From: Verrucomicrobiota bacterium
Lineage (GTDB): Bacteria > Verrucomicrobiota > Verrucomicrobiia > Opitutales > Opitutaceae
DNA: 64,000 nucleotides
Assembly: GCA_026398135.1 (NCBI GenBank)
Contig: JAPLTN010000017.1
Location: forward strand, 1 to 64,000
Reading direction: 5' to 3'
In this document: one piece after another, positions 1 to 64,000 of the stretch
Numbering within the stretch: the first letter of the stretch is position 1
Layout: the number at the start of each line of letters is the position of its first letter
The notes under the pieces: generated by a model
Told to the model about the DNA's origin: nothing
The model's database searches: none
Seen by the model: the letters and a program-made list of their open reading frames with translations, nothing else
Program-made: the position numbers and the translations under genes

Positions 1-66
1 CAGTCTGACGCAAGCCCATGACTTGGCCTGTCGGTCTCCTCGTTGAGTCAAATTGCACCAACTGGA

Positions 67-138
67 GAGCCGGATGCGGGAGACCCGCCAGTCCGGTTCG
101 GAGGGAGGGGCGGGTTACATTCCTGTCCCTACCCCTAT
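67..138 (+). ncRNA. Group II intron 3' end (domains V and VI)
   Basis: Bases 67-99 fold as a domain V hairpin: GAGCCGGA (67-74) pairs with TCCGGTTC (92-99), and GCGGG (76-80) with CCCGC (84-88). The catalytic AGC triad is at 68-70 and a three-base bulge at 89-91. The apical loop is AGA, one base short of the usual GNRA tetraloop. Bases 106-114 pair with 122-130 as a domain VI stem, followed by an unpaired A at 131 that fits the lariat branch point, 7 nt before a 3' end ending in AT (137-138). The intron lies on the plus strand, and its end is 9 bp from the stop codon of the opposing receptor gene. Bases 2-46 could be the last codons of its maturase, but that is too short to support. Confidence 0.7.
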
Positions 139-147
139 CACTGGCGA

Positions 148-2637
148 TCAGAAGCGGGCGCTGACGCTGAAGCGGTAGGTTTCGCGGGAGTATTGGTTCT
201 GGGTCACGCGGTCGCCGGCGGCTTCGCTGGTGCGTTCGGGGTAATCGAGCAGGTTGGTGATTTCCAGGCCGGCTTGAATGGCTTTGTAACGCCAGGTGAT
301 GCCGGGGGTGAGGGTCACGACGTTGCCGCGATAGAGGTCTTGGGCGGTGGTTTCGCCGATGCTGTCGAGGGCGCGGCTTTGGAAGGAGCCGGCCAGCTGC
401 GCGCCCCAGCTTCCGCGCTCCCAGCGCACGTTGGAGCGGAAGAGGTGGCGGGAACGTTCGGGCATGGGCAGGATCTGGCCGGGGCGGCCGGGGATCTCGG
501 CCTCGGTGTCGGAATAGGTGTAAACATTTTCCAGGGTCCAGAGGCCGGTGCTGGTTTTTAGCGGCTGGCGGTAGAAAAGTTGGAAGCCCTGGATGGTACC
601 TTCGCCGCCGTTTTCCACCCGCGAGACGGAGTAGAGCGCGCCGTCGAGCAGCTCGGTGGCGCGGGCGCCGTGGAAAAAGCCTTCGACGCCGATGCGGTAG
701 AGTTCGAGGCCGATTTTGCCTGAGCCGGGCAGGCCGCGTTCGACGGCGAGCAGGGTGGTGAAGAGTTCGGTGGGTTCGAGGTTGGGGTTGCCTTCGGTGA
801 TGGTGCGGGTGGGCGGGTTGACGCGGCGGTAGGCGACGAGGTCAAAATACTGCGGACGCATCAGCGATTGGTAGGCGGCGGCGCGAAAGACGAAGGGCTT
901 GAAGTCTTTCCAGGCGAGGCCGAGCGAGGGCAGCACGTTGCGGTAGTCTTTCTCGCCGGTGGTTTCGCGGATGTTTTGGGTGACGCCGTTTTCGACCACG
1001 GAGGCGAGGAGTTTGCCGGTGCCGGTATCGAGCGAGGCGGGGGTGGTGGACGTGCCGAGGGTGGTGTTCTCGGTTTGTTCGAGGCGCACGCCGCCTTCGA
1101 CTTCCCATTTGGGGTTGGCGACGAGGCCGCCGAGGTGCGCGGCGGAGACGGATTCGGAGGAGTCGTAGAGTTGTTGGTAGCTTTCGATGATGCTGCGGCT
1201 GGAATTGTAGGCGAAGGAGGCGGGGCGGGTGGAGAGGGCGTGGAGTCCGGCGTCGAAGTCTATGGCGCGGGGGAGCACGTAGGTGTCCTGCATGATCTTG
1301 CCGGGGTCTTGTTTGCGGGCGACTTCGGCGAGGGTGAGCGGGGCGGCGGCGTTGCGCAGATAGACGCTGCGGGTTTCGCGGTTGGTGCGCTCTTTACTGC
1401 GGTATTGAAAGCCGGTGAGCAGCCAGGCCTTGGTTTCTTCGTCGAGGAGCTTCCAATCGGTGTCGAGACGGAGGGCGCGGTCCTTGTCCACGGTGAGCGG
1501 GCGCTGGAGGCGGAGGTCGTTGAAGTTGGCCTGGGTGAGGTCGGTATAGGGCGTGCCGGCGGTTTTTTCCAGGCGGGGGAACCAGGGCGAGGAGAGGTCG
1601 TAGCTGAGGGCGAGTTTGCTTTCGGTGAAATTCCACGCGTCGGTGGAAACGTGGTTTTGCCAGTCGCTGAGGTAGCCGCGGAGGTCCACGTTGAAGCGGG
1701 GGCGTTCGAGGATAAGGCCGGCGGAGTAGCGGCGGATTTCGCGCCCGGTCACGGCATCGCTGAAGTAGCGGCGGGTGCCGGCGTTGGCCGAGTTGGCCTG
1801 GAGGAGGGAGCCGTCCGAGGAAATCTGGGGCGTGCCGGTGGCGGAGCTGAGGGTGCCGGCGCCGTAGTTGAACTCGATGCGGTTGCGCTGGGCGACGTCG
1901 TCGTAGTTGGCCCCGCTAAACTGGACAAAGGCGAGCAGGCCGGGGGCGAGTTTTTTCTCCAACGCGACGCGGGCGGTGCGGTTGGTGGTGTCGATATCGT
2001 CCTGGGAGATACGGGCGCGGTCGAGGTAACGCGTGCCGGGGGCGAGGGTGACGGGAGTTTTTTCCCAGGCGGCCTCGTAAAACTGGATGGCGCGGATGGC
2101 GCTCTGTTGTTGCACGCGAAGGTCGATGATGAAGGGGCGTTCACCGGGGGTGGCGCCGCGCCAGCCGATCTGGCCGCCCCAGGCTCCGGCGGCGGCGAGG
2201 GCGTTGTAGGTGTAGGTGAGCTCGGCGAGGCCGGGCTGGGGGCCGGGACGTTTCAGGCCGGGCGTGCCGAAAAAGGCCCGAAAATCCACGCCTTCGCCGT
2301 CGCTGGCCACGCCGGGGATGCGGCCAAAGGCGCCGGGTTCCTGGTATTCGGAGGCGATGGGGTTGCGCTTGGTGAGGACGCGGCTGCGTTCGCGCGGGCT
2401 TTCGGTGGCGCTGTCGTCGTCCTCGGTGGCGGGCTTGGCGGCGGCGGCTTTTTCTCCGACTGCGGCCGGCGGCGGCGCGACGACGGTCGGTGCGGTTTGC
2501 GCCGCTCCAAAAGCAGGCAAGAGACTGCAGCCCAGCAGGCTAAGCGCCCGGCCGAGCAGCCGGGACGAGTGGTTGGTGATAGGGCGTAAAAGAGGCGAGG
2601 AGCTGGACATGGACGCGGTGAAAAAGGCGTCCGCCAT
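148..2637 (-). CDS. TonB-dependent receptor-like outer-membrane beta-barrel
   Basis: 829 residues from ATG at 2637; an internal ATG at 2610 gives a more typical signal peptide (hydrophobic LLGRALSLLGCSLLPAFGAA, then an AQ cleavage site). The body is rich in alternating amphipathic strands with barrel motifs such as NVLPSLGLAWK, GNPNLEPTE and a C-terminal FSVSARF ending in Phe, the beta-signal read by the BAM complex. The GNPNLEPTE box and DRVTQNQYSRETYRFSVSARF-like end are typical of the large receptor families that import sugars or siderophores. Only about 80 low-complexity residues separate signal and barrel: no IRG-type plug signature is visible. No SusD or transporter partner adjoins it, so the substrate cannot be inferred. 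The terminus lies 9 bp from the intron end. Confidence 0.85.
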   Translation of the reverse strand: MADAFFTASMSSSSPLLRPITNHSSRLLGRALSLLGCSLLPAFGAAQTAPTVVAPPPAAVGEKAAAAKPATEDDDSATESPRERSRVLTKRNPIASEYQEPGAFGRIPGVASDGEGVDFRAFFGTPGLKRPGPQPGLAELTYTYNALAAAGAWGGQIGWRGATPGERPFIIDLRVQQQSAIRAIQFYEAAWEKTPVTLAPGTRYLDRARISQDDIDTTNRTARVALEKKLAPGLLAFVQFSGANYDDVAQRNRIEFNYGAGTLSSATGTPQISSDGSLLQANSANAGTRRYFSDAVTGREIRRYSAGLILERPRFNVDLRGYLSDWQNHVSTDAWNFTESKLALSYDLSSPWFPRLEKTAGTPYTDLTQANFNDLRLQRPLTVDKDRALRLDTDWKLLDEETKAWLLTGFQYRSKERTNRETRSVYLRNAAAPLTLAEVARKQDPGKIMQDTYVLPRAIDFDAGLHALSTRPASFAYNSSRSIIESYQQLYDSSESVSAAHLGGLVANPKWEVEGGVRLEQTENTTLGTSTTPASLDTGTGKLLASVVENGVTQNIRETTGEKDYRNVLPSLGLAWKDFKPFVFRAAAYQSLMRPQYFDLVAYRRVNPPTRTITEGNPNLEPTELFTTLLAVERGLPGSGKIGLELYRIGVEGFFHGARATELLDGALYSVSRVENGGEGTIQGFQLFYRQPLKTSTGLWTLENVYTYSDTEAEIPGRPGQILPMPERSRHLFRSNVRWERGSWGAQLAGSFQSRALDSIGETTAQDLYRGNVVTLTPGITWRYKAIQAGLEITNLLDYPERTSEAAGDRVTQNQYSRETYRFSVSARF

Positions 2638-2688
2638 GCACGAAGCGTTCCATGCGCTTACGGTTTTTATTTTACCAAGAGGGAGGCG

Positions 2689-2861
2689 TTAGGGCGTGTT
2701 TGCTAAATAAACCCATCAAGCGCGCATACCACTGGGGAAACTCGCTTGGCCGGCGTTGCCCTCGGCGGTATGGACCGCTGGTCCACCTCCGCCTCGGTCG
2801 CCTTGGTCGAGCAAGTTTCTCCAGCGGCACCTGACGCGTTTATCTATCAAACACACCCTAA
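2689..2861. repeat. Long imperfect palindrome with 23-bp terminal inverted repeats
   Basis: The ends TTAGGGCGTGTTTGCTAAAT (from 2689) and the complement of 2839-2861 match at 20 of 23 positions. The arms remain partly complementary inwards to a perfect TGGACC-GCT-GGTCCA centre (2771-2785). The 173-bp unit has no coding capacity. This is the architecture of a MITE or a REP-like intergenic hairpin. No second copy was seen in this window. Confidence 0.65.
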
Positions 2862-3033
2862 TTTTACTTTGTTAAAGTGCGCCAAAAGCCCTCGGAAATT
2901 GGCCGGGGACGGCCAACCCTACACTTTCCAACGGGCAAAATGGCCGGTTTCTTTTGTAGCGTTGGCCATCCCCGGCCAAAAAAGTAAAGCGCACATGCGG
3001 TGGGCACTTCTCCACAGGGTTTAACAAAGTAGA
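2862..3033. repeat. Dispersed palindromic intergenic repeat, copy 1
   Basis: The ends are TTTTACTTTGTTAAAG (2862) and, on the other strand, TTCTACTTTGTTAAAC. A 25-bp inner block (TTGGCCGGGGACGGCCAA then CCCTACA, from 2898) recurs in inverted orientation around 2958-2983. It begins exactly where the preceding palindrome ends, and it finishes one base before the stop codon of the pncC-like gene. It may act as that gene's transcription terminator or mRNA stabiliser. A second copy lies at 23849-24020 and a shorter relative at 42919-43060. Confidence 0.7.
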
Positions 3034-3034
3034 A

Positions 3035-3559
3035 CTAAGCGGTAGGTTTCGTTGGCGAAGTTTCCTCGGCCAGTAATTCCACGAGGAGGCGCAGGGCGGC
3101 GGCGGCGGTCTGGGTTTGCATCTCGATGCGGGAGAGGCCTCCGCCGCCGATGCACGTGGTGAGCACGCGGGGGCCGTGCACCGCCGCCACCCAGGCATAG
3201 GGCGCGGGTGCGCCGCGCGACGGGTCGGGCTCGGCGTAGCCGGTGGTGGCCAGGCCGAGTTCGCAATCAAAGAGCCGGATAACGCCGCGCGCCATTTCGA
3301 TGGCGACGCGTTCGGAGATGGCGTTGACCGTGGTGGCATGGGTCGCGTTCACGCCGAGCAGGCGGAGTTTGGCGGCGAGGGCGTAGGTGGTGATGCCGCC
3401 GACGAAGTAGGCCGAGGCTCCGCCGGGCCGTCCGAGCGCGCTTTGCACGTGTCCGACGGTGAGGCTCTCGGCCACGGCCACGCGTCGGCCGGAGGCGAGC
3501 AGGCGGGCGTGCAGGTCCCGGCTTTCGGCATCGGTCCACGGCGTGTCGGCGTCGATCAT
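3035..3559 (-). CDS. pncC: CinA C-terminal domain protein (nicotinamide-nucleotide amidase)
   Basis: 174 residues from ATG at 3559 (MIDADTPWTDAESRDLHARL). The protein is a stand-alone CinA C-terminal (CinA_C) domain: the early VAVAESLTVGHVQSALGRPGG block corresponds to the conserved AESCTGG loop, followed by YFVGGITTYALAAKLRLLGV and the later ATTGYAEPDP region matching the family's GxxG segment. The family deamidates nicotinamide mononucleotide to nicotinate mononucleotide in pyridine-nucleotide salvage, in the cytoplasm. The usual Cys-Thr of the AESCTGG loop reads Leu-Thr here, so activity may be altered. It lies 47 bp downstream of the AP endonuclease on the same strand and could be cotranscribed. 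The stop codon abuts a palindromic repeat. Confidence 0.8.
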   Translation of the reverse strand: MIDADTPWTDAESRDLHARLLASGRRVAVAESLTVGHVQSALGRPGGASAYFVGGITTYALAAKLRLLGVNATHATTVNAISERVAIEMARGVIRLFDCELGLATTGYAEPDPSRGAPAPYAWVAAVHGPRVLTTCIGGGGLSRIEMQTQTAAAALRLLVELLAEETSPTKPTA

Positions 3560-3606
3560 GGAGGACGGGCAGGCGGGTTGACGGTATCTTTGCGGAAACG
3601 AAAAGA

Positions 3607-4371
3607 TTACAACGCGAGCTCGACGCCGACGGGGCAATGGTCGCTGCCGAGCACGGCCGGTTCGATCCACGCGTTTATCAGTTTCGGGCGCAGGGCGGAG
3701 GAGGTCAGGAAGTAGTCGATGCGCCAGCCCACGTTCCGGCCGCGGGCGCCGCCGCGATAGCTCCACCAGGAGTATTTGCCGGGCGACGGGTCGAAGGCAC
3801 GGAAGGTGTCCACGAAGCCGGCGTCGATGAAGCGAGTGAAGCCGGCGCGCTCCTCGGGGGTGAAGCCGGGGTTGGCGACGTTGTCCTTGGGGCGGGCGAG
3901 GTCGATGGGCTGGTGGGCGACGTTGAAATCGCCGCACACGACGACGGGTTTGGTTTTTTCGAGGCCTTGGAGGAAATCGAGAAATACGCGGTCCCAGACC
4001 TGACGGTAGGCGAGGCGGCGCAGTTCGTCCTGGGCGTTGGGAGTGTACACGTTGACGAGGAAAAAGGTGTCGAACTCGGCGGTGAGCACGCGGCCCTCGG
4101 TGTCGTGTTCGGGCGCGCCCATGCCGAAGCGGACGGAGAGCGGGGCGTGTTTGCTGAGGATGGCGGTGCCGCTGTAGCCCTTTTTCTCGGCGGCGTAGAA
4201 GGTGACGGATTTATAGTCGCCGGGCCAGGAGACGTGGGCGATGTCGCCCGGATGGCACTTGGTTTCCTGGAGGCAAATCGCGTCGGCGCCGCTGGCGAGC
4301 ATCCAGGGCAAGAGGGTGTTTTTATCAAGCCCGGCGCGGGCACCGTTTACGTTCCAGGAGAGAAATTTCAT
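3607..4371 (-). CDS. xth: Exodeoxyribonuclease III-type AP endonuclease
   Basis: 254 residues, usual for the ExoIII/ExoA family. The start at 4371 gives the canonical N-terminus MKFLSWNVNGARA. Family motifs appear in order: LQETKC (metal-binding Glu), YSGTAILSK, VNVYTPN, CGDFNVAH (catalytic Asp-Asn), WRIDYFLTS and the terminal SDHCPVGVEL with the Asp-His pair. The enzyme nicks DNA 5' of abasic sites in base excision repair and has 3'-phosphodiesterase activity; it acts in the cytoplasm with Mg2+. The upstream divergent neighbour is an AbrB-type antitoxin across a 179-bp gap in which no clear promoter is visible. Confidence 0.93.
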   Translation of the reverse strand: MKFLSWNVNGARAGLDKNTLLPWMLASGADAICLQETKCHPGDIAHVSWPGDYKSVTFYAAEKKGYSGTAILSKHAPLSVRFGMGAPEHDTEGRVLTAEFDTFFLVNVYTPNAQDELRRLAYRQVWDRVFLDFLQGLEKTKPVVVCGDFNVAHQPIDLARPKDNVANPGFTPEERAGFTRFIDAGFVDTFRAFDPSPGKYSWWSYRGGARGRNVGWRIDYFLTSSALRPKLINAWIEPAVLGSDHCPVGVELAL

Positions 4372-4550
4372 CGCGGGTAAAGGGGCACACGCTGAGCGGC
4401 GTTGCGAGCGCGGCAACCTCTGGTTGCGAAGGGCAGACGCATTTCTTGGGGAGCGGACAGGGGTTTTGCTAGACCGGATCTGCTATGCGGCAATTTCACG
4501 CCGCGCCGCTTCGCCGTTTGACACTCCTGGAGCCATTAAGACCGTTAGAA

Positions 4551-4808
4551 ATGACCACGACACTTTCGAGCAAGGGGCAGATCGTTTTGCCTTCAAGTGT
4601 CAGGCGTCGGCTAGGGTTAAAGCCGGGGATGAAGTTCTCATGCCGGGTCAACGGCGGGAATATTGTTTTGACGCCCACTTTGAAGGCCACGCCCGCGCCC
4701 AAGTTGCAGCGCTCAAAGGTGACGGGATCTCTGGTGGTGCATACCCCTTCCGGCACGCCTGAATTGACCTCCGCCCGCGTCAAGGAACTGCTGGCGGATT
4801 TCCCGTGA
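4551..4808 (+). CDS. AbrB/SpoVT-type antitoxin
   Basis: 85 residues starting at ATG 4551, chosen because MTTTLSSKGQIVLPSSVRRR is the exact beginning of the swapped-hairpin AbrB fold (S-K-G-Q-I-x-L-P). The remainder, LKPGMKFSCRVNGGNIVLTP, completes the DNA-binding domain, and a basic tail ending in TSARVKELLADFP would bind the toxin. Such proteins repress their own operon and neutralise a PIN ribonuclease. The cognate toxin frame starts by a 4-bp overlap at 4805 but is broken, so this antitoxin appears orphaned. Confidence 0.8.
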   Translation: MTTTLSSKGQIVLPSSVRRRLGLKPGMKFSCRVNGGNIVLTPTLKATPAPKLQRSKVTGSLVVHTPSGTPELTSARVKELLADFP

Positions 4809-5229
4809 AATACCGGATCGACGTGAATATCGCGCTGGCGGCGTTGATCACCGGCCACAGCGAACAACCGAGTGGCCGGATTCGCAGGGCATTAGGCCAT
4901 TGGGCGTCGATATCGGCAAACAGAACCCGCGGAGCGTTCAGGCAAAGGGAACCATAACTATTTCGGGTGACGACGTTCTCGCCGTGACGGGAGACGACCT
5001 CCTCTCGGATAGGCACGCCTTCCTGGGTGCCGTAGCTGTCCTTGGTTTCGCGCCGGTGCAGGGATTCGCCGGCGAGAACGCGTTGCAATGCGTCTTGCGC
5101 GCGCCGATCCGCGAGAGCCTGGGCGTCCGCTTGATTAAGATCGGACCAGCCCCATCGACGCACCGTCACCTGTTTTCCGGAAGACTTGTTTTGAAGGCGC
5201 GCCTCCGCCCAAAAATACGGAATTAGCAT
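4780..5229 (-). pseudogene. 5' fragment of a conserved hypothetical gene
   Basis: From ATG at 5229 the first ~108 residues (MLIPYFWAEARLQNKSSGKQ, then TVRRWGWSD, GVPIREEVV, VTRNSYGSLCLN, VLFADID) resemble the N-terminus of an uncharacterised proteobacterial protein family, as I recall it; full members are much longer and continue into membrane segments. Here resemblance stops at VLFADID (about 4905), and the remaining 40 residues are simply antisense to the PIN remnant and antitoxin tail. I read it as a 3'-truncated gene created by the same deletion that broke the toxin. The function of the intact family is unknown to me. Confidence 0.5.
4805..4957 (+). pseudogene. Truncated PIN-domain toxin remnant
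   Basis: The frame opens with GTG overlapping the antitoxin stop and reads VKYRIDVNIALAALITGHSE, matching the first strand and helix of VapC-type PIN domains, including the first acidic residue. Homology fades after about 20 residues and a stop follows at 4955. The other catalytic acidic residues are absent, so it cannot be an active nuclease. The homology ends close to where the opposing gene fragment also breaks (about 4903). Confidence 0.5.
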
Positions 5230-5353
5230 GGTGTGCAGGGTTTCAGAGCGGCAGACATTTTGTCAAAAGCCGGCAGAAAGTGGGTGAGGTCGCAGCGAAG
5301 GCGTCCAGGTGTTGTTCGTTGATTTTATTGCCCACCGCCCCTTCGGCGTCACT

Positions 5354-5761
5354 TTACCCGTGAAACTCACCCTTGGGCGAGACGAAGGGGACGCGATAGA
5401 CGGAGAAATCCCGGTGGTCGGTCGTGAGCACCACCGCGCCTTTGTGGCGGCGGGCGAGGAGCACGGCGCAGGCGTCGGCGTAGTCCATTTCCGGAGCGTA
5501 TCGTCGCATAAGCATCAGCACTTCCGTGGGCGCCGGGTCTTCGATCTGCATGCGCTCAATCAATTCGCGGAGACGGTCGAGCGCGGGTGCTTGGTTTTTA
5601 ACCAAGTGTGTGGCTTCCGCAACGGCAGCGCTGGTAAGGATAAAAGCTCCGCTCCGGGTGAAAACCTGCCTCGAAGCCCATAGATGGTGCGAGTCGAGGC
5701 GGTTGCACACGGCAACAAGCGGTCCGGCATCAAGTATTATGGTCGGCGAGGATGCGGGCAC
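5354..5761 (-). CDS. PIN-domain ribonuclease toxin (VapC-like)
   Basis: 135 residues if the GTG at 5761 is the start; no ATG lies close to the fold's first strand. IILDAGPLVAV carries the first catalytic Asp, VAEATHLV the Glu, MDYADACAV the central Asp pair, and LTTDHRDFSVYR the last acidic site, so the PIN active site is complete. PIN toxins cleave specific RNAs in the cytoplasm when released from their antitoxin. The gene overlaps the end of the upstream 67-residue gene, the usual antitoxin-toxin layout. Confidence 0.8.
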   Translation of the reverse strand: MPASSPTIILDAGPLVAVCNRLDSHHLWASRQVFTRSGAFILTSAAVAEATHLVKNQAPALDRLRELIERMQIEDPAPTEVLMLMRRYAPEMDYADACAVLLARRHKGAVVLTTDHRDFSVYRVPFVSPKGEFHG

Positions 5762-5933
5762 GGATGATTTCGCGCGGGGAGCGAGGGTCGGGCGGCAGGG
5801 CAATCGAACCAATCACATGCTCTAGGCCCGCAAAAGGATTGCCCGGCGCGGCTTTGATGCCGTGGGCGGGGAGTTCTTTCGTCACGCGCCGACGGGCGGG
5901 CTTTTTTGGGCTAAGCTTGGTCGCGGTTGGCAT
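5730..5933 (-). CDS. Putative antitoxin partner of the PIN toxin
   Basis: 67 residues from ATG at 5933 (MPTATKLSPKKPARRRVTKE). The basic, Lys/Arg-rich N-terminus is suited to DNA or toxin binding, and the C-terminus PRSPREIIRARILADHNT overlaps the toxin start by about 30 bp. No domain is recognised from sequence; the assignment rests on size, charge and gene order. Confidence 0.55.
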   Translation of the reverse strand: MPTATKLSPKKPARRRVTKELPAHGIKAAPGNPFAGLEHVIGSIALPPDPRSPREIIRARILADHNT

Positions 5934-6082
5934 AGCTAAAACAGTGTTTGAACAGGTCGGCATGACAAGCCGACAAAGCGCGGCGCGGCGCGGCAGGTGC
6001 ACCGGCGTGCGGTCGGGGCGTGCCTGGCTTCTGGGGTCTTGCCATTGGACGGGCGGGGGCCGTCATGTGGTGTTTTCCGCCC

Positions 6083-7630
6083 ATGACCGCCCTCGTTCAT
6101 CGCCCGCTTGGCCAACGTATTCCGGATCGCCTGCACGCAGTCTCCTGCAGCCTGCCGACCATGCGCGACGTGATTGGTTACGAGGAGAAGGACCCGGCGA
6201 TCACCGCGCACCTGACCAGCGGCTATCCGCGGTTCGTGGTGCACCCGTTGCTGCGTCGCGCGGCGGTGCTTCTCCAGCGCCAGCAGGCCGGACTCGCCGG
6301 ACGGGAAATCTGGTTGTGCGCCGGTCCGGTGGTGGCCGCTGCGCTTCATGCTCATCTCGACGGCGTGGGCAAAGTGGTGCCGGTGACCCCCTATCTGACC
6401 GCGTATGCCTTTCCGCCGGCAGTGAGCTTGGCGGATGACGTGGCGGCGGCGCTTTCGCGGCGCACCAAACATTTTTTGCAACACACCGGGGGTTTCGCGT
6501 CGTCGCGCGCCGCCGAAGACTGGCTGGCGGCACGGGGTGAGATCGAGGCTGCGGTGCCGGTCCCGAACGAGGCGGCGGCCAAGGCGGCCAGCGAGCAGGT
6601 GCGCGGCGCGATGGCCGGATTTTTTGGCGCGGGACTCACCGCCGACGCGGTGTGCCTGACTCCGAGCGGCATGGCGGCGACCTACGCGGCCTTTCAAGCG
6701 GTCAACGCGGTGCAGGCCCCGCACGGTCGCACGCGCTGGGTACAGCTCGGGTGGCTGTATCTCGACACCATCGCGATCCTGCAAAAATTCACGGCGACCC
6801 CGGCTGAAGATTATCTGCACCATGTCGATGTTTTTGATCTGACGGGTTTGGAAAAGCTGTTCGTCGCCCATGCCGGAAAAATCGCGGGTGTGCTGGCCGA
6901 AGTACCGACCAATCCGTTGATCCAGACTCCCGCCTTGCCCGCCCTGGCCGCGCTTTGCCGGGCCCACGGGGTGGCGCTGGTGGTGGATCCGACGATAGCT
7001 TCGACGCTCAACGTGGATGTGCTGCCACACGCCGACGTGGTGGTGAATTCGCTTACCAAATACACGGCGGGCGAGGGCGATGTGATCATGGGTGCGGCGG
7101 CGGTGAATCCGGCCTCGCCGCTGGCCGGGGCCTTGCGACCGGCGTTGGCGGCGGCGGCTTTTTCCCCGGTGTATCCGCGGGATTTGGTTCGGCTGGCCGA
7201 CCAAATCGGAGCGGCCCCCGGACTAGTAGCCAGCGGCAACGCCGGAGCGGTGCGAGTCGTCGGGTTCTTGCGCGGGCATCCGAAGGTGGCCGAGGTTTTT
7301 TGGAGCGGGCACGAGGCCTCGGCGGCGAACTACGCCGCGCTCGCGCGCACGCCGGGCAGCGTGGGTTCGATGATTACATTCACGCTGCGCCCGAATCTGG
7401 CTTTGCCCGCGTTTTACGACCGGCTGCGCATTGCCAAGGGACCGAGTTTCGGGCTTTCGACCTCGTTGATCTGCCCGTTCATGTATCTCGCCCATTATGA
7501 ATTGGTCACCACGGAGGAGGGTCGTGCGGAGTTAAGGCGCAACGGGCTCAATCCTGACTTGCTGCGTTTGAGCGTGGGGGCTGAACCGGCGGAGGAAATC
7601 ATCGCCGCGCTGGCCGAGGCGTTGGATTAA
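6083..7630 (+). CDS. Cys/Met-metabolism PLP enzyme (cystathionine gamma-synthase-like)
   Basis: 515 residues from ATG 6083 (MTALVHRPLGQRIPDRLHAV); an in-frame ATG at 6020 would add 21 residues without homology. The N-terminal ~170 residues contain SLPTMRDVIGYEEKDP, the signature of the long fungal/plant-type cystathionine gamma-synthases. The PLP core follows: TPSGMAATYAAFQ, EVPTNPLIQTP, VVDPTIASTLNVDVLPHADV, and the Schiff-base lysine in NSLTKYTAG (Lys326). The family forms cystathionine from an activated homoserine and cysteine in methionine synthesis. It is longer than the ~400-residue bacterial MetB. deoC follows after 27 bp. Confidence 0.8.
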   Translation: MTALVHRPLGQRIPDRLHAVSCSLPTMRDVIGYEEKDPAITAHLTSGYPRFVVHPLLRRAAVLLQRQQAGLAGREIWLCAGPVVAAALHAHLDGVGKVVPVTPYLTAYAFPPAVSLADDVAAALSRRTKHFLQHTGGFASSRAAEDWLAARGEIEAAVPVPNEAAAKAASEQVRGAMAGFFGAGLTADAVCLTPSGMAATYAAFQAVNAVQAPHGRTRWVQLGWLYLDTIAILQKFTATPAEDYLHHVDVFDLTGLEKLFVAHAGKIAGVLAEVPTNPLIQTPALPALAALCRAHGVALVVDPTIASTLNVDVLPHADVVVNSLTKYTAGEGDVIMGAAAVNPASPLAGALRPALAAAAFSPVYPRDLVRLADQIGAAPGLVASGNAGAVRVVGFLRGHPKVAEVFWSGHEASAANYAALARTPGSVGSMITFTLRPNLALPAFYDRLRIAKGPSFGLSTSLICPFMYLAHYELVTTEEGRAELRRNGLNPDLLRLSVGAEPAEEIIAALAEALD

Positions 7631-7657
7631 TGCAGGCGTCCGGTTACCCTTGCCGAA

Positions 7658-8374
7658 ATGAATTTCACCTCCGCACAGCTCGCCGCCGCGCTCGACTCGA
7701 CCAACCTGAGGCTGGATGCGACGGAGGCGGATATCACGACCTTGTGCGAGGACGCGGCCAAACATCGGTTTGCCTGCGTGATGATTTATCCGGCTTCGGT
7801 TGCGCACGCGGCCCGGGTGCTGTCGGGCACGGGGTTGCGGATAGGCACGGTGGTGGGGTTTCCGAGCGGGCGCTTCTCGCCCGAAGCCAAGATCGCCGAG
7901 GTGGCGGCCGCGCGTGCGTCCGGCGCTCACGAGGTGGATGTGGTGATGAACTACGCCGCGTTGCTCGACGGCGACCTGGAGTGGGTGGATGGCGAGCTGC
8001 GCGCGGTGGTGCGCGCCGCCCATGCCGAGGGCATGTTGATCAAGATCATCGTCGAGACGTGTTACCTCGACGCCGATCAACGCATCAGCGCGTTGCGGCT
8101 CTGCGAGGATGCGGGCGCGGATTTTATCAAAACGTCCACCGGCTTCGGCCCGGCGGGGGCGCGGGTGGACCACATCGCCGGTTGGGCGGCGGCGCGGCGC
8201 GGCCCGATCCGGCTCAAGGCCAGCGGCGGCATCAAAACCCTCGCCCAGGCCCGCGCCCTGCTGGAGGCCGGGGCCACCCGGCTGGGCACCAGCAATGCGG
8301 TGCAGATTCTGGCTGAACTCACTGCCGGCGATGGCGGCGACGCGGCGGCGGTGACTCCGGGCGGCGGATATTGA
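7658..8374 (+). CDS. deoC: Deoxyribose-phosphate aldolase
   Basis: 238 residues, typical for DeoC. LDSTNL opens the TIM barrel, [14 protein letters not shown] and [14 protein letters not shown] are family blocks, KIIVETCYL carries the proton-relay Lys, and [10 protein letters not shown] contains the Schiff-base Lys158; KASGGIKT provides the third conserved Lys. It cleaves 2-deoxyribose-5-phosphate to glyceraldehyde-3-phosphate and acetaldehyde in nucleoside catabolism. The stop codon lies 15 bp before the ATG of the helicase gene, so the two are likely cotranscribed. Confidence 0.95.
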
Positions 8375-8388
8375 GCGCGTTGCCGACA

Positions 8389-10980
8389 ATGTCCGAAGCT
8401 GAACTGAAGCCGCCGCCCTTGGCTCCGCTTTCCCTGGCGGAGGCGGCGGATGATGACGCGTTGTTGACCCGATTTCTGGAGGCGATGTCGGCCAAGGGCC
8501 TCGAGCTTTACCCCGAGCAGGAGGAGGCGATTCTTGAGCTGCTGGCCGGGCGTCACGTGATCCTCAACACGCCGACCGGGTCGGGAAAATCACTGGTCGC
8601 CGCCGCCGCGCATTTTTTCGCGCTCTCGCGGGGCAAGCGCTCGGTTTACACCTGTCCGATCAAGGCGCTGGTGAACGAGAAGTTTCTCTCCCTTTGCCGG
8701 GATTTTGGCCCGGAGCGGGTGGGCATGATGACGGGCGACGCCACGGTGAACGCCGACGCGCCCATCCTGTGTTGCACGGCCGAGATTCTGGCCAACCAGG
8801 CGCTGGCGCGCGGCGACGAGGCGCGGCTGGCGGTGGTGATCATGGACGAGTTTCACTACTATTCGGACGCGGAGCGCGGCGTGGCCTGGCAGGTGCCGCT
8901 GCTGGCGCTGGCGCGGAGCCGGTTCCTGCTCATGTCGGCCACGCTGGGCGATACGAGAGGCATCGAACGCGAGCTGGAGCGCCGCACCGGCGTGCCCGTC
9001 GCGGTGGTGCGCAGCGACCGGCGGCCGGTGCCACTGCACTACGAGTATTCCGAGACGCCGCTGGCGGAGCGGGTGGAGCAACTTTTGGCCGAGAAACAGG
9101 TGCCGGCCTATCTGGTGCATTTTACCCAGCGCGCCGCCGCCGAGACGGCCCAGAACCTGATGAGCCTGGCGGTCTGCACCAAGGAGGAGAAGGCGGCGCT
9201 GGCCGAGGCGTTGGTGCGGGCGCGGTTTACCAGTCCCTACGGCAAGGAGCTCAAACGCTGGCTGCGCCACGGCATCGGCGTTCACCACGCGGGCCTGTTG
9301 CCGCGCTACCGCATCTTGGTGGAACAGCTCGCGCAACGCGGTCTGCTCAAGCTGATCTGCGGCACGGATACGCTGGGCGTGGGCATCAATGTGCCGCTGC
9401 GCACGGTGGTGTTTACCCAGCTCTGGAAATACGGCGGCACCAAGGCGGCGACGCTGACGGTGCGGGATTTTCGGCAGATCGCCGGGCGCGCCGGGCGCAA
9501 GGGCTACGACGACGTGGGGCACGTGGTGGTGCAGGCGCCGGAGTGGCAGATCGCCAACCTGCGGGCGGAGCAAAAGGCGGCCGCCGACCCCTCGAAGAAG
9601 AAAAAGCAGGCGAAGCAATCCGCGCCCGAGGGTTCGATTGGCTGGGATCGCAAGACGCTGGAGCGCCTGCAAACCGCCGCGCCCGAGCCGCTGGTTTCGC
9701 GTTTCGTGGTTTCGCACGGCATGTTGTTGCAAGTGCTGGCGCGCGAGGCCGACGGCTGCGTGGAGATGCGTCGTCTGATCGCCGACAGCCACGAAACCGA
9801 GGTGAAGAAAAAGGGGCATCGCCGCCGCGCCTGGCAGCTTTTTCGCGCGCTGCTGGAGCGGGGCATCGTATCGATTATCCCGCGTCAGCCAAACGGACGG
9901 CGTTTGCAGGTGAACATCGCGCTGCAGGACGACTTTTCCCTGCACCAGGCCTTGTCGCTCTACCTGATCGATACCTTGCAAAAACTGGACCGCGAGTCGC
10001 CCGAGTATGCGCTGGATGTGCTGACCTTGTGCGAGTCGATAGTCGAGGATCCCGAAACCATCCTGCGGGCTCAGGTGAACCGGGCCAAGACCGACGAACT
10101 CAACCGGCTGAAGGCCGAGGGTGTGCCTTACGAGGAGCGCATGGAAAAACTGGAGGCGGTCGAGCACCCCAAGCCGCTGCGGGAGTTTCTTTACGAGACC
10201 TTCAACGCCTTCGCCGCCGCGCATCCCTGGGTGGGCAACGAAAACGTGCGGCCCAAAAGCATCGCGCGTGAGATGCACGAGGAGTTTTTGAGTTTCGCCG
10301 ACTACATCCGGGGCTACGGGCTGGAGCGGGCGGAGGGCCTGCTGCTGCGCCACCTCATGCAGGTATTTAAGGTGTTGTCCCAGACCGTGCCGCAGTCGGC
10401 CAAGACCGAGGCGGTGCTGGAACTGGAAACGCATTTGGAGGAGCTGGTGCGCGGCATCGATTCGAGCCTGATGGAGGAGTGGGCGCAGCTGAGTTCGACG
10501 GGCGTCGCGGCCGCAGCGGTGGGCGGTCAGGCGGTCGAGCCGGACAAGAAATTCGGCACCGGGCCGCGCGAGTTGACGCGGGATCCGGCGGCCTTGGCGC
10601 GGGCGGTGCGGGTGGCGATCCACCTCGTGTTGCAGGATGCGGCGACGCGCGACTGGGAAGCGGCGGCGGCGCGCCTGCTGGGCGAAGAGGCGACGGATGA
10701 GGCGCTGGTGGCGGAGGCGCGGCGCTTGGAGAAGCAATTTGGGGCGCACGCGGAGGCGCGGGGGCGTTTCCGGCTGGATCCGGCGGGGCGGGCGGTGGCG
10801 AACACCCATTTCGACGAAGCCGAGCCGGGCGCGGCGGAGTGGCGCATCGCGCAGGTGCTGGTCGATCCCGAGGAAGCGAACGATTGGGAAGCGCGCTTCG
10901 TGCTCGATCTGGGCGCGACCCGGGCCAGCGGACGGGTGGCGCTGCGGCTGGAGGCGGTGGCGGAGGTGGGGGCGGGTTGA
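8389..10980 (+). CDS. Ski2-like DEAD/DEAH-box RNA helicase
   Basis: 863 residues from ATG 8389; a TTG at 8371 overlapping the deoC stop would add six. Superfamily II motifs are complete: [10 protein letters not shown] (Walker A), [11 protein letters not shown] (Ia), VIMDEFHYY (II), LLMSATLG (III), [14 protein letters not shown] and [15 protein letters not shown] (VI). The long C-terminal half, with [25 protein letters not shown], matches the DUF3516-type tail of a bacterial Ski2-like helicase group. These are presumed to unwind structured RNA; the specific target is unknown. A basic KKKKQAKQ insert sits after motif VI. Confidence 0.88.
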
Positions 10981-10986
10981 CGGGAG

Positions 10987-11517
10987 CTATTTACGGCCTT
11001 TAGCGGCAGCGGTCGGGTCGTATCTGTTCAAAGTCTCCGGCGAGATGATTTTCACGGGCGTGAGATCTTTCTCGGTCATGATTTTTGCCAACGGCTGGGC
11101 TGGAATGTCCAGTAAGTGATGGTCCCACGTGATTAGATAAGCGGCGTTCCAAAGGCCGGCCTCCGCTAAAACCAAAGCGTCATGCCGTTCATGCTCCGGC
11201 AGATAGCCTCTCTTGACTATGGTTTCGTAAAACGCCTCGCAGATTCCGTGGCCTACAGGCATTAAACCAACCGGCTCTATCGCCCACTTCCGGAGTTCCC
11301 GCAGCGCGGTTTCCGCCCATTTCGCCTTCGTTGTGCCCGACCAAATTTCCAAACCATAAGCCAACTCCTCAATCACTGTGGGGGTAACGATCAAGTGGAT
11401 GCCAAGATACGCCTTGGCTCGGATGAGTGCGTTGTGCGTCGAAGCGCAATCCGCCCCCAGCTCCATCAATACGTTCGTATCAACGGCGGCCAGCGTTGGC
11501 GGGGGTATTGCGGCCAT
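10987..11517 (-). CDS. PIN-domain protein, probable VapC-type toxin
   Basis: 176 residues. AAVDTNVLMELGAD provides the first PIN Asp, TVIEELAYGLE the Glu, and ERHDALVLAEAGLWNAAYLITWDHHLLD the two C-terminal acidic sites, so the metal centre looks complete. The protein is longer than a minimal VapC (~130 residues) through the TTKAKWAETALRELRKWAIEPVG insertion. The start overlaps the upstream small gene by 38 bp, consistent with an antitoxin-toxin operon. Probable RNase; target unknown. The stop lies 4 bp beyond that of the convergent helicase gene. Confidence 0.75.
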   Translation of the reverse strand: MAAIPPPTLAAVDTNVLMELGADCASTHNALIRAKAYLGIHLIVTPTVIEELAYGLEIWSGTTKAKWAETALRELRKWAIEPVGLMPVGHGICEAFYETIVKRGYLPEHERHDALVLAEAGLWNAAYLITWDHHLLDIPAQPLAKIMTEKDLTPVKIISPETLNRYDPTAAAKGRK

Positions 11518-11668
11518 GTCCGTAGATTAAATCCAGGCCTCTTTGGAGCAACTCGCTGCGTTTATCATCGTTGAGACCGTTGCTCTTGGCGCGCAACTGA
11601 TTGGAGGCCAGGAGTACCTTGGGTTCAGGCCGTAGCTCGGTGGAGCTGGTGGTTTTACGAGTAGTCAT
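11480..11668 (-). CDS. Small putative antitoxin upstream of PIN gene
   Basis: 62 residues (MTTRKTTSSTELRPEPKVLL...), highly charged, with a DDKRSELLQRGLDLIYGHGR helix that could clasp a toxin. It overlaps the PIN gene out of frame. No named domain is recognised; the assignment comes from the overlap and size. Confidence 0.5.
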   Translation of the reverse strand: MTTRKTTSSTELRPEPKVLLASNQLRAKSNGLNDDKRSELLQRGLDLIYGHGRNTPANAGRR

Positions 11669-11746
11669 GACAAACTGGGGGGTGGTTTAACATCGGCACT
11701 AAAGCCGATTACTCAACAGGATTTTCCAGAGACCTCGGACGTGGAT

Positions 11747-11920
11747 TCATGCATAGCGTTTAGCAGATTCTCGGCCAAAATCAGGGTCGATGGGCATCGG
11801 CATTTCTACCGGGTGGTATGGGCCGAGCAAGGCGGTGCTTCCGAAAACGTCAAACCCGCGTCTGTAAAGAATGTATGACAGTTTGAACTTGGGCAGGAAG
11901 TGACTCGCGGAATTTACCAT
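11747..11920 (-). CDS. Possible 57-residue hypothetical protein
   Basis: An ATG at 11920 opens a 57-codon frame (MVNSASHFLPKFKLSYILYR... ending RESAKRYA) inside the 380-bp gap between the antitoxin and the glycosyltransferase genes. The composition (FDVFGSTALLGPYHPVEMP) looks protein-like and the local GC content is lower than in neighbours, suggesting a remnant or an acquired small gene. No family is recognised. The rest of the gap (11669-11746 and 11921-12049) shows nothing I can name. Confidence 0.35.
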   Translation of the reverse strand: MVNSASHFLPKFKLSYILYRRGFDVFGSTALLGPYHPVEMPMPIDPDFGRESAKRYA

Positions 11921-12049
11921 GAGATTACCGCACCGTGGTCGGCGGGGTGGCGGAGCGCGGCAAGCCCGGCTTTGGCGGGTAGTTTTGTTGATACCCGTTG
12001 GCCAAAGGCGTTGCCTCGCGGGGGAGAGATGGCGTGATCTTAGGCGCGC

Positions 12050-13834
12050 ATGAATTTAACCGAAAACGCAGCGGCGGCACCGACGCCGCGGGTGGGCAGC
12101 GATGGCGTCCGCTTTTGGTGCCTGATGGGCGTTATCCTCGTGGTTAAGCTGGTGCTGGAGGGGGTGTTTTTCGTCGGGGTGGTCAACCAATACGGAGAGG
12201 AGTGCCAGTTTGTTACGCTGGCTTTTTCCGGCCAGACTCCGGGTGAAAGTTATTGGAATGCGATGACGCGTTACCGTGATGTCCAGGATTGGGCGCAGTG
12301 GAAGGGCGACCCGGGCGACATGTATCCGTTTCGGGTGTCCGCGTTGTATCCCAACATCTGGTTTCTACGGTTGCTGGGCGGGTCGGAATGGGCGATTTCG
12401 ACGTGGTCCATGCTGACGGGAGTCGGGTCGGTGGTGGTGGTGGGTCTGCTTGGTCGGAAATTAGGCGGTAACGCCATGGGGCTGGGCGCGGCGGGGGTGT
12501 TGGCGGCGATTCCCGGGCACGTGCTTTATTCGGCGCGGGTAGCCACGGACATGCCGCAGCTGTTCTACATGGCGGCGGGGATCTGGCTCTTGGTTTGCGC
12601 GCTGGCGGCCGGCACAGTGAGGCGTCAGCTGGTTTTTGCGGTGACGGCGGGGGTGGGGTTCGGGCTGCTTTATCTGGCCAAGCTGCCGCCGGCGTTTTTG
12701 GCCTTGGCTTGGGCCGGGTTGATTCCCTTCGGGCTGGCGGCGTTTAAGGATACGGAAACGCTGGTGGCGGGATCGGGAAAATGGCGGCAGGCGGCGGGGA
12801 TTTCCGGCGCGGTGCTGGCGGGGTTTCTGGGGGTGTTTCTGATCGAAAACATCGCCTACCATCAGCTTTCCGGGCAGTGGTTGCTGCATTGGCGGATCAT
12901 GGGGGCGAATGCGGTGAACATGGCGGATTGGCGGGGCAGGGAGGCGGCGGATTTCGGCTTTATCCGGCTGTGGCTTCCTGGGGGCGGCAAGTATGAGTTG
13001 TTCGCCCATAGCTACATGTTTGCCCGCAGTTTTTTTCCGGTGGAGTGGTTCACGGATGTCTATCAAGCGCCCATTCACGGGTGGAGCGCGGCGTTGGCGG
13101 TGCCAGCGTTGCTGGTGCTGCCGTTTTTGCGGCATGGCCGTCATCGCCTGCAACTTTGGGTGATCGGGGGATTCGTGCTTTATTTCATCTATCAGGAATT
13201 TCTTTGGCTTTATCCGACCTGGGAGGACGGGCACTTGAACCTGACTTTTGTGCATAAGGTGCACCGGTTTATTTTTCCGTGTTACATCGGTATCGCGCTG
13301 GTGGCGGGCGCGGGTTTGGCGGCCTTGGGTCGGTGGGTGAAGCGGCTTGGCGGTGGCTGGTTGGGCGGGGCGGTCCCGGCCGTGATTCTGGTGGCTTATG
13401 TGGTGGCGAACCTGGCGCCCACGGCGTTTTTCCATGAGCGGCTGCGCCGTTCGCTGGCGGATACCCGGTTGATCTGCGAACTGGTGCGGCGGCATGCGGA
13501 TCCCGGCACCTGGGTTTACGGAGCGGCGGGCATGGAGCCGTTTTTTCGGCTCTTGCAGTATCCCGATCATTACCAATGGGGCTATGCGGTGGATCGGACT
13601 CCGGATACCATCGGCCCGGGCTTGGCGGTGGTGGGCGGATCCCACGGGATCGGGCTTTCTCCGGAGATCATTTTCGAGCGTTATCCGGTGTGGCTGCAGG
13701 CTTATTTTCAGGGCACCGCCGAGCCGCCGGCCGGCTGGCGTTTGCTGGAAACGATTCCAGGCACCGAGGCGTCGTATATGCCTCCGATCCGGCTGTTGCG
13801 ATTGCCGGTAACGAGCCCGGTAAAAACAGACTGA
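12050..13834 (+). CDS. Polytopic membrane glycosyltransferase-like protein (GT39/ArnT type)
   Basis: 594 residues with roughly ten to twelve hydrophobic segments. The first spans residues ~20-45 (WCLMGVILVVKLVLEGVFFVG). A periplasmic loop after it carries the acidic NQYGEECQF motif, as in GT-C enzymes where an early acidic loop binds the metal or lipid sugar. Later segments include LLGRKLGGNAMGLGAAGVLA and FIFPCYIGIALVAGAGLAAL. GT-C proteins transfer sugars from polyprenyl carriers at the inner membrane. The acceptor cannot be deduced. It overlaps no gene, but the methyltransferase starts 1 bp after its stop, so the two form an operon. Confidence 0.65.
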   Translation: MNLTENAAAAPTPRVGSDGVRFWCLMGVILVVKLVLEGVFFVGVVNQYGEECQFVTLAFSGQTPGESYWNAMTRYRDVQDWAQWKGDPGDMYPFRVSALYPNIWFLRLLGGSEWAISTWSMLTGVGSVVVVGLLGRKLGGNAMGLGAAGVLAAIPGHVLYSARVATDMPQLFYMAAGIWLLVCALAAGTVRRQLVFAVTAGVGFGLLYLAKLPPAFLALAWAGLIPFGLAAFKDTETLVAGSGKWRQAAGISGAVLAGFLGVFLIENIAYHQLSGQWLLHWRIMGANAVNMADWRGREAADFGFIRLWLPGGGKYELFAHSYMFARSFFPVEWFTDVYQAPIHGWSAALAVPALLVLPFLRHGRHRLQLWVIGGFVLYFIYQEFLWLYPTWEDGHLNLTFVHKVHRFIFPCYIGIALVAGAGLAALGRWVKRLGGGWLGGAVPAVILVAYVVANLAPTAFFHERLRRSLADTRLICELVRRHADPGTWVYGAAGMEPFFRLLQYPDHYQWGYAVDRTPDTIGPGLAVVGGSHGIGLSPEIIFERYPVWLQAYFQGTAEPPAGWRLLETIPGTEASYMPPIRLLRLPVTSPVKTD

Positions 13835-13835
13835 T

Positions 13836-14561
13836 ATGAGCAACTCCAATCCGAGCCGAACGCCGTCCAAGCAAAGAACGGCTAACGAGGATCGTAACGC
13901 CGACTTCTTCGATGGGTGGGGTGAGTATCATGACATGGTCGGCAGCCTGGACACGTATGCCAATAGCGCCCGGGCCTTGGATTCGGAGTTGGCGGGACGG
14001 GTGGTGGATGTGGGCAGCGGAGGGGTGGTTAACTACGACTGCGCGGCCATATCGGAGTTGGTTTTGGTGGATTTGAGCGATGTGAAGCAGGCGGGGGCGT
14101 CATGGCCGGCCTGTGCCAGACCGGTGCTGGGCTCGGCGGTGGAGTTACCTTTGGAAACAGGCGGCTACGATTGTGTGCTCATGCAGATGGTGGTGCACCA
14201 TCTGGCGGAGCGGGATTTTGCCACGACGCGGGAGCGGGTGGCGCAGGCTTTTCGCGAGGCGCAGCGGGTGCTGCGGCCGGGCGGGCGGCTGGTGATTTTG
14301 GAGTCGGTGATGCCGGGGGTTTTGGAGTGGGCGGAGCGGTGGGCGTTTCCGCTGACCCGGCGGATTCTGGCGGGGATGGGGCATCCGCTGGTGTTTCAAT
14401 GGCGGGCCGGAACGCTCGCGAAAATGGCCGGGCAGGCTGGGTTTTCGGAGGTGTCGATCACGCCGGTGCCGCGCGGCCGCTGGATGATTTTTTTGGGACG
14501 CAGGATGCCGACGATGCTGGTGCCGGTGCGTTTCGCTAAAATCGTGGCGACGAAAGCGTAG
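13836..14561 (+). CDS. Class I SAM-dependent methyltransferase
   Basis: 241 residues. The Rossmann motif I is VVDVGSGGVVNYDCA, with an acidic residue ending strand 2 (LVLVDLSD), motif II-like YDCVLMQMVVHHLAE, and motif III LRPGGRLVILESV. A C-terminal hydrophobic segment (RMPTMLVPVRFAKIVATKA) may contact the membrane or a lipid-like substrate. The start is 1 bp beyond the stop of the glycosyltransferase gene, implying coupled translation; it may modify the same glycan or polyprenyl-linked product (inference). Substrate unknown. Confidence 0.8.
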   Translation: MSNSNPSRTPSKQRTANEDRNADFFDGWGEYHDMVGSLDTYANSARALDSELAGRVVDVGSGGVVNYDCAAISELVLVDLSDVKQAGASWPACARPVLGSAVELPLETGGYDCVLMQMVVHHLAERDFATTRERVAQAFREAQRVLRPGGRLVILESVMPGVLEWAERWAFPLTRRILAGMGHPLVFQWRAGTLAKMAGQAGFSEVSITPVPRGRWMIFLGRRMPTMLVPVRFAKIVATKA

Positions 14562-14565
14562 AAAC

Positions 14566-15666
14566 TCAGTCGATGGCGAGTTGGCCGCAGCCGGCGGCGA
14601 TGTCGATGCCGCGGCGCTGGCGCACGGTGCAGGGGATGCCGTAGGTCGCGAGCACGTCCTGGAAGGCGCGCGCGCCGGCCGGGCGGGTGGGTTCGCCGGC
14701 GTAGCCGAGGGTGGGGTTGAGCGGGATCAGGTTCACCTGCGCCGGGATGCCTTTGAGCAGCTCGCCAACGGCGCGGGCGTGGGCGTGGCCGTCGTTCTGG
14801 CCGTCGATCAGGGTCCACTCGAAGAAGATGCGTTTGCCGAGGGTCGCGGTGTATTCGCGGCAGGCGTCCATGAGCTCGTCGAGTCTCCATTTTCGCGCGG
14901 CGGGCACGAGGGCGGCGCGTTCTTCCTGGGTGGCACCGTGGAGGGAGACGGCGAGGTGGACGGGGCGTTTTTCGGCGGCGAGGCGGCGGATGCCGGGCAC
15001 GACGCCGACGGTGGAGACGGAGATTTTTTGCGCGCCGAGGGCGAGGCCGGCGGGGTCGCGCAGGATGTCGATGGCCTGCATGACGGCGTCGTAGTTGTGC
15101 AGGGGCTCGCCCATGCCCATGAAGACGACGTTGCGCAGGCGTTCGTGGCGGTGGTGGGGCGAGGGGTGGGCGGGCTCGGCGGCGGTGGGGGCTTCGGGCG
15201 CGGTGGCGCGGAGAACGGCGTCCACGTGCAGGGCCTGGGCGACGATCTCAGCGGCGGTGAGGTGGCGGGTATAGCCCATCTGGCCGGTGGCGCAGAAGAC
15301 ACAGCCCATGGCGCAGCCGACCTGGGAGCTGACGCAGGCGGTGACACGGCCGCTGTAACGCATGAGCACGGTCTCGATGCGGTGGGCGTCGCGCAGGCCG
15401 AGCAGGTATTTGCGGGTGAAGCCGTCGGAGGAGTGGGTTTCTTTGGCGATGGAGGGGAAATCAAAATCGCACTCGGCGAAGACGCGGTCGAGGTAGCGGG
15501 CGGGCAGGCGGTCGTGGGGCGTGAATTCGGAGGGCGAGCGGCGGCCTTGGAGGTAAAGTTCGTTCCAGAGCGTGGCGGAGTGAACGGGCGAGAAACCCCA
15601 CGCGACCGCGCGCGCGGCGAGTTCGACGCGGGTGAGTCCGAGGAGGTGAGGGCGGGCGGCGGGCAT
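14566..15666 (-). CDS. rlmN: 23S rRNA (adenine-C2)-methyltransferase RlmN
   Basis: 366 residues, normal length. The radical-SAM CxxxCxxC cluster is at Cys118, Cys122 and Cys125 within VGCAMGCVFCATGQMG. GMGEPLHNYD is the GGEP-type SAM-binding motif, and the terminal RRGIDIAAGCGQL contains Cys360, which accepts the methyl group in the ping-pong reaction. RlmN methylates C2 of A2503 in 23S rRNA and A37 of some tRNAs. Residues ~154-172 (APEAPTAAEPAHPSPHHRHE) form a family-variable insertion. It is convergent with the methyltransferase, with 4 bp between the stops. Confidence 0.95.
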   Translation of the reverse strand: MPAARPHLLGLTRVELAARAVAWGFSPVHSATLWNELYLQGRRSPSEFTPHDRLPARYLDRVFAECDFDFPSIAKETHSSDGFTRKYLLGLRDAHRIETVLMRYSGRVTACVSSQVGCAMGCVFCATGQMGYTRHLTAAEIVAQALHVDAVLRATAPEAPTAAEPAHPSPHHRHERLRNVVFMGMGEPLHNYDAVMQAIDILRDPAGLALGAQKISVSTVGVVPGIRRLAAEKRPVHLAVSLHGATQEERAALVPAARKWRLDELMDACREYTATLGKRIFFEWTLIDGQNDGHAHARAVGELLKGIPAQVNLIPLNPTLGYAGEPTRPAGARAFQDVLATYGIPCTVRQRRGIDIAAGCGQLAID

Positions 15667-15712
15667 GCGAGTCAGGGCAAAGAACGCGGACGGGCGGGAA
15701 TGACGAGTTTGT

Positions 15713-16942
15713 TTACGGGATGAGGGCGCGGATGCGTTTGCCGTCGGTGAGGGTATCGGGCGGGTAAACGACGACGCGGTCGCCTTCGGCCAGGCCGGAG
15801 ACGATTTCGGTGAGCAGACCGTCGCTCAGGCCGGGGGTCACCTCGCGCAGGCGGGCGCGGGAGCCGTCGGCGACGTAGGTGTGCCAGCGGCCGTTGAGCT
15901 GGAACAAGGCACCGGCGGGGGCGCGGAGCACGTTGGCCAGTTCGGCGGTGATGACGCGCGCCTCGACCCGGTAGGCGTCGCCGAGGGAGGGGCGCGCGGC
16001 GGCGGGGCTGGTGAGGTCGGCGATGACGTTGACGCGCTGCTCTTCGACGCCGAGGGCGGAGATTTTGGTGAAGGCGGCGGGCTCGACCAGGCGCACGCGG
16101 GCGGCGAGCGGGGCGGAGCCGCCCCAGCGTTCAAGCACGACAGGCGCGCCGGGGCGGATGGCGACGGCGTCGCGCGAGAGCACCTCGACCACAACTTCGA
16201 GGTCGGTGGGGTCGCCGATTTCGAGCAGCGGGGTGCCGGCGGCGATGGGGCGGGAGCTCTCTTCGTAAACGCGCAGGACGAACCCGGAGACGGGCGCGGT
16301 GAGGGCGAGGCTTTGCGGGGTGGCGGCGGGGTCGAGGCCGCGCGCGAGGGTGGCGCGGGCTTGCGTGACTTCGTGGCGGGCGACGGCGAGGGCGAAGGTG
16401 GCGGCGCGTTCGTCCTGCGCGGCGGTGAGGGCGCGGGTGGCGGCGAGTTCGTTTTCCTGATTGGAGAGCACGCCTTGGGCGGCGAGGGCGGCGGCGCGGT
16501 CGCGGTCGGCGTTGGCCTGCCGCAGCGAGGCCTGGACGGAGGCGAGGCGGGCTTCGGCTTGGGATTGGGTGGAGAGAGCGGAGGCGAGGCGGGCCTCGGC
16601 TTGGGCGAGGGCGCGGGCGTCGAGCAGGTCGGGCGCGCCTGTGGCCAGGGTGGCGAGAACGGTCTGGCCGGCCACGACGGGGGCGCCGGCCTTGAACGGG
16701 ATGCGTTGCAAAGTGCCGGAAACGGGGGCGGCGATGGTGTAGCGCTGGGTGACGCGGGTGCGGCCCTCGTCCTCGACGCTGGTGACGAGCAGGCCGCGCG
16801 AGACGGCGGCGAGCTCGACCGGCAGGGCGCGCGGCCAGAGGCCGGCGGTGATGAGCGCGAGCAGCAAGGCGACGCCGGCGTAGGGCAGCCACGGGCGGCG
16901 GGTGCGCGGAGCGGGAGCGAGGGTGTCGAGCGGGTGGGACAT
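15713..16942 (-). CDS. Efflux periplasmic adaptor subunit (HlyD/RND type)
   Basis: 409 residues. One N-terminal membrane anchor (WLPYAGVALLLALITAGLWP) is followed by a lipoyl half-motif (YTIAAPVSGTLQRIPFKAGAPVVAGQ), an Ala-rich coiled hairpin (~115-215), the second lipoyl half (LALTAPVSGFVLRVYEES), beta-barrel and membrane-proximal domains. It would bridge the inner-membrane ABC permease and an outer-membrane channel. It lies last in the adaptor-permease-ATPase set, all on the minus strand. A GTAACC-N5-GGTTAC operator-like palindrome sits about 64 bp upstream. No TolC adjoins; the closest is at 43-44.7 kb. Confidence 0.88.
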   Translation of the reverse strand: MSHPLDTLAPAPRTRRPWLPYAGVALLLALITAGLWPRALPVELAAVSRGLLVTSVEDEGRTRVTQRYTIAAPVSGTLQRIPFKAGAPVVAGQTVLATLATGAPDLLDARALAQAEARLASALSTQSQAEARLASVQASLRQANADRDRAAALAAQGVLSNQENELAATRALTAAQDERAATFALAVARHEVTQARATLARGLDPAATPQSLALTAPVSGFVLRVYEESSRPIAAGTPLLEIGDPTDLEVVVEVLSRDAVAIRPGAPVVLERWGGSAPLAARVRLVEPAAFTKISALGVEEQRVNVIADLTSPAAARPSLGDAYRVEARVITAELANVLRAPAGALFQLNGRWHTYVADGSRARLREVTPGLSDGLLTEIVSGLAEGDRVVVYPPDTLTDGKRIRALIP

Positions 16943-17005
16943 GGTGGGTGTTGCGCGATGCGGTCTAAGTTGGGCGGATTTTTGAATTCGGAAACCCCGG
17001 GCGCA

Positions 17006-17026
17006 AAGTAACCCAATAGGTTACTT
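17006..17026. promoter_or_regulatory. Operator-like palindrome upstream of the adaptor gene
   Basis: AAGTAACC-CAATA-GGTTACTT is a perfect inverted repeat with 8-bp arms and a 5-bp spacer. It lies 64 bp before the adaptor start codon, and its core recurs in the palindrome before the permease. Size and symmetry fit a TetR-family repressor site; no such regulator is encoded in the window. Confidence 0.65.
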
Positions 17027-17139
17027 GAGGCTTGGGGGTGGAGGCGCGGAGGTGGTTGGTGGGCGGGGCGGCGGGGGAGGGGTAGAGGTGAAGGTGGGAA
17101 GGGAGGACGTGCATCGGGGGGTCGCGGGATGTGCGGGGA

Positions 17140-19503
17140 TTAGTCGCGGGCTTTGAGCACGCTGACGAGGTCGAGCTGGGACAGGCGGCGGCAGGCGAGC
17201 CAGAGACTGGCGGCGGTGGCTAGGGTAACGACGAGCACGGCGAAGGCGTAGTTGGCGGGGGTTAAAATAAGCGGCAGGCGTATGGTCTCGGTGCTGACGG
17301 TGGCAATGATGCTGGCAGCAATGCCGGAGCCGAGCACGAGTCCGAAGGGCATGGCGACGAGGGCGAGTAGTACGATCTCGCCGATGAGCACGATGCTGAC
17401 TTCGCGCACGGTGAAGCCGAGCACGCGCAGGGTCGCCAGTTCTCGGGTGCGTTCGGAGAGGGCGATGCGGGCGCTGTTGTAGCAGATGCCGGCGGCGACG
17501 ATGATGGCGAAGGTGCGGTAAAGCATCTGGATAAGGCCGATGCTTTCGGCGGTGGTCTTGCGGAAGCTTTCACGCAGGGAGTTTTTTATCATCACGCCGG
17601 CGGCTCCGGGAGTGGCTTTAAGTGCGGTGAGGAAGGCGGGCCACTGGCCGGCGGCGACGGTGAGATGCGCGCCGCTGAGGCGGTCGCCCTCGCGGAGGAA
17701 GCGGTTGAGCGCGTCGAGTTCTAGGTAGGCGGCGGTGCCGGCGAAGTCGTCGGTGATGGCGACGACGGGCAGGGTTTGGTGGACGCGTTTGCCTTGGAGG
17801 ACGCGGACCTCGACGGAGTCGCCGGGCGCGAGGCCCAGGGCATCGGCAAGGGCGTGGGAGAGCACGAGACCGTGCGGGGGAAGGGAGAAGGGGTGGCCGC
17901 GGGCATCGGTCAGGCGTTGGAGAGTGGCGGTGGCGGGGAGGCCGTTGAGCGAGACGCGGCGGGTGCGGGGACCGGCGGCGAGCTCCACCGGCACGCTGCG
18001 AAACGGTTCGGCGAGGATAACGCCGGGCAGGGCGCGCAAGTCGGCGAGGGCGCGGAGCGGCCCGGGTTCCTGGAGGGCGACGGTGACGGTCTGGCGTTGC
18101 ACGACGTCCCACTGGAAATCGAGCACGTGGCGGATGCCGTCGCGGAAGGAGCTGGGGACGACAAGGATGGCGGTGGCGAGGGCGAGGGCGGAGGTGGTGA
18201 GGGCGGCTTGCAGGGGTTTGCGGGCGAGGTTGCGCAGGGCCATGCGCAGCGGCACGGAGGCGTGGCGGGCGGGGCCGAGACGTTCCAGCAGACTGGGGCG
18301 AAAATCGGCGGGCGGCTCGGGGCGCATGGCCTCGGCGGGGGCGAGGCGGGCGATGCGGCGCACGGTGACGGCGACGCCGATGAGGGCGGAGCAGGCGCTG
18401 GCGGCGGCGGCGGCGAGGATGGCTCCCCAGGCGGGCATGAAGGCGAGGTCGGGGAAACGAAAAAAGAGGTGATACATGGCCACGATTTTGTGGCCGAGGA
18501 AGAAGCCGCCGAGGGTGCCGAGGGTGGTGCCGGCGGCGACGATGAGCAGGGCGAACTTGAGGTAGTGAAAACCGATGGCGGAGTTGGCGAAGCCGAAGGC
18601 CTTGAGCACGGCGATTTGTTCGCGCTGGAGGGTGATGAGCCGGGCGAGCACGGAGTGGGTCATGAAGGCGGCGACGCTGAGGAAAACGAGCGGGAAGCCG
18701 AAGGAGAGGCCGCGCAGGACGTTGATCTCGTCGGTGACGCGGCGGTTGCCCGGGTGGCGGTCGCGGTCGTAGGCGCCGAGGCCGCCCCAGGGTTCGAGCA
18801 GGCGGTCGAGGTCGGCGATGAGCGCGGCGGGGCGGGCGCCGGGGCCGAGGAGGACGGAGATTTGGTTGAACGCGCCGTCGAGGTCGAACGCCTCGGCGAG
18901 GGCTTTTTCGCGCATCCAGAATACGCCGAAGGTGCGGGGGTCGGGCAGGGCGGAGCCGGGCGGGGCCTCGAAGACGTAGTGCGGGGCGAGCACGATGCCG
19001 ACCACGCGCAGGGTGGTGAGGCGACCGTTGAGGAGGAGGTTGAGGGTACCGCCGGGTTGGATGTTGCGCGCTTCGGCGAAGGCTTCGCCGACCAGGACCT
19101 CGTCGGCGGAGGAGAGGGCGAGGGCGCGGCCGGCGCGGAGCACGGGGCGGTCGAGGAGCGGGTCGCGGCGGTCGGGCAGGGAGTGGACGAGGCCGGAGGC
19201 GGGTTCGAGCAGGCCGGGGACGTCGAGGGTGACGCCGACGCGCAGGGAGGGCTCGACGGCGGCGACGCCGGGCAGGGCGGCGATCTGGGCGGCGAAGGAA
19301 GAGGGCGCGCGCTTGAGGGAGGCGAAGAGGTCGCCGAAGCGCTGATCGCGGTAATAGGAATCGCGGGCGTGTTCCAGCGAGCCCATGAGGCTGCGGGTCA
19401 TGATCATCATGGCCAGGCCGCAGGCCATGACGAGGGCGACGGCGAAGAGCTGGGTGCGCAGGGCGCGGGCGTCGCGGAGAAGCTTTAAATCGAGCGGGTG
19501 CAC
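17140..19503 (-). CDS. ABC transporter permease with two FtsX domains (MacB/LolE-like)
   Basis: 787 residues starting with GTG at 19503 (the GTG-CAC-CCG start is the only plausible one before the first membrane helix). The layout is N-terminal helix LFAVALVMACGLAMMIMT, a periplasmic MacB-like domain (~45-250), three helices of the first FtsX unit (LSFGFPLVFLSVAAFMTHSV onward), then a second unit starting LRMALRNLARKPLQAALTTSALAL, another periplasmic domain, and three terminal helices. This is the duplicated 2x(1+3) topology of DevC/MacB-type exporters that push substrates from the periplasm rather than import. The ATPase gene lies 216 bp upstream, and the gap holds a long palindrome. Confidence 0.88.
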   Translation of the reverse strand: MHPLDLKLLRDARALRTQLFAVALVMACGLAMMIMTRSLMGSLEHARDSYYRDQRFGDLFASLKRAPSSFAAQIAALPGVAAVEPSLRVGVTLDVPGLLEPASGLVHSLPDRRDPLLDRPVLRAGRALALSSADEVLVGEAFAEARNIQPGGTLNLLLNGRLTTLRVVGIVLAPHYVFEAPPGSALPDPRTFGVFWMREKALAEAFDLDGAFNQISVLLGPGARPAALIADLDRLLEPWGGLGAYDRDRHPGNRRVTDEINVLRGLSFGFPLVFLSVAAFMTHSVLARLITLQREQIAVLKAFGFANSAIGFHYLKFALLIVAAGTTLGTLGGFFLGHKIVAMYHLFFRFPDLAFMPAWGAILAAAAASACSALIGVAVTVRRIARLAPAEAMRPEPPADFRPSLLERLGPARHASVPLRMALRNLARKPLQAALTTSALALATAILVVPSSFRDGIRHVLDFQWDVVQRQTVTVALQEPGPLRALADLRALPGVILAEPFRSVPVELAAGPRTRRVSLNGLPATATLQRLTDARGHPFSLPPHGLVLSHALADALGLAPGDSVEVRVLQGKRVHQTLPVVAITDDFAGTAAYLELDALNRFLREGDRLSGAHLTVAAGQWPAFLTALKATPGAAGVMIKNSLRESFRKTTAESIGLIQMLYRTFAIIVAAGICYNSARIALSERTRELATLRVLGFTVREVSIVLIGEIVLLALVAMPFGLVLGSGIAASIIATVSTETIRLPLILTPANYAFAVLVVTLATAASLWLACRRLSQLDLVSVLKARD

Positions 19504-19576
19504 GCAGGGAGCAGGGAGCGGGGAGCAAGGAGTTGGGAGGACGGAGTAGCGAAGCGGCGTCGGGCGTGTCGTGAGT

Positions 19577-19613
19577 CCGGCAAAGTGTAACCAATTTGGT
19601 TACACTTTGCCGG
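19577..19613. promoter_or_regulatory. Perfect 37-bp palindrome upstream of the permease gene
   Basis: Two exact 18-bp arms (left arm CCGGCAAAGTGTAACCAA) flank a single central T, about 75 bp before the permease GTG. The inner GTAACC/GGTTAC half-sites match those upstream of the adaptor gene, suggesting one regulator controls both. Transcribed as RNA it would also form a strong hairpin, but no T-run follows on either strand, which argues for an operator over a terminator. Confidence 0.7.
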
Positions 19614-19719
19614 GGGGGATGGCGGGGTCGGTGACGGGAGAGGGAGCGGGGGCGGAATAAGGGGAGCGATGAGCGGGGGGAGCGAGGGAGCGAAGGAGAG
19701 TGGGAGGACGGGCGGGGGG

Positions 19720-20451
19720 TTACCAGGCGAGTTCGGAGGGGGGCTTGCGGGTGGGGTTGGTGGTGAGGCTCTGGATGCGGCCGTCGGAGAGGTGGATGAC
19801 GCGGGCGGCCATGTCGGCGATGACGGCGTTGTGGGTGATGACGACGGTGAGGGTGCCGAGCTCGCGGTTGATGCGTTCGATGGCGGTGAGCACAGTGATG
19901 CCGGTCTGGATATCGAGGGCGCCGGTGGGCTCGTCGCAGAGCAGGACGGCGGGTTTCTTGGCGATGGCGCGGGCGATGGCGACGCGTTGTTGTTCGCCGC
20001 CGGAGAGTTGGGCGGGGAAGTGGTCGAGGCGGTGGGAGAGGCCGACGAGATCGAGGGCGGCCTCGGGGGTCATGGGATCGGGGGCGAGGGCGGTGATGAG
20101 GGCGACGTTTTCCCTGGCGGTGAGGGACGGGATGAGGTTATAGAACTGGAAAACGAAGCCGACCACGTGGCGGCGGTAGCGGGTGAGCTCGTCCTCGGTG
20201 GCGCGGGCGAGGTTCCAATCGCGATAGGAAAGGGAGCCGGTGGAAGGGAGGTCGAGGCCGCCGAGGAGGTTGAGCAGGGTGGATTTGCCGGAGCCGGAGG
20301 GGCCGAGCAGGACGACGAGTTCGCCGCCGAAGAGATCGAGATCGACGCCGGCGAGGGCGTGGACGGCGGCGTCGCCGTGGCCGTAGGTTTTGGTGAGGCC
20401 GCGGGCCTGGAAGACGGCGGCGGGGTGAGCGGGGGCGGCGGGCGGAGGCAT
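19720..20451 (-). CDS. ABC transporter ATP-binding protein (LolD/MacB type)
   Basis: 243 residues. [20 protein letters not shown] is Walker [19 protein letters not shown] the Q-loop, [19 protein letters not shown] the signature, [12 protein letters not shown] Walker B with catalytic Glu, and [12 protein letters not shown] the H-loop, so it should be active. The LDxxTG and GGLDxPxxG motifs are typical of the MacB/LolD branch. It energises the downstream permease; permease and adaptor follow on the same strand. The 19504-19719 gap contains only the palindrome described separately. Confidence 0.93.
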
Positions 20452-20562
20452 GGCGGCGGAGGGCGGGAGTGCGAGGCGGGGCGAAACTGCGACTTCGGAG
20501 CACCGGGCGAGACGCCCGGTGCGGCACCCGGGACGGGCGCGCTCCCCGGACCGTTGGAGTGC

Positions 20563-21024
20563 TTATTCGATGCGGCCTTCGTCGAAGTCGATGAGATCGG
20601 GCACGCTGAGGATCTGGCCGATGCGGTCGGTGCAGCCCATGGCGGTGAGGGCTTCGGCGAGGAACTTGCGGCCTTCTTCGCTCATGCCGCGCTGGCAGAG
20701 TTCGCGGTTCCACTTGATGGCTTTTACGTCGGCGGGGAAAAGGGTTTTGAGACCGGCCTCGACGGTGGCCTCGTCCGCCGACTCGTGGACGATTTTTTCC
20801 ACGTCGGCGGGGTCTATGCCGAGGTGGAGGCAGAGGAAGCGGTCGAGGCCGCGTTTGTAGTTTTTGGCGTAGCTCTTGGGCAGGGCGCCGTGGGTTTTGA
20901 CGTAGCGGCACTTGGCGAGGAAGCGCGGGAGGTAGAGCAGGCCGGTGGCGGGGTGGGGGAGGTAGGGCGAGGGCAGGCAGGTGAGGACTTCGCCGGTGGA
21001 TCCGGGGATGGGCTTGGAAGGCAT
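20563..21024 (-). CDS. DUF5069 family protein
   Basis: 153 residues from ATG 21024 (MPSKPIPGSTG). TGLLYLPRFLAKCRYVKTHGALPKSYAKNY and FLCLHLGIDPADVEKIV match the small, uncharacterised DUF5069 family that is frequent in Verrucomicrobia. The protein appears soluble, with no signal or cofactor motif. It is divergent from the cytochrome-PQQ dehydrogenase gene, 64 bp apart. Function unknown. Confidence 0.7.
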   Translation of the reverse strand: MPSKPIPGSTGEVLTCLPSPYLPHPATGLLYLPRFLAKCRYVKTHGALPKSYAKNYKRGLDRFLCLHLGIDPADVEKIVHESADEATVEAGLKTLFPADVKAIKWNRELCQRGMSEEGRKFLAEALTAMGCTDRIGQILSVPDLIDFDEGRIE

Positions 21025-21088
21025 GATTGCCGCCAATGAGGCGCGGGCGGGGTTGCGGAGCAAGCGCGGGCGTGTATCGGTGGCGGGC

Positions 21089-22516
21089 ATGAAGCCATTT
21101 CGCGTCGCGTCGCTTGCGTTGTTCCTGAGTGGTCTGGCTGCGGTGGCGTCGGCCCAGGAGCTGACCCGGGACGCGGGCAAGCTCTACGCGGAGTTTTGTG
21201 CGACGTGCCACGGGGCGAACCTGGAAGGCGGGCAGGGCACGAGCTTGATCGACGACGTGTGGAATCGGGGCGATGGCAGCGACGAGCATCTGACCCGCAT
21301 GATTACGGACGGGTTGGCGGATGCGGGTATGCCGAGTTTTGGCGCGGTGCTGGATGCGCCGCGAGTGCGGGGCTTGGTGGTGTATCTGCGGGAAAAGGCG
21401 GTGCGGGCCCAGGAGGCGCAGACGGCGTATGCCAAGCCGGTCGAGGGCATGGTGGTGCGGGGGCGGGCGGCGAGTTTTCGGATCGAGACGGTGGCGAGCG
21501 GGTTGGGCGTGCCGTGGTCGGTGGCGTTTTTACCCGGTGGCGACTTGTTAATCGCGGAGCGCGAGGGGGCTTTGCGATGGGTGCGGAACGGGCGTTTGGA
21601 GCCGACGCCGATAACGGGCACGCCGAAGGTTTGGGCGCAGGGGCAGGGCGGGCTCTTGGTGGTGGAGGCGCATCCCGACTATGCGCGCAACGGCTGGATC
21701 TACCTGGCGTTCAGCGATCAGGGGGAAAAGGCGGGCGAGGCGATGACGGCGGTGGTACGCGGGCGCATTCGCGACGGGCGCTGGGTGGACGAGGAGCAAA
21801 TCTACCGGGCGCCACTCGGTTTGTATCGCTCCGGTGGCGTGCATTTCGGGACGCGGCTGGTGTTTGCCGAGGGTTATTTGTTTTTCGCCATCGGCGAGCG
21901 GGGCACGCAGGATCAGGCGCAGGATCTCGGACGCCCCAACGGTAAAATTCACCGGGTGCACGACGATGGGCGGGTGCCGGCGGACAACCCTTTCGTTAAC
22001 ACGCCGGGGGCCTTGCCGACGATTTGGAGTTACGGGCATCGCAATCCGCAGGGTCTGGTGGCGCGTCCGGGCACGGCGGGGGCGGGGTTTCAGCTTTGGG
22101 AGACCGAGCATGGACCGCGCGGGGGTGATGAGCTGAACGTGGTGCGGCGTGGCGCGAACTATGGCTGGCCGCTGATCACTTACGGGATGAACTACAATGG
22201 CACGCCGATCACCTCGGAAACGGGGCGGGCGGGTTTGGAGCAGCCGGTTTTGCATTGGACGCCGTCCATCGCGGTTTGCGGGCTGGCGGTTTACGCGGGT
22301 GATCAATTCCCCGGCTGGCGGGGGAATTTGCTCATCGGTTCTTTGCAGCAACAGGAGATGCGCCGGTTGGTTTTGGACGGCGACCGGGTGCTGGAGCAGG
22401 AGGTTTTGTTTCGTGGCATCGGTCGGGTTCGTTCGGTGCAAGTAAATGGCTCGGGCGAGGTTTACGTGTGTCTGGAGGGGCCGGGGCGGGTCCTGCGACT
22501 GGTGCCGGTGGAGTAA
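21089..22516 (+). CDS. Secreted cytochrome c-PQQ-type sugar dehydrogenase fusion
   Basis: 475 residues from ATG 21089, which gives a clean signal peptide (RVASLALFLSGLAAVASAQ). Residues ~27-110 are a small cytochrome c: haem-binding Cys37-x-x-Cys40-His41 in FCATCHGANL and a likely axial Met in DAGMPSFG. Residues ~130-475 form a six-bladed beta-propeller of the soluble glucose/sorbosone dehydrogenase family (GVPWSVAFLPGGDLLIAER, SYGHRNPQGL, WETEHGPRGGDELNVV). The family oxidises aldoses using PQQ; fusion to the haem domain would let electrons pass to the respiratory chain. No PQQ biosynthesis genes are in the window. Confidence 0.88.
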   Translation: MKPFRVASLALFLSGLAAVASAQELTRDAGKLYAEFCATCHGANLEGGQGTSLIDDVWNRGDGSDEHLTRMITDGLADAGMPSFGAVLDAPRVRGLVVYLREKAVRAQEAQTAYAKPVEGMVVRGRAASFRIETVASGLGVPWSVAFLPGGDLLIAEREGALRWVRNGRLEPTPITGTPKVWAQGQGGLLVVEAHPDYARNGWIYLAFSDQGEKAGEAMTAVVRGRIRDGRWVDEEQIYRAPLGLYRSGGVHFGTRLVFAEGYLFFAIGERGTQDQAQDLGRPNGKIHRVHDDGRVPADNPFVNTPGALPTIWSYGHRNPQGLVARPGTAGAGFQLWETEHGPRGGDELNVVRRGANYGWPLITYGMNYNGTPITSETGRAGLEQPVLHWTPSIAVCGLAVYAGDQFPGWRGNLLIGSLQQQEMRRLVLDGDRVLEQEVLFRGIGRVRSVQVNGSGEVYVCLEGPGRVLRLVPVE

Positions 22517-22558
22517 ATCTTGGGGCCTTGAAGCAGCGGTTCCTTCCGCATCGGAACG

Positions 22559-22575
22559 CTGGCACGGGATTTGCT
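22559..22575 (+). promoter_or_regulatory. Sigma-54 (RpoN) -24/-12 promoter
   Basis: CTGGCACGGGATTTGCT is a full match to the YTGGCACGRNNNTTGCW consensus, with GG at 22561-22562 and GC at 22573-22574, exactly ten bases apart. It lies 70 bp upstream of the aminotransferase ATG in a 129-bp gap. Such promoters need an enhancer-binding activator, classically under nitrogen control. Confidence 0.8.
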
Positions 22576-22645
22576 GAATTCATACTGACCTCTCCTCAAG
22601 GAGACTTGAGGGGCTTCGCCGTCTGCAAACTCAACCACAACCTCC

Positions 22646-23776
22646 ATGCTCTTCCTTCAGAACGTTTCCAAATACGCCCGGGTGCTTGCCGCCACCGGCG
22701 CGATTCTCGCCACCAATGCGGTCTTCGCCCAGCACGAGGTCGATGACTCCGCCGATGCCGGCCCGGTTAAAATTTCCGGTAACGAAAACGCTTTCGGTTA
22801 TTCCCCGGCCGCGATGACCGCCATGATGCAGTCGCTCGGTGGTATCAATCGCTATGCCCGCACCCAGGCCGAAGACTTCACCGCCGCGGTTGCCGCGCAC
22901 GAGAAGGTTCCAGCCAATTTCATCCTCCCCACCCCTGGCTCCGGCCCGGTGTTGAGCATGACCGCGTTGGCTTACGCCGCGCCCGGCAAGAATGTCGTCA
23001 CCGTGACCCCTGGCTACACCCAGTTGACCAATCTGTTCGCCAGCCAAGGTGGCACCGTTAAGTCTGTGCCTCTCAACGAGAACCTCGCCTACGACCTGAA
23101 GGCCATCGAGGCCGCGATCGATAAGGACACGGTCATCGTTTACATCTGCAATCCGAACAATCCGACCGGCACCGTGCCCGATCCCGAAGAGCTCAAGGCC
23201 TTCGTTCGCCGCATCCCGAAGAACGTGTTGATTTTTGCTGACGAAGCCTACCTCGAGCTCGCCCCCGGCGGTGTTGAAAAACACAGCCTGGCCCCGCTGC
23301 TCAACGAAGGCCTCAACATGATCGTTTCCCGCACCATGTCCAAGGCCTACGGCATGGCCGGTCTGCGCGTCGGCTACGGCATGGCCAAGCCTGAGATCCT
23401 CACCAAGCTCCGCCCCTATTACCAGGGTGGTCCTAACTTGCTCGCCCTCGTTGGCGGCACCGCTGCCATCCTCGACAAGGAATTCCTCGCCGAGAACATC
23501 GCCAACTACGCCAAGGTGCGCGAGATGGTTACCAAGGAACTCGCCGGTCTCGGCATCAAGTTCGCCGAGCCCAATGGCAGCTTCATCTTCATGGAAACCG
23601 GCATCGAAGCCGTTGAGTTCCAGAAGCTGATGCTCGCCGAGAAGATCGAAGTGGGCCGTCCTTTCGCGCCCATGACCAAGTGGGCCCGCGTGAGCATCGG
23701 CACCGAAGACGAGATGAAGCGCTTCCTCGTCGCCTTCAAGAAGGTCATGACCGCCCAGGGCAAGTTGAAGGGTTGA
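22646..23776 (+). CDS. Secreted class I/II (HisC-like) PLP aminotransferase
   Basis: 376 residues. An N-terminal Sec-type signal (YARVLAATGAILATNAVFAQ) precedes a complete fold-type I aminotransferase of the histidinol-phosphate aminotransferase branch: ISGNENAFGYSPAAM, PGSGPVLSMTAL (PLP phosphate loop), YICNPNNPTGTV (Asn), FADEAYLEL (Asp-x-x-Tyr) and SRTMSKAYGMAGLRVGY with the Schiff-base Lys233. Enzymes of this class shuttle amino groups between amino and 2-oxo acids; a periplasmic location is unusual. Transcription probably starts at the sigma-54 promoter and ends at the terminator just downstream. Codon use is strongly C-ending, unlike the flanking genes, suggesting high expression. Confidence 0.88.
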   Translation: MLFLQNVSKYARVLAATGAILATNAVFAQHEVDDSADAGPVKISGNENAFGYSPAAMTAMMQSLGGINRYARTQAEDFTAAVAAHEKVPANFILPTPGSGPVLSMTALAYAAPGKNVVTVTPGYTQLTNLFASQGGTVKSVPLNENLAYDLKAIEAAIDKDTVIVYICNPNNPTGTVPDPEELKAFVRRIPKNVLIFADEAYLELAPGGVEKHSLAPLLNEGLNMIVSRTMSKAYGMAGLRVGYGMAKPEILTKLRPYYQGGPNLLALVGGTAAILDKEFLAENIANYAKVREMVTKELAGLGIKFAEPNGSFIFMETGIEAVEFQKLMLAEKIEVGRPFAPMTKWARVSIGTEDEMKRFLVAFKKVMTAQGKLKG

Positions 23777-23796
23777 TTTTGGTTTAACCAGGTTGG

Positions 23797-23840
23797 AATC
23801 GGCTGCGGTGGCTTAACTCGCCTCGCAGCCGATTTTTTTT
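23797..23840 (+). terminator. Rho-independent terminator after the aminotransferase
   Basis: AATCGGCTGCG (23797-23807) pairs with CGCAGCCGATT (23824-23834), followed by an eight-T run ending at 23840. It lies 20 bp beyond the stop codon, so the aminotransferase is probably monocistronic. Confidence 0.85.
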
Positions 23841-23848
23841 GTCCGGTT

Positions 23849-24020
23849 CTCCTTTGTTAAAGTGATCCCAAAGTGACCGAAAATTGGCCGAGGACGGCCA
23901 ACGCTACATTGTCCAATCAGCGAAATGGCCGGTTTTTTGTAGAGTTGGCCGTCCCCGGCCAAAACAACGGTGAAGCGCATCTGCGGCGGAAACTTTTCAA
24001 CCCGGTTTACAGGGCGACCT
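23849..24020. repeat. Dispersed palindromic intergenic repeat, copy 2
   Basis: It starts TCCTTTGTTAAAGTG and contains TTGGCCGAGGACGGCCAACG near 23892, with its complement GTTGGCCGTCCCCGGCCAA near 23943-23961, as in copy 1. The right arm matches less well (GGTTTACAGGGCGACCTAC). It fills the gap between the terminator and the MFS transporter gene, with no other signal visible. Confidence 0.65.
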
Positions 24021-24036
24021 ACTGACCAACCCACGC

Positions 24037-25254
24037 ATGACGGAGCAAGCGGAGTTTCGGGATCGGCTGGGCGCGCAGTTGTGCGCCGCGATCCAGTTTG
24101 TGCTCACCGCGCAATCGTTGCTGATGATCCCGATGTTGCCGGCCTTTGCCGAGCGGCACGGGCAAAGCGGCGGCAGCGTGGCGCTAATCCTCGTGGTTTA
24201 TGCGGTGGTGATGGGAGTGGGCACCGGGTTGATGGGGCCTTTGTCGGATCGGGTGGGGCGGAAAAAAATGATCTTCGCCGGTTCGGCCCTGACCGGGCTT
24301 TGCCTGACCGGGCATTTTTGGGCGCATGATTTCGCCACCTTGCTGGTTTTGCGGGCGCTGACGGCGGTGGGGCACAGTATTTTGATCGGGGCCTTTACTT
24401 GTTTCGTGGCCGACCGTTTCCCGCACAAGCAGCGGGTGAAGGCCAACGGGCGCATCCAACTCGGTTATATCGCCGGGCAGACGGCGGGGGTATCGGCCGG
24501 GCTATTTTTACTGGATCGAGCGGGGCCGGAAGGCGTGCTCGGCTTGTGGGGGCTGCTTTTGCTGCCGATCAGTCTGGTTTTTGGCTGGGTGGTCGGGCCG
24601 GAGCGCGAAGGGGACCTTGCCCCGGTCGCGGTGCGTTTGCGCTGGCGCGATCACGTGGAGGCCTGGCGCGGACTCACCGCGAACTTTGGCACGGTCAGCA
24701 CGCTGACGGCTTATGCGCTGATGTTTGTGGCGGCGCATGCGTTTCTGGTCGTTTTTCCGCTTTGGGGACATGACCGCTTGGAGTTTAATTCCGAGACCCT
24801 GGGTTTTGTGTTTTTGGCGGGTGGCATCGTGCAGGCGCTTTTTCTGGTGGTGCCCGGCACCCCGCGTTTTGCCAAACGGCACGGCTCCTTGATCGTGGGC
24901 TCCTTGCGCTGGAGCGGCTTCGTGGTGATGGCGGCGGCGCTGCGGCCGGAAGCGGCCGGGGTGATCATCGGGGTGTATCTATTGTTTTCCGCTTTGCTGG
25001 CGGTGCGCATGGGGCCCTTGCAGGTGGCGATGTCGGGCATCGCGGCCCGGCATCACCGCGGCACGTGGATGGGCTGGGTGCAGTCAAGCGGCCAGGCGGG
25101 CCGGGCGGTGGGGGCGTGGGTGGGCGGCATGTCGTATTCGTTTTTGGGGGTGCGGGCGGTGTTCGTGATCGCGGCGGGCATGTTCATCGCCTCCGCCCTG
25201 CTTTTTGCGCGCGGGCGGGCCTTGAAAGATACGGTCGTGGTCGAGGTCTCTTGA
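24037..25254 (+). CDS. Major facilitator superfamily transporter
   Basis: 405 residues with about twelve membrane helices. The MFS signature loop between helices 2 and 3 is GPLSDRVGRKKMIFAGS, and an equivalent region after helix 8 is degenerate. The central cytoplasmic loop (GPEREGDLAPVAVRLRWRDHVEAWR) is short, as in drug/metabolite exporters of the DHA type. Substrate not predictable. It ends 5 bp before the sigma-54 promoter of the oxidase operon and is probably a separate unit. Confidence 0.85.
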   Translation: MTEQAEFRDRLGAQLCAAIQFVLTAQSLLMIPMLPAFAERHGQSGGSVALILVVYAVVMGVGTGLMGPLSDRVGRKKMIFAGSALTGLCLTGHFWAHDFATLLVLRALTAVGHSILIGAFTCFVADRFPHKQRVKANGRIQLGYIAGQTAGVSAGLFLLDRAGPEGVLGLWGLLLLPISLVFGWVVGPEREGDLAPVAVRLRWRDHVEAWRGLTANFGTVSTLTAYALMFVAAHAFLVVFPLWGHDRLEFNSETLGFVFLAGGIVQALFLVVPGTPRFAKRHGSLIVGSLRWSGFVVMAAALRPEAAGVIIGVYLLFSALLAVRMGPLQVAMSGIAARHHRGTWMGWVQSSGQAGRAVGAWVGGMSYSFLGVRAVFVIAAGMFIASALLFARGRALKDTVVVEVS

Positions 25255-25258
25255 GCGG

Positions 25259-25275
25259 CTGGCACGTTGACTGCT
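25259..25275 (+). promoter_or_regulatory. Sigma-54 (RpoN) -24/-12 promoter
   Basis: CTGGCACGTTGACTGCT has GG (25261-25262) and GC (25273-25274) ten bases apart. Its first eight bases equal those of the promoter at 22559; the -12 box is CTGC rather than TTGC. It lies 51 bp before the amine oxidase ATG. Confidence 0.72.
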
Positions 25276-25325
25276 TGGCATAGATTCCGGCCCGGCCAAA
25301 CCACCGCGGCCCACAACAAGCCACA

Positions 25326-26885
25326 ATGACCAACAAACCCCTCACTCGCAGAGACTTTATCCATTTGGCCGGACGATATGGCGGCACCGCATTTACCGCC
25401 ATCACCGCTCTCGGCATGATCAGCAAAGCCTCCGGCCAAGGCGTGGTTTTGGCCGACCGGCCCAAGTTGAGCAGCGGAAAGAAAGTTTTGATCCTTGGTG
25501 CCGGTGTGGCGGGCATGACCGCCGCTTACGAACTGGCCAAGCTCGGTATCGACAGCGTGATTTTCGAGGCCGGCAAACGCGCGGGCGGACGTTGCATCAC
25601 CATCCGCAAGGGCGACGTCGTGGAAGAGACGACCGGCGTGAAGCAGGTGTGCGAATTTGACGACGACCAATATTTCGATCCAGGTCCGGTCCGTTTCCCC
25701 CAGTGGCAGGTCACGATGGACTACTGCCGTGAGCTCAAGGTTCCGATCGCGCCCTTCGTGGGCCTGAACGAGAACGCCTACTACCTGAGCACCAAAGAGG
25801 GCGGCTTGAAGAACAAGCGCGTGCGCATCCGCGAGGCCAAAACCGATTTGCGCGGCTACACCGCCGAGCTGCTCTCCAAGGTCGTGGATCAGGCTTCGCT
25901 CGACCAGCCGCTCGACGCGGCGGACAAGGAGAAGCTCATCGAGTTTCTGCGTTACGAGGGCGGTTTGGATAAATCCAACAAGTACACCGGCCACAGCCGT
26001 CGTGGTTTCGAACTCTGGCCTGCTGCCGGTTTGCAGGATGGTACCTTGGGCGAGAAGCTCGGTTTTAAGGATTTGCTCAACTCCGAGCTCGGTCTGCTGT
26101 TCCACCGAGCCAATGACTTTCACTACCAATCCGCCATGTTCGCTCCCGTGGGCGGCATGGACAACATCGCCAAGGCGCTGGAGCGCGAAACCAAGGACAA
26201 GATCATCTATGGCGCCAAGGTGAAGGAGTTCCGCAAGACTCCGACCGGCGCCAAGGTGATCTACACCAAGGATGGCACCGATACCGAGGTCACCGGCGAT
26301 TATCTGATTTGCACGCTGCCGCCGACCATCCTGAAGCGCATCCCGAACGACTTCTCCGTGCCGGTGAAGAACGTGGTCAACATCGTGCCCTTCCAGAACT
26401 CGGGCAAGATCGGCCTCCAGTTCAAGCGTCGCTTCTGGGAAACCGACGACCGCATCTTCGGCGGCATTTCCTGGACCGGTCTGCCCAACGGCGAGATCTG
26501 GTATCCCAACCACGGCTATTTCAAACCCAAGGGTTTGCTCACCGGTTACTACGTGTTCGGTCCGGTGTGCGACCAGCTTGGCCGCATGTCGCCCGCCGAG
26601 CGCACCGAGTTCGCCCTGGCCAACGGTTCGCAACTGCACCCGCAATATCGCGAGGCCTTCGAGACCGCCATTTCCTACAACTGGGCCACGATCCCGAACA
26701 TCGAGGGCTGCCTCGCGCACTTCCCGCAGGCGATGATCAAGACCTTCTATCCGCTGCTGGTGAAGCCGGATGGCAATTTCTACATCGCTTCCGACTGGGC
26801 CAGTCACCTCGGCGGCTGGCAGGCCGGTGCCTTCGAGGCCGCGCGTCTCGCGGTGGACAGCATCTATAAACGCTCGGCCGCCTGA
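25326..26885 (+). CDS. Tat-exported flavin amine/L-amino-acid oxidase
   Basis: 519 residues. The twin-arginine leader is TRRDFIHLAG (Arg8-Arg9) followed by a hydrophobic stretch to about residue 38. The FAD dinucleotide-binding motif is LILGAGVAGMTAAYEL with an acidic residue closing strand 2 (VIFEAGKRAGGRC). FDPGPVRFPQ and the C-terminal YIASDWASHLGGWQAGAFEAAR match flavin monoamine/L-amino-acid oxidases. It should oxidise an amine or amino acid to an imine outside the cytoplasm; the acceptor may be oxygen or the adjacent cytochrome. First gene of a tight operon with cytochrome c, Amt, RidA-like and aldehyde dehydrogenase genes, behind a sigma-54 promoter. Substrate unknown. Confidence 0.88.
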   Translation: MTNKPLTRRDFIHLAGRYGGTAFTAITALGMISKASGQGVVLADRPKLSSGKKVLILGAGVAGMTAAYELAKLGIDSVIFEAGKRAGGRCITIRKGDVVEETTGVKQVCEFDDDQYFDPGPVRFPQWQVTMDYCRELKVPIAPFVGLNENAYYLSTKEGGLKNKRVRIREAKTDLRGYTAELLSKVVDQASLDQPLDAADKEKLIEFLRYEGGLDKSNKYTGHSRRGFELWPAAGLQDGTLGEKLGFKDLLNSELGLLFHRANDFHYQSAMFAPVGGMDNIAKALERETKDKIIYGAKVKEFRKTPTGAKVIYTKDGTDTEVTGDYLICTLPPTILKRIPNDFSVPVKNVVNIVPFQNSGKIGLQFKRRFWETDDRIFGGISWTGLPNGEIWYPNHGYFKPKGLLTGYYVFGPVCDQLGRMSPAERTEFALANGSQLHPQYREAFETAISYNWATIPNIEGCLAHFPQAMIKTFYPLLVKPDGNFYIASDWASHLGGWQAGAFEAARLAVDSIYKRSAA

Positions 26886-26904
26886 GCCCCTTTTTATTAA
26901 CGTC

Positions 26905-27408
26905 ATGCAGACTCAGGGGTTTTCCCTTCAGCGGCCCGCTCGTTTGGCCGCCCTCGTGCTTTTGCTCAGCGGGTTGGGCCTGGGCTCCGCTTGCTCGAAA
27001 AAGCCGGAACGTTCCGCCGGCTCGGTTAAACAAGGTGCCGTTGTCAAAGTCGCCGCCGGTTCAGGTGCCGCTGCGGTGGCGGCGGCCGGAGGCGATCGCA
27101 ACACCGTCCTGGCCGCCATGGCCAAGGACAAGAACCTGGTTAAGTTAGGCGGCGAAAACTTCGAGATGTTTTGCGTCAGCTGCCATGGCCGGCCGGGCGC
27201 GCTTTTGCCCGGTGTGGCCGACGCCTCGCCCTCCAACCTGTTTGACCAGGCGTGGTTTCACGGCGGCCTGCCGTCCGAGATCGAGAAGACCATCGTTCAG
27301 GGCTTTAACGACAAGGGCATGCCGGCCTGGGACGGCATGCTCGAGAAAGACAAAATCGAGTCCCTCGTCGCGTATATCTATTCGTTTCAAACCGCTTCGA
27401 AAAACTAA
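26905..27408 (+). CDS. Lipoprotein cytochrome c
   Basis: 167 residues from ATG 26905. The N-terminus LVLLLSGLGLGSAC is a lipoprotein signal with lipobox GSAC, predicting a membrane-tethered protein. A low-complexity Ala/Gly linker (~45-70) leads to a single class I cytochrome c domain with FCVSCHGRPG as the CxxCH haem site and a late KGMPAWDG Met ligand. It starts 19 bp after the oxidase stop and 3 bp before amt. The position suggests it accepts electrons from the oxidase (inference). Confidence 0.85.
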   Translation: MQTQGFSLQRPARLAALVLLLSGLGLGSACSKKPERSAGSVKQGAVVKVAAGSGAAAVAAAGGDRNTVLAAMAKDKNLVKLGGENFEMFCVSCHGRPGALLPGVADASPSNLFDQAWFHGGLPSEIEKTIVQGFNDKGMPAWDGMLEKDKIESLVAYIYSFQTASKN

Positions 27409-27411
27409 TCC

Positions 27412-28773
27412 ATGATCACCACCGCCAAACTCCGCACCGCATTTGCCTCGATTGGCTTCCTGCTCTTGGCGGGTGTCGTCTCGGCCCAAGCCGTTGCCGC
27501 GCGCATCCCCACCGAGGCAACCTACGACGAATACATGGATAAACTCATCCAGGAGTATTCCTTCTTCACCGCCAGCAACGTCTGGCTGCTGGTGTGCTGC
27601 GGATTCATGATCCTCATGCACCTCGGTTTCCTCTGTTTGGAGACCGGCCTGAATCGCTCGAAGAACGCGGTCAACATCCTCTACAAAAACGTCTTCATTC
27701 TCTCCATCGGCATGGTGCTCTACGCCTTGACCGGCTTCAGCACGATGTATCCGCCCGATACTTTTAACGGCATTATCCGCCTGGGAGGCTGGATCGGGGT
27801 CGATAAGACCAAGTTCCTCGAAATCATGACTACCAAGTCGGGTGCGAACATCACCTACTGGGCCGACTTCCTCTTCAAGGCGACCTTCGCCGCCACCGCC
27901 GCCACCATCGCCTCCGGCGCGGTCGCCGAACGCGTGAAGCTGGTGCCCTTCATGATCTACACCGCCGTGATGGTCGGTCTCTGTTTCCCGGTCGCCGGTT
28001 CCTGGACCTGGGGTGGCGGCTGGCTCGCCCGCCACGGTTTCGTGGACTTCGCCGGTGCCTCGGTGGTGCACGTTTTCGGCGGGTTCTCCGCGCTGGCCGC
28101 CGTCCTGGTGCTCGGGCCTCGTCTCGGCAAATACCTGCCCGACGGCAAACTCCGCCCCATCGTGGGCCACAGCATGCCGCTGGCCGCCATCGGTGTTTTC
28201 CTGCTCTGGTTCGGCTGGTTCGGCTTTAACGGCGGCTCCGTCCTGAACGCCCAGCCTGAGCGTATCGGTCGCGTCTTGGTCGTCACCGCGCTCGCCGGCT
28301 GCACCGGCGCGCTCAGCTCGATGATTATCAGCCAGATTCTCCTGCGTCGGCCTGATCTCTCCATGGCGCTCAACGGCGTGCTCGCCGGTCTGGTCAGCAT
28401 CACCGGCGGGGCCGACTCGATCGAGCCGCTCTGGGGCATGGTCGCGGGTGCCATTGGCGGCGTGATCGTGGTGTTGTCGGTCATTTTCTTCGACAAGATC
28501 AAGGTGGACGACCCCGTGGGCGCGATTTCGGTGCACGCAGTCTGCGGACTCTGGGGCACGGTCGCGGTGGGCATCTGGGGCAGCGGCAAACTGCTCTGGC
28601 AGGTGATCGGCGGCCTTTCCTACGCGCTCATCGCGTTCGTGGTCGGCTTCGCGCTCTTCTCGCTGCTCAAACTGACCTTGGGCGTGCGGGTGACGGAGGC
28701 GGAGGAAATCGAAGGTCTCGACCTCGCCGAGCACGGTCAAAAAGCCTACACCGAAGAAAACCACGGGGTCTGA
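27412..28773 (+). CDS. amt: Ammonium transporter (Amt family)
   Basis: 453 residues. A cleavable signal (IGFLLLAGVVSAQA) precedes eleven helices, as in AmtB. The pore histidine pair lies in VVHVFGGFSAL and ISVHAVCGLWG, and FKATFAATAATIASGAVAERV is the family signature. It conducts ammonium into the cytoplasm. No glnK/P-II gene adjoins, although Amt genes usually pair with one. The location inside an oxidase operon implies that it captures ammonium released by extracytoplasmic deamination. Confidence 0.93.
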   Translation: MITTAKLRTAFASIGFLLLAGVVSAQAVAARIPTEATYDEYMDKLIQEYSFFTASNVWLLVCCGFMILMHLGFLCLETGLNRSKNAVNILYKNVFILSIGMVLYALTGFSTMYPPDTFNGIIRLGGWIGVDKTKFLEIMTTKSGANITYWADFLFKATFAATAATIASGAVAERVKLVPFMIYTAVMVGLCFPVAGSWTWGGGWLARHGFVDFAGASVVHVFGGFSALAAVLVLGPRLGKYLPDGKLRPIVGHSMPLAAIGVFLLWFGWFGFNGGSVLNAQPERIGRVLVVTALAGCTGALSSMIISQILLRRPDLSMALNGVLAGLVSITGGADSIEPLWGMVAGAIGGVIVVLSVIFFDKIKVDDPVGAISVHAVCGLWGTVAVGIWGSGKLLWQVIGGLSYALIAFVVGFALFSLLKLTLGVRVTEAEEIEGLDLAEHGQKAYTEENHGV

Positions 28774-28785
28774 GGATCTCCGGCC

Positions 28786-30243
28786 ATGTCCGTCATTCAC
28801 TCATCCCATCGCCCCGGCCTCATCTGGGGCATTTTCGGAGCGGCTTTGGCGCTCTGGTTCGGGCTCGCCTGGACCGTGGTCCACGAGCATCCCGAATTCA
28901 AAGTCGTTAAAATCGCCAAGACCGACCTTAAGCCCATGTCGGTGGTGGCCCAGCCCGGCACCTCGTATTTCTTCACCTGGGGTGTGACCGCGCGTCCGCG
29001 CTCCAAGCTGATCGCCCAGCGCTCGCTCCCTGAGGAAGAACGCTTTGGCAACACCTTCCAGCAGACCCACAGCGTGCTGACCAATCTGCGCGACGACTTG
29101 GAGCAAGTCGGCCTGAACCTGCGCGACGTCGTACACGTGCGCGCCTACGTGGTGGGCGACGCCGAGAATCCGCCTGACTTCGAGTCTTCGGACCGCGCTT
29201 TCCGCGATTTCTTCGGCACCGCGCTCCAGCCCCATGTGCCGGCCATCACCAAGATCGGCATCGCCCGCCTCTTCCTGCCCGCCTACCAGACCGAGATCGA
29301 GTTTATCGCCGCGTTCCCTCCCGGCCGTGGTCCGCTCGTCCCCGGCACCCGCCCTTGGCTGAACCAGGAGCGTCTGCGCCGCGTCGAGACCCGCCCCGAG
29401 TGGCGCTCGATCGGCCGTCCGATGTTTCAGATGAGCACTGGCAAGGCCGTCATGGGTGGTCAGGCGCTGGCCGTGACTTCCGCGCTGCAAGCCACGCCCA
29501 TCAACCCCAAGTTGCCCGAGGCGGCCTGGACTTATGGTACGACCGCGCAGCAGTCCACGTCCCTGATCAAGCGCGGCGAGGCCATGCTCGCGACCGCCGG
29601 CATCGACTACAAAGACGTGTTTTTCGTGCGCACCATGATGTTCCCCGAAAAGGGCGTTAACATCGGCAGTAATTTCGCCCTCTTCGGCAAAGAATACGGC
29701 AAATTCTTCAACAACGCCGCCAATCCCAACCGTCCCACCCGCACCGTGATGTCGGCTCCCGGCTACGCCTACCGCAAGGAGGCGCTCGCGCTGGAAATGT
29801 ATGCTTTGGCCAAAGATCCGGCCACTGCGGTGCCCGAGGATGCGCGCCTCAAAGCCTACCCGCGCCCCGGCCAGCCGATCAGCGATGTCGTGGTAGTTTC
29901 TCCCCGCGCCGCGCTGGGCTGGATGGCGGGCATCGTTGAGCCTGCCGCCGGCAGCTTGGAAGCGCAGGCGACCGCCTGTTTGCAGACCTTGGAAACCCGC
30001 CTCACCTCGCTCGGCGGCGGCTTGGGCGACGTGGCCCACATCCGCGCCTACATCGTGGCCAAGGATATGGAGCCCCGGCTTGCGGTGGCGGGCTGGATGA
30101 AGGCTTATTCGGCCATGTTCGGCACGGAAAAGAATCCTCACAAACCCGCCCTTACGGTGCTCCCCGTAGTCGCCTTGCCCGGCGGTGGTCTGGTCGAAGT
30201 CGAATCGCTCGCCGCGCTTCCCCCTTCGGCCGCCAAGAAATAA
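28786..30243 (+). CDS. Membrane-anchored protein with three RidA/YjgF-like domains
   Basis: 485 residues. The N-terminus has a signal-anchor (GLIWGIFGAALALWFGLAW), placing the rest outside the cytoplasm. Three consecutive Rid-type units follow (~50-175, ~200-345, ~355-480), each recognised by a strand-helix core such as LTNLRDDLEQVGLNLRDVVHVRAYV, MLATAGIDYKDVFFVRTMMF and LTSLGGGLGDVAHIRAYIV. RidA proteins are normally single ~130-residue cytosolic trimers that hydrolyse reactive imines; here one chain may mimic the trimer. The Arg that binds the imine carboxylate is matched by VRAY, VRTM and IRAY. It would hydrolyse imines from the oxidase, releasing ammonium beside Amt (inference). Confidence 0.85.
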   Translation: MSVIHSSHRPGLIWGIFGAALALWFGLAWTVVHEHPEFKVVKIAKTDLKPMSVVAQPGTSYFFTWGVTARPRSKLIAQRSLPEEERFGNTFQQTHSVLTNLRDDLEQVGLNLRDVVHVRAYVVGDAENPPDFESSDRAFRDFFGTALQPHVPAITKIGIARLFLPAYQTEIEFIAAFPPGRGPLVPGTRPWLNQERLRRVETRPEWRSIGRPMFQMSTGKAVMGGQALAVTSALQATPINPKLPEAAWTYGTTAQQSTSLIKRGEAMLATAGIDYKDVFFVRTMMFPEKGVNIGSNFALFGKEYGKFFNNAANPNRPTRTVMSAPGYAYRKEALALEMYALAKDPATAVPEDARLKAYPRPGQPISDVVVVSPRAALGWMAGIVEPAAGSLEAQATACLQTLETRLTSLGGGLGDVAHIRAYIVAKDMEPRLAVAGWMKAYSAMFGTEKNPHKPALTVLPVVALPGGGLVEVESLAALPPSAAKK

Positions 30244-30253
30244 TCCGCTCCCT

Positions 30254-31642
30254 GTGATCGCCGCGCCCGCAGCCGCCCCGGTCTGGCGTCACCCCGTGAC
30301 GGCCGCACCGCTTGACACCTACCTCACCGACGACGCGGTCGCGGTGGATCGGATTCTGGCCGCCACGCAGCGCACCTACGAACAGTGGTCGCGCCTGAAT
30401 CCGGTGCAGCGCGTCGCCCCGTTTCTGCGCCTGGCCGAGTTGCTGCGTTTGGAAATGCACGAGCTCGCCCCGATGATTTCGGGCGAGATGGGCAAAACCC
30501 GCCACGAAGCCGAGGAGGAGCTGGCCCAGTGCGCCCGTATTTGCGACCACTACGCGGCGGTTGCCCCGATGTTGCTGAAGGACGATGAAGTGCAGACCCG
30601 CGCCGGACGTCACCTCGTGGCGCGCTGTCCCATTGGCCCAATCCTGGCGGTGTTGCCCTGGAGTTTCCCGTTTTGGCAGGTGTTTCGCACCGCGATTCCG
30701 AATCTGGCGGCGGGCAACACCGTGGTGGTAAAACCCGCGCCGAATGTGCCGCGCTGTTCCCTCGCGTTGGAGGATCTGTTTGTTCGCGCCGGCATGCCGG
30801 CGGGCGCGCTTTCCATGGTCCACGTCGAACCCGGCCGGGTGGAGCGTTTGGTGGCCGATCCGCGCATTCGCGGCGTGTCGGTGACGGCGGGAGTGGTCGC
30901 GGGTCGCGCGGTGGCCGAGGCGGCGGGGCGTCATCTTAAAAAAGTCGTGCTCGAACTCGGGGGCAGCGACCCATGGCTGATCATGGAGGACGCCGATCTG
31001 GATCAAGTGGCGGCCGACATCGTGAAGGCCCGTCTGCGCAACAACGGCCAGTGCTGCATCGGCCCCAAGCGCGTGATCGTGGCGCGCTCGGTCAAGTACG
31101 CGCTGGCGGAGCGACTGGTGGAGCGCCTGACCAAGCTCAAGTTTGGCGACCCGCTTGCCGCCGGGGTGGATTTGGGGCCGATGGCGCGTTTCGATCTGCG
31201 CGACCGCGCCCATGAAGTGGTGCAGGAGGCGGTACTAAAAGGTGCCAAGGTGCATTGCGGCGGCTACGTGCCCGAGCTGACGGGAGCGTTTTATCCCGCC
31301 ACGCTGGTTTCGGGCGTGCGTCCGGGCATGAAGCTCTTCGACGACGAGATTTTCGGCCCGATCGTGGTGCTCTGCGCCCACGACGGCTGGCAGGAGGCGG
31401 TGGCGCTGGCCAATCGCAGTGATTTCGCGCTCGGTGCGGCGATTTACACCCAGGATGAAGAGCGCGCGAAAAAGACCCTGCTGACGGAGATTTCCTGCGG
31501 GGTGGCGGCGATCAACTCGATCCCGCGCTCGGATATGTCCTTGCCCTTCGGCGGCACCAAACACTCCGGCTTCGGCCGCGAGCTGGGTTCGGCCGGCCTG
31601 ACCGAGTTCACCTGCCCCGTGACCCTGCGCATCGGGGCTTGA
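30254..31642 (+). CDS. Aldehyde dehydrogenase (succinate-semialdehyde dehydrogenase-like)
   Basis: 462 residues from GTG 30254, placed after the RidA-like stop; this length equals that of E. coli Sad. LPWSFPFWQVFRTAIPNLAAGNTVVVKPAPNVP is the NAD(P)-site segment, VVLELGGSDPW carries the catalytic Glu, NNGQCCIGPKRVIV the nucleophile (Cys268, next to Cys267), and LPFGGTKHSGFGRELG the C-terminal signature. It has no signal peptide, so it acts in the cytoplasm on the aldehyde derived from deamination or a downstream product. Last gene of the operon. Confidence 0.88.
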   Translation: MIAAPAAAPVWRHPVTAAPLDTYLTDDAVAVDRILAATQRTYEQWSRLNPVQRVAPFLRLAELLRLEMHELAPMISGEMGKTRHEAEEELAQCARICDHYAAVAPMLLKDDEVQTRAGRHLVARCPIGPILAVLPWSFPFWQVFRTAIPNLAAGNTVVVKPAPNVPRCSLALEDLFVRAGMPAGALSMVHVEPGRVERLVADPRIRGVSVTAGVVAGRAVAEAAGRHLKKVVLELGGSDPWLIMEDADLDQVAADIVKARLRNNGQCCIGPKRVIVARSVKYALAERLVERLTKLKFGDPLAAGVDLGPMARFDLRDRAHEVVQEAVLKGAKVHCGGYVPELTGAFYPATLVSGVRPGMKLFDDEIFGPIVVLCAHDGWQEAVALANRSDFALGAAIYTQDEERAKKTLLTEISCGVAAINSIPRSDMSLPFGGTKHSGFGRELGSAGLTEFTCPVTLRIGA

Positions 31643-31685
31643 GGGGGGAGGTAGGTAGCTGCCAGAAACGGGCTTGCCTGTCTGT

Positions 31686-31701
31686 TGACAGAAATCTGTC
31701 A
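31686..31701. promoter_or_regulatory. Inverted repeat overlapping a -35-like box before vapBC
   Basis: TGACAGA-AA-TCTGTCA is a perfect inverted repeat that overlaps TTGACA (31685-31690), 20 bp upstream of the antitoxin ATG. It fits the autorepression site of a ribbon-helix-helix antitoxin. The -10 box is not clear. Confidence 0.5.
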
Positions 31702-31720
31702 CGCTACCACCTTTCTGTTC

Positions 31721-31984
31721 ATGCAAACCACCTTACGGCTCGATGATCGCCTCTATCGCGCGGCCAAGGCCGAGGCGGCGCGTCAAGGTATTTCGCTCAC
31801 CCGCCTGGTCGAGGACGGCATCCGCCTGCGCCTTGGAACCAAACCCGCCGCTCCGGGGCCCTATTCTTTTCGCGTCCTTGAAAGCCCCGGCTTTTGCCCG
31901 ACTGATGAGGAGCTGCGCCGCCTCGCCGACGAGGACCAATTGGCCCACGACCTCAAAAAACTCGGCCTCCCCCCGACCCCGTGA
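31721..31984 (+). CDS. VapB-type ribbon-helix-helix antitoxin
   Basis: 87 residues from ATG 31721. MQTTLRLDDRLYRAAKAEAA is a ribbon-helix-helix DNA-binding unit (strand TTLRLDD, then two helices through LTRLVEDGIRLRL). The tail, PTDEELRRLADEDQLAHDLKKLG, would wrap the toxin. It overlaps the toxin start by 4 bp. An inverted repeat at 31686-31701 is the likely operator. Confidence 0.82.
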   Translation: MQTTLRLDDRLYRAAKAEAARQGISLTRLVEDGIRLRLGTKPAAPGPYSFRVLESPGFCPTDEELRRLADEDQLAHDLKKLGLPPTP

Positions 31985-32418
31985 GCAAACTTTACCTGCC
32001 GGACTCCAATGTGCTCATTCATGCATTGAGGAAAAACTCCGCCGCCCATCCGAGTTGCCGGCAATGGCTCCTGGATTGTGTTCAGTCCGGGGCTGAAATC
32101 GGGCTCACCGAGCTCGTCGAAACCTCCCTCCTGCGCATTGCCACCCATCCGAAGGTTGGTGCACTGGACGTCGGGCAGGTCTTGAGCTTCTGGGCTGAAG
32201 ACCTCTGGGCCTATCCCGGCACGCTCCGGCTGGCGGCGGGAAAACCGCACCGGGCGATCCTGAAGAAACTCGTTTCGGACCTCTCCCTCTCCGGCAACGA
32301 CCTCAACGACGCCTGGCTCGCCGCCCTCGCGATCGAACACGGTGCCATCCTCATCAGCACGGACGAAGGATTTAAACGCTTCCCCGGCCTCATTTGGCAA
32401 AACCCCGCCCGCGTCTGA
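31981..32418 (+). CDS. VapC-type PIN-domain toxin
   Basis: 145 residues, GTG start inside the antitoxin stop (GTGA overlap). YLPDSNVLIHAL gives the first catalytic Asp, GLTELVETSLLRIA the Glu, LSGNDLNDAWLAALAIEHGA the central Asp and ILISTDEGFKRFPGL the last one. It is thus a complete PIN ribonuclease that would cleave tRNA or rRNA when unopposed. Confidence 0.85.
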   Translation: MSKLYLPDSNVLIHALRKNSAAHPSCRQWLLDCVQSGAEIGLTELVETSLLRIATHPKVGALDVGQVLSFWAEDLWAYPGTLRLAAGKPHRAILKKLVSDLSLSGNDLNDAWLAALAIEHGAILISTDEGFKRFPGLIWQNPARV

Positions 32419-32529
32419 ACTTGCCGCCGCTAATATTGTCCGCGACTTGAGGCTCGCTGGTGCTGGTTGCGTTTCTTCCCCGCTGCATGCTTGCCTCGGC
32501 TTGGGACGAAAAACACCGTTCCCGCGTTC

Positions 32530-33567
32530 ATGCATTTGGCGATTCCTCTTTCTCATCTCGGCTTGCTGGTCCCCGGCCTGAACCTCGCCGGCCCGGCCGA
32601 CCAGATCACCGCGCGTTTGCGTGAACACTTTGCCTTCCTTGGGCCGGTTACGGTTTCGCTGGCTGGCGACCACGTTCGTATCGAGGTGCAGCCACCCCAA
32701 GCCGCCAAAACCGACGAGGCCGGGCGCCTTGCCGAGCGCGCCGCCAAACGCGCCCGCGAAGGCGATTTCGCCCGCGCCGCCGAGCTCTACCAACGCGTCC
32801 TGCAACTCCAGCCCTCGCTCGCCGCCGCCCACCGCGAATTCGCCATGTGCCTCATGGAGCTCGGCCGCCTCGACGCCGCCAAAGACGCCCTGATCGACGC
32901 GCTCAAACTCGCCCCCGACGACGCCTGGAGCTTCGTGATTCTGGGCAATGTTTACTCCCGTCTCGAACAGCCCGCGCTGGCCAAGCGTTTCCAACTTCGC
33001 GCCCTTGAACTCAAACCCGGCGACGCCTGGGCGCTCAACGGCCTCGCCGCCGCCGAAATGGCCTTGGGTGAAACCGCCTCCGGGCTCGCCCACTTTACCG
33101 AGGCCACCCGCCTCCACCCCTCCTTCCCCAATGCCTGGCTCGGCAAGGCCAGCGCCGAACATAAGGCCGGCCGCCCCGCCGACACCGACCTCACCCTGCG
33201 CGGCCTGTTCGCCCACGCTCTGGCCGCCGATGCGCGCGATCAGCCCGTATTCACCCAGGCCCGCCGCCTCTTCCTCGAAGCCCAGACCGTCTTGGCCGTT
33301 CAGCAGGAATCCGACGCCTTCAAAGCCACCCAGGCCCTTCGCGTCGAGGTGGAAACCCTTTCGGGTCACGCCATCGATATAGTTGAGGAAAAACTCCCCG
33401 CCGGAATCGCCGGCCGCGCCCAAATGGCGTGGAAACACGGTCGAGCGCGCCACCGCATTTCCCTATGTCCGCAAGACCCCCCCCCCCCCCCGCGCGCTCG
33501 GTCTCAACCGTTTCTTCGCCACCACCCCCGCCACCCAGGCGGCCGCCCGCGCCGACCTCGCGCCTGA
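32530..33567 (+). CDS. TPR-repeat protein, N-terminal part (frame interrupted)
   Basis: From ATG 32530 the frame encodes ~70 residues of unknown fold (MHLAIPLSHLGLLVPGLNLA) and then three to four tetratricopeptide repeats between ~70 and 215, e.g. FARAAELYQRVLQLQPSLAA and AWSFVILGNVYSRLEQPALA. The reading looks authentic to about 33430; afterwards it becomes Pro/Arg-rich and stops at 33567. An overlapping frame (33383-34477) carries what looks like the missing C-terminal half. The overlap contains a run of 15 C. With one C fewer (or two more) the frames would join into a protein of ~645 residues. The mod and res genes follow, suggesting an operon. Confidence 0.65.
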   Translation: MHLAIPLSHLGLLVPGLNLAGPADQITARLREHFAFLGPVTVSLAGDHVRIEVQPPQAAKTDEAGRLAERAAKRAREGDFARAAELYQRVLQLQPSLAAAHREFAMCLMELGRLDAAKDALIDALKLAPDDAWSFVILGNVYSRLEQPALAKRFQLRALELKPGDAWALNGLAAAEMALGETASGLAHFTEATRLHPSFPNAWLGKASAEHKAGRPADTDLTLRGLFAHALAADARDQPVFTQARRLFLEAQTVLAVQQESDAFKATQALRVEVETLSGHAIDIVEEKLPAGIAGRAQMAWKHGRARHRISLCPQDPPPPPRARSQPFLRHHPRHPGGRPRRPRA

Positions 33568-34477
33568 TATTCGGCGCATTGCGAAACACCTTCCGCGGCC
33601 CGACACAGCCGACGCTCTCGCCGCCGAACTCGTAGCCGGCACCTGCGGACTGGTTTTCAATATTCCGCTCGATCTCCTTATCGAGCGCCGCCTCCACGCC
33701 ACCCGCTCCGCGCTGCGCGCCATCCAGCTGCTCTCGCTGCAACGCCTCGCGCAAGAAGCCGCCGAAGCCACCCTGCGCCCCGAGATTCGCAAGATCACCC
33801 CGCCGAAAATCTTCCGCATCGCCTGCACGCTCAACGGACTCGCCGCCCTTTTCCTCGACGACCTCAGCGGCGGCGCGACCGACACCTTCGCGCCCTACGC
33901 CGCCCTCGACACCGCCGCCACCTCCCGCCGCCTCTGGACCCGCTGGCAGGAACTCGCCGCCACCTGGACGCCCGCCGCCGAATACACGTGGGTGGACGAG
34001 TTTGCCGAAGTCCTTGGCGTGCGCGCCTGGTTCACGTGGAAGCCCGACCCCGGCCCCGCCGCCAGCGTGACCGATAGCGCGGCTGAGACACCCTTTCCTA
34101 GCCGTGTCGAAGAGCCCGACCTCACGCTAGAAGGCACGAGCAACCCCGAGCTTCTCCGCGCCAAACACCCCGCCGCCGTCTGGTTCCTGCTCGATGCGCT
34201 GAAGCGTTTTACCGCCATGAGCACGGAGGAGATTCACGCCCTGACCGTGGAAGCCTCCCGCATCGGCGAGGAAGGCCTGGACTACGCCAGCGCGGATAAA
34301 AAATACACCCTCCGCGCCCTCCCCGGTGAACAGTTCAGCGGCTTGCAACTCATGTGTTTCCTGTTCGCGGGCATCAAGCGCCTTGCCCCCACCGCTGACC
34401 CGCAAATGGACCTGGAGGCGCCCTTCGCCGCCGCCCTCGAACACTTCAACCGCCGCACCGACGGCCAAACCAGCTGA
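33383..34477 (+). CDS. C-terminal part of the interrupted TPR protein
   Basis: The frame is open from TTG 33383; no good start or ribosome site is visible, and the first ~20 residues (NSPPESPAAPKWRG) look non-coding. From about ERATAFPYVRK (33440) the codon pattern looks real. It contains helical stretches (DALAAELVAGTCGLVFNIPL, LRAIQLLSLQRLAQEA) and a tail SGLQLMCFLFAGIKRL, with no recognised domain. It ends 6 bp before mod. Coding-like codon use begins slightly before the C run, so the frame break may lie there rather than in the run. Confidence 0.55.
   Translation: MRKNSPPESPAAPKWRGNTVERATAFPYVRKTPPPPRALGLNRFFATTPATQAAARADLAPDIRRIAKHLPRPDTADALAAELVAGTCGLVFNIPLDLLIERRLHATRSALRAIQLLSLQRLAQEAAEATLRPEIRKITPPKIFRIACTLNGLAALFLDDLSGGATDTFAPYAALDTAATSRRLWTRWQELAATWTPAAEYTWVDEFAEVLGVRAWFTWKPDPGPAASVTDSAAETPFPSRVEEPDLTLEGTSNPELLRAKHPAAVWFLLDALKRFTAMSTEEIHALTVEASRIGEEGLDYASADKKYTLRALPGEQFSGLQLMCFLFAGIKRLAPTADPQMDLEAPFAAALEHFNRRTDGQTS
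33477..33491. repeat. 15-base poly-C tract in the TPR gene
   Basis: Fifteen consecutive C residues inside the overlap of the two TPR frames. Homopolymers of this length slip readily in replication and are classic phase-variation switches. A sequencing or assembly length error is equally possible. Confidence 0.85.
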
Positions 34478-34483
34478 CCCGCC

Positions 34484-36091
34484 ATGCCCACCCTAAACTG
34501 GATCGGCAAAGACGCCGTCGTTAACCACCACCGCGAAGTTCCCTATCGCTTGCTCCGTGACGTGCCCGAACTAGGCTGCGGCGACCCAGGCTCCGGGAAT
34601 CTCCTCGTTGAGGGCGACAATCTCCACGCGCTCAAGGCCCTCCTGCCCTACTACGCCGGGCAGGTTAAATGCATCTTTATCGACCCGCCCTACAACACCG
34701 GCAACGAGGGCTGGGTTTACAACGACGCCGTCAACAGCCCGCTCATCCAAAAGTGGCTCGGCGAAACCGTCGGCAAAGAGGCCGAGGACCTCTCCCGCCA
34801 CGACAAATGGCTCTGCATGATGTATCCCCGTCTCCAACTACTGAAACAGTTTCTGCGCGAGGACGGCTTGATTTTCGTGGCCATTGGAACTGATGAACTT
34901 GGGCATCTTTGCCTGCTACTGGACGAAACTTTTGGTCGGGATAACCGCATTGCAATTGCGGCATGGGAAACTTCTTACACTGCCAACCAAACCGCCAAGC
35001 ACATCTCAGAAACAACCGATTACATCCTTATTTATGGGAGGAATTTCAATTCAGCCACAGTCGGTAAAGTAGGTCGAACAGAGGATCAGCTGGCGAAATT
35101 CAAGAATCTCGATGGTGATAAACGTGGCCCGTGGAAGCCGGAAAATCTTTCGGCAGGCAAATTTTACGCCGCTGGCCAATTCCAGATAACAGGGCCCACT
35201 GGGAAACAATTCACACCACCGACTGGCCGATATTGGCGATGCAACGAAGCTCAATTCAACGCATGGCTCGCAGATGGGCGTATCACCTTTGGCAAAGACG
35301 GAAACGGGCGGCCAATGCTAAAGAAGTTCCGTGAAGAAATTACACGGGGACTAACGCCATCTACATGGTGGAATCATGCCGAGTTTGGAACCGCCAAGGA
35401 GGCGAGCTTAGATCTAAAGAATATATTCCAAGGAGAAGCAGCGTTTCCCACTCCGAAGCCTGTAAAACTCGTTGAGCGCATCCTTCAAATCGCCAGCTCC
35501 GCAGGAGATTTAATTTTGGACTCCTTCATGGGCTCAGGTGCCACCGCCCATGCCGTGCTTAAGCTCAACGCCGACCAGCCCGACCAGCCGCCGCGCCGCT
35601 TCATTGGCATCGAGATGGAGCCCGCCATCGCCAAGGACGTCACCGCCGAGCGTATTCGCCGCGTCGCCACCGGCTACACCAATGCGAAAGGCGAAGCCGT
35701 TTCCGGCCTCGGGGGCGGCTTCCGCTACTGTCGGCTCGACGCCCCGCTTTTCTCTGCAGTCGGCGTAATCAATCCCGACGTGCGTTTCGCCCAGCTGGCC
35801 CGACACGTTTATTTCACCGAGACTGGCGAGCCCCTTCCGCGCGAGCGCGTGCCCAACACCCCGCTCGTCGGTGTGTACAACGGCACCGGCGTTTACCTGC
35901 TCTTCAACGGCATCCTCGGCGATAAGTCGCGCGACGGCGGCAACGTGCTCACTCGCGCCATCCTTGCCCGACTCCCGCCCCACTCCGGCCCCAAGGTCAT
36001 CTACGCCTACGGCTGCCTCCTCGGCGAAGACCGGCTGCGCGCCGAACAAATCACCTTCCGTCAGACGCCCTACGAAATCACCACTTCATGA
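34484..36091 (+). CDS. mod: Type III restriction-modification DNA methyltransferase (Mod)
   Basis: 535 residues, beta-class N6-adenine/N4-cytosine methylase order: catalytic DPPY at 67-70 (IFIDPPYNTG) precedes the SAM site DSFMGSGATAHAV (~346-358). The segment between them (about 34880-35530) is the target-recognition domain and is visibly richer in A+T than both flanks, with different codon use, pointing to exchange of the specificity region by recombination. The C-terminal part is GC-rich again. It methylates one strand of an asymmetric site in complex with Res. The res ATG overlaps its stop codon by 4 bp. Confidence 0.9.
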   Translation: MPTLNWIGKDAVVNHHREVPYRLLRDVPELGCGDPGSGNLLVEGDNLHALKALLPYYAGQVKCIFIDPPYNTGNEGWVYNDAVNSPLIQKWLGETVGKEAEDLSRHDKWLCMMYPRLQLLKQFLREDGLIFVAIGTDELGHLCLLLDETFGRDNRIAIAAWETSYTANQTAKHISETTDYILIYGRNFNSATVGKVGRTEDQLAKFKNLDGDKRGPWKPENLSAGKFYAAGQFQITGPTGKQFTPPTGRYWRCNEAQFNAWLADGRITFGKDGNGRPMLKKFREEITRGLTPSTWWNHAEFGTAKEASLDLKNIFQGEAAFPTPKPVKLVERILQIASSAGDLILDSFMGSGATAHAVLKLNADQPDQPPRRFIGIEMEPAIAKDVTAERIRRVATGYTNAKGEAVSGLGGGFRYCRLDAPLFSAVGVINPDVRFAQLARHVYFTETGEPLPRERVPNTPLVGVYNGTGVYLLFNGILGDKSRDGGNVLTRAILARLPPHSGPKVIYAYGCLLGEDRLRAEQITFRQTPYEITTS

Positions 36092-38814
36092 ACCTCGCGC
36101 TCAAAGGCTACCAGACCCGCATCCTCGGCACTCTGCGCGAATACCTGCGCGAAGTCGCGCGCACCGGCGATCCACGCAACCCCTTCGAGAAGATCGTCGC
36201 GGCCAATGCGGCGAAAGCAGTGCCCTACATTCCGGTCCAGATTCCTGGTCTCGCGGGCGTCATGCCGTATGTCTGTCTGCGTGTGCCCACTGGCGGCGGC
36301 AAAACGCTCCTCGCGGCTCATGCCATCGGCAGCGCCGTGAAGGATTACCAACGCGGCGAGCGCGCCGTCGTGCTGTGGTTCGTACCCAGCAACCCGATCC
36401 TGGATCAGACCCTCGCGGCCCTCAAAAACCCGCGTCACCCCTATCGCCACGCGCTGGAACGCGGCGACGGCGCGGCCAGCCCCGGTGTCGGCGCGGTTGA
36501 AGTTTTAACCATCGAAGAGGCTCTGCGCGTCACCCCCGCCACGCTCGACGGTACCACTGTCGTAATTGTCGCCACCATCCAGGGATTCCGCGTGGACGAT
36601 ACCACCGGGCGTAAAGTCTTTGACCCGATGAACGGCCAGCTCGACGAGCACTTCCGCGTCGTCCCACCCGACCGCGTGGCCAGCCTCGAAAAAGGCCCGG
36701 ACGGGAAACCCGCTCGCTCGCTTGAAAACGTGCTCCGCCTGCGCCGCCCCATCGTGATCGTGGACGAGGCGCACAACGTCCGCACCCCGCTTTCGTTCAC
36801 CACCCTCGGCAAGCTTCAGCCGTCCTGCATTCTTGAATTTACCGCCACGCCGGATCGGGAGAAAGCCCCGTCCAACGTGCTGCACCGAGTGTCCGCCGCC
36901 GAGCTCAAGGCGGCGGCGATGATCAAGCTCCCCATCCGCGTGGTCACCCGTCCGGCCGGCGAATGGGCCCGTCTGCTGGCCGAGGCGCTTACCCTTCGCA
37001 AAGATCTCGAAACCATCGCCGGTCGCGAAGGACAGGCTACAGGCGAATACCTCCGCCCCATCGCGCTCATCCAAGCCCGCGACGTGGACCACACCGTCGA
37101 ACTGAGGAAGCACCTCGAAACCGAACACGGTATCCCGGCCACCGAGATCAAAATCTGCACCGCCAAGCTTGATGAGCTAAAGGACGTGCGCGACCTCGCC
37201 GCACCAGATTGCCCCGTGCGCTACATCCTCACGGTGCAGAAACTCCGAGAAGGCTGGGACTGCCCCTTCGCCTATGTGTTGTGCAGCTTGCAGGAGACTC
37301 GTTCCGCGACCGCGATTGAGCAAATCGTCGGCCGCGTGCTACGCTTGCCCAAGGCCAGTTTCAAAAAGGAGCCTGCGCTCAACGAAGCCTACGTTTTCTC
37401 TATTTCACCCACCCTGGCCGAAGTCTTGGGTGAGCTGAAAGGCGCGCTGGAGCTGCACGGCTTCACCGGCACAGAGGCGGAAAAACTTATTATCTCCGGC
37501 GGAGAAGGCGGCGGCACCTTACCACTGCTTGCCCAACCCGTGGTCGTGGCCATCCATCCCGAAGACTTCGACACGACACTAGTGGCGGCCCACGCCCCCG
37601 CCCTGCTTGGCAAAGTCTCGTTCGACGTAAAAGCAGGCACCCTCACCGTGCAGGCTCCGCTCACGGAAACCGAAAAAGCATGGGCGGTCTCCTGCGTGAA
37701 GGAACCGGCCATGCAGGCGCAAGTCACGGCGGCAGCAACGGCCGTGGCCGAGGAGGTCGCAGCCTGGGGTTCAGGCGGAAAGATCGCGACAAACCAGAAC
37801 GGAATGCAGCAAAGCATCGTATTTCGCGTTCCGCTGCTGGCCATTCGGCAAGGTGATTTGCTGGAGCCGTTTGAGGCGACTCACCTGCTAGAGAGGCCGT
37901 GGCGTTTAAGTGAGCGCGATGCCTCGCTCTCCGAGGTACTCTACCCCGCCAAAAGATCCACCGGCGAACTTGGTTTAGTTGACGTGGACCAAACGAGCGG
38001 TCGCGTGAGCACTGAAAAAACTGATACGCTGGAGGAAGGTGACGACAAAGACTTCGTCGGTCGCCTGCATCAGCATGTCATGGCGCTCACTGGTGGTAGC
38101 GATTGGAGCTTTGAGCATCTGATCGTCTGGCTGGATAAAAATCTGTTCCGTGATCCCGAGGAGCGAAGGGAAATCATCGGAACGGAATCGGCCCTGTTTT
38201 TGCGCAAAGCCATCAACGGGCTCATCGCCGCCCGAGGACTCACCGACATTGGTGGATTGGTCCTCGACCGGCACCGTCTTGCCGAGGCGCTGGCCCAACG
38301 TATTCGCCAACACCGGGAGGCGGAACGCCATGCGGCGTTTCAATCGCTGCTTCTTCCCGAATCGGAACTAACCGTAAGTGACGAGGTCACGCTCGATCTC
38401 GCCACCACACGTTACGAACCAAGCTGGCTTTACGACGGTGGCCACAAGTTCACGAAGCACTACTACGCTCCGGCACCGGGTGAATTACACAGCAACGGCG
38501 AAGAGTTTGAGTGCGCAGTGTATTTAGACGGTCTTTCCGAAGTGAAAACTTGGGTGCGAAACCTAAGCAAAAAAGGGCCGTTTTGGCTCCGCCGTTCGAC
38601 TGCGAACTTTTACCCCGATTTTGTATGCCTGCTCACGGATGGCCGTATTTTGGCGGTTGAATACAAGGGCGCACACTTGGTGACCGCCGACGAAGCTAAG
38701 GAAAAAGCGGCGGTGGGTGCAGTTTGGGCATCGCGAAGCGGAGGGAAATGTTTGTTCGTCATGCCTGCCGGCAAGGATCTGGCCGCGATAAAAAGCGCCA
38801 TAGCCAAACTATGA
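36088..38814 (+). CDS. res: Type III restriction endonuclease subunit (Res)
   Basis: 908 residues, near the usual Res length. Helicase motifs: VPTGGGKT (67-73), IVIVDEAHNV (~226), LEFTATPDR, and RYILTVQKLREGWDCPFAYVLCSL then IEQIVGRVLRLP (V-VI). The C-terminal FYPDFVCLLTDGRILAVEYKGAHL supplies a PD...ExK nuclease site. Res translocates on ATP hydrolysis and cuts unmodified DNA beyond the recognition site. The start overlaps the mod stop (translational coupling). All motifs are intact, so the system should be functional. Confidence 0.9.
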   Translation: MNLALKGYQTRILGTLREYLREVARTGDPRNPFEKIVAANAAKAVPYIPVQIPGLAGVMPYVCLRVPTGGGKTLLAAHAIGSAVKDYQRGERAVVLWFVPSNPILDQTLAALKNPRHPYRHALERGDGAASPGVGAVEVLTIEEALRVTPATLDGTTVVIVATIQGFRVDDTTGRKVFDPMNGQLDEHFRVVPPDRVASLEKGPDGKPARSLENVLRLRRPIVIVDEAHNVRTPLSFTTLGKLQPSCILEFTATPDREKAPSNVLHRVSAAELKAAAMIKLPIRVVTRPAGEWARLLAEALTLRKDLETIAGREGQATGEYLRPIALIQARDVDHTVELRKHLETEHGIPATEIKICTAKLDELKDVRDLAAPDCPVRYILTVQKLREGWDCPFAYVLCSLQETRSATAIEQIVGRVLRLPKASFKKEPALNEAYVFSISPTLAEVLGELKGALELHGFTGTEAEKLIISGGEGGGTLPLLAQPVVVAIHPEDFDTTLVAAHAPALLGKVSFDVKAGTLTVQAPLTETEKAWAVSCVKEPAMQAQVTAAATAVAEEVAAWGSGGKIATNQNGMQQSIVFRVPLLAIRQGDLLEPFEATHLLERPWRLSERDASLSEVLYPAKRSTGELGLVDVDQTSGRVSTEKTDTLEEGDDKDFVGRLHQHVMALTGGSDWSFEHLIVWLDKNLFRDPEERREIIGTESALFLRKAINGLIAARGLTDIGGLVLDRHRLAEALAQRIRQHREAERHAAFQSLLLPESELTVSDEVTLDLATTRYEPSWLYDGGHKFTKHYYAPAPGELHSNGEEFECAVYLDGLSEVKTWVRNLSKKGPFWLRRSTANFYPDFVCLLTDGRILAVEYKGAHLVTADEAKEKAAVGAVWASRSGGKCLFVMPAGKDLAAIKSAIAKL

Positions 38815-38867
38815 GCACAGGGCCGCAATTTAGGGGCAGGTTTATTTCGGTGCCCAAATCCTGACTA

Positions 38868-39314
38868 TTACCGCCGCTTGCTTTGATTCATCTTTTTGAG
38901 CGTCGCCCGGAAATCGAAAGCTCGTGCGATGCCGTCTTTCTTACCGATGCGCCAAAAGGTCGGCGGCTCGTTACTCGCCGCCAGCTCACACATCTTCGGA
39001 TAGGCATCCACGATGCACCGTGCTTTGTCCTCGCGGCTCCCGCCGTTGAGACCCCGCAGCATAAAGACGTGTGCCCGAGACTCCGCCAGTTGATGCAGAA
39101 ATAGCGGCGTGCGAGTCGTGTCATCGTCCCCGGTCACCAGCAGCCAGCCCGACGTGCCTAGCTTGGCCAGCCAGTCGTGGTCTTCCGTTGTATCGGGAAA
39201 GCGTTCGTCGTGCAGCACCACTGGTATGCCTGCCGCCTTGATCAATGCTTTGAACAAGCGCCCGCCGGAATTGCGGTCGATGAATACCGTGGGTCGAGAC
39301 GCCTCAGGCGGCAT
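38868..39314 (-). CDS. VapC45-like PIN toxin
   Basis: 148 residues. TVFIDRNSGGRLFKALIKAAGIPVVLHDERFP and WLLVTGDDDTTRTPLFLHQ match the compact PIN-like domain of the VapC45 group (FxDRNxGGxxxxxxLxxAG...HDxxFP). It is preceded, with an 11-bp overlap, by a DUF433-containing partner, exactly the gene order of VapBC45. Probable RNase toxin; target unknown. Convergent with res, separated by 53 bp without a clear terminator. Confidence 0.72.
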   Translation of the reverse strand: MPPEASRPTVFIDRNSGGRLFKALIKAAGIPVVLHDERFPDTTEDHDWLAKLGTSGWLLVTGDDDTTRTPLFLHQLAESRAHVFMLRGLNGGSREDKARCIVDAYPKMCELAASNEPPTFWRIGKKDGIARAFDFRATLKKMNQSKRR

Positions 39315-39993
39315 ACCGCGTCGTCCAGCGTATAGCGTCCTCGATCTCCGCAGCCGTCACGCCGTAGTCAGCCGCGAGATCGGTCACATGTTCACCGGCC
39401 TCAAAACGCTGCGTGATGGCCTGCACGGACACGCCGCGACGGGCCAGAACCGGGCGACCAAACCCCAAAGACGGCGAGAGCATGATGGTCTTTTGCTCCT
39501 GGCCCTTAATGAGCGGGAAAAACCGATCAGCGAAGCCATCCTCGCCGTGGACGATCTGCTTAAGGCCTTCGGCGATCACATGGCGGTTCACGTGCTGGCC
39601 ACGCTCCGAAAGCGAGAGCAGATAGTCGTCTTGTTTGACGTAAAGATGCTGCCGGTCGTGTTTGAAATTCTCGTGGGCGAGGAAAAGCAGATTACCGCCC
39701 TCGCCGCGCAGATAATCCATCGCGTCGCGCAGCCGCTTAAGCGGAATCCCGTAGCCCTTGCGGATCGCGAGCAGCATGTGCGCCTCCACCAGATCGATAA
39801 ACGAGAGGGGGGCACCGGGCTGTTGAGTCGCGGGAAGCGCGGGGGCTGATTTCCTGCGGCCGGTCTTGGTCGAAAATTCGCGGCCATGGAGCCACGACCT
39901 GAGCGAGGAAGGGTTCGTGCCAAGAATGCGCGCCGCCTCAGCCAGCGGATAGGCCGGCTGCAACTTTATCGGATTGGGAGCGAGCTGAACCAC
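39304..39993 (-). CDS. VapB45-like antitoxin with DUF433/HTH
   Basis: 229 residues if started at GTG 39993 (VVQLAPNPIKLQPAYPLAEAARI...); a TTG at 40044 would add 17. The N-terminal YPLAEAARILGTNPSSLRSWLHG is a MerR-like helix-turn-helix, the middle has SFIDLVEAHMLLAIRKGYGIPLKRLRDAMDYL, and the C-terminal GVSVQAITQRFEAGEHVTDLAADYGVTAAEIEDAIRW is a DUF433 helical domain. This is the architecture of VapB45-type antitoxins, which repress their operon and bind the PIN toxin encoded next. Confidence 0.7.
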   Translation of the reverse strand: MVQLAPNPIKLQPAYPLAEAARILGTNPSSLRSWLHGREFSTKTGRRKSAPALPATQQPGAPLSFIDLVEAHMLLAIRKGYGIPLKRLRDAMDYLRGEGGNLLFLAHENFKHDRQHLYVKQDDYLLSLSERGQHVNRHVIAEGLKQIVHGEDGFADRFFPLIKGQEQKTIMLSPSLGFGRPVLARRGVSVQAITQRFEAGEHVTDLAADYGVTAAEIEDAIRWTTRYAA

Positions 39994-40080
39994 GGTTAGA
40001 CCCAAATCTCTCCTTCCTCCGAAGCCAAGCGAAAGGGTTCTCAAAATCGAGGTTGTTTGGTCGAGGCCGCCATTAAGGAT

Positions 40081-40140
40081 AGGTTAATTTTCGGGGGCAC
40101 ATGACCCGAAGACCGGCCGCCGTGGCGCGTTATCCGGTGT
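40081..40140 (+). repeat. 60-bp direct repeat, left copy
   Basis: Aligned without gaps to 41831-41890, with about 48 of 60 positions identical; the best blocks are GGGCAC-TGACCCGA and GGCGCGTTATCCGGTG. It lies on the vapB45 side of the Fic segment. Confidence 0.7.
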
Positions 40141-40342
40141 GCCAAATGGTCGAAAGTCTCCCACTCCGTTTCAAAACCCCCTCACAGTTGTTTGAGACCT
40201 GCCTGAATCCCCCTGCTGCCTAAAACCCAGGCGAAGACAAAATTTGGCAGCCCCTTACAAACCCCGTCTTGCCCATGACCGCCGGGTGTTTTGGGTTCCT
40301 GGTGAACTACTGAACATGCGTATGCATCGTAGGTGGTGTTTT

Positions 40343-40374
40343 AAGGCGGCCCTCGCGGGCCGCCTTTATTTTTT
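40343..40374 (+). terminator. Strong rho-independent terminator without an upstream gene
   Basis: AAGGCGGCCC (40343-40352) pairs with GGGCCGCCTT (40357-40366) around TCGC, followed by a T-rich tail TTTATTTTTT. No plus-strand reading frame precedes it, and the nearest upstream gene is on the other strand. It may end an unannotated small RNA from 40140-40340. The wider gap 40045-40617 otherwise holds only the direct repeat and the GGACA cluster. Confidence 0.75.
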
Positions 40375-40530
40375 GGGATAGCACACGAAGAGCATGATGG
40401 CACATAGGTTAATGGGTTTGGGGCGATTTTTGATCCCTGCCTTTGGGACTAAAATCGCCCGCCCTCTCGCTCGCGCCTGGAGCACCGCTTGATCCAATAC
40501 ATTGCACCGTGCTTACTCAGGGGCATATGG

Positions 40531-40627
40531 GTGGACATTTTTTTGGACAAAAATGATGCGTATGGCGCGTAACTCGTTGCTTGAAATAAAACAATGTGTG
40601 AGTCTATGTGGACATAAATGCGGACAT
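40531..40627. promoter_or_regulatory. GGACA repeat cluster before the Fic gene
   Basis: Four GGACA copies occur at 40533, 40545, 40610 and 40622, three within GGACAT. The first pair also embeds CATTTTT/AAAAATG as an inverted repeat (40536-40555). The last copy overlaps the Fic start codons, a layout suited to autoregulation by the Fic protein's C-terminal DNA-binding region. Confidence 0.4.
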
Positions 40628-41826
40628 TTGAGAAGACACACCCTTGGATTCGCTTCCGAATAAATCTGGCAGAAGTGGGCCCGGAATTCTGGCTGTGCTT
40701 GGGGGAGGCCGCCTCCAAGTGTGAGCATCTGGCGCGAGTGCCCCTGCGCCCCGCGACCGCCGAAAAGCTGCATCAACTCTACCTCGCCAAAGGTGCGGCC
40801 GCGACCACCGCTATCGAAGGAAACACCCTTTCGGAGTCCGAGGTCTTGCGAGCGGTCGAAGGCAGGCTCGAAGTCCCCCCGTCCAAGGAATACCAGAAGC
40901 AGGAGGTCGAAAACATCATCACTGCCTGCAACCAGATCAGCCGACAGTTGCAGGAAGGAGGGTTGCCCGCGCTAAACGGCGAACTCATTCGCGCCTATAA
41001 CAGTCAGGTGTTACAAAATCTGCCACCCGGCGAAGACGTGACGCCCGGCGAATACCGCCATCACTCGGTGCTGGTCGGGAATGTTTATCGCGGCGCACCA
41101 GCTGAAGATTGCCCGTATCTGGTGGACCGTCTTTGCGAGTGGCTCGCGGGCGATGATTTCGCAGCTAAGGAAGGGCTTGAGCTGGTTTACGCAATCATTC
41201 GGTCCGTGCTGGCCCACGTTTATCTCGCTTGGATTCACCCCTTCGGCGACGGCAACGGCCGCACGGCACGTCTGATCGAGTTCCACATTCTTTTGGCGGC
41301 GGGCATGCCCTCGCCGGCGGCACATCTGTTAAGCAATCATTACAACGAAACCCGTCCCGAGTATTATCGCCAACTTGATGCCGCGAGTAAATCGGGCGGT
41401 GACTTATTGCCCTTTTTGCGCTACGCGGTGCGTGGATTAGTGGACGGGTTGCGCGCTCAACTCACTTTCGTTTGGGAGCAGCAGTGGGATATCGTCTGGC
41501 GCAATTACATCCACGAGCTTTTCCAAAGCAAAACCAGCGCGAGCGACACCCGTCAGCGGCACCTAGCCCTCGATCTTGGCATGCGCAACGACTGGGTAAA
41601 TATCGGCGAGATCACCGAGCTCACTCCGCGTCTCGCGAAAGCTTATGCCAATAAAACGCCGAAGACGGTCCAGCGAGATCTCAACGTGCTCGCGGCAATG
41701 AGCGTCATCTCACGTGAACCGAAACGCGTTCGCGCCCGTCGCGAATTGATCTTCGCCTTTCTCCCCCTGCGCAAAATCGTAACCGGCGATAAATCCCAAC
41801 ATAAACAGCCCTCCGGCAGCAATTAG
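40618..41826 (+). CDS. Fic-domain protein (AMP-transferase type)
   Basis: 402 residues. The active-site motif is complete: HPFGDGNGRTAR with catalytic His207. The N-terminal inhibitory helix TTAIEGNT (Thr63...Glu67-Gly68) marks a class II Fic that blocks its own ATP site until relieved. A DUF4172-like N-terminus (residues 1-45) and a C-terminal winged-helix-like region (VNIGEITELTPRLAKAYANKTPKTVQRDLNVL) complete the fold; the latter may bind DNA. Fic enzymes transfer AMP to hydroxyl groups of target proteins. It sits between imperfect 60-bp direct repeats next to a defence cluster. Confidence 0.88.
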   Translation: MRTFEKTHPWIRFRINLAEVGPEFWLCLGEAASKCEHLARVPLRPATAEKLHQLYLAKGAAATTAIEGNTLSESEVLRAVEGRLEVPPSKEYQKQEVENIITACNQISRQLQEGGLPALNGELIRAYNSQVLQNLPPGEDVTPGEYRHHSVLVGNVYRGAPAEDCPYLVDRLCEWLAGDDFAAKEGLELVYAIIRSVLAHVYLAWIHPFGDGNGRTARLIEFHILLAAGMPSPAAHLLSNHYNETRPEYYRQLDAASKSGGDLLPFLRYAVRGLVDGLRAQLTFVWEQQWDIVWRNYIHELFQSKTSASDTRQRHLALDLGMRNDWVNIGEITELTPRLAKAYANKTPKTVQRDLNVLAAMSVISREPKRVRARRELIFAFLPLRKIVTGDKSQHKQPSGSN

Positions 41827-41830
41827 TGAA

Positions 41831-41890
41831 GGGTTTAGTTTCGTGGGCACCTGACCCGAGGATTTGCCACCGAGGCGCGTTATCCGGTGC
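41831..41890 (+). repeat. 60-bp direct repeat, right copy
   Basis: Starts 5 bp after the Fic stop codon. Partner of 40081-40140, in the same orientation. The remaining gap to 42115 shows no coding or RNA signal. Confidence 0.7.
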
Positions 41891-42115
41891 GTCTTTCTCC
41901 TCCGCTTTTATCGAAAGCACGCATATCCATTCCAGTGCTTGATCACCGGAAAACCGGGGCTCCAACCTCAAACAATTGCCTTCACGTCCCGATGTAGCCC
42001 CCCGTGGACTTCATAGATAAACTCTGGCGCGCGGTTGGGAGGCGACGCCATCAGCCCGCCACGTCGAAAATTCCGTTTGTCGCCATCCCTTGAGTTTTCG
42101 GCTTCAGGCCCGACT

Positions 42116-42853
42116 TTACCGCCCCGGAATCGCGACGGTGGCGCGGAGGCCGGGTTTCAGGGCGGCGTCGGCGTTGTCCAAAAGGACTTTGACGCGCATC
42201 AGGCCGCTGGCGGCGTCCACGCGGGGGTCCACGAAATCCACCTTGCCGGGGAAAACCCGGGTCGCGTCCGCCACCGGGCAGCGCACTTCCATGGTCTCTC
42301 CCAGGCGGAGCGCCCCGGCATCCTCGGCCCGCACGTAGAATTGCACGTAGAGGCGGGAAATATCCACCAGGCGAAACAAGGGCTGGGAGGCGGCCACGGT
42401 CTCGCCCGCTTCCTGGTGTTTCTCGACCACGATGCCGTCGAGCGGGGCCTTGATGGTGCGCTGGGCCAGCACTTCGGCGGCTTGCTCGTGTTGCAGGCGG
42501 GCGAGGTCGAGCTCGATCTTGGCTTTCAGGGCCTCGTCTTGGGAAATGATGCTGTCGGCCGAGAGGTTCTTGGAGCCTTTGTAGTCGAATTCACGTTTCT
42601 CCAGCGCGGCCTTGGTGCGTTGGGTGTCCAGCTCTTCGATACGGGAATAGAGCTGGGCGAGGGTATCGCCCGCCTTCACGCGGTCGCCCTCTTTGACCGC
42701 GAGGCGTTCGATGCGGGCCTGCACCGGGGCCGAGACCACGACCTCTTTCAAGGGCAGCACCAGGCCGGGGTATTCGATGGCGGCGGCGGAAAGGGCGGCG
42801 GCGCTGGCGGCGAGAACGGCGGCAAGGGCGTGGGGGGAGAGGCGGAGGCGCAT
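42116..42853 (-). CDS. HlyD-family periplasmic adaptor
   Basis: 245 residues from ATG 42853; signal-like MRLRLSPHALAAVLAASAAA. Lipoyl halves at VVVSAPVQARIERLAVKEGDRVKAGD and RTIKAPLDGIVVEKHQEAGETVAASQPLF flank a short coiled hairpin (~85-140). The C-terminal barrel part ends LRATVAIPGR. It is shorter than the 330-400-residue RND adaptors, as the membrane-proximal domain is minimal. It follows the TolC-like gene on the same strand and is presumably its partner. Confidence 0.82.
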   Translation of the reverse strand: MRLRLSPHALAAVLAASAAALSAAAIEYPGLVLPLKEVVVSAPVQARIERLAVKEGDRVKAGDTLAQLYSRIEELDTQRTKAALEKREFDYKGSKNLSADSIISQDEALKAKIELDLARLQHEQAAEVLAQRTIKAPLDGIVVEKHQEAGETVAASQPLFRLVDISRLYVQFYVRAEDAGALRLGETMEVRCPVADATRVFPGKVDFVDPRVDAASGLMRVKVLLDNADAALKPGLRATVAIPGR

Positions 42854-42918
42854 GGAGGGAGCGGGGAGCAGGGAGGCGGGAGCGGAAATGACCAATGACC
42901 AATGACGGGAGGGCTTAG

Positions 42919-43060
42919 TTCTATTTTGTTAACTTGGAAACATTACGGCGGAAATACCTGGAAATGGCCGAAAAAAGGCTCAAAACGCGCAAAACAAAGC
43001 ATTCATTTTTTGCGACTTCTGCGACTTTTTGCGGTCAAATCTCGTTTTAATAAATTAGAA
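42919..43060. repeat. Short intergenic element related to the palindromic repeat family
   Basis: The ends TTCTATTTTGTTAA and, on the opposite strand, TTCTAATTTATTAA resemble the TTCTACTTTGTTAA end of copy 1, and both are preceded by CTTAG. The interior is AT-richer, with tandem GCGACTTCT/GCGACTTTT words, and lacks the TTGGCCGGGGA block. It lies between the TolC stop and the adaptor start. Confidence 0.45.
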
Positions 43061-43074
43061 TCAGGCAGGGTGGC

Positions 43075-44667
43075 TTAGTTGGCGGCGAGGTCGATGCGGA
43101 GGTGGTCGGGGAGGGTGCCGACGACGAAGTGGTATTGGATGATGGCTTTGTTCAGGTCCACCAGGGCGGCGAGTTCGCGGGAGCGGGCGGAGCTGAAATC
43201 GCGCTGAGCCTGGGCGACGTTGTAGCTGGTGGTCATGCCGGAGGCGAGGCGCTTGGTCTCGACTTCGACGGCGTTGCGGGCGAGGCGCACGGTGTCGGCC
43301 ACGAGCAGGTTGCGTTGTTCGGAGTTGGTGATCTCGCGCAGGGCGTTGTCGAAGGCGCTGAGCAGGGTGATCTCGGTGCGCTTGAGGTTAAAGAGGGACT
43401 GGGCTTTGCGGCCGCGGGCTTCGGCGAGGCGGGCTTTGCCGGTGCGGTCGCCGATGGGCACGTTGACCACGATGCCGACGCTGAGGTTGGGTTGGTCTCG
43501 GTTGTCGTAGTCGCGGTAGGCGTCGAAGAAGCCGTTATCCATGCCCATGTAGCCGATGGAGGCCTTGAGGTCCACGCGCGGGTAACGTTGGTTTTGGGCG
43601 TAGGCCACGCGGATGTTTTCGCTCTTGGTGGTGGCGACGGCGGCGAGGTAGGCGGGGTTGCGTTCGAAGAGGACAACGAGGGCGCGGTCGCGGTCGGCGC
43701 CGAAGGGCTGGGCGGCGACGATGCCCGGTTCGACGAGGAAGTCGGCCGAGGAGTCGTCGAAGTTGTCGCGGGTGATCTCGCGCAGGGTGTTGCGGCGGCC
43801 GGCGAGGAAGTTTTGCGAGAGCAGCAGTTCTTCGCGGGCTTCGGCCAGGCGGGCCTGGGCCTGGGTGACGTCGATGGGGGCCATGCGGCCTTCGTCGAAG
43901 CGGCGCTGGTTGTCGCGCACGAGGGCTTCGGCGACGGCGACGGCTTCCTGTTTAACACGGATGTTTTCCTGGCCGAAGGCCATTTCGAGGGCGGCCACGG
44001 TGACATCGCGCAGCACGCGTTGCACGGTGGTTTCGAGCTCGTGGCGGGCGATCTGGGTGGCGGCTTTTTGCAGGCGGACTTCGGCGAGGTTGGCTTTGAA
44101 GCCGAAGTCTTTGAGCAAGGGCTGGGTGATGGTGAGGGTGGTGTTGGAGGTGTATTCCGGGGTGTAGAGCGGATTCGGCGTCATCTGAACGCCGAAGACG
44201 TTGGTGCCGGGGCGGCGGATGGTGGTGTTGTCCGCGCGGTCGGTGCCGGTGAGCAGTTCGTATTGGGTGCCGGTGGGGAGTTTGCCGACCAGGCCGGTCT
44301 GGGTGCGGTTGATGTCTTCCTCGTAGATGCTGGCATAGCGACCGCCGGCCACGGCCTCGGTCATGGAGCTGTTGGAGTAGTTTTGGGCGCGCTCGCTGGT
44401 GATGTAACTGTAGCCGGCGACCCACGACGGATCAAAGGCACCCCAGGCGCCGCTCACGCGGTATTCGCCGATCTGGGGGTCGATGCGCTTGGCCTTGATT
44501 TCAAGATTGGTGTTGAGCGCGGCGATTAGCAGCGCGTGCAGGTCCATGGTCGGAACGGCAGCGGAAGGCTGGGTCTGGGCCGGGCTGGCGTCGGGCGTGG
44601 TTTGGGCCGCGAGAGGGAGCGCGGTGCTGGCGACCAGGGAACACAGGACAAGGCGGGACAGAAACAT
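43075..44667 (-). CDS. TolC-family outer-membrane channel
   Basis: 530 residues with signal peptide (LVLCSLVASTALPLAAQ). The outer membrane efflux protein repeat is present twice, each with a coiled segment (ARHELETTVQRVLRDVTVAALEMA and FNLKRTEITLLSAFDNALREITNSEQ) and strands such as LTITQPLLKDFGF. NIRVAYAQNQRYPRVDLKASIGY is the characteristic link into the second half. It forms the outer-membrane exit duct for type I or tripartite export. It diverges from the GAF-HlyD/M50/SecA-like operon across a 201-bp gap, suggesting shared regulation. Confidence 0.88.
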   Translation of the reverse strand: MFLSRLVLCSLVASTALPLAAQTTPDASPAQTQPSAAVPTMDLHALLIAALNTNLEIKAKRIDPQIGEYRVSGAWGAFDPSWVAGYSYITSERAQNYSNSSMTEAVAGGRYASIYEEDINRTQTGLVGKLPTGTQYELLTGTDRADNTTIRRPGTNVFGVQMTPNPLYTPEYTSNTTLTITQPLLKDFGFKANLAEVRLQKAATQIARHELETTVQRVLRDVTVAALEMAFGQENIRVKQEAVAVAEALVRDNQRRFDEGRMAPIDVTQAQARLAEAREELLLSQNFLAGRRNTLREITRDNFDDSSADFLVEPGIVAAQPFGADRDRALVVLFERNPAYLAAVATTKSENIRVAYAQNQRYPRVDLKASIGYMGMDNGFFDAYRDYDNRDQPNLSVGIVVNVPIGDRTGKARLAEARGRKAQSLFNLKRTEITLLSAFDNALREITNSEQRNLLVADTVRLARNAVEVETKRLASGMTTSYNVAQAQRDFSSARSRELAALVDLNKAIIQYHFVVGTLPDHLRIDLAAN

Positions 44668-44868
44668 AGAAGACAGGGTTTAGGGCGTCGAACGCGGGCG
44701 GGTAGCGGACGCAGTCGGGGCGATCACTGGCAAATACAAAAAACGCGTAACCGGAGTGTCACGAAGCCGGCGGGGAGTTGGCGCAAAAGGCAAAGAAAGG
44801 GTTGAGCACGAAGGGGACGGGCCTCAGTTAAACCGGCTCACCCGTTTTTTTTGCCCCACTCGAATCGT

Positions 44869-46725
44869 ATGCAAGATCTGCTCCCTTCCGGCGTTTCGCT
44901 CTCCGACGCCCTCGCCCGACTCGAAGCCTGCCGCCTGTTCGCGGGTCCGCCGCGCGAGTTCTGGCCGCTGTTTGCGCGGACCTGCGGGCAACTCGCCGAG
45001 GCGGCGGGCGCGCGGGTGTTGTTGCGCACGCCGGGCACGACTGATTGGCGGCTGGTGGCGGGCTGGCCGGATGCGCGCACCTTTCCGGCCGCGATGGGCG
45101 GTCCGGCCTTTGAGGCGCTGGCCGAGCAGGCGCGGCGCGAGGGCATCGCGGCGGCTCCGGGCGCGGCGGGACACGAGTTTAACGCCGGTCTGATCCTGCT
45201 GGCGCTGGCCAGCGGCGGGCGTGAGGGCGAGGTGTGTCTGCTGGCGGCGGCGGTGCAGCCGGGCACGCGCGAGCGGCTGGCGGCGGCGGGCGCGGTGCTG
45301 CGCCTGGCGGCGGATACGCCGCTGCTTTATCAACGCCAGCGGCAGCTCGAACGGGCCAAGCGCGAGGTGGCCGACTACGCGGCGGCGCTGGAAGTGCTGG
45401 CGGCGACCAACGTGCACACGCGTTTCCTGAGCGTGAGCATGGCCTTGGTAAACGAGCTGGCGGCGCGCCACCGCTGCTCCCGCGTGAGCCTCGGCTGGCG
45501 CGATGGCGCGGTCATCCGGGTGAAGGCGGTCAGCGGCACGGACAAATTTGAGCGTCGCATGGAGGTGGTGCAGCGCCTGGAAGCGGCGATGGAGGAGGCG
45601 GCCGAGCAGGACGAAGAGTTGTCCTGGCCGGCCTGGCCGGAGACGGACGCGGTGCTGCGCGACCACGAAGTCTATGCCGCGCGCGAGCTGGTGCCGGCGC
45701 TGCTTTCGGTGCCGGTTCGCGTGGCGGGCGAAGTGCGCGGAGTGCTGACGCTGGAACGCGGCACCGAGGCCGGGTTGTTTACCGAGGCCGATGCGCTCGC
45801 CCTGCGTGTGGTGGCCGATCAGGTGGCGCGCCGGCTGGACGACCTTAACCGCAACGACCGCTGGTTCGGGGCGCGCTGGGCGGCGGAGACGCGCGAGTGG
45901 CTGGGGAATTTCCTCGGGCCCAAACAGACTTGGTTGAAAACGGCCGCGATCGTCGGCGTGGCGGTGGCGGGCTTCAGCCTGCTGGTGCCGTTGCCGTATC
46001 GGGTAAATGCGAACTTCATCGTGCGGGCGGACGAGCTGCTGCACTTGCCGGCGCCCTACGAAGGCTACCTGGGGTCGGTTTCGGTCCGTCCGGGCGACTT
46101 GGTGCGCAAGGGCGACTTGCTGCTCAAGCTCGACACCAGTGATCTGCTGGTGGAGCGGGCGGCGGCGGCGGCCGAGCGCCAGCGTTTCGCCAGCGAGGCG
46201 GAAAAAGCCGAGGCGGACAAAAAGCTGGCCGATCTGCGGGCCGCGCGCGCGGCCCTGGCGCAGGCGCAGGCGCGGCTTGATCTGGTGGATTATCGTCTCG
46301 GCCGGGCCGAGATGCGCGCGCCTTTCGATGGCGTGGTGGTCGAGGGCGATTTGCGCGAGCGCATCGGCGCGCCGGTTAAAATCGGCGACGTGCTCATGAA
46401 GGTTTCCAAGCTGGAGGGCCTCTACGTGGAGATGCGTGTGCCGGAGCGCGACGTGGATCTGATCGCGGGCAGCCGCAGCGCCGAGGTGGCCTTTACCACC
46501 CGGCCCGAGGATACGTTCGGCGTGGCGGTGGAGCGCATCGAGCCTGCCGCGCAAGTGGAGCGCGAGGGCAGCGTGTTCGTGGTCACGGGCAAGCTGGACC
46601 GGAGCGCGGACTGGCTGCGGCCGGGCATGAGCGGCGTGGCCAAGGTGGAGAGCCAGCGCCGCACCCTGGCGTGGATCGCGACCCACCGGCTGGTCGATTT
46701 CCTGCGTCTGAAACTGTGGTGGTGA
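44869..46725 (+). CDS. GAF-domain/HlyD membrane-fusion hybrid
   Basis: 618 residues from ATG 44869. Residues ~1-330 hold one or two GAF-like folds (second around LVNELAARHRCSRVSLGW ... LLSVPVRVAGEVRGVLTLER), which should be cytoplasmic. One membrane helix (TAAIVGVAVAGFSLLVPLPY, ~360-380) leads to an HlyD adaptor: LPAPYEGYLGSVSVRPGDLVRKGD, coiled hairpin ~430-480, MRAPFDGVVVEGDLRERIGAPV, and a barrel to the C-terminus. A GAF sensor fused to an adaptor suggests gating of export by a ligand (inference). First gene of an operon with the M50 and SecA-like genes; 66 bp precede the M50 gene. Confidence 0.8.
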   Translation: MQDLLPSGVSLSDALARLEACRLFAGPPREFWPLFARTCGQLAEAAGARVLLRTPGTTDWRLVAGWPDARTFPAAMGGPAFEALAEQARREGIAAAPGAAGHEFNAGLILLALASGGREGEVCLLAAAVQPGTRERLAAAGAVLRLAADTPLLYQRQRQLERAKREVADYAAALEVLAATNVHTRFLSVSMALVNELAARHRCSRVSLGWRDGAVIRVKAVSGTDKFERRMEVVQRLEAAMEEAAEQDEELSWPAWPETDAVLRDHEVYAARELVPALLSVPVRVAGEVRGVLTLERGTEAGLFTEADALALRVVADQVARRLDDLNRNDRWFGARWAAETREWLGNFLGPKQTWLKTAAIVGVAVAGFSLLVPLPYRVNANFIVRADELLHLPAPYEGYLGSVSVRPGDLVRKGDLLLKLDTSDLLVERAAAAAERQRFASEAEKAEADKKLADLRAARAALAQAQARLDLVDYRLGRAEMRAPFDGVVVEGDLRERIGAPVKIGDVLMKVSKLEGLYVEMRVPERDVDLIAGSRSAEVAFTTRPEDTFGVAVERIEPAAQVEREGSVFVVTGKLDRSADWLRPGMSGVAKVESQRRTLAWIATHRLVDFLRLKLWW

Positions 46726-46791
46726 GCGGCGTGTTAATCACGTTTCCCCACCTGTTTTTCCCTCAGCCCTTTTGTTTTTCGGTTTTTCCCC

Positions 46792-48969
46792 ATGAGTGAT
46801 GCCCAACGCGCCATCTTTTCGGAATCCTGGCACCGTGTCGCCGGGCAGCGCCTGAAGCTGCGGCCCTCCGTGGCCATACACCGGCAGACCTACCGGGGCG
46901 AGCGCTGGCATGTGGCGCAGGACGGGTTCACCAACGCGTTTTTTCGCTTCCGTTCCGAGGCCTACGATTTCATCGCCCGGCTGGATGGCACCCGCACGGT
47001 GGAGGAGATCTGGCTGGGCTGCGTGCAACGCACCCCCGAGACCGCGCCCGGCCAGGGCGAGGTGGTGGCTTTGCTGGCCCAGCTTTATCAGGCGAACCTG
47101 CTGATGAGCGACACCTCGGCGGATACCGCGCGTCTGTTTGCCCGCCATGAAAAACGCCGCAAACAGGAGATGGCCGCGCAGCTTTTCGGTATCTTTTTCC
47201 TGCGTATCCGATTACTTGATCCCGACCGCTGGCTGAGCAAGGTCTGGCCCTCGATCAGCTGGCTGGCCACGCGCGGGGCGGTGGCGGCCTGGGGCGTTCT
47301 GCTGCTCGCGGGTTTGACCACGGTGGCCGGCCAGTGGAGCCGGGCGATAGACCAATCCCAGGCGGTGCTGGCGCCGGGCAACCTGCTTCTGCTCTACGCG
47401 GCCTTTACCATGGCCAAGCTCATCCACGAGTTTGGCCACGCCTTCGCGGTCAAGGCCTTCGGCGGCGAGGTGCACGCGATGGGCGTGACCCTGCTGGTTT
47501 TTACCCCGGTGCCCTACGTGGACGCGACGGCGGCGTGGGCTTTTCCCGAGCGTTGGAAACGCGTGGTGGTGGGCGCGGCGGGCATGATCCCCGAGCTGGC
47601 CTACGCCTCGCTGGCCGCTTTCGTCTGGGCGTGGACCGCGCCGGGCACGCTCAACAGCCTCGCCTACAACACCATGGTCGTCGCCTCGCTTTCCACCCTG
47701 GTGTTCAACTTGAATCCGCTGCTGCGTTTCGACGGCTACTATATTTTGTCGGATTTAACCGATACGCCCAATTTGCAGGCGCGTTCCTCGCGTCAGTGGC
47801 TGCACCTGTGGGAGCGCCACGCTTTGAAAGTGAACACGCTGGAAAGTCCGGCGCGCACCCCCGCGGAGGCCACCGGGCTGACGGTGTTTGGCGTGGCGAG
47901 CTACGTGTACCGCATGGTGGTGACGGTTTCCATCATCCTGTTCGTGGCGGACCAATACTTCGGTCTCGGTCTGCTGGCGGCGGCGCTGACCATGGCGGGG
48001 GCGTTTATCCTGCCGGCGGTGAAGGCGTTTAAATATCTGGGCAACGAGCCGCGTATCGAGCGCAGCCGCAAACGCGCCTGGGCGCTGGCGGGCGGCGGCG
48101 CGGCGGTGGTGCTCGGGTTTCTGGCCTTGGTGCCGATGCCGTATCACTTCCGGGCGCCGGGCGTGGTGCGGGCGGCGGGCTCGGCGGATGTTTACGCGCC
48201 GGTGTCGGGTTGGGTGAGGGATTTGAAGACGCCGAGCGACAGCACGGTGACCGAGGCGCAGGAATTGGTGCGGCTGGAAAGTCCCGAGCTTGTGCTGCAA
48301 CTGGCGGCGGCGCGGGCGGAGCTGGCCCAGGTGGAGGCGCGCGAGCGTCAGATGCTGTCCGCTCTGGCGGCGGGCATCGAGCCGATGCGGCTGCGTCGCG
48401 AGGCGGCGGAGACGGCGGTGCGGCGTCTGGAGACGGACCAGACCGCGCTGGCGCTGGGCGCGCCGGCGGCGGGGCGCTGGGTGGCGCTGCGCACCGAGGA
48501 CTGGGCGGGCATGCACGTGGCGCGCGGCACCCGGCTGGGCGAGATCGTGGGGCCTGGGCCGGAGTGGGAGTTTTTCGCGGTGGTCGGGCAGGAGGATGCC
48601 AGCGCCTTGTTCGGCGCGGCCAAGGAAGGCGCGGAGGTGCGTTTCCCGGGTTCGTCGGGTCGCGATGCGGCGGTGACGGAGTGGCGGGTGGTGCCGGGCC
48701 GTCAGGAGCAGTTGCCCAGTCCGGCGCTGGGCTGGCAGGCGCAGGGCCCGGTGCGCACCCGTGAGGACGATTCGCGCGGATTGCGCGCGGACCAGCCGTT
48801 TTTCCTCGTGGTCGGGCGGGTGTCGGCCGCCGACGTGGACGCGGGCGAGGGCCCCTTGCTCTGGCAGGGGCGGGTGGGGGCGATGCGTTTCGCCCGGCCA
48901 TGGACGCCGCTGCTGGTGCAGTGGGCGCGCGATTTCCGCCAGCTCTTGCAGACCCGTTACCAGCTGTGA
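46792..48969 (+). CDS. PqqD-like/M50 metalloprotease/HlyD membrane protein
   Basis: 725 residues. Residues ~35-95 (FTNAFFRFRSEAYDFIARLDGTRTVEEIW) resemble the PqqD-type peptide-recognition fold. Then multiple helices carry an M50 site-2-protease core: IHEFGHAFAV (zinc His212, Glu213, His216) and LNPLLRFDGYY with the third ligand Asp. After ~435 a membrane helix and HlyD-like lipoyl halves follow (RAAGSADVYAPVSGWVRDL). Such putative peptide zinc metalloproteases accompany exporters of peptides or large proteins. It could clip or guide the substrate at the inner membrane (inference). 50 bp upstream of the SecA-like gene. Confidence 0.83.
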   Translation: MSDAQRAIFSESWHRVAGQRLKLRPSVAIHRQTYRGERWHVAQDGFTNAFFRFRSEAYDFIARLDGTRTVEEIWLGCVQRTPETAPGQGEVVALLAQLYQANLLMSDTSADTARLFARHEKRRKQEMAAQLFGIFFLRIRLLDPDRWLSKVWPSISWLATRGAVAAWGVLLLAGLTTVAGQWSRAIDQSQAVLAPGNLLLLYAAFTMAKLIHEFGHAFAVKAFGGEVHAMGVTLLVFTPVPYVDATAAWAFPERWKRVVVGAAGMIPELAYASLAAFVWAWTAPGTLNSLAYNTMVVASLSTLVFNLNPLLRFDGYYILSDLTDTPNLQARSSRQWLHLWERHALKVNTLESPARTPAEATGLTVFGVASYVYRMVVTVSIILFVADQYFGLGLLAAALTMAGAFILPAVKAFKYLGNEPRIERSRKRAWALAGGGAAVVLGFLALVPMPYHFRAPGVVRAAGSADVYAPVSGWVRDLKTPSDSTVTEAQELVRLESPELVLQLAAARAELAQVEARERQMLSALAAGIEPMRLRREAAETAVRRLETDQTALALGAPAAGRWVALRTEDWAGMHVARGTRLGEIVGPGPEWEFFAVVGQEDASALFGAAKEGAEVRFPGSSGRDAAVTEWRVVPGRQEQLPSPALGWQAQGPVRTREDDSRGLRADQPFFLVVGRVSAADVDAGEGPLLWQGRVGAMRFARPWTPLLVQWARDFRQLLQTRYQL

Positions 48970-49019
48970 GGCGCGAGTGCGTTTCAGACTATTTATAATC
49001 GCTTAAAACTCACCCGATC

Positions 49020-51035
49020 ATGGCCGCACCCCTGACTGAAGTTCGCCGCACGGAAATCCCGGCGCGGGAAAAGTTGCCCAAGGGTCTGGACGCTTGGGTG
49101 CATCGCGCCCACGGAATGTGGAAACGGCGGCGCAGCCACGGCGCGGAGCTGTTGCTGGAGGCGCGGCGGCTGCACGCCGAGGCGGAGTTGCTGCGCGAGC
49201 TCAGTGACGGCGAATTACGGGCGCGCATGCAGCAGGCGCGAGCTACCCTGCGGCGGGCGGGCGCGGAGGATTTGACGGCGGTTTTTAGCGAAGCGTTGCC
49301 GGTGGTGGCGGAGCTGGCTCATCGCAGCCTGCGTCTGCGGCCTTATCCGGTGCAGCTGATGGGCGCGCTGGGCTTGGCGCAGGCCCGGCTGGTGGAGATG
49401 GCCACGGGCGAGGGCAAAACCCTCACCATCGGGCTGGCGGCGGCGCTCATGGCCTGGCGCGGGCGTCCGCTGCACGTGGTGACGGCCAATGACTATCTGG
49501 CGGGGCGCGACGCGGAGACGATGCAGCCGCTCTACGCGGCGTGTGGGGTGACGGTGGCGGCGGTGACCTCGACCCTCGGACCGGTCGAGCGGCGGGCGGC
49601 CTATGCGGCAGGCGTGGTTTATACCACGAGCAAGGAGCTGGTGGCGGATTTTCTGCGCGACCGCATCGTGCTCGGGCCGCTGGCCGATCCGGGTCGGCGC
49701 ACCGTGGCGCGCTTGATCCGGGGCGCAGGTGGCGCGGCGGCGGAGACCAACGTGGTGCAGCGCGGGCTGCACACCGCGATCGTGGATGAGGCGGACAACC
49801 AGTTGATCGACGAGGCGGTGACGCCCCTGATCATCAGCCGTCCGCAGGAGGACGCGGCGCTGGTGGCGGTGTGCCGCTCGGCGGATTCGATCGCGTCCGG
49901 GTTGCTGCCCGGCGAGCATTACGAACTGGATACACGGCACAAAGAGACGCGCCTGACCGATGCGGGCCGGGCAAAGATCGCGGCGTGGTGCGCGCAGGCG
50001 GGGCCGGGGCGGTTTCACCAACCGGCGTGGATCGGAGTGCTGGTGGTGCAGGCCTTGCAGGCGCGGCATTTTTTCCTGCGCGACAAGCAGTATGTGGTGG
50101 TGGACGGCAAGGTGGTGATCGTGGACGAATCGACCGGTCGTCTGATGCCCGGGCGTTCGTGGCGGCTGGGTTTGCACCAGGCGGTGGAGGCAAAGGAGGG
50201 CGTGGAGATCACGCCGCCCAACGAGTCGCTGGCGCGGCTGAGTTTTCAGCGGTTTTTCCGGCTGTTTCGTCACCTGTCGGGCATCACGGGCACGGCGGCG
50301 GAGGCGGCTCCGGAGTTTTGGCGGGTGTATGAACGCCCGATGGTGGTGGTGCCGCCGAACCGGCCCAACCGGCGCGCTGCGTGGGCCTCGCGCTACTACG
50401 CCACGGCGGACGAAAAGTGGGCGGCGGTGGTCGCGGAGATCGAGCGCCTGCACGCCGAGGGTCGGGCGATTCTGGTGGGCACGCGGAGCGTGGCGGCGAG
50501 CGAGCACCTGGGGCAGTTGTTGAGCAAAAAGTTTCTCAGCTTCGCCCTGCTCAACGCGCACCGGCACGCGGAAGAGGCGGCGATCATTCATCTGGCGGGC
50601 GATCCCCGCTCGATCACGGTGGCGACGAATATGGCCGGGCGCGGCACGGATATCCGGCTGGGCCAAGGCGTGGCGGCGGCGGGCGGCTTGCATGTGATTT
50701 TGACCGAGATGCACGACTCGCCGCGCATCGACCGGCAGCTGCAAGGGCGCGCCGGGCGGCAGGGCGATCCGGGCAGCACGCGTTTGTTTGCGAGCTTGGA
50801 GGACGAATTGGCCGAGCGGTTTTTGATCCGGCCGGTGCGAAAGGGTTTGCTGCGCTGGCTGCGGGCGCGGGCCGAGCCGGATGGCGGGGTGGGGGAGGGC
50901 CTGGTCGGCTGGTGGTTGCGCCGGGCGCAGCGCGCGGCCCAGGCGCAGTCCTACCGCCAGCGCTGTCTGGTGATGGAGCAGGATCAACAAATGGCGGAGG
51001 CGCTGATTCCCGGGCAGGGCCTGGATCAGATTTGA
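49020..51035 (+). CDS. SecA-like accessory translocase ATPase
   Basis: 671 residues versus 800-900 for housekeeping SecA. Motor domain motifs: EMATGEGKT (Walker A, 128-134), VTANDYLAGRD, VYTTSKELVADFLRD, IVDEADN (256-259), VDESTGRLMPGRSW, GITGTAAEAA, VATNMAGRGTDIRLG, and LQGRAGRQGDPGSTRL. The N-terminus is aberrant and the C-terminal zinc-binding Cys motif and linker are missing, so it is an accessory paralogue. It would push specific proteins through SecYEG or another channel. Located between the M50 hybrid and two secreted giant proteins. Confidence 0.88.
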   Translation: MAAPLTEVRRTEIPAREKLPKGLDAWVHRAHGMWKRRRSHGAELLLEARRLHAEAELLRELSDGELRARMQQARATLRRAGAEDLTAVFSEALPVVAELAHRSLRLRPYPVQLMGALGLAQARLVEMATGEGKTLTIGLAAALMAWRGRPLHVVTANDYLAGRDAETMQPLYAACGVTVAAVTSTLGPVERRAAYAAGVVYTTSKELVADFLRDRIVLGPLADPGRRTVARLIRGAGGAAAETNVVQRGLHTAIVDEADNQLIDEAVTPLIISRPQEDAALVAVCRSADSIASGLLPGEHYELDTRHKETRLTDAGRAKIAAWCAQAGPGRFHQPAWIGVLVVQALQARHFFLRDKQYVVVDGKVVIVDESTGRLMPGRSWRLGLHQAVEAKEGVEITPPNESLARLSFQRFFRLFRHLSGITGTAAEAAPEFWRVYERPMVVVPPNRPNRRAAWASRYYATADEKWAAVVAEIERLHAEGRAILVGTRSVAASEHLGQLLSKKFLSFALLNAHRHAEEAAIIHLAGDPRSITVATNMAGRGTDIRLGQGVAAAGGLHVILTEMHDSPRIDRQLQGRAGRQGDPGSTRLFASLEDELAERFLIRPVRKGLLRWLRARAEPDGGVGEGLVGWWLRRAQRAAQAQSYRQRCLVMEQDQQMAEALIPGQGLDQI

Positions 51036-51111
51036 GTTTGTGCGTGCGCGTGAGGCCGAAACGAGCCGAGTCGAACCGAGGCTGGGTTTGCCCAAGCGCG
51101 TTTTTTGTCCC

Positions 51112-54100
51112 ATGGGTGTGCGCGTGCGTTTTTGTTCTCTAGTCTTCCGGGGTCTGGCTGCGGGCTGGGCGGGCTTGTGGCTGGCGGGCGGCGGTGCGGC
51201 GGCGGCGGATGTGAGCGTGTATTCGCCGCATTATGTGGTTTCGACCTACGCGGGTTATGCCGGACAGGGTAACGCAGACGGGGCCGGGTTGACGCAGGCG
51301 CAGTTTGCCTATCCGCAGGGCGTGGCGGTGGACGCGGCGGGCAACCGCTACGTGGCGGATACGGTGAATCACACCATCCGCAAAGTGACTCCGGCGGGCG
51401 TGGTGAGCACGCTGGCCGGGCTGGCGGGGGCGCAGGGTTTTCGTAACGGGACGGCCGGCGAAGCGTGGTTTAACAGTCCGCTGGGCATCGCGGTGTCGGC
51501 TGACGGTTCCAAGGTGTATGTCGCGGATACGGGCAACCAGGTGTTGCGCCGCATCCACACGGCCACCGGTTTGGTGACGACGGTGGCCGGGGCGGTGGGC
51601 GAGGCGGGGGTGGCGGAGGGTAATGAGACCAGTGCCCGTTTCAGTTCGCCCGCCGGCTTGGCACTGGCGGCGGAGGGCACGCTTTACGTGGCCGATGCGG
51701 GTAATAATCGGGTGCGCAAAGTCGTGTTCGGAACGGGTTTGGCGGTGACGGTCACGACGCTGGTGCCGGGCCTGAGCGAGCCGGTGGCTCTAGCGATCAA
51801 CCAAACGGGCACTGAGCTTTACGTGGCCGAGGCAACGGGAAAGCGGGTGCAGCGCGTGACGTTGCCGAGTGGCACCGCGGTGCCGGTGGCGAGCTTTGTT
51901 AGCCCGCCCTACGGATTGGCCTTAAACCCTGCGGGCACCGAGCTTTTCGTGGCGAACAAGGAAAAGAACACCTTGGCGAAAATCGCATTGGCGGACAACA
52001 CGGTGAGCACGGTGGCGGGCACGGCCGACATGGCGGGCAGCGCGTCCGGGGCGGCCTTGGGCATGGCGAAATTCCGTGTGCCGACCGGGCTGGCTTACGA
52101 TGCGGTGGCGGGTGGCGTGGTGGTGGCTGACACGTTTAATTCGCAACTCCGGCTTTATGACCCGGTGGCAGCCACGGTTACGACTCTGGCCGGCGCGCCG
52201 GAGGCCAAGAACAGCACCGACGGCGCGGCGGCGAATGCGAGGTTTAATACCCCGGCGGCGCTCGCGTTGCATACGGACGGCACGCTTTACGTGGCGGATC
52301 GGGAGAATCACTTGATCCGCAAAATCACCCCGCAGGGGGTGGTGAGCACCTTGGCGGGTGCGGCCGGGGTGGCGGGATCGGCTGATGGCACGGGCGGGGC
52401 AGGGGGGACGGCGCGTTTTAACCACCCGTCGGCGCTGGCCTTAAACGCGGCGGGTACCGAGCTGTTTGTCGCCGATGCCGGAGGCGTTGGAGAAACGACG
52501 ACGGGCCGAGTGCGGCGGATCGTGCTCGGAGGCGGCGGCGGGGTGACGGTCAGCACCTTGGCGGGCGTTTTTAACGAACCTCGCGGCGTGGCCCTCACGG
52601 CGGCGGGCGTGCTTTATGTGAGTGAAACGGGGGCGGGGAAAATCTGGTCCTATGCGACGCCCAGTTCCGGCCCAGGGGAGTTTTTAAGCGGGCTGAATCG
52701 CCCTTGGGGATTGGTGGCAGACGCGGCGGGTGCTGTATATGCGGCAGAAAGTTATGGGCATTCCGTGAAAAAACTGACGCCCGGGAGTCCGGTGCAGCTT
52801 GTGGTATTTGCGGGTTCGGCCGCCGGGGGGTTCGGTGCCAACGACGCCACCGGCACGGCGGCCACGTTCTTGTATCCCAACGGCTTGGCCCGGGACGCGG
52901 CGGGTAATCTCTACGTGGTCGAGCAGGGGAATGCGTTGATTCGTCGGGTTTCGTTGAGCGGCGTCGTTACCACCTTGGCCGGAAGTCCCCGGCAACCGGG
53001 CTTTGCCGATACTGCCGAGGCGTCGGCGCGCTTTAACGAGCCCTTGGGCGTGGCGGTTTCCGCCGATGGCAGCACGATCTACGTCGCTGATGGTGATAAT
53101 CACTCGATCCGCAAACTCAGCCTCCTGCCGACGCCAACTCTGAGCGGATCTGCGACGCCCGGCGGCGTTTTTGGCCAGGCGTTTACCTATAATATCCAAG
53201 CCGCTCCGGCGATCACGGCCTATGGCCTTTCCGGCACCTTGCCGACCGGGCTGGGGTTTGATAGCGGGCGCGGGCAAATCACCGGAACCCCTACGGCGGT
53301 GGGTGTTTATAGTGTTACCGTGAGTGCGACCAACGCCACCGGAACGACCACCCAAAGTCTGAGCATCACCGTCGCCAAGCAAACGGTGACGATCAGCTTT
53401 CCCGTGGGCGGCCTGAGTTCGCGTTGGGATGGAACGGCACGCGTGCCCATGGCGGAAACCTCCAACGGCACCCACACCGTGACCTTTACCTACAACGGCA
53501 GCGCCACCCCGCCGACCAAGGTGGGTACTTACACGGTGGTCGCGACCGTGGATGAGCCGGCCTTCACCGGCACGGCCACGGGCACGTTTACGGTTTTGCC
53601 TCCGGAGGCTTACACCGTGGGGCCTTTGCCCGGCGGGGCGGGAGTGGCCGCGGATGCGCTGGCGGTGGATGGCGCGGGTAATGTGTATATCGCCGATGCG
53701 GCAGCGGGCCTGATCCGTAAGTTGAATCCTGTCGGGGTTTTGAGCGATCTCGCGTTGACCGGCGCGCCCGAGGGCTTCGCTCCGACCGGTATCGCGGTGG
53801 CGGCGGACGGGACGCTTTATGTGTCGGATAGCGGCACCGGAAAGCTATTGGCGGTCGCTCTGAACGGACAGGTCTCACAGGTGGGTGAGAGCGTTTTTCC
53901 CGATCCCGGAGCATTGCAGCTCAGTCGTGACGGCACCAAGTTATTCTTGTTAAGTGCCGACTCTAATGGGGGTTATGTCCGAGAAATTAGCCTCGGCACG
54001 GGCACGGTTGTGTTTTTGGCGACCTTTGTGGACGGCCTTGAGTACCCGCAAAGTGTGGCGGAGGCGCTGGACGGCACCTTGTACATCGCAGATTCCGCTA

Positions 54101-55140
54101 AAAATCAGATCTTCAATATCTTACGGCCTTCGATCAGCGTCTCTTCTTACGCGGGTTCGACCCAAAATCAAAATGGTGCCAGCGACGGCATAGCTGGCAG
54201 TGCGCGCTTTGATGCACCTTACGGAGTAACCGTGAGCACCGGCGGAGTCTTAATCGTCAGTGATTCCGCAAACAATACCCTGCGTCGAATCGACGTCGCC
54301 ACCGCGACGGTCAGCACAGTGGCGGGGCTGGCGGGCGAGCCTGACAGCTTAGTCGATGGTACAGGCGCCGTAGCCCGTCTCGCCGGACCTCGCGCGCTGG
54401 CGCTTCGCCCCGACGGCGCGGTGGTGTTCGCCGATAGTACCAATAACGCCCTCCGCCTCGCCACGCCCCCGCCCAGCGTGCCGGTCATCACCAGCGCTTC
54501 GACCGCGCAAGGCACGCAATCTTTGGCGTTTACCTATACTCTCACCGCCAGCGGCACCCCGATTACGTATGCGGCAACCGGTTTGCCGGGCGGCCTGGTT
54601 ATTGATTCCGGCTCCGGCGTGATCTCCGGTACACCCACCCAATCCGGAGTTTTTAGTGTCACGCTGAGCGCCGGCAACGCGGTCGGCGATGCGTCGGTCA
54701 CCCTCACTCTCACCCTTGCCCCGCCCGCTTACCAAGTTTGGCAGACCCTGTATTTTACGCCAACCGAACTCTCCCAGACGGCGTTGGGCGCGGCCGCCTC
54801 CGACCCGGATGGGGATGGATTCTCCAATTTGATCGAGTACGCTCTCGGCACTAATCCCCGGTCTGCACTTTCCGTCCCCACGATGCAAAGTTCGGTTAAA
54901 AACGGTTACTTGCAATTAACCTACAACCGCTTGCGGGCCCATCCCCCGGCGTCTTTGGCGTTTACCCCTGAGGTGTCCACCGACTTGCAAACCTGGCAGT
55001 CGGGTACGAGTTACTTGCTGGAAGTCAGCGTGAATGCGCTCGATTCGGCGCGGGAGCAAGTGGTGGTGCGCAGTTTAAGTCCGCTCGCGTTGACTGGCCG
55101 CAGTTTTTTGCGGCTACGGATTGCCGTCGTCATGCCGTAG
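51112..55140 (+). CDS. Secreted NHL-repeat protein with Ig-like domains
   Basis: 1342 residues from ATG 51112, chosen because it gives a signal peptide (LVFRGLAAGWAGLWLAGGGAAAA). About twelve NHL/beta-propeller repeats (e.g. GVAVDAAGNRYVADTVNHTIRKV, LALAAEGTLYVADAGNNRVRKV) fill ~35-680 and again ~865-1130. Between them lie a putative-Ig domain (LPTGLGFDSGRGQITGTPTAVGVYSVTV) and an MBG-like domain (VPMAETSNGTHTVTFTYNG), and a second Ig-like unit follows. The C-terminus DPDGDGFSNLIEYALGTNP is a common tail of verrucomicrobial secreted proteins. Probably surface-exposed binding protein; ligand unknown. Confidence 0.85.
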   Translation: MGVRVRFCSLVFRGLAAGWAGLWLAGGGAAAADVSVYSPHYVVSTYAGYAGQGNADGAGLTQAQFAYPQGVAVDAAGNRYVADTVNHTIRKVTPAGVVSTLAGLAGAQGFRNGTAGEAWFNSPLGIAVSADGSKVYVADTGNQVLRRIHTATGLVTTVAGAVGEAGVAEGNETSARFSSPAGLALAAEGTLYVADAGNNRVRKVVFGTGLAVTVTTLVPGLSEPVALAINQTGTELYVAEATGKRVQRVTLPSGTAVPVASFVSPPYGLALNPAGTELFVANKEKNTLAKIALADNTVSTVAGTADMAGSASGAALGMAKFRVPTGLAYDAVAGGVVVADTFNSQLRLYDPVAATVTTLAGAPEAKNSTDGAAANARFNTPAALALHTDGTLYVADRENHLIRKITPQGVVSTLAGAAGVAGSADGTGGAGGTARFNHPSALALNAAGTELFVADAGGVGETTTGRVRRIVLGGGGGVTVSTLAGVFNEPRGVALTAAGVLYVSETGAGKIWSYATPSSGPGEFLSGLNRPWGLVADAAGAVYAAESYGHSVKKLTPGSPVQLVVFAGSAAGGFGANDATGTAATFLYPNGLARDAAGNLYVVEQGNALIRRVSLSGVVTTLAGSPRQPGFADTAEASARFNEPLGVAVSADGSTIYVADGDNHSIRKLSLLPTPTLSGSATPGGVFGQAFTYNIQAAPAITAYGLSGTLPTGLGFDSGRGQITGTPTAVGVYSVTVSATNATGTTTQSLSITVAKQTVTISFPVGGLSSRWDGTARVPMAETSNGTHTVTFTYNGSATPPTKVGTYTVVATVDEPAFTGTATGTFTVLPPEAYTVGPLPGGAGVAADALAVDGAGNVYIADAAAGLIRKLNPVGVLSDLALTGAPEGFAPTGIAVAADGTLYVSDSGTGKLLAVALNGQVSQVGESVFPDPGALQLSRDGTKLFLLSADSNGGYVREISLGTGTVVFLATFVDGLEYPQSVAEALDGTLYIADSAKNQIFNILRPSISVSSYAGSTQNQNGASDGIAGSARFDAPYGVTVSTGGVLIVSDSANNTLRRIDVATATVSTVAGLAGEPDSLVDGTGAVARLAGPRALALRPDGAVVFADSTNNALRLATPPPSVPVITSASTAQGTQSLAFTYTLTASGTPITYAATGLPGGLVIDSGSGVISGTPTQSGVFSVTLSAGNAVGDASVTLTLTLAPPAYQVWQTLYFTPTELSQTALGAAASDPDGDGFSNLIEYALGTNPRSALSVPTMQSSVKNGYLQLTYNRLRAHPPASLAFTPEVSTDLQTWQSGTSYLLEVSVNALDSAREQVVVRSLSPLALTGRSFLRLRIAVVMP

Positions 55141-55249
55141 GTCGTGTCCGGTTAATTGTTAAAATTTCTCGGAAAGGGCTTGCCGACAATGGGGTGAAGT
55201 ATGCATCACAGCACCCTATTTTGTTTCCGTTACCTGATTTTTTGTCCCC

Positions 55250-58200
55250 TTGAGCCGAGGCCTACCCTCACGATCCGTCACCAGTTCCGCCTTCGTTTTG
55301 GAGGCATTGGAGGGCCGTCTGTTGCTCTCGGCCACCGCGTTGGACCAGACCTTGTTGGCACCGGCAACCGGAGCTTTGGTTGCTAACTCCACGGTAGAGC
55401 TCGCTTCGGTCGGCCATGCCGCGGCGGTAGCCGTCCCGGTGGTGAATGATTCGGACAGCCTTTTTGCCGATCTTCCCGAAGTGGCCCCACCGGTTGTCGA
55501 ATCGACCGCCCCTGCGGTCGAGCTCAGCGCGGTCGAAGCCCCGGTTGTCGTGGCCACTGCTCCTGCGCCGGGCGTCCAAAATCCTGCGGATTCGCCGGTT
55601 TCCCCTTTGCCCACGGGCACGGTGCCCGAACGCTTGATCATCACCTCCAACCCCTCCCAAGGGCCTCCGGTTAAGCGGATTCTCACTCCCGACACCCTAA
55701 ATTCAGATCTTCTCACCGTTGAGGCACAACAGCGCCTGAACGGTGTGGGTGTTTACGACCTCTCCTTGGTCAACCACGGCACTTTCGCCCCGGGTAATTC
55801 CCCCGGCACGACCAGCGTTACCGGCACCTTCACCAACGCCTCCGACGCCACCTTGGAGATCGAACTGGGCGGAACAACCGCCGGTTCCCAATACGACCAA
55901 GTCGTCGCCACCGGCACCGCCACCTTAAGCGGCACCCTCAAGGTTTTTCTCTACGACGGCTTCGCCCCCACCGTCGGTCAGACCTTCACCATCCTCACCT
56001 CCGCCGGAATCACCGGCGACTTCGCCGACTTCGCCGGCCTCAACATCGGCAACGATCTTTACCTCCGCCCCTCCATCGTCGGTAACAACTACGTCCTGAC
56101 CGTTGTCGCCGGTCCTGCCCGCCCCTTGGTCTTCGTTCCCGGCTTCGGCGGCTCCTTCCCCACCGCCGCCGCCTTCGGCGAATGGCTCACCACCCGCGGC
56201 CTTGCTCCTGATAAGCTCACCCTCGAACCGATCGAGAACACCTACGGCAGCATTATCAAAACGCTCGAAAACGTCGGCTACGTTATCGGCCAAAACCTCT
56301 TCATCGCCAACTGGGACTGGCGTCTGGCCGTAGCGCCAAAAGATGGCGCCAACGACGGAGTCGTCACCCTCACCGGTTCCAACGGCGGGGCGGTTGCCTT
56401 GGCCGACACCACCTTCGCCACCGGCATAGACTACCTCGGTTATGCGATGAAACAGGCGGTCGAGACCTGGGCCACCAACCACAGTGGAGCCGCCCCCGCC
56501 GAAGTGGACATGCTTACGCATAGCACCGGCGGCCTGGTCGCCCGTGCATATATCCAGAGCACCGCCTACAACCAGACCTACACCACCTCCGGCACCTCCT
56601 ACGACCTGCCCGAAGTTAAAAACCTCATGCAAATCGGCGTCCCCTCCCAGGGCGTCGTTCAGGCTTACAACTTCCTCGCCGACAACTTCGGCCTCTCCTC
56701 CGCCTCCCGCCTCGCCGGCCTCGTCGCCAACCTCGCCTTCGACGCCGTCAAATCCGGCTCCACCATCACCGGCCCCGATGGCAACATCACCCTCGCTTCC
56801 ATCCAAACCGCCGGCCAGCCCGACGCCGCCAAATTCCTCCGCGCCTACTTCCCTTCCCTGATCGATTTGACCGGCACCTTCGACTTCCTCGATACCAACT
56901 CCACCAACGCCGTCAGTTATGTGGACGTTAACTCATCGCCCACCACCTCCCTCCTCCTCGATCTCAACGATGGCCTCGGCTTGGACGGCGCCACGGGCAT
57001 CGACGCCAACACCTTCATCGACCGTCTCACCGGCGAGCTCTCTATTATATATAGTAGCGATCTGTCCTCCCCCTCATCCCTGCAAGCGTACACGGGCGGC
57101 GTCGGCTCCATCGTCGGCATGGCATCCCCCACCGGTCGCCTGCCCGGTGCCTCCGAAATCTGGTATCAACAAGAATTCACCGCCACCGGCGACGGCACCG
57201 TGCTCGCCACCTCCGCCTGGGGCCAGTTCGACACCGAAGCCAACGCCGGACGTATCGCCAAGCTCAACGAAGTCGAAATCACCGGCGGCACCGCCTCCAC
57301 CTCCGGCCACAGCGCCCTCACCTTCAACACCACCGCGCTCACCCACGTCCTCACCCAGCTCGGCTTCACCAGCTTCACCTCCGTTCTCGATACCAACGAG
57401 GCCCACGGCACCGCCCGGCAAGCCGAAGCCCTCCTCCATTACGCAGTCGGGTTCTTACTCGCCGACGTACGTACTCTAGAGGACGCCTACGATCTCTTCA
57501 CCACCAGCCTCGACGCCATCGACGGCATCATCAACGCCGTCTCCTCCGCCGATTACACCGCCGGTTTTGATCTGCCCACCGCCGCCTTCACCCTGCCCAA
57601 CGTCACCTTGGACAACGTGCTCTTCCTCGGCACGCCGGTCATCGCGCTGAGTGCCGGCACCTTGGCCAACCCCCGCTACCAGTCCGGCACCCTCGACGCC
57701 AAGATCACCTTCGCCGTTGGCTCCGCCTCGCTCTTCCCCGGCGGCACTGTGTTCAGCTCTGTCAGCGACGGTTCCGACGGTGACGCCAACGGCCTCGTGG
57801 GCACCTACAACTTCGCCACCGGCCTGTTCGCGTTCACCCTGGATCAATTCATTCTCAATGTCGGCTCAGCCTTCGGCCTCAGCGCCACGGCCGTCACCGC
57901 CGCCCTTAATCCAGCCAGCTCCGCCGAAAACGCCTTCTCCTTCAGCGTCACCGGCGGACGCTTCACCCTCGGCGCCGGCATGATCGCCCAAGGCGACTTC
58001 TCCTTCTACAAGGGTAACGACTCCCTCGTTCACGCCGCCGCCTCCTCGGTTGCGGCTTTCGTTGGCACAGGTTTTGGCACCGGCACCCCGGTCGGCCTTT
58101 CCATCGCGACCGGTCTTTTTGGCCTCCAGCTCAACCCCTCCACTTCTAAATACGCCCTCGCCGTCCAGGGCGCCGTCTCCACCTCCGGCCTCTCCTCGCT

Positions 58201-61200
58201 TGGTCTCAGCTTAAGCGGCACCTTCAACCTCCTCGTCTCCAATTACGCCACCGACCAGACCTTCACCGTTGGCGTCGGCGGCTCCGCCACCTCCGTCACC
58301 GTCGGGGCCAACTCCCTCTACCTGCGCGGCTCGGCCACCCTCAACCTCGGCTCCGGTTCTGCCTATGTCTCCGGCATCTTCGACTTTGCCCAAGACACTT
58401 CGCTCATCACCGCCTCCGCCGCCTCCGTCACCGCCTTCTTTGGCAACGGCTACGCCACCCCCGCCGCCACCGGCCTGAGCCTCACTTCCGGTAAAATCGC
58501 CTACCGCATTAACTCCGCCACTCTCGACTACGCCCTCGGCGTCGAAGGCACCGCCGCCATCATCGGCATCGCCGGGCTCAGCGTCACGGGCACCTTCCGC
58601 CTCCTCTCCTCCACCTTCGACACCGACCAGCTCCTCAGCTCAACCCTCGGCGGCACCACCTACTCCTTCAACGCCCCCGCCGACACCCTCTTCGTTACCG
58701 GCTCGGTTGACCTCAACATTTCCGGTTTCGCCGTCCTGCGCGGTGCCTTCACCTTCAATCGCACCGCCACCACCATCACCGCCGCCGGCACCGACCTCAC
58801 CGTCTTTATGGGCACCGGTTTCGGCACCGGCTCCGCCACCGGCCTGCAAATTACCGGCGGCCTCTTCGCCCTCCGTCTCGACCTCCCCACCGGCAAATTC
58901 GTCGCCGGCGCCAGCGGCTCTGCCTCCTTGGTTGGCGTGCCCAACGTCACCTTCTCCGCCACCGGCTTTACCTTCATCGCCAACCAATTCGACACCGACC
59001 AGGCCCTCGTAGTCGGCGTCCCGGGAAACACCGTCAACCTCACCGCCACCGCGCTCTCTTATTATATGAGCGGCACCGCCGCCCTCGCCCTTGACGGTGC
59101 GGTCTTCGTCTCCGCCGACTTCACTTTCGCCAGCGCCCCCGCCGTCGTCGATTGGGTCCAGGGCCTCATCGCCGCCGACACCTCCGTGGTCGAACTCGTA
59201 CCCGCCTCCGCCGGCCAGCCCGAAGAACAACTGCTCACCCTCACCGCCGCCGCCCTCGCCTACGGCACCTTCACCCTCACCTACGACGGACAGACCACCG
59301 TCGCCCTCGCCCTCGCCCTCAACGATACCGCCACCATGGCCGTCGCCATTCAGACCGCCCTGCGCAACCTCTCCAATCTCGCCGACAACGAAGTCACCGT
59401 CACCTACGCCGGCAAACCCGCCAGCAACGACTACGCTTTCCGCATCCGTTTCGCCGGGGCCTTGGCCGCTACGAATGTTAACCAGATTACCGTAGCCGTC
59501 TCCACCTCCGGCACCCTCCAGTCCCAAGTCTGGGACGTTGCCCTCGGCTCCGCCACCGGCACCTTCTCTTTCACCCTCGGCTCCGCCTCCACTTCTCTCA
59601 CCCTCGTCGGCACCGAAAACGCCGCCACCGTCGAGGCCGCGCTCAAGGCCGCTCTGGGCACCCTTTCGCCGCTCACCCCAGCCGCCCTCACGGTCGCATC
59701 CCAAGGCTCCGGCACTTACCGCGTCACCGTCGGCGGCGACCTAGCCGGCCAGGCCATCGGCACCCTCGCCGTCTCCACCTCCCTCCCCGCCGCCACTACC
59801 TCCGTTGTCCGCACCACACCCGGCTCCACCGCCCAAAACGAAGTCGTCGCCCTTTACCTCAACGACCCCTCCGGCACCGCCGCCGGAACCTATACCTTGT
59901 CTTACAACGGCCAGACCAGCGGCACCCTCCGCTTCGCCGACAGCATGGTCGATATGAACCGCCAGCGGATTGAGGACGCCCTCGAAGCCTTCACCGGCAT
60001 CGGCCCGAATAACGTCACGGTTACCTTCGACTCCGCCTCCACCATCCGCCGTCAGCGCTACGTCATCACCTTCAAGGGCGCGCTCGCCGGTCAAAACGTC
60101 TCGGCCCTCACCGCCAACGACACCCTTTTCCGTGGCGGTTCGGTCGAGCTCGTCACCGTCACCCAAGGCTCCGCCGCCGCCAGCGAGACCCAGACCGTCT
60201 CCATCACCTCCGCTGTTGCCGCCACTTTCACCCTCAGCCTTACCCGCTCCGGCACCACCTACACCACTTCCGCCCTCTCCACTTCCGCGAACGCCGCCGC
60301 TGTCCAGGCCGCCCTTAACACCGCCCTCGGCTCGGCGGGAACCACCACCGTCACTTCTAGCTCCGTCGGCATCTGGATCGTCGGCTTCGGCGGCGCGCTC
60401 ACCGGCACTTCCCCCCCACTTCTCGTCATCACCCCGACCCTCACCGCCGCCAACGCCTCCGTATCCATCATCACCACCGGCGGCACCCAGTCCGCTTCCG
60501 GTTCGGCCTTCACCGCCGCCACCTCCACTTCTCTTTCCGGCAACACCGCCGGCGGCTCCATTCAAGAGGTCACCGTTACCGCCGATGTCGCGGGCGGCAC
60601 CATGACCCTGAGCCTCACCCACAGCGGCTTCACTTATACCACCGCCGCGATCTCGACCGCCGCCACCGCCGCCGTCGTTCAATCCGCGCTCGCCACCGCC
60701 CTCTCCGGCCTCGCCGGAGCCACCGCGACCGTCACCTCCGCCAGCACGGGCGTCTATCGCGTCGCTTTCGGCGGCACCCTCGCCGGCGTCTCGGTCGCCC
60801 TGCTTGAAGTCAGCGCCACCTTGCCCGCCCCCCCTGCCGCGCAAACCGAGATCCTCATCGCCGCCACCAACGTCACCGCCCTCGTCGGCAACGGCTACCA
60901 AACCGTCACGGTCGTCGCCTCGGCCGCCGACACCTTCACGCTTTCTTTTGTTTACGGCGGCACCACCTACACCACCGCCGCGATCGCCACCGGCGCCACC
61001 GCGACCACGGTCCAAACCGCCCTCACCACTTCCCTCGGAGTCCTATCCGGCGCAACCGTAGCCGTCACTTCCCCCTCCGCCGGAGTCTATCGTGTTTATC
61101 TCGGCGGCGTGCTTGCCGCCACCACCGCGCCGCTGATCACCGCCACTCCCGCCCTCGGCACCACCACGATCACGGTAACCGCCGCCACCTCCGGCGTCAG

Positions 61201-64000
61201 CCTCACCGGCGGCACCCTTGCACTCGTTCTTTATCCCGACACCGATAAATACGCCTTCGCCGCGCGCGGCACCGCCACCGTCACCGGACTGGCGGGCGTC
61301 AACCTCAGCGGCACCGTAACCGTCATCACCGGCAATCTTGCCACTGACACCACCTTGGAAATCTCCACTCCCGGCGGCACCGTGGTCGCCGATATTGCCG
61401 CCGGAGTTACCCAGGTTTACGGCAACCTGACCTTTGACTTCGGCGGTTTCGTCGCCGGCTCGGGAAATTTCACCTTCACGCACTCCGCCGATCTGCTCAC
61501 CGTTGAGGCCGATAGCGTCACCGCCTTTGTGGGTACCGCCTTCGGCACCCCCGGCGAAACCGGCATCAAGGTCACCGCCGCCGCCCTCGCGCTAAAGCTC
61601 GACCTGGCATCCGGTCTCTACGCCTTCGCCGCTCGCGGCACCGGCAGCCTGGTCGGAATAGGCTCCGTAACCCTCACCGGCACCCTTGCAGTCGAGTCCT
61701 CCACTTACGCCACCTCCACTTCTCTCACCGTCGGCGGCACCACCCTTACCCTTGCCTCCGCCACCAGTCGCGTTACCGGCACCGCACTCACCTTTGACTT
61801 CGCCGGCTTCGTCGCCGGCTCGGGCGATTTCGTCGCCACCAAGACCGTCGCTCAACTTGACTTCGCCGCCTCCAACCTAACCGCGTTCGTGGGCAACGGC
61901 TACGGCACCGCATCACCCGCCGGTCTGCGCCTCACCTCTGCCGACCTCGGCCTGCGCGTCTTCCTCTCCACTTCCCGTTACGCCCTCGCCGCTCGCGGCA
62001 CCGGCGAACTCCAGGGCATCACCGGCCTCACCCTCGCCGGTTCGCTCACCGTGCTCACCGGCACCTCGCTCACCGACCAAATCCTCACCTTCGCTGGTTC
62101 GCCCACCACCGTAACTGCAGGCACCAGCGCCGTCTCAGGCACCGGCATTACCCTCTCCGTCGGCACCTCGCTCCTGCTCGCGGGCGACTTCGCCTTCACC
62201 AAATCCGCCACCGAGCTCAACCTCGCCGCCACCGGCATCACCGCCTTCGCCGGTCAGCATTACAACAACTCCGGCGGCACCGAGACCGGCGTCAAAGTCA
62301 CCGCCGCCGTCCTCGCCCTCCGCGTCGATCTCACCACCGGTCGCTACGCCCTCGGCGCGCGCGGCACCGCCGCCATCGTCGGCATCACCGACTTCGCCCT
62401 CAGCGGCAACCTCACCGTCATCGCCTCCACTTATACTACCGACCTTGCCTTCACCGTCCCCGTCGGCGGCACCGACCTCACCCTCACCGCCGTCGCCAAC
62501 TCCCTCGCCTTCACCGGCAACCTTACCCTCACCGTCGCCGACTTCGTCGCCCTCAGCGGCAACCTCACTTTCTATAAAGACGACACCCAGCTCATCCTCG
62601 CCGCCACCTCCGTCACCGCCTTCGTCGGCACCGGCTCCACCGGCCTCACCGTTAGCAACGGCCTGATCGCCCTCCTCTACGATTTCACCTCTGGCGACTA
62701 CGCGCTCGGGGCCTCCGGCACCGCCGCCCTCACCGGTGTGTCCGGCCTCACACTCACCGGCACCCTTGAAGTCGTGGTCACCACCTTCGCCACCAATGTG
62801 GAACTCGAAGTCGGCGTCGGCGACGACATCGTCGCCCTCACCGCCACCGCCGGCGTCACCACCGTGCGCGGCTCCGCCACGGTTAACCTCGCCGGGTTCG
62901 TCGCCATCGAAGGTACCTTTGCCGTCACCAAGACCGCCACCACCCTCGCCGTAACCGCCACCTCCGTTACCTCTTTCCTCGGCACCGGCTTCGGTGCCTC
63001 CGCCGCCGTCGGCGCTTCCCTCACCGTCGGCAACCTCGGCCTCCTCCTCTCCACTTCCGGGCTGACCACCGGCCAATACGCCCTCGCCGCCACCGGCACC
63101 GCCGCCCTCGTCGGCGTCCCCGGCCTCGCCCTCACGGGTAACATCGACGTCCGCCGCAGCACCTTCGCCACTTCTCAAAACGTCACCCTCAACTCCGTCT
63201 CCACCGCTGTCGCCGCTAACGCCCGCACCTTTGAAGGCACCGGCCTCACCCTGGCTATCGCCAGTCAGGTCTCCCTCTCCGGAAATCTCGCCTTCGACCT
63301 CTCCACCTCCGACGTCGTTGTCCTGGGCACTTCCCTCACCGCCAGCCTCACCCTGGGCACCTTCTCCGCTGGCTTCTCCTCCGGCACCCTCGCCCTGCTC
63401 GTCCGCGGCAACGGTACTTTTGCCGTCTCCGCCACCGCCTCCACCCTCAGTCTCTCCGGCGCGGGCTTCGCCTCGGCCACCGCAACCGCAGTCACTTTTG
63501 CCTACAACAACACCGGCATCGACCTCGTCGCCGCCCCGCGCGTGCTTACCATCGGCTCGGCCGGCGCTTCGCTCGACTCCGCCCTCGGCACCACCGCCTC
63601 CCCCTACATTGCCCTCGCCGCCACCGGCGTCTCGGTGCAACTCGCCGGCCTCGTCACCGCCACCGGCAATTTCACTTTCAGCCGCGCCACCACTGCCGAC
63701 GGCGATGCCGTCGTCCGCATCGCCGTGGCCAACTTCGGTGCCACCCTCGGCACCGCGTCCACCACTTTCCTTACCCTCAGCAACGGCTCCGGCGCACTGC
63801 TCGTCTCCACCGCCGCCGGCGTCACCTCCACCGCCGCCACCCTCACTGTCAGCGCCGCCCTCGCCAATGTCCCCGGCGTCACCCTCGGCGCATCCACCTT
63901 CACCCTTGAGTTCAATACCGGCACCGCCGCCGTGAACGAAACCTTCACCGTCGGCGCTTCCACCGTAGCCCTCGACCTCCCCGGCGGCGTGTTTGTCCGC
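55250..64000 (+). CDS. Giant repetitive surface protein with LEPR-XLL-like N-terminus and lipase-like domain (partial)
   Basis: Open for more than 2,900 codons and unfinished at the window edge. The only start between the upstream stop (55235) and the conserved N-terminus is TTG 55250. Residues 15-28 read FVLEALEGRLLLSA, close to the LEPR-XLL motif of very large bacterial surface proteins. A Pro/Val/Ala-rich spacer and a passenger-like beta segment follow. Residues ~290-700 form an alpha/beta hydrolase: PLVFVPGFGG, nucleophile elbow THSTGG (Ser425), GDGTV (Asp648) and SGHSALTF (His687), as in LCAT-like lipases. Beyond ~860 it is made of two kinds of Gly/Thr/Ala-rich repeats of roughly 100-120 residues. 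Probably exported by the upstream system. Confidence 0.85.
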   Translation, partial: MSRGLPSRSVTSSAFVLEALEGRLLLSATALDQTLLAPATGALVANSTVELASVGHAAAVAVPVVNDSDSLFADLPEVAPPVVESTAPAVELSAVEAPVVVATAPAPGVQNPADSPVSPLPTGTVPERLIITSNPSQGPPVKRILTPDTLNSDLLTVEAQQRLNGVGVYDLSLVNHGTFAPGNSPGTTSVTGTFTNASDATLEIELGGTTAGSQYDQVVATGTATLSGTLKVFLYDGFAPTVGQTFTILTSAGITGDFADFAGLNIGNDLYLRPSIVGNNYVLTVVAGPARPLVFVPGFGGSFPTAAAFGEWLTTRGLAPDKLTLEPIENTYGSIIKTLENVGYVIGQNLFIANWDWRLAVAPKDGANDGVVTLTGSNGGAVALADTTFATGIDYLGYAMKQAVETWATNHSGAAPAEVDMLTHSTGGLVARAYIQSTAYNQTYTTSGTSYDLPEVKNLMQIGVPSQGVVQAYNFLADNFGLSSASRLAGLVANLAFDAVKSGSTITGPDGNITLASIQTAGQPDAAKFLRAYFPSLIDLTGTFDFLDTNSTNAVSYVDVNSSPTTSLLLDLNDGLGLDGATGIDANTFIDRLTGELSIIYSSDLSSPSSLQAYTGGVGSIVGMASPTGRLPGASEIWYQQEFTATGDGTVLATSAWGQFDTEANAGRIAKLNEVEITGGTASTSGHSALTFNTTALTHVLTQLGFTSFTSVLDTNEAHGTARQAEALLHYAVGFLLADVRTLEDAYDLFTTSLDAIDGIINAVSSADYTAGFDLPTAAFTLPNVTLDNVLFLGTPVIALSAGTLANPRYQSGTLDAKITFAVGSASLFPGGTVFSSVSDGSDGDANGLVGTYNFATGLFAFTLDQFILNVGSAFGLSATAVTAALNPASSAENAFSFSVTGGRFTLGAGMIAQGDFSFYKGNDSLVHAAASSVAAFVGTGFGTGTPVGLSIATGLFGLQLNPSTSKYALAVQGAVSTSGLSSLGLSLSGTFNLLVSNYATDQTFTVGVGGSATSVTVGANSLYLRGSATLNLGSGSAYVSGIFDFAQDTSLITASAASVTAFFGNGYATPAATGLSLTSGKIAYRINSATLDYALGVEGTAAIIGIAGLSVTGTFRLLSSTFDTDQLLSSTLGGTTYSFNAPADTLFVTGSVDLNISGFAVLRGAFTFNRTATTITAAGTDLTVFMGTGFGTGSATGLQITGGLFALRLDLPTGKFVAGASGSASLVGVPNVTFSATGFTFIANQFDTDQALVVGVPGNTVNLTATALSYYMSGTAALALDGAVFVSADFTFASAPAVVDWVQGLIAADTSVVELVPASAGQPEEQLLTLTAAALAYGTFTLTYDGQTTVALALALNDTATMAVAIQTALRNLSNLADNEVTVTYAGKPASNDYAFRIRFAGALAATNVNQITVAVSTSGTLQSQVWDVALGSATGTFSFTLGSASTSLTLVGTENAATVEAALKAALGTLSPLTPAALTVASQGSGTYRVTVGGDLAGQAIGTLAVSTSLPAATTSVVRTTPGSTAQNEVVALYLNDPSGTAAGTYTLSYNGQTSGTLRFADSMVDMNRQRIEDALEAFTGIGPNNVTVTFDSASTIRRQRYVITFKGALAGQNVSALTANDTLFRGGSVELVTVTQGSAAASETQTVSITSAVAATFTLSLTRSGTTYTTSALSTSANAAAVQAALNTALGSAGTTTVTSSSVGIWIVGFGGALTGTSPPLLVITPTLTAANASVSIITTGGTQSASGSAFTAATSTSLSGNTAGGSIQEVTVTADVAGGTMTLSLTHSGFTYTTAAISTAATAAVVQSALATALSGLAGATATVTSASTGVYRVAFGGTLAGVSVALLEVSATLPAPPAAQTEILIAATNVTALVGNGYQTVTVVASAADTFTLSFVYGGTTYTTAAIATGATATTVQTALTTSLGVLSGATVAVTSPSAGVYRVYLGGVLAATTAPLITATPALGTTTITVTAATSGVSLTGGTLALVLYPDTDKYAFAARGTATVTGLAGVNLSGTVTVITGNLATDTTLEISTPGGTVVADIAAGVTQVYGNLTFDFGGFVAGSGNFTFTHSADLLTVEADSVTAFVGTAFGTPGETGIKVTAAALALKLDLASGLYAFAARGTGSLVGIGSVTLTGTLAVESSTYATSTSLTVGGTTLTLASATSRVTGTALTFDFAGFVAGSGDFVATKTVAQLDFAASNLTAFVGNGYGTASPAGLRLTSADLGLRVFLSTSRYALAARGTGELQGITGLTLAGSLTVLTGTSLTDQILTFAGSPTTVTAGTSAVSGTGITLSVGTSLLLAGDFAFTKSATELNLAATGITAFAGQHYNNSGGTETGVKVTAAVLALRVDLTTGRYALGARGTAAIVGITDFALSGNLTVIASTYTTDLAFTVPVGGTDLTLTAVANSLAFTGNLTLTVADFVALSGNLTFYKDDTQLILAATSVTAFVGTGSTGLTVSNGLIALLYDFTSGDYALGASGTAALTGVSGLTLTGTLEVVVTTFATNVELEVGVGDDIVALTATAGVTTVRGSATVNLAGFVAIEGTFAVTKTATTLAVTATSVTSFLGTGFGASAAVGASLTVGNLGLLLSTSGLTTGQYALAATGTAALVGVPGLALTGNIDVRRSTFATSQNVTLNSVSTAVAANARTFEGTGLTLAIASQVSLSGNLAFDLSTSDVVVLGTSLTASLTLGTFSAGFSSGTLALLVRGNGTFAVSATASTLSLSGAGFASATATAVTFAYNNTGIDLVAAPRVLTIGSAGASLDSALGTTASPYIALAATGVSVQLAGLVTATGNFTFSRATTADGDAVVRIAVANFGATLGTASTTFLTLSNGSGALLVSTAAGVTSTAATLTVSAALANVPGVTLGASTFTLEFNTGTAAVNETFTVGASTVALDLPGGVFVR
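57840..63170 (+). repeat. Protein-coding tandem repeat family A of the giant gene
   Basis: Units of about 115-125 codons share an AFVGTGFGTG-like start, a TGLxxxxGLxALxLD strand, KYALAxxGTA and a FDFAGFVAGSGDF-type strand. Starts lie near 58050, 58430, 58800, 61525, 61875, 62230, 62620 and 62965, interrupted by family B. DNA identity is moderate, so these are old, diverged duplications. Confidence 0.7.
59210..61150 (+). repeat. Protein-coding tandem repeat family B of the giant gene
   Basis: About six units of ~95-110 codons contain LTLTxxGxTYTTAAIxT, AAAVQxALNTALG, and VTSxSxGVYRVxFGGxLAG. They end near 59500, 59790, 60150, 60440, 60810 and 61130. They form a block inserted between family A units. 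Confidence 0.65.

What the first reader, a model, noticed from the sequence alone, without database searches (positions are those of the whole stretch)
42116..64000. Candidate dedicated exporter for giant LEPR-XLL-type proteins
TolC and HlyD genes face an operon of GAF-HlyD, PqqD-like/M50/HlyD and SecA-like ATPase, directly followed by two huge secreted proteins, the second starting with an LEPR-XLL-like motif. The set combines a Sec-type motor, a membrane protease with a peptide-binding fold, and tripartite exit parts. Inference: the LEALEGRLLLSA segment is the targeting signal, recognised by the PqqD-like domain or SecA paralogue and perhaps cut by M50.
Basis: inference. Interest (0 to 1): 0.83.

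Follow-up and report, generated by a model that had tools for sequence, protein, structure and literature searches.

The report
Exporter matched to giant bacterial proteins
A little-studied set of bacterial export genes nearly always occurs with genes for very large proteins that all start with the same short address tag, which suggests a dedicated secretion route that can now be tested.

Summary
In detail: TolC, an adaptor, GAF-HlyD, an M50-HlyD protein with a PqqD-like N-terminus, and a shortened SecA-like ATPase, followed by a beta-propeller protein and a giant whose start passes the LEPR-XLL model. The gene set was published in 2015 (PMC4452313) without a substrate. New here: LEPR-XLL giants follow the set. 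Tags occur in 18 of 19 Verrucomicrobiota genomes with this M50 class and 6 of 269 others; in Pseudomonadota 31 of 39 after reading the hits, and 2 of 308 without any M50 match; within one family 8 of 8 against 0 of 17. A sister system without the SecA-like gene goes with another tag (LExRxxFDGAA): 64 of 77 Pseudomonadota genomes that have it, 0 of 82 that lack it. So tag class and exporter class match. The M50 N-terminus is predicted to fold like domains that bind leader peptides. Export, tag binding, cleavage and motor role are inferred. The motor role is doubtful: two genomes have LLS-type tags but no SecA-like gene, and in another such genome its only copy has lost the ATPase motifs. Planctomycetes could not be sampled.

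The parts
42116..42895 (-). periplasmic adaptor (HlyD/MFP family)
   Evidence: Pfam HlyD_D23 1.1e-29, NCBIfam RND_mfp 8.9e-46
43075..44667 (-). TolC-family outer membrane channel
   Evidence: Pfam OEP 8.9e-40
44851..46725 (+). GAF-HlyD: GAF domain, one hydrophobic segment (360-378), HlyD domain
   Evidence: Pfam GAF 1.8e-7, HlyD_D23 3.6e-17; hydropathy
46792..48969 (+). RRE(PqqD-like)-M50-HlyD membrane protein
   Evidence: NCBIfam daptide_HExxH 1.5e-51 over residues 22-407, below its cut-off; alignment A1; model and Foldseek
46849..47112 (+). RRE/PqqD-like domain of the M50 protein (about residues 20-107)
   Evidence: model m5aa6be23d666, pLDDT 85.4; Foldseek best rows 5sxy PqqD, 6jx3 and 5v1u RRE with leader peptide, E about 0.06; Z 7.4-7.9
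47425..47439 (+). HEFGH zinc-binding motif (residues 212-216) of M50
   Evidence: H212, E213, H216 invariant in 11 of 11
47713..47742 (+). NPLLRFDGYY motif (residues 308-317) of M50, presumed third zinc ligand region
   Evidence: N308, P309, R312, F313, D314, G315 invariant in 11 of 11
49020..51035 (+). SecA-like ATPase, 671 aa: NBD1-PPXD-NBD2 and first scaffold helix only
   Evidence: Pfam SecA_DEAD, SecA_PP_bind, P-loop_SecA, no SecA_SW; alignment with the genome's own 1004-aa SecA
49395..49421 (+). Walker A of the SecA-like protein (EMATGEGKT)
   Evidence: invariant in alignment A3, 12 of 12
51112..55140 (+). NHL beta-propeller protein, signal-peptide-like start by eye, perhaps accessory
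   Evidence: Pfam NHL 1e-67; between SecA-like and giant in 6 of 6 verrucomicrobial named loci
55250..64000 (+). giant LEPR-XLL protein, open at the window end
55292..55357 (+). N-terminal tag FVLEALEGRLLLSATALDQTLL (NF012209 match, residues 15-36)
   Evidence: 18.7 bits, cut-off 17; 23.7 bits in the genome search

Best explanation
The five genes form a dedicated tripartite exporter that moves giant proteins with an N-terminal LExR-type tag out of the cell through a TolC channel. Proposed order: the RRE-like domain of the M50 protein binds the tag in the cytoplasm; M50-HlyD and GAF-HlyD, with the separate adaptor, form the inner-membrane and periplasmic conduit; TolC is the exit; the short SecA-like ATPase helps load or push the chain in most LLS-class systems; M50 may clip the tag. 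Shown: gene content, conserved catalytic residues, genome-wide matching of tag class with exporter class, a predicted RRE-like fold. Inferred: export itself, tag binding, clipping, motor role, and which part forms the inner-membrane pore.
For: Verrucomicrobiota: LEPR-XLL over cut-off in 18 of 19 genomes with the HIGH-scoring M50 and in 6 of 269 others; the 19 span 8 families, and in the window's family it is 8 of 8 against 0 of 17. None of 14 control genomes rings at the same threshold. Pseudomonadota: over cut-off in 35 of 39 HIGH genomes, 31 of 39 with an LLS-class tag after reading; 2 of 308 genomes without an M50 match. Second class: FDGA tag by profile in 22 of 41 against 1 of 247 Verrucomicrobiota (one of the 22, G084, is not borne out on reading; without 4 genomes that gave training rows 18 of 37) and in 64 of 77 against 0 of 82 Pseudomonadota (without 6 training genomes 58 of 71). 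Among HIGH genomes the FDGA tag is in 24 of 26 that also have the LOW-class M50 and 0 of 12 that do not. SecA-like in 53 of 56 HIGH loci, in 0 of 45 LOW-only genomes. RRE-like fold; adaptor fold of the M50 C-terminus; HExxH invariant in both classes.
Against: No experiment. No inner-membrane channel is identified. The SecA-like gene is absent from the sister class and from G486 and G632, which have LLS-type tags; in L169, L179 and L180 (G315, G303, G311) the four ATPase motifs looked for are lost. Eight of 39 Pseudomonadota HIGH genomes show no clear LLS tag: G303, G335, G382, G465 no hit; G421, G425, G441 only FDGA-type hits; G571 ambiguous (LLDG). G100 has HIGH M50 and an unlinked SecA-like gene but no tag. 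G512 has a 2514-aa LEPRVLLYG protein and no M50 match. In 19 of 41 Verrucomicrobiota and 13 of 77 Pseudomonadota genomes with LOW-class M50 no FDGA tag was found. The HIGH/LOW line was drawn after seeing the scores; genomes are not independent; many are drafts. The hydropathy test of the tags is weak (see full report).
Confidence: 0.7

Rival explanations
1. The giants cross the inner membrane through housekeeping SecA-SecYEG; the module acts only on the periplasmic side (HlyD/TolC exit), and the tag is a processing or sorting mark read by the RRE-like domain and M50.
For: The sister class and G486/G632 have no SecA-like gene; G486, G632 and 43 of 45 LOW-only genomes gave a full-length SecA (frame 887 aa or longer; the other two gave no SecA match). 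No dedicated inner-membrane channel gene is seen.
Against: Only 2 of 63 LLS-class N-termini reach a hydropathy peak of 2.0, but the window's NHL protein, with a signal-peptide-like start, reaches only 1.35 by the same measure, so this counts little. The RRE-like domain precedes the first hydrophobic segment and so probably faces the cytoplasm, which fits reading the tag before export (inference).
Confidence: 0.2
2. The module is a RiPP-like peptide maturation and export system: M50 cuts small precursor peptides, and the giants are only frequent neighbours.
For: The M50 protein matches the daptide protease model (1.5e-51, below its cut-off) and has an RRE-like predicted fold.
Against: The tag sits on frames of up to 20,466 codons, tagged giants also occur far from the module, and tag class follows exporter class. 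Conserved small ORFs were not looked for.
Confidence: 0.06
3. The association is indirect: both gene sets are carried by the same lineages or move on the same islands without a functional link.
For: Genomes are related, and the locus seems to have moved laterally (PMC4452313).
Against: Within the window's family 8 of 8 against 0 of 17; in genus g1 two genomes have both and two have neither; the FDGA tag separates by exporter class among HIGH genomes (24 of 26 against 0 of 12).
Confidence: 0.04

Closest known systems
Secondary SecA_DEAD / type I-related locus of Kamneva, Poudel and Ward 2015 (PMC4452313; text parts 1 to 4 of 7 read, plus a term search)
   Same: Same gene set: SecA_DEAD protein without SecA_SW, M50/HlyD, GAF/HlyD, HlyD and sometimes OEP; overlapping phyla; same idea that SecA_DEAD may replace the ABC ATPase and M50 may form the pore.
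   Different: No substrate, tag or SecA-less sister class in the text read; they call the broader biological role completely unknown. The words giant, LEPR and adhesin do not occur in the main text.
Type I secretion system (HlyB-HlyD-TolC; its features recalled)
   Same: TolC channel, HlyD adaptors, very large proteins as cargo.
   Different: No ABC transporter found near; the shared tag is N-terminal; M50 and RRE-like parts added.
RiPP pathways with an RRE domain and an M50 protease (daptides; PqqD, lasso B1)
   Same: RRE-like predicted fold before an M50 domain; NCBIfam daptide_HExxH 1.5e-51.
   Different: Fused to an HlyD adaptor, paired with tagged proteins of thousands of residues; 175.7 bits, below the family cut-off of 300.
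Accessory Sec systems (SecA2, SecA2-SecY2)
   Same: A second SecA-type ATPase for selected substrates.
   Different: Ends after the first scaffold helix; sits with TolC/HlyD; the four SecA2 models score 366.6 to 495.2 bits, all below cut-off. SecY2 was not searched for.

Membership tests
Kamneva 2015 SecA_DEAD/type I-related locus | SecA_DEAD protein lacking SecA_SW next to M50/HlyD, GAF/HlyD and HlyD genes | tested here: met
LEPR-XLL proteins (NF012209) | N-terminal match over 17 bits | tested here: met
   18.7 bits, residues 15-36
Type I secretion system | ABC transporter with the HlyD/TolC genes | tested here: not met
   none among eight queries covering the seven genes 42116-64000 or ten further window ORFs; an unlinked ABC gene was not looked for
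Type I secretion system | C-terminal secretion signal in the substrate | tested here: inconclusive
   C-terminal ends of giants share no common motif by eye; no predictor was run; the window's giant has no end in the data
Canonical SecA / accessory SecA2 | SecA_SW wing/scaffold domain and two-helix finger | tested here: not met
   no SecA_SW in Pfam; alignment ends after the first scaffold helix; profile match covers residues 14-604 of the 783-residue chain 3jv2
Canonical SecA / accessory SecA2 | ATPase motifs (Walker A, GRGTD) | tested here: met
   invariant in 12 of 12; lost in L169, L179, L180
M50 site-2 protease | HExxH and distal D in a membrane domain | tested here: met
   invariant in 11 of 11 and 12 of 12 LOW-class proteins; Pfam score itself below gathering
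Daptide HExxH protease (NF041824 equivalog) | score over 300 bits | tested here: not met
   175.7 bits
PqqD (Pfam PF05402) | score over 23.4 bits | tested here: not met
   16.3 bits, E 0.012; PDB sequence-profile search found no match
RRE / PqqD fold | winged-helix fold with three-stranded sheet and three helices | tested here: met
   predicted model only: Foldseek best rows are PqqD and RRE-leader complexes, E 0.055 to 0.07, probability 0.98-0.99, none under 0.001; Z 7.4-7.9, rmsd 2.5-3.3 over 82-87 residues, while other winged-helix proteins reach 9.4, so the match is to a common fold
RRE / PqqD fold | binds a leader peptide | not testable with these tools
   needs a binding assay or complex structure

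The most novel reading that the evidence does not exclude
This is a distinct two-membrane protein secretion system: an RRE domain fused to an M50-HlyD membrane protein reads an N-terminal LExR leader, as RiPP enzymes read leader peptides, and sends whole proteins of up to about 20,000 residues through TolC without an ABC transporter. It exists in two orthogonal classes, LLS-type tag with a SecA-like ATPase that lacks the two-helix finger, and FDGA-type tag without it, often both in one cell.
Probability: 0.5. Interest if true: 0.92.

Novelty: new variant of a known kind. Interest (0 to 1): 0.8.

Why it matters
The 2015 authors left the role of this locus open. A candidate substrate class and a short tag make it testable: one deletion and one tag mutation in a laboratory strain would decide it. 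If true, it explains how many bacteria of two phyla get their largest proteins out, adds an N-terminal, RRE-read address code to protein secretion, and gives a natural experiment (with and without the SecA-like gene) for what powers export. Proteins now labelled only LEPR-XLL, or starting with LExRxxFDGA, would become predicted cargo of a defined route.

Tried and rejected
Rejected: ordinary multidrug efflux; no RND, ABC or MFS pump lies among the seven genes of the cluster (an MFS gene at 24037-25254 lies 17 kb away), though a small-molecule role for part of the set is not excluded. Rejected: a C-terminal signal common to all giants; the ends read differ. Led nowhere: a PDB sequence profile of the RRE region found no match; the full-length M50 model is middling (pLDDT 72.3, pTM 0.44), so no pore geometry was read from it. 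A power source for the SecA-less class was sought by clustering 38 LOW-class loci: M50, GAF-HlyD and adaptor recur, and in 15 of 38 one further family, of which the 3 members run are OEP/TolC proteins. No conserved ATPase was found.

A first count overstated the LLS class. NF012209 hits in 17 of 51 LOW-only Pseudomonadota genomes read as D-type variants ([FLY]D[GA]A, LDAS, FDAT; one extra LFAGDG in G449), and three HIGH genomes had only such hits, so 35 of 39 became 31 of 39 plus one ambiguous. G469 was counted as LOW-only although a contig-end fragment (172 bits over 211 positions) could be HIGH class. Of the FDGA hits in Pseudomonadota only part was read (the 20 loci, and some); the rest count by E-value alone.

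No phylogenetic comparative model was fitted. SecY2 and small ORFs were not searched. Rows dropped: 7 of 124 loci gave no motif by the pattern; one search printed rows for five of them: L071 (LEPRILYSA) and L281 (LEPRVLYDGAA) are real tags, L088 lies in a short frame, L084 and L265 show no credible tag; L085 and L271 printed nothing. G591 (LOW fragments only) was left out of the FDGA counts. The handle list was cut to 160 genomes, so 70 of the 308 Pseudomonadota genomes without M50 match were used as controls.

Full report
What is there. Minus strand: an HlyD-family adaptor (42116-42895) and TolC (43075-44667). Plus strand: GAF-HlyD (44851-46725), M50-HlyD (46792-48969), SecA-like (49020-51035), an NHL beta-propeller protein (51112-55140) and a giant ORF from TTG 55250 that runs past the window. 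NF012209 (LEPR-8K) matches residues 15-36 of the giant at 18.7 bits, cut-off 17. In the genome the frame has 4607 codons and no stop up to the contig end. The genome has a second tagged giant on contig C67 (20.4 bits; VLEPLEGRVLLSG) and one full-length SecA.

The parts. The N-terminal domain of the M50 protein, predicted alone with pLDDT 85.4, has as best Foldseek rows PqqD (5sxy) and lasso-peptide RRE domains with leader peptides (6jx3, 5v1u), E about 0.06, probability 0.98-0.99; no row is under 0.001. A second aligner gives these Z 7.9, 7.8 and 7.4, while other winged-helix proteins such as GdmN reach 9.4. So the fold is RRE-like, and binding is unproven. By sequence PqqD is only hinted at, and a PDB sequence profile finds nothing; the daptide protease model matches residues 22-407. 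HExxH and NPxxRFDG are invariant in 11 of 11 orthologues. The C-terminal third matches MexA, MacA and AcrA adaptors (best E 6e-11). The SecA-like protein keeps Walker A, the DEAD-like box, PPXD and NBD2 but stops after the first scaffold helix.

The set is conserved. A protein search of genome contigs gave 14 loci, six from Verrucomicrobiota and eight from Pseudomonadota. M50 and SecA-like lie side by side in 14 of 14; all five genes are found in 11 of 14 (TolC of L017 and L020 by Pfam), and L012, L015 and L016 are cut by contig ends. Twelve of the 14 genomes have a LEPR-XLL hit over cut-off, five in frames of 14,158 to 18,730 codons; the other two are G010 (no hit; its locus is a 7.5-kb contig) and G002 (15.9 bits, tag LESRLLLSV).

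Co-occurrence. A profile of the M50 protein splits genome hits into HIGH (about 370 bits or more, or fragments of that class at contig ends) and LOW (about 200 to 350 bits); I set the line after seeing the scores. Verrucomicrobiota, 288 genomes: tag in 18 of 19 HIGH and 6 of 269 others. Of the six, G231 has a frame of 7111 codons with tag LEPRILYSA next to a SecA-like gene; the other five lie in frames of 138 to 636 codons. All 18 HIGH tags were read as LLS class (LLNA in G107). The 19 HIGH genomes come from 8 families; in the window's family it is 8 of 8 against 0 of 17. Pseudomonadota, 398 genomes: hit in 35 of 39 HIGH, 17 of 51 LOW-only, 2 of 308 without M50 match (G512, a 2514-codon frame with LEPRVLLYG; G579, a 64-codon frame). 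None of 14 control genomes rings at this threshold. Reading gave an LLS-class tag in 31 of 39 HIGH (variants: LFAAD in G349, LLNSD in G443, LLFSAT in G486), an ambiguous LLDG in G571, only D-type hits in G421, G425 and G441, and none in G303, G335, G382 and G465. The hits of all 17 LOW-only genomes read as D type. A tagged ORF lies in the fetched 20-kb stretch in 9 of 19 Verrucomicrobiota and 5 of 37 Pseudomonadota HIGH loci; in several others its start lies further off, as the giant itself can exceed 40 kb.

Two classes. Near SecA-like loci the tag is of the type [LVI]ExLExRxLLS[AG]; near LOW loci it is LExRxxFDGAA. In one search the pattern sorted 65 distinct LLS-class and 51 distinct D-class N-termini (a few, such as L086 and L087, are probably chance); the pattern that finds them demands ExR, but the L before it and the following residues show two clear consensus lines. 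A profile of ten FDGA tags gave, in Verrucomicrobiota, 22 of 41 LOW (G084 not borne out on reading) and 1 of 247 others (G078), none of the 19 HIGH. In Pseudomonadota: 40 of 51 LOW-only, 24 of 39 HIGH, 0 of 70 without M50 match. A profile of LOW-class M50 showed that 26 of the 39 HIGH genomes also have a LOW-class protein (500 bits or more), 12 do not and G591 has fragments: the FDGA tag is in 24 of the 26 and 0 of the 12. Without the genomes that gave training rows the counts are 18 of 37 and 58 of 71. P values treat genomes as independent, which they are not.

SecA-like gene. It is found in 18 of 19 Verrucomicrobiota and 35 of 37 Pseudomonadota HIGH loci, counting partial frames at contig ends, two broken ones (L172, L177) and three degenerate ones. 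In G100 it lies elsewhere. In a sample of 80 genomes it is in 20 of 22 HIGH, 0 of 45 LOW-only (two of these gave no SecA match at all), 0 of 11 without M50, and in G231 and G203, whose M50 scores as LOW. G486 and G632 have none. In L169, L179 and L180 (G315, G303, G311) all four ATPase motifs looked for are lost. G315 has further modules; G303 and G311 show no other short SecA-like protein. So ATP hydrolysis by this protein is not needed in every member.

How it probably works. The tag lies 4 to about 100 residues from the first possible start in nearly all cases read. Only 2 of 63 LLS-class N-termini reach a hydropathy peak of 2.0, but so do few true signal-peptide-like starts here (NHL protein 1.35, its orthologues 1.54 to 2.1; TolC 2.04; adaptor 2.25), so this is weak evidence against a Sec signal. 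An RRE-like domain at the cytoplasmic end of a membrane protein whose other end is a TolC adaptor is a natural receptor for the tag. The conserved protease site could remove it. Which protein forms the membrane pore, and what drives transport in the SecA-less class, are open. All of this is inference from anatomy and co-occurrence.

What is known. Kamneva, Poudel and Ward 2015 (PMC4452313; parts 1 to 4 of 7 read and a term search) described this gene set, the lost SecA_SW domain and the wide distribution, and proposed a type I-like exporter with M50 as pore, with no substrate. One later paper found by search mentions it in passing (PMC5313232, passages only). LEPR-XLL appears in two papers, in passing (PMC10868602 and PMC9611531, passages only); the first notes a Vibrio protein of about 8000 aa. 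Searches for a link between tag and module found none; from these I saw listings and abstract starts only. The library holds open-licence papers, so a report elsewhere is possible.

Verdict. Observation confirmed. The exporter is a known but unassigned gene set; the substrate tag, the second class and the match between them are, as far as these searches show, new. Interest is high because a few bench tests in a laboratory strain would settle it.

Noticed in passing
window 51112-55140: NHL beta-propeller protein with a signal-peptide-like start sits between SecA-like and the giant in 6 of 6 verrucomicrobial named loci; role unknown.
   Followed up: partly
window 56234-56671 (approximate): The giant has a lipase/PGAP1-like alpha/beta hydrolase stretch (weak Pfam: LCAT 0.00036, PGAP1 0.00098; THSTGG at 56516) before the repeats.
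   Followed up: no
G154, G105, G032, G029, G171, G200 (Verrucomicrobiota): Two tagged giants in tandem: a first frame of 13,828 to 20,466 codons, with the next tag within about 100 bases of its estimated end.
   Followed up: partly
L367 and L201 (G000 contig C67:1-24921): A frame open from the contig start runs to just before the second tagged giant, which is 54% identical to the second giant of G154; C58 and C67 may be two sides of a gap in one gene of more than 12,000 codons. Not joined.
   Followed up: partly
L165, L166, L167: In three genomes the RRE part is a separate 143-aa frame overlapping the M50-HlyD frame.
   Followed up: no
L169, L179, L180: SecA-like proteins that have lost Walker A and the other ATPase motifs but stay in the cluster.
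   Followed up: partly
L209 (G113): A LOW-class M50 locus without SecA-like has two neighbours starting LEALEQRQLLAGG and IEALETRTLLAGA, perhaps a third tag class.
   Followed up: no
L017:1-7140, L019:2-7141, L020:2-7141; weaker in L013, L014, L018: Proteobacterial giants share a C-terminal segment like RPVxQxAxxLxDDxxDxPLIAAE.
   Followed up: no
L242, L240, L355, L356, L361, L363: FDGA-class substrates often end with an [FL][ST]xQL-type segment, by eye.
   Followed up: no
window 34484-41826: A DNA methylase, a ResIII-type helicase, a Fic protein and a HTH/DUF433 protein lie upstream, perhaps a restriction island.
   Followed up: no
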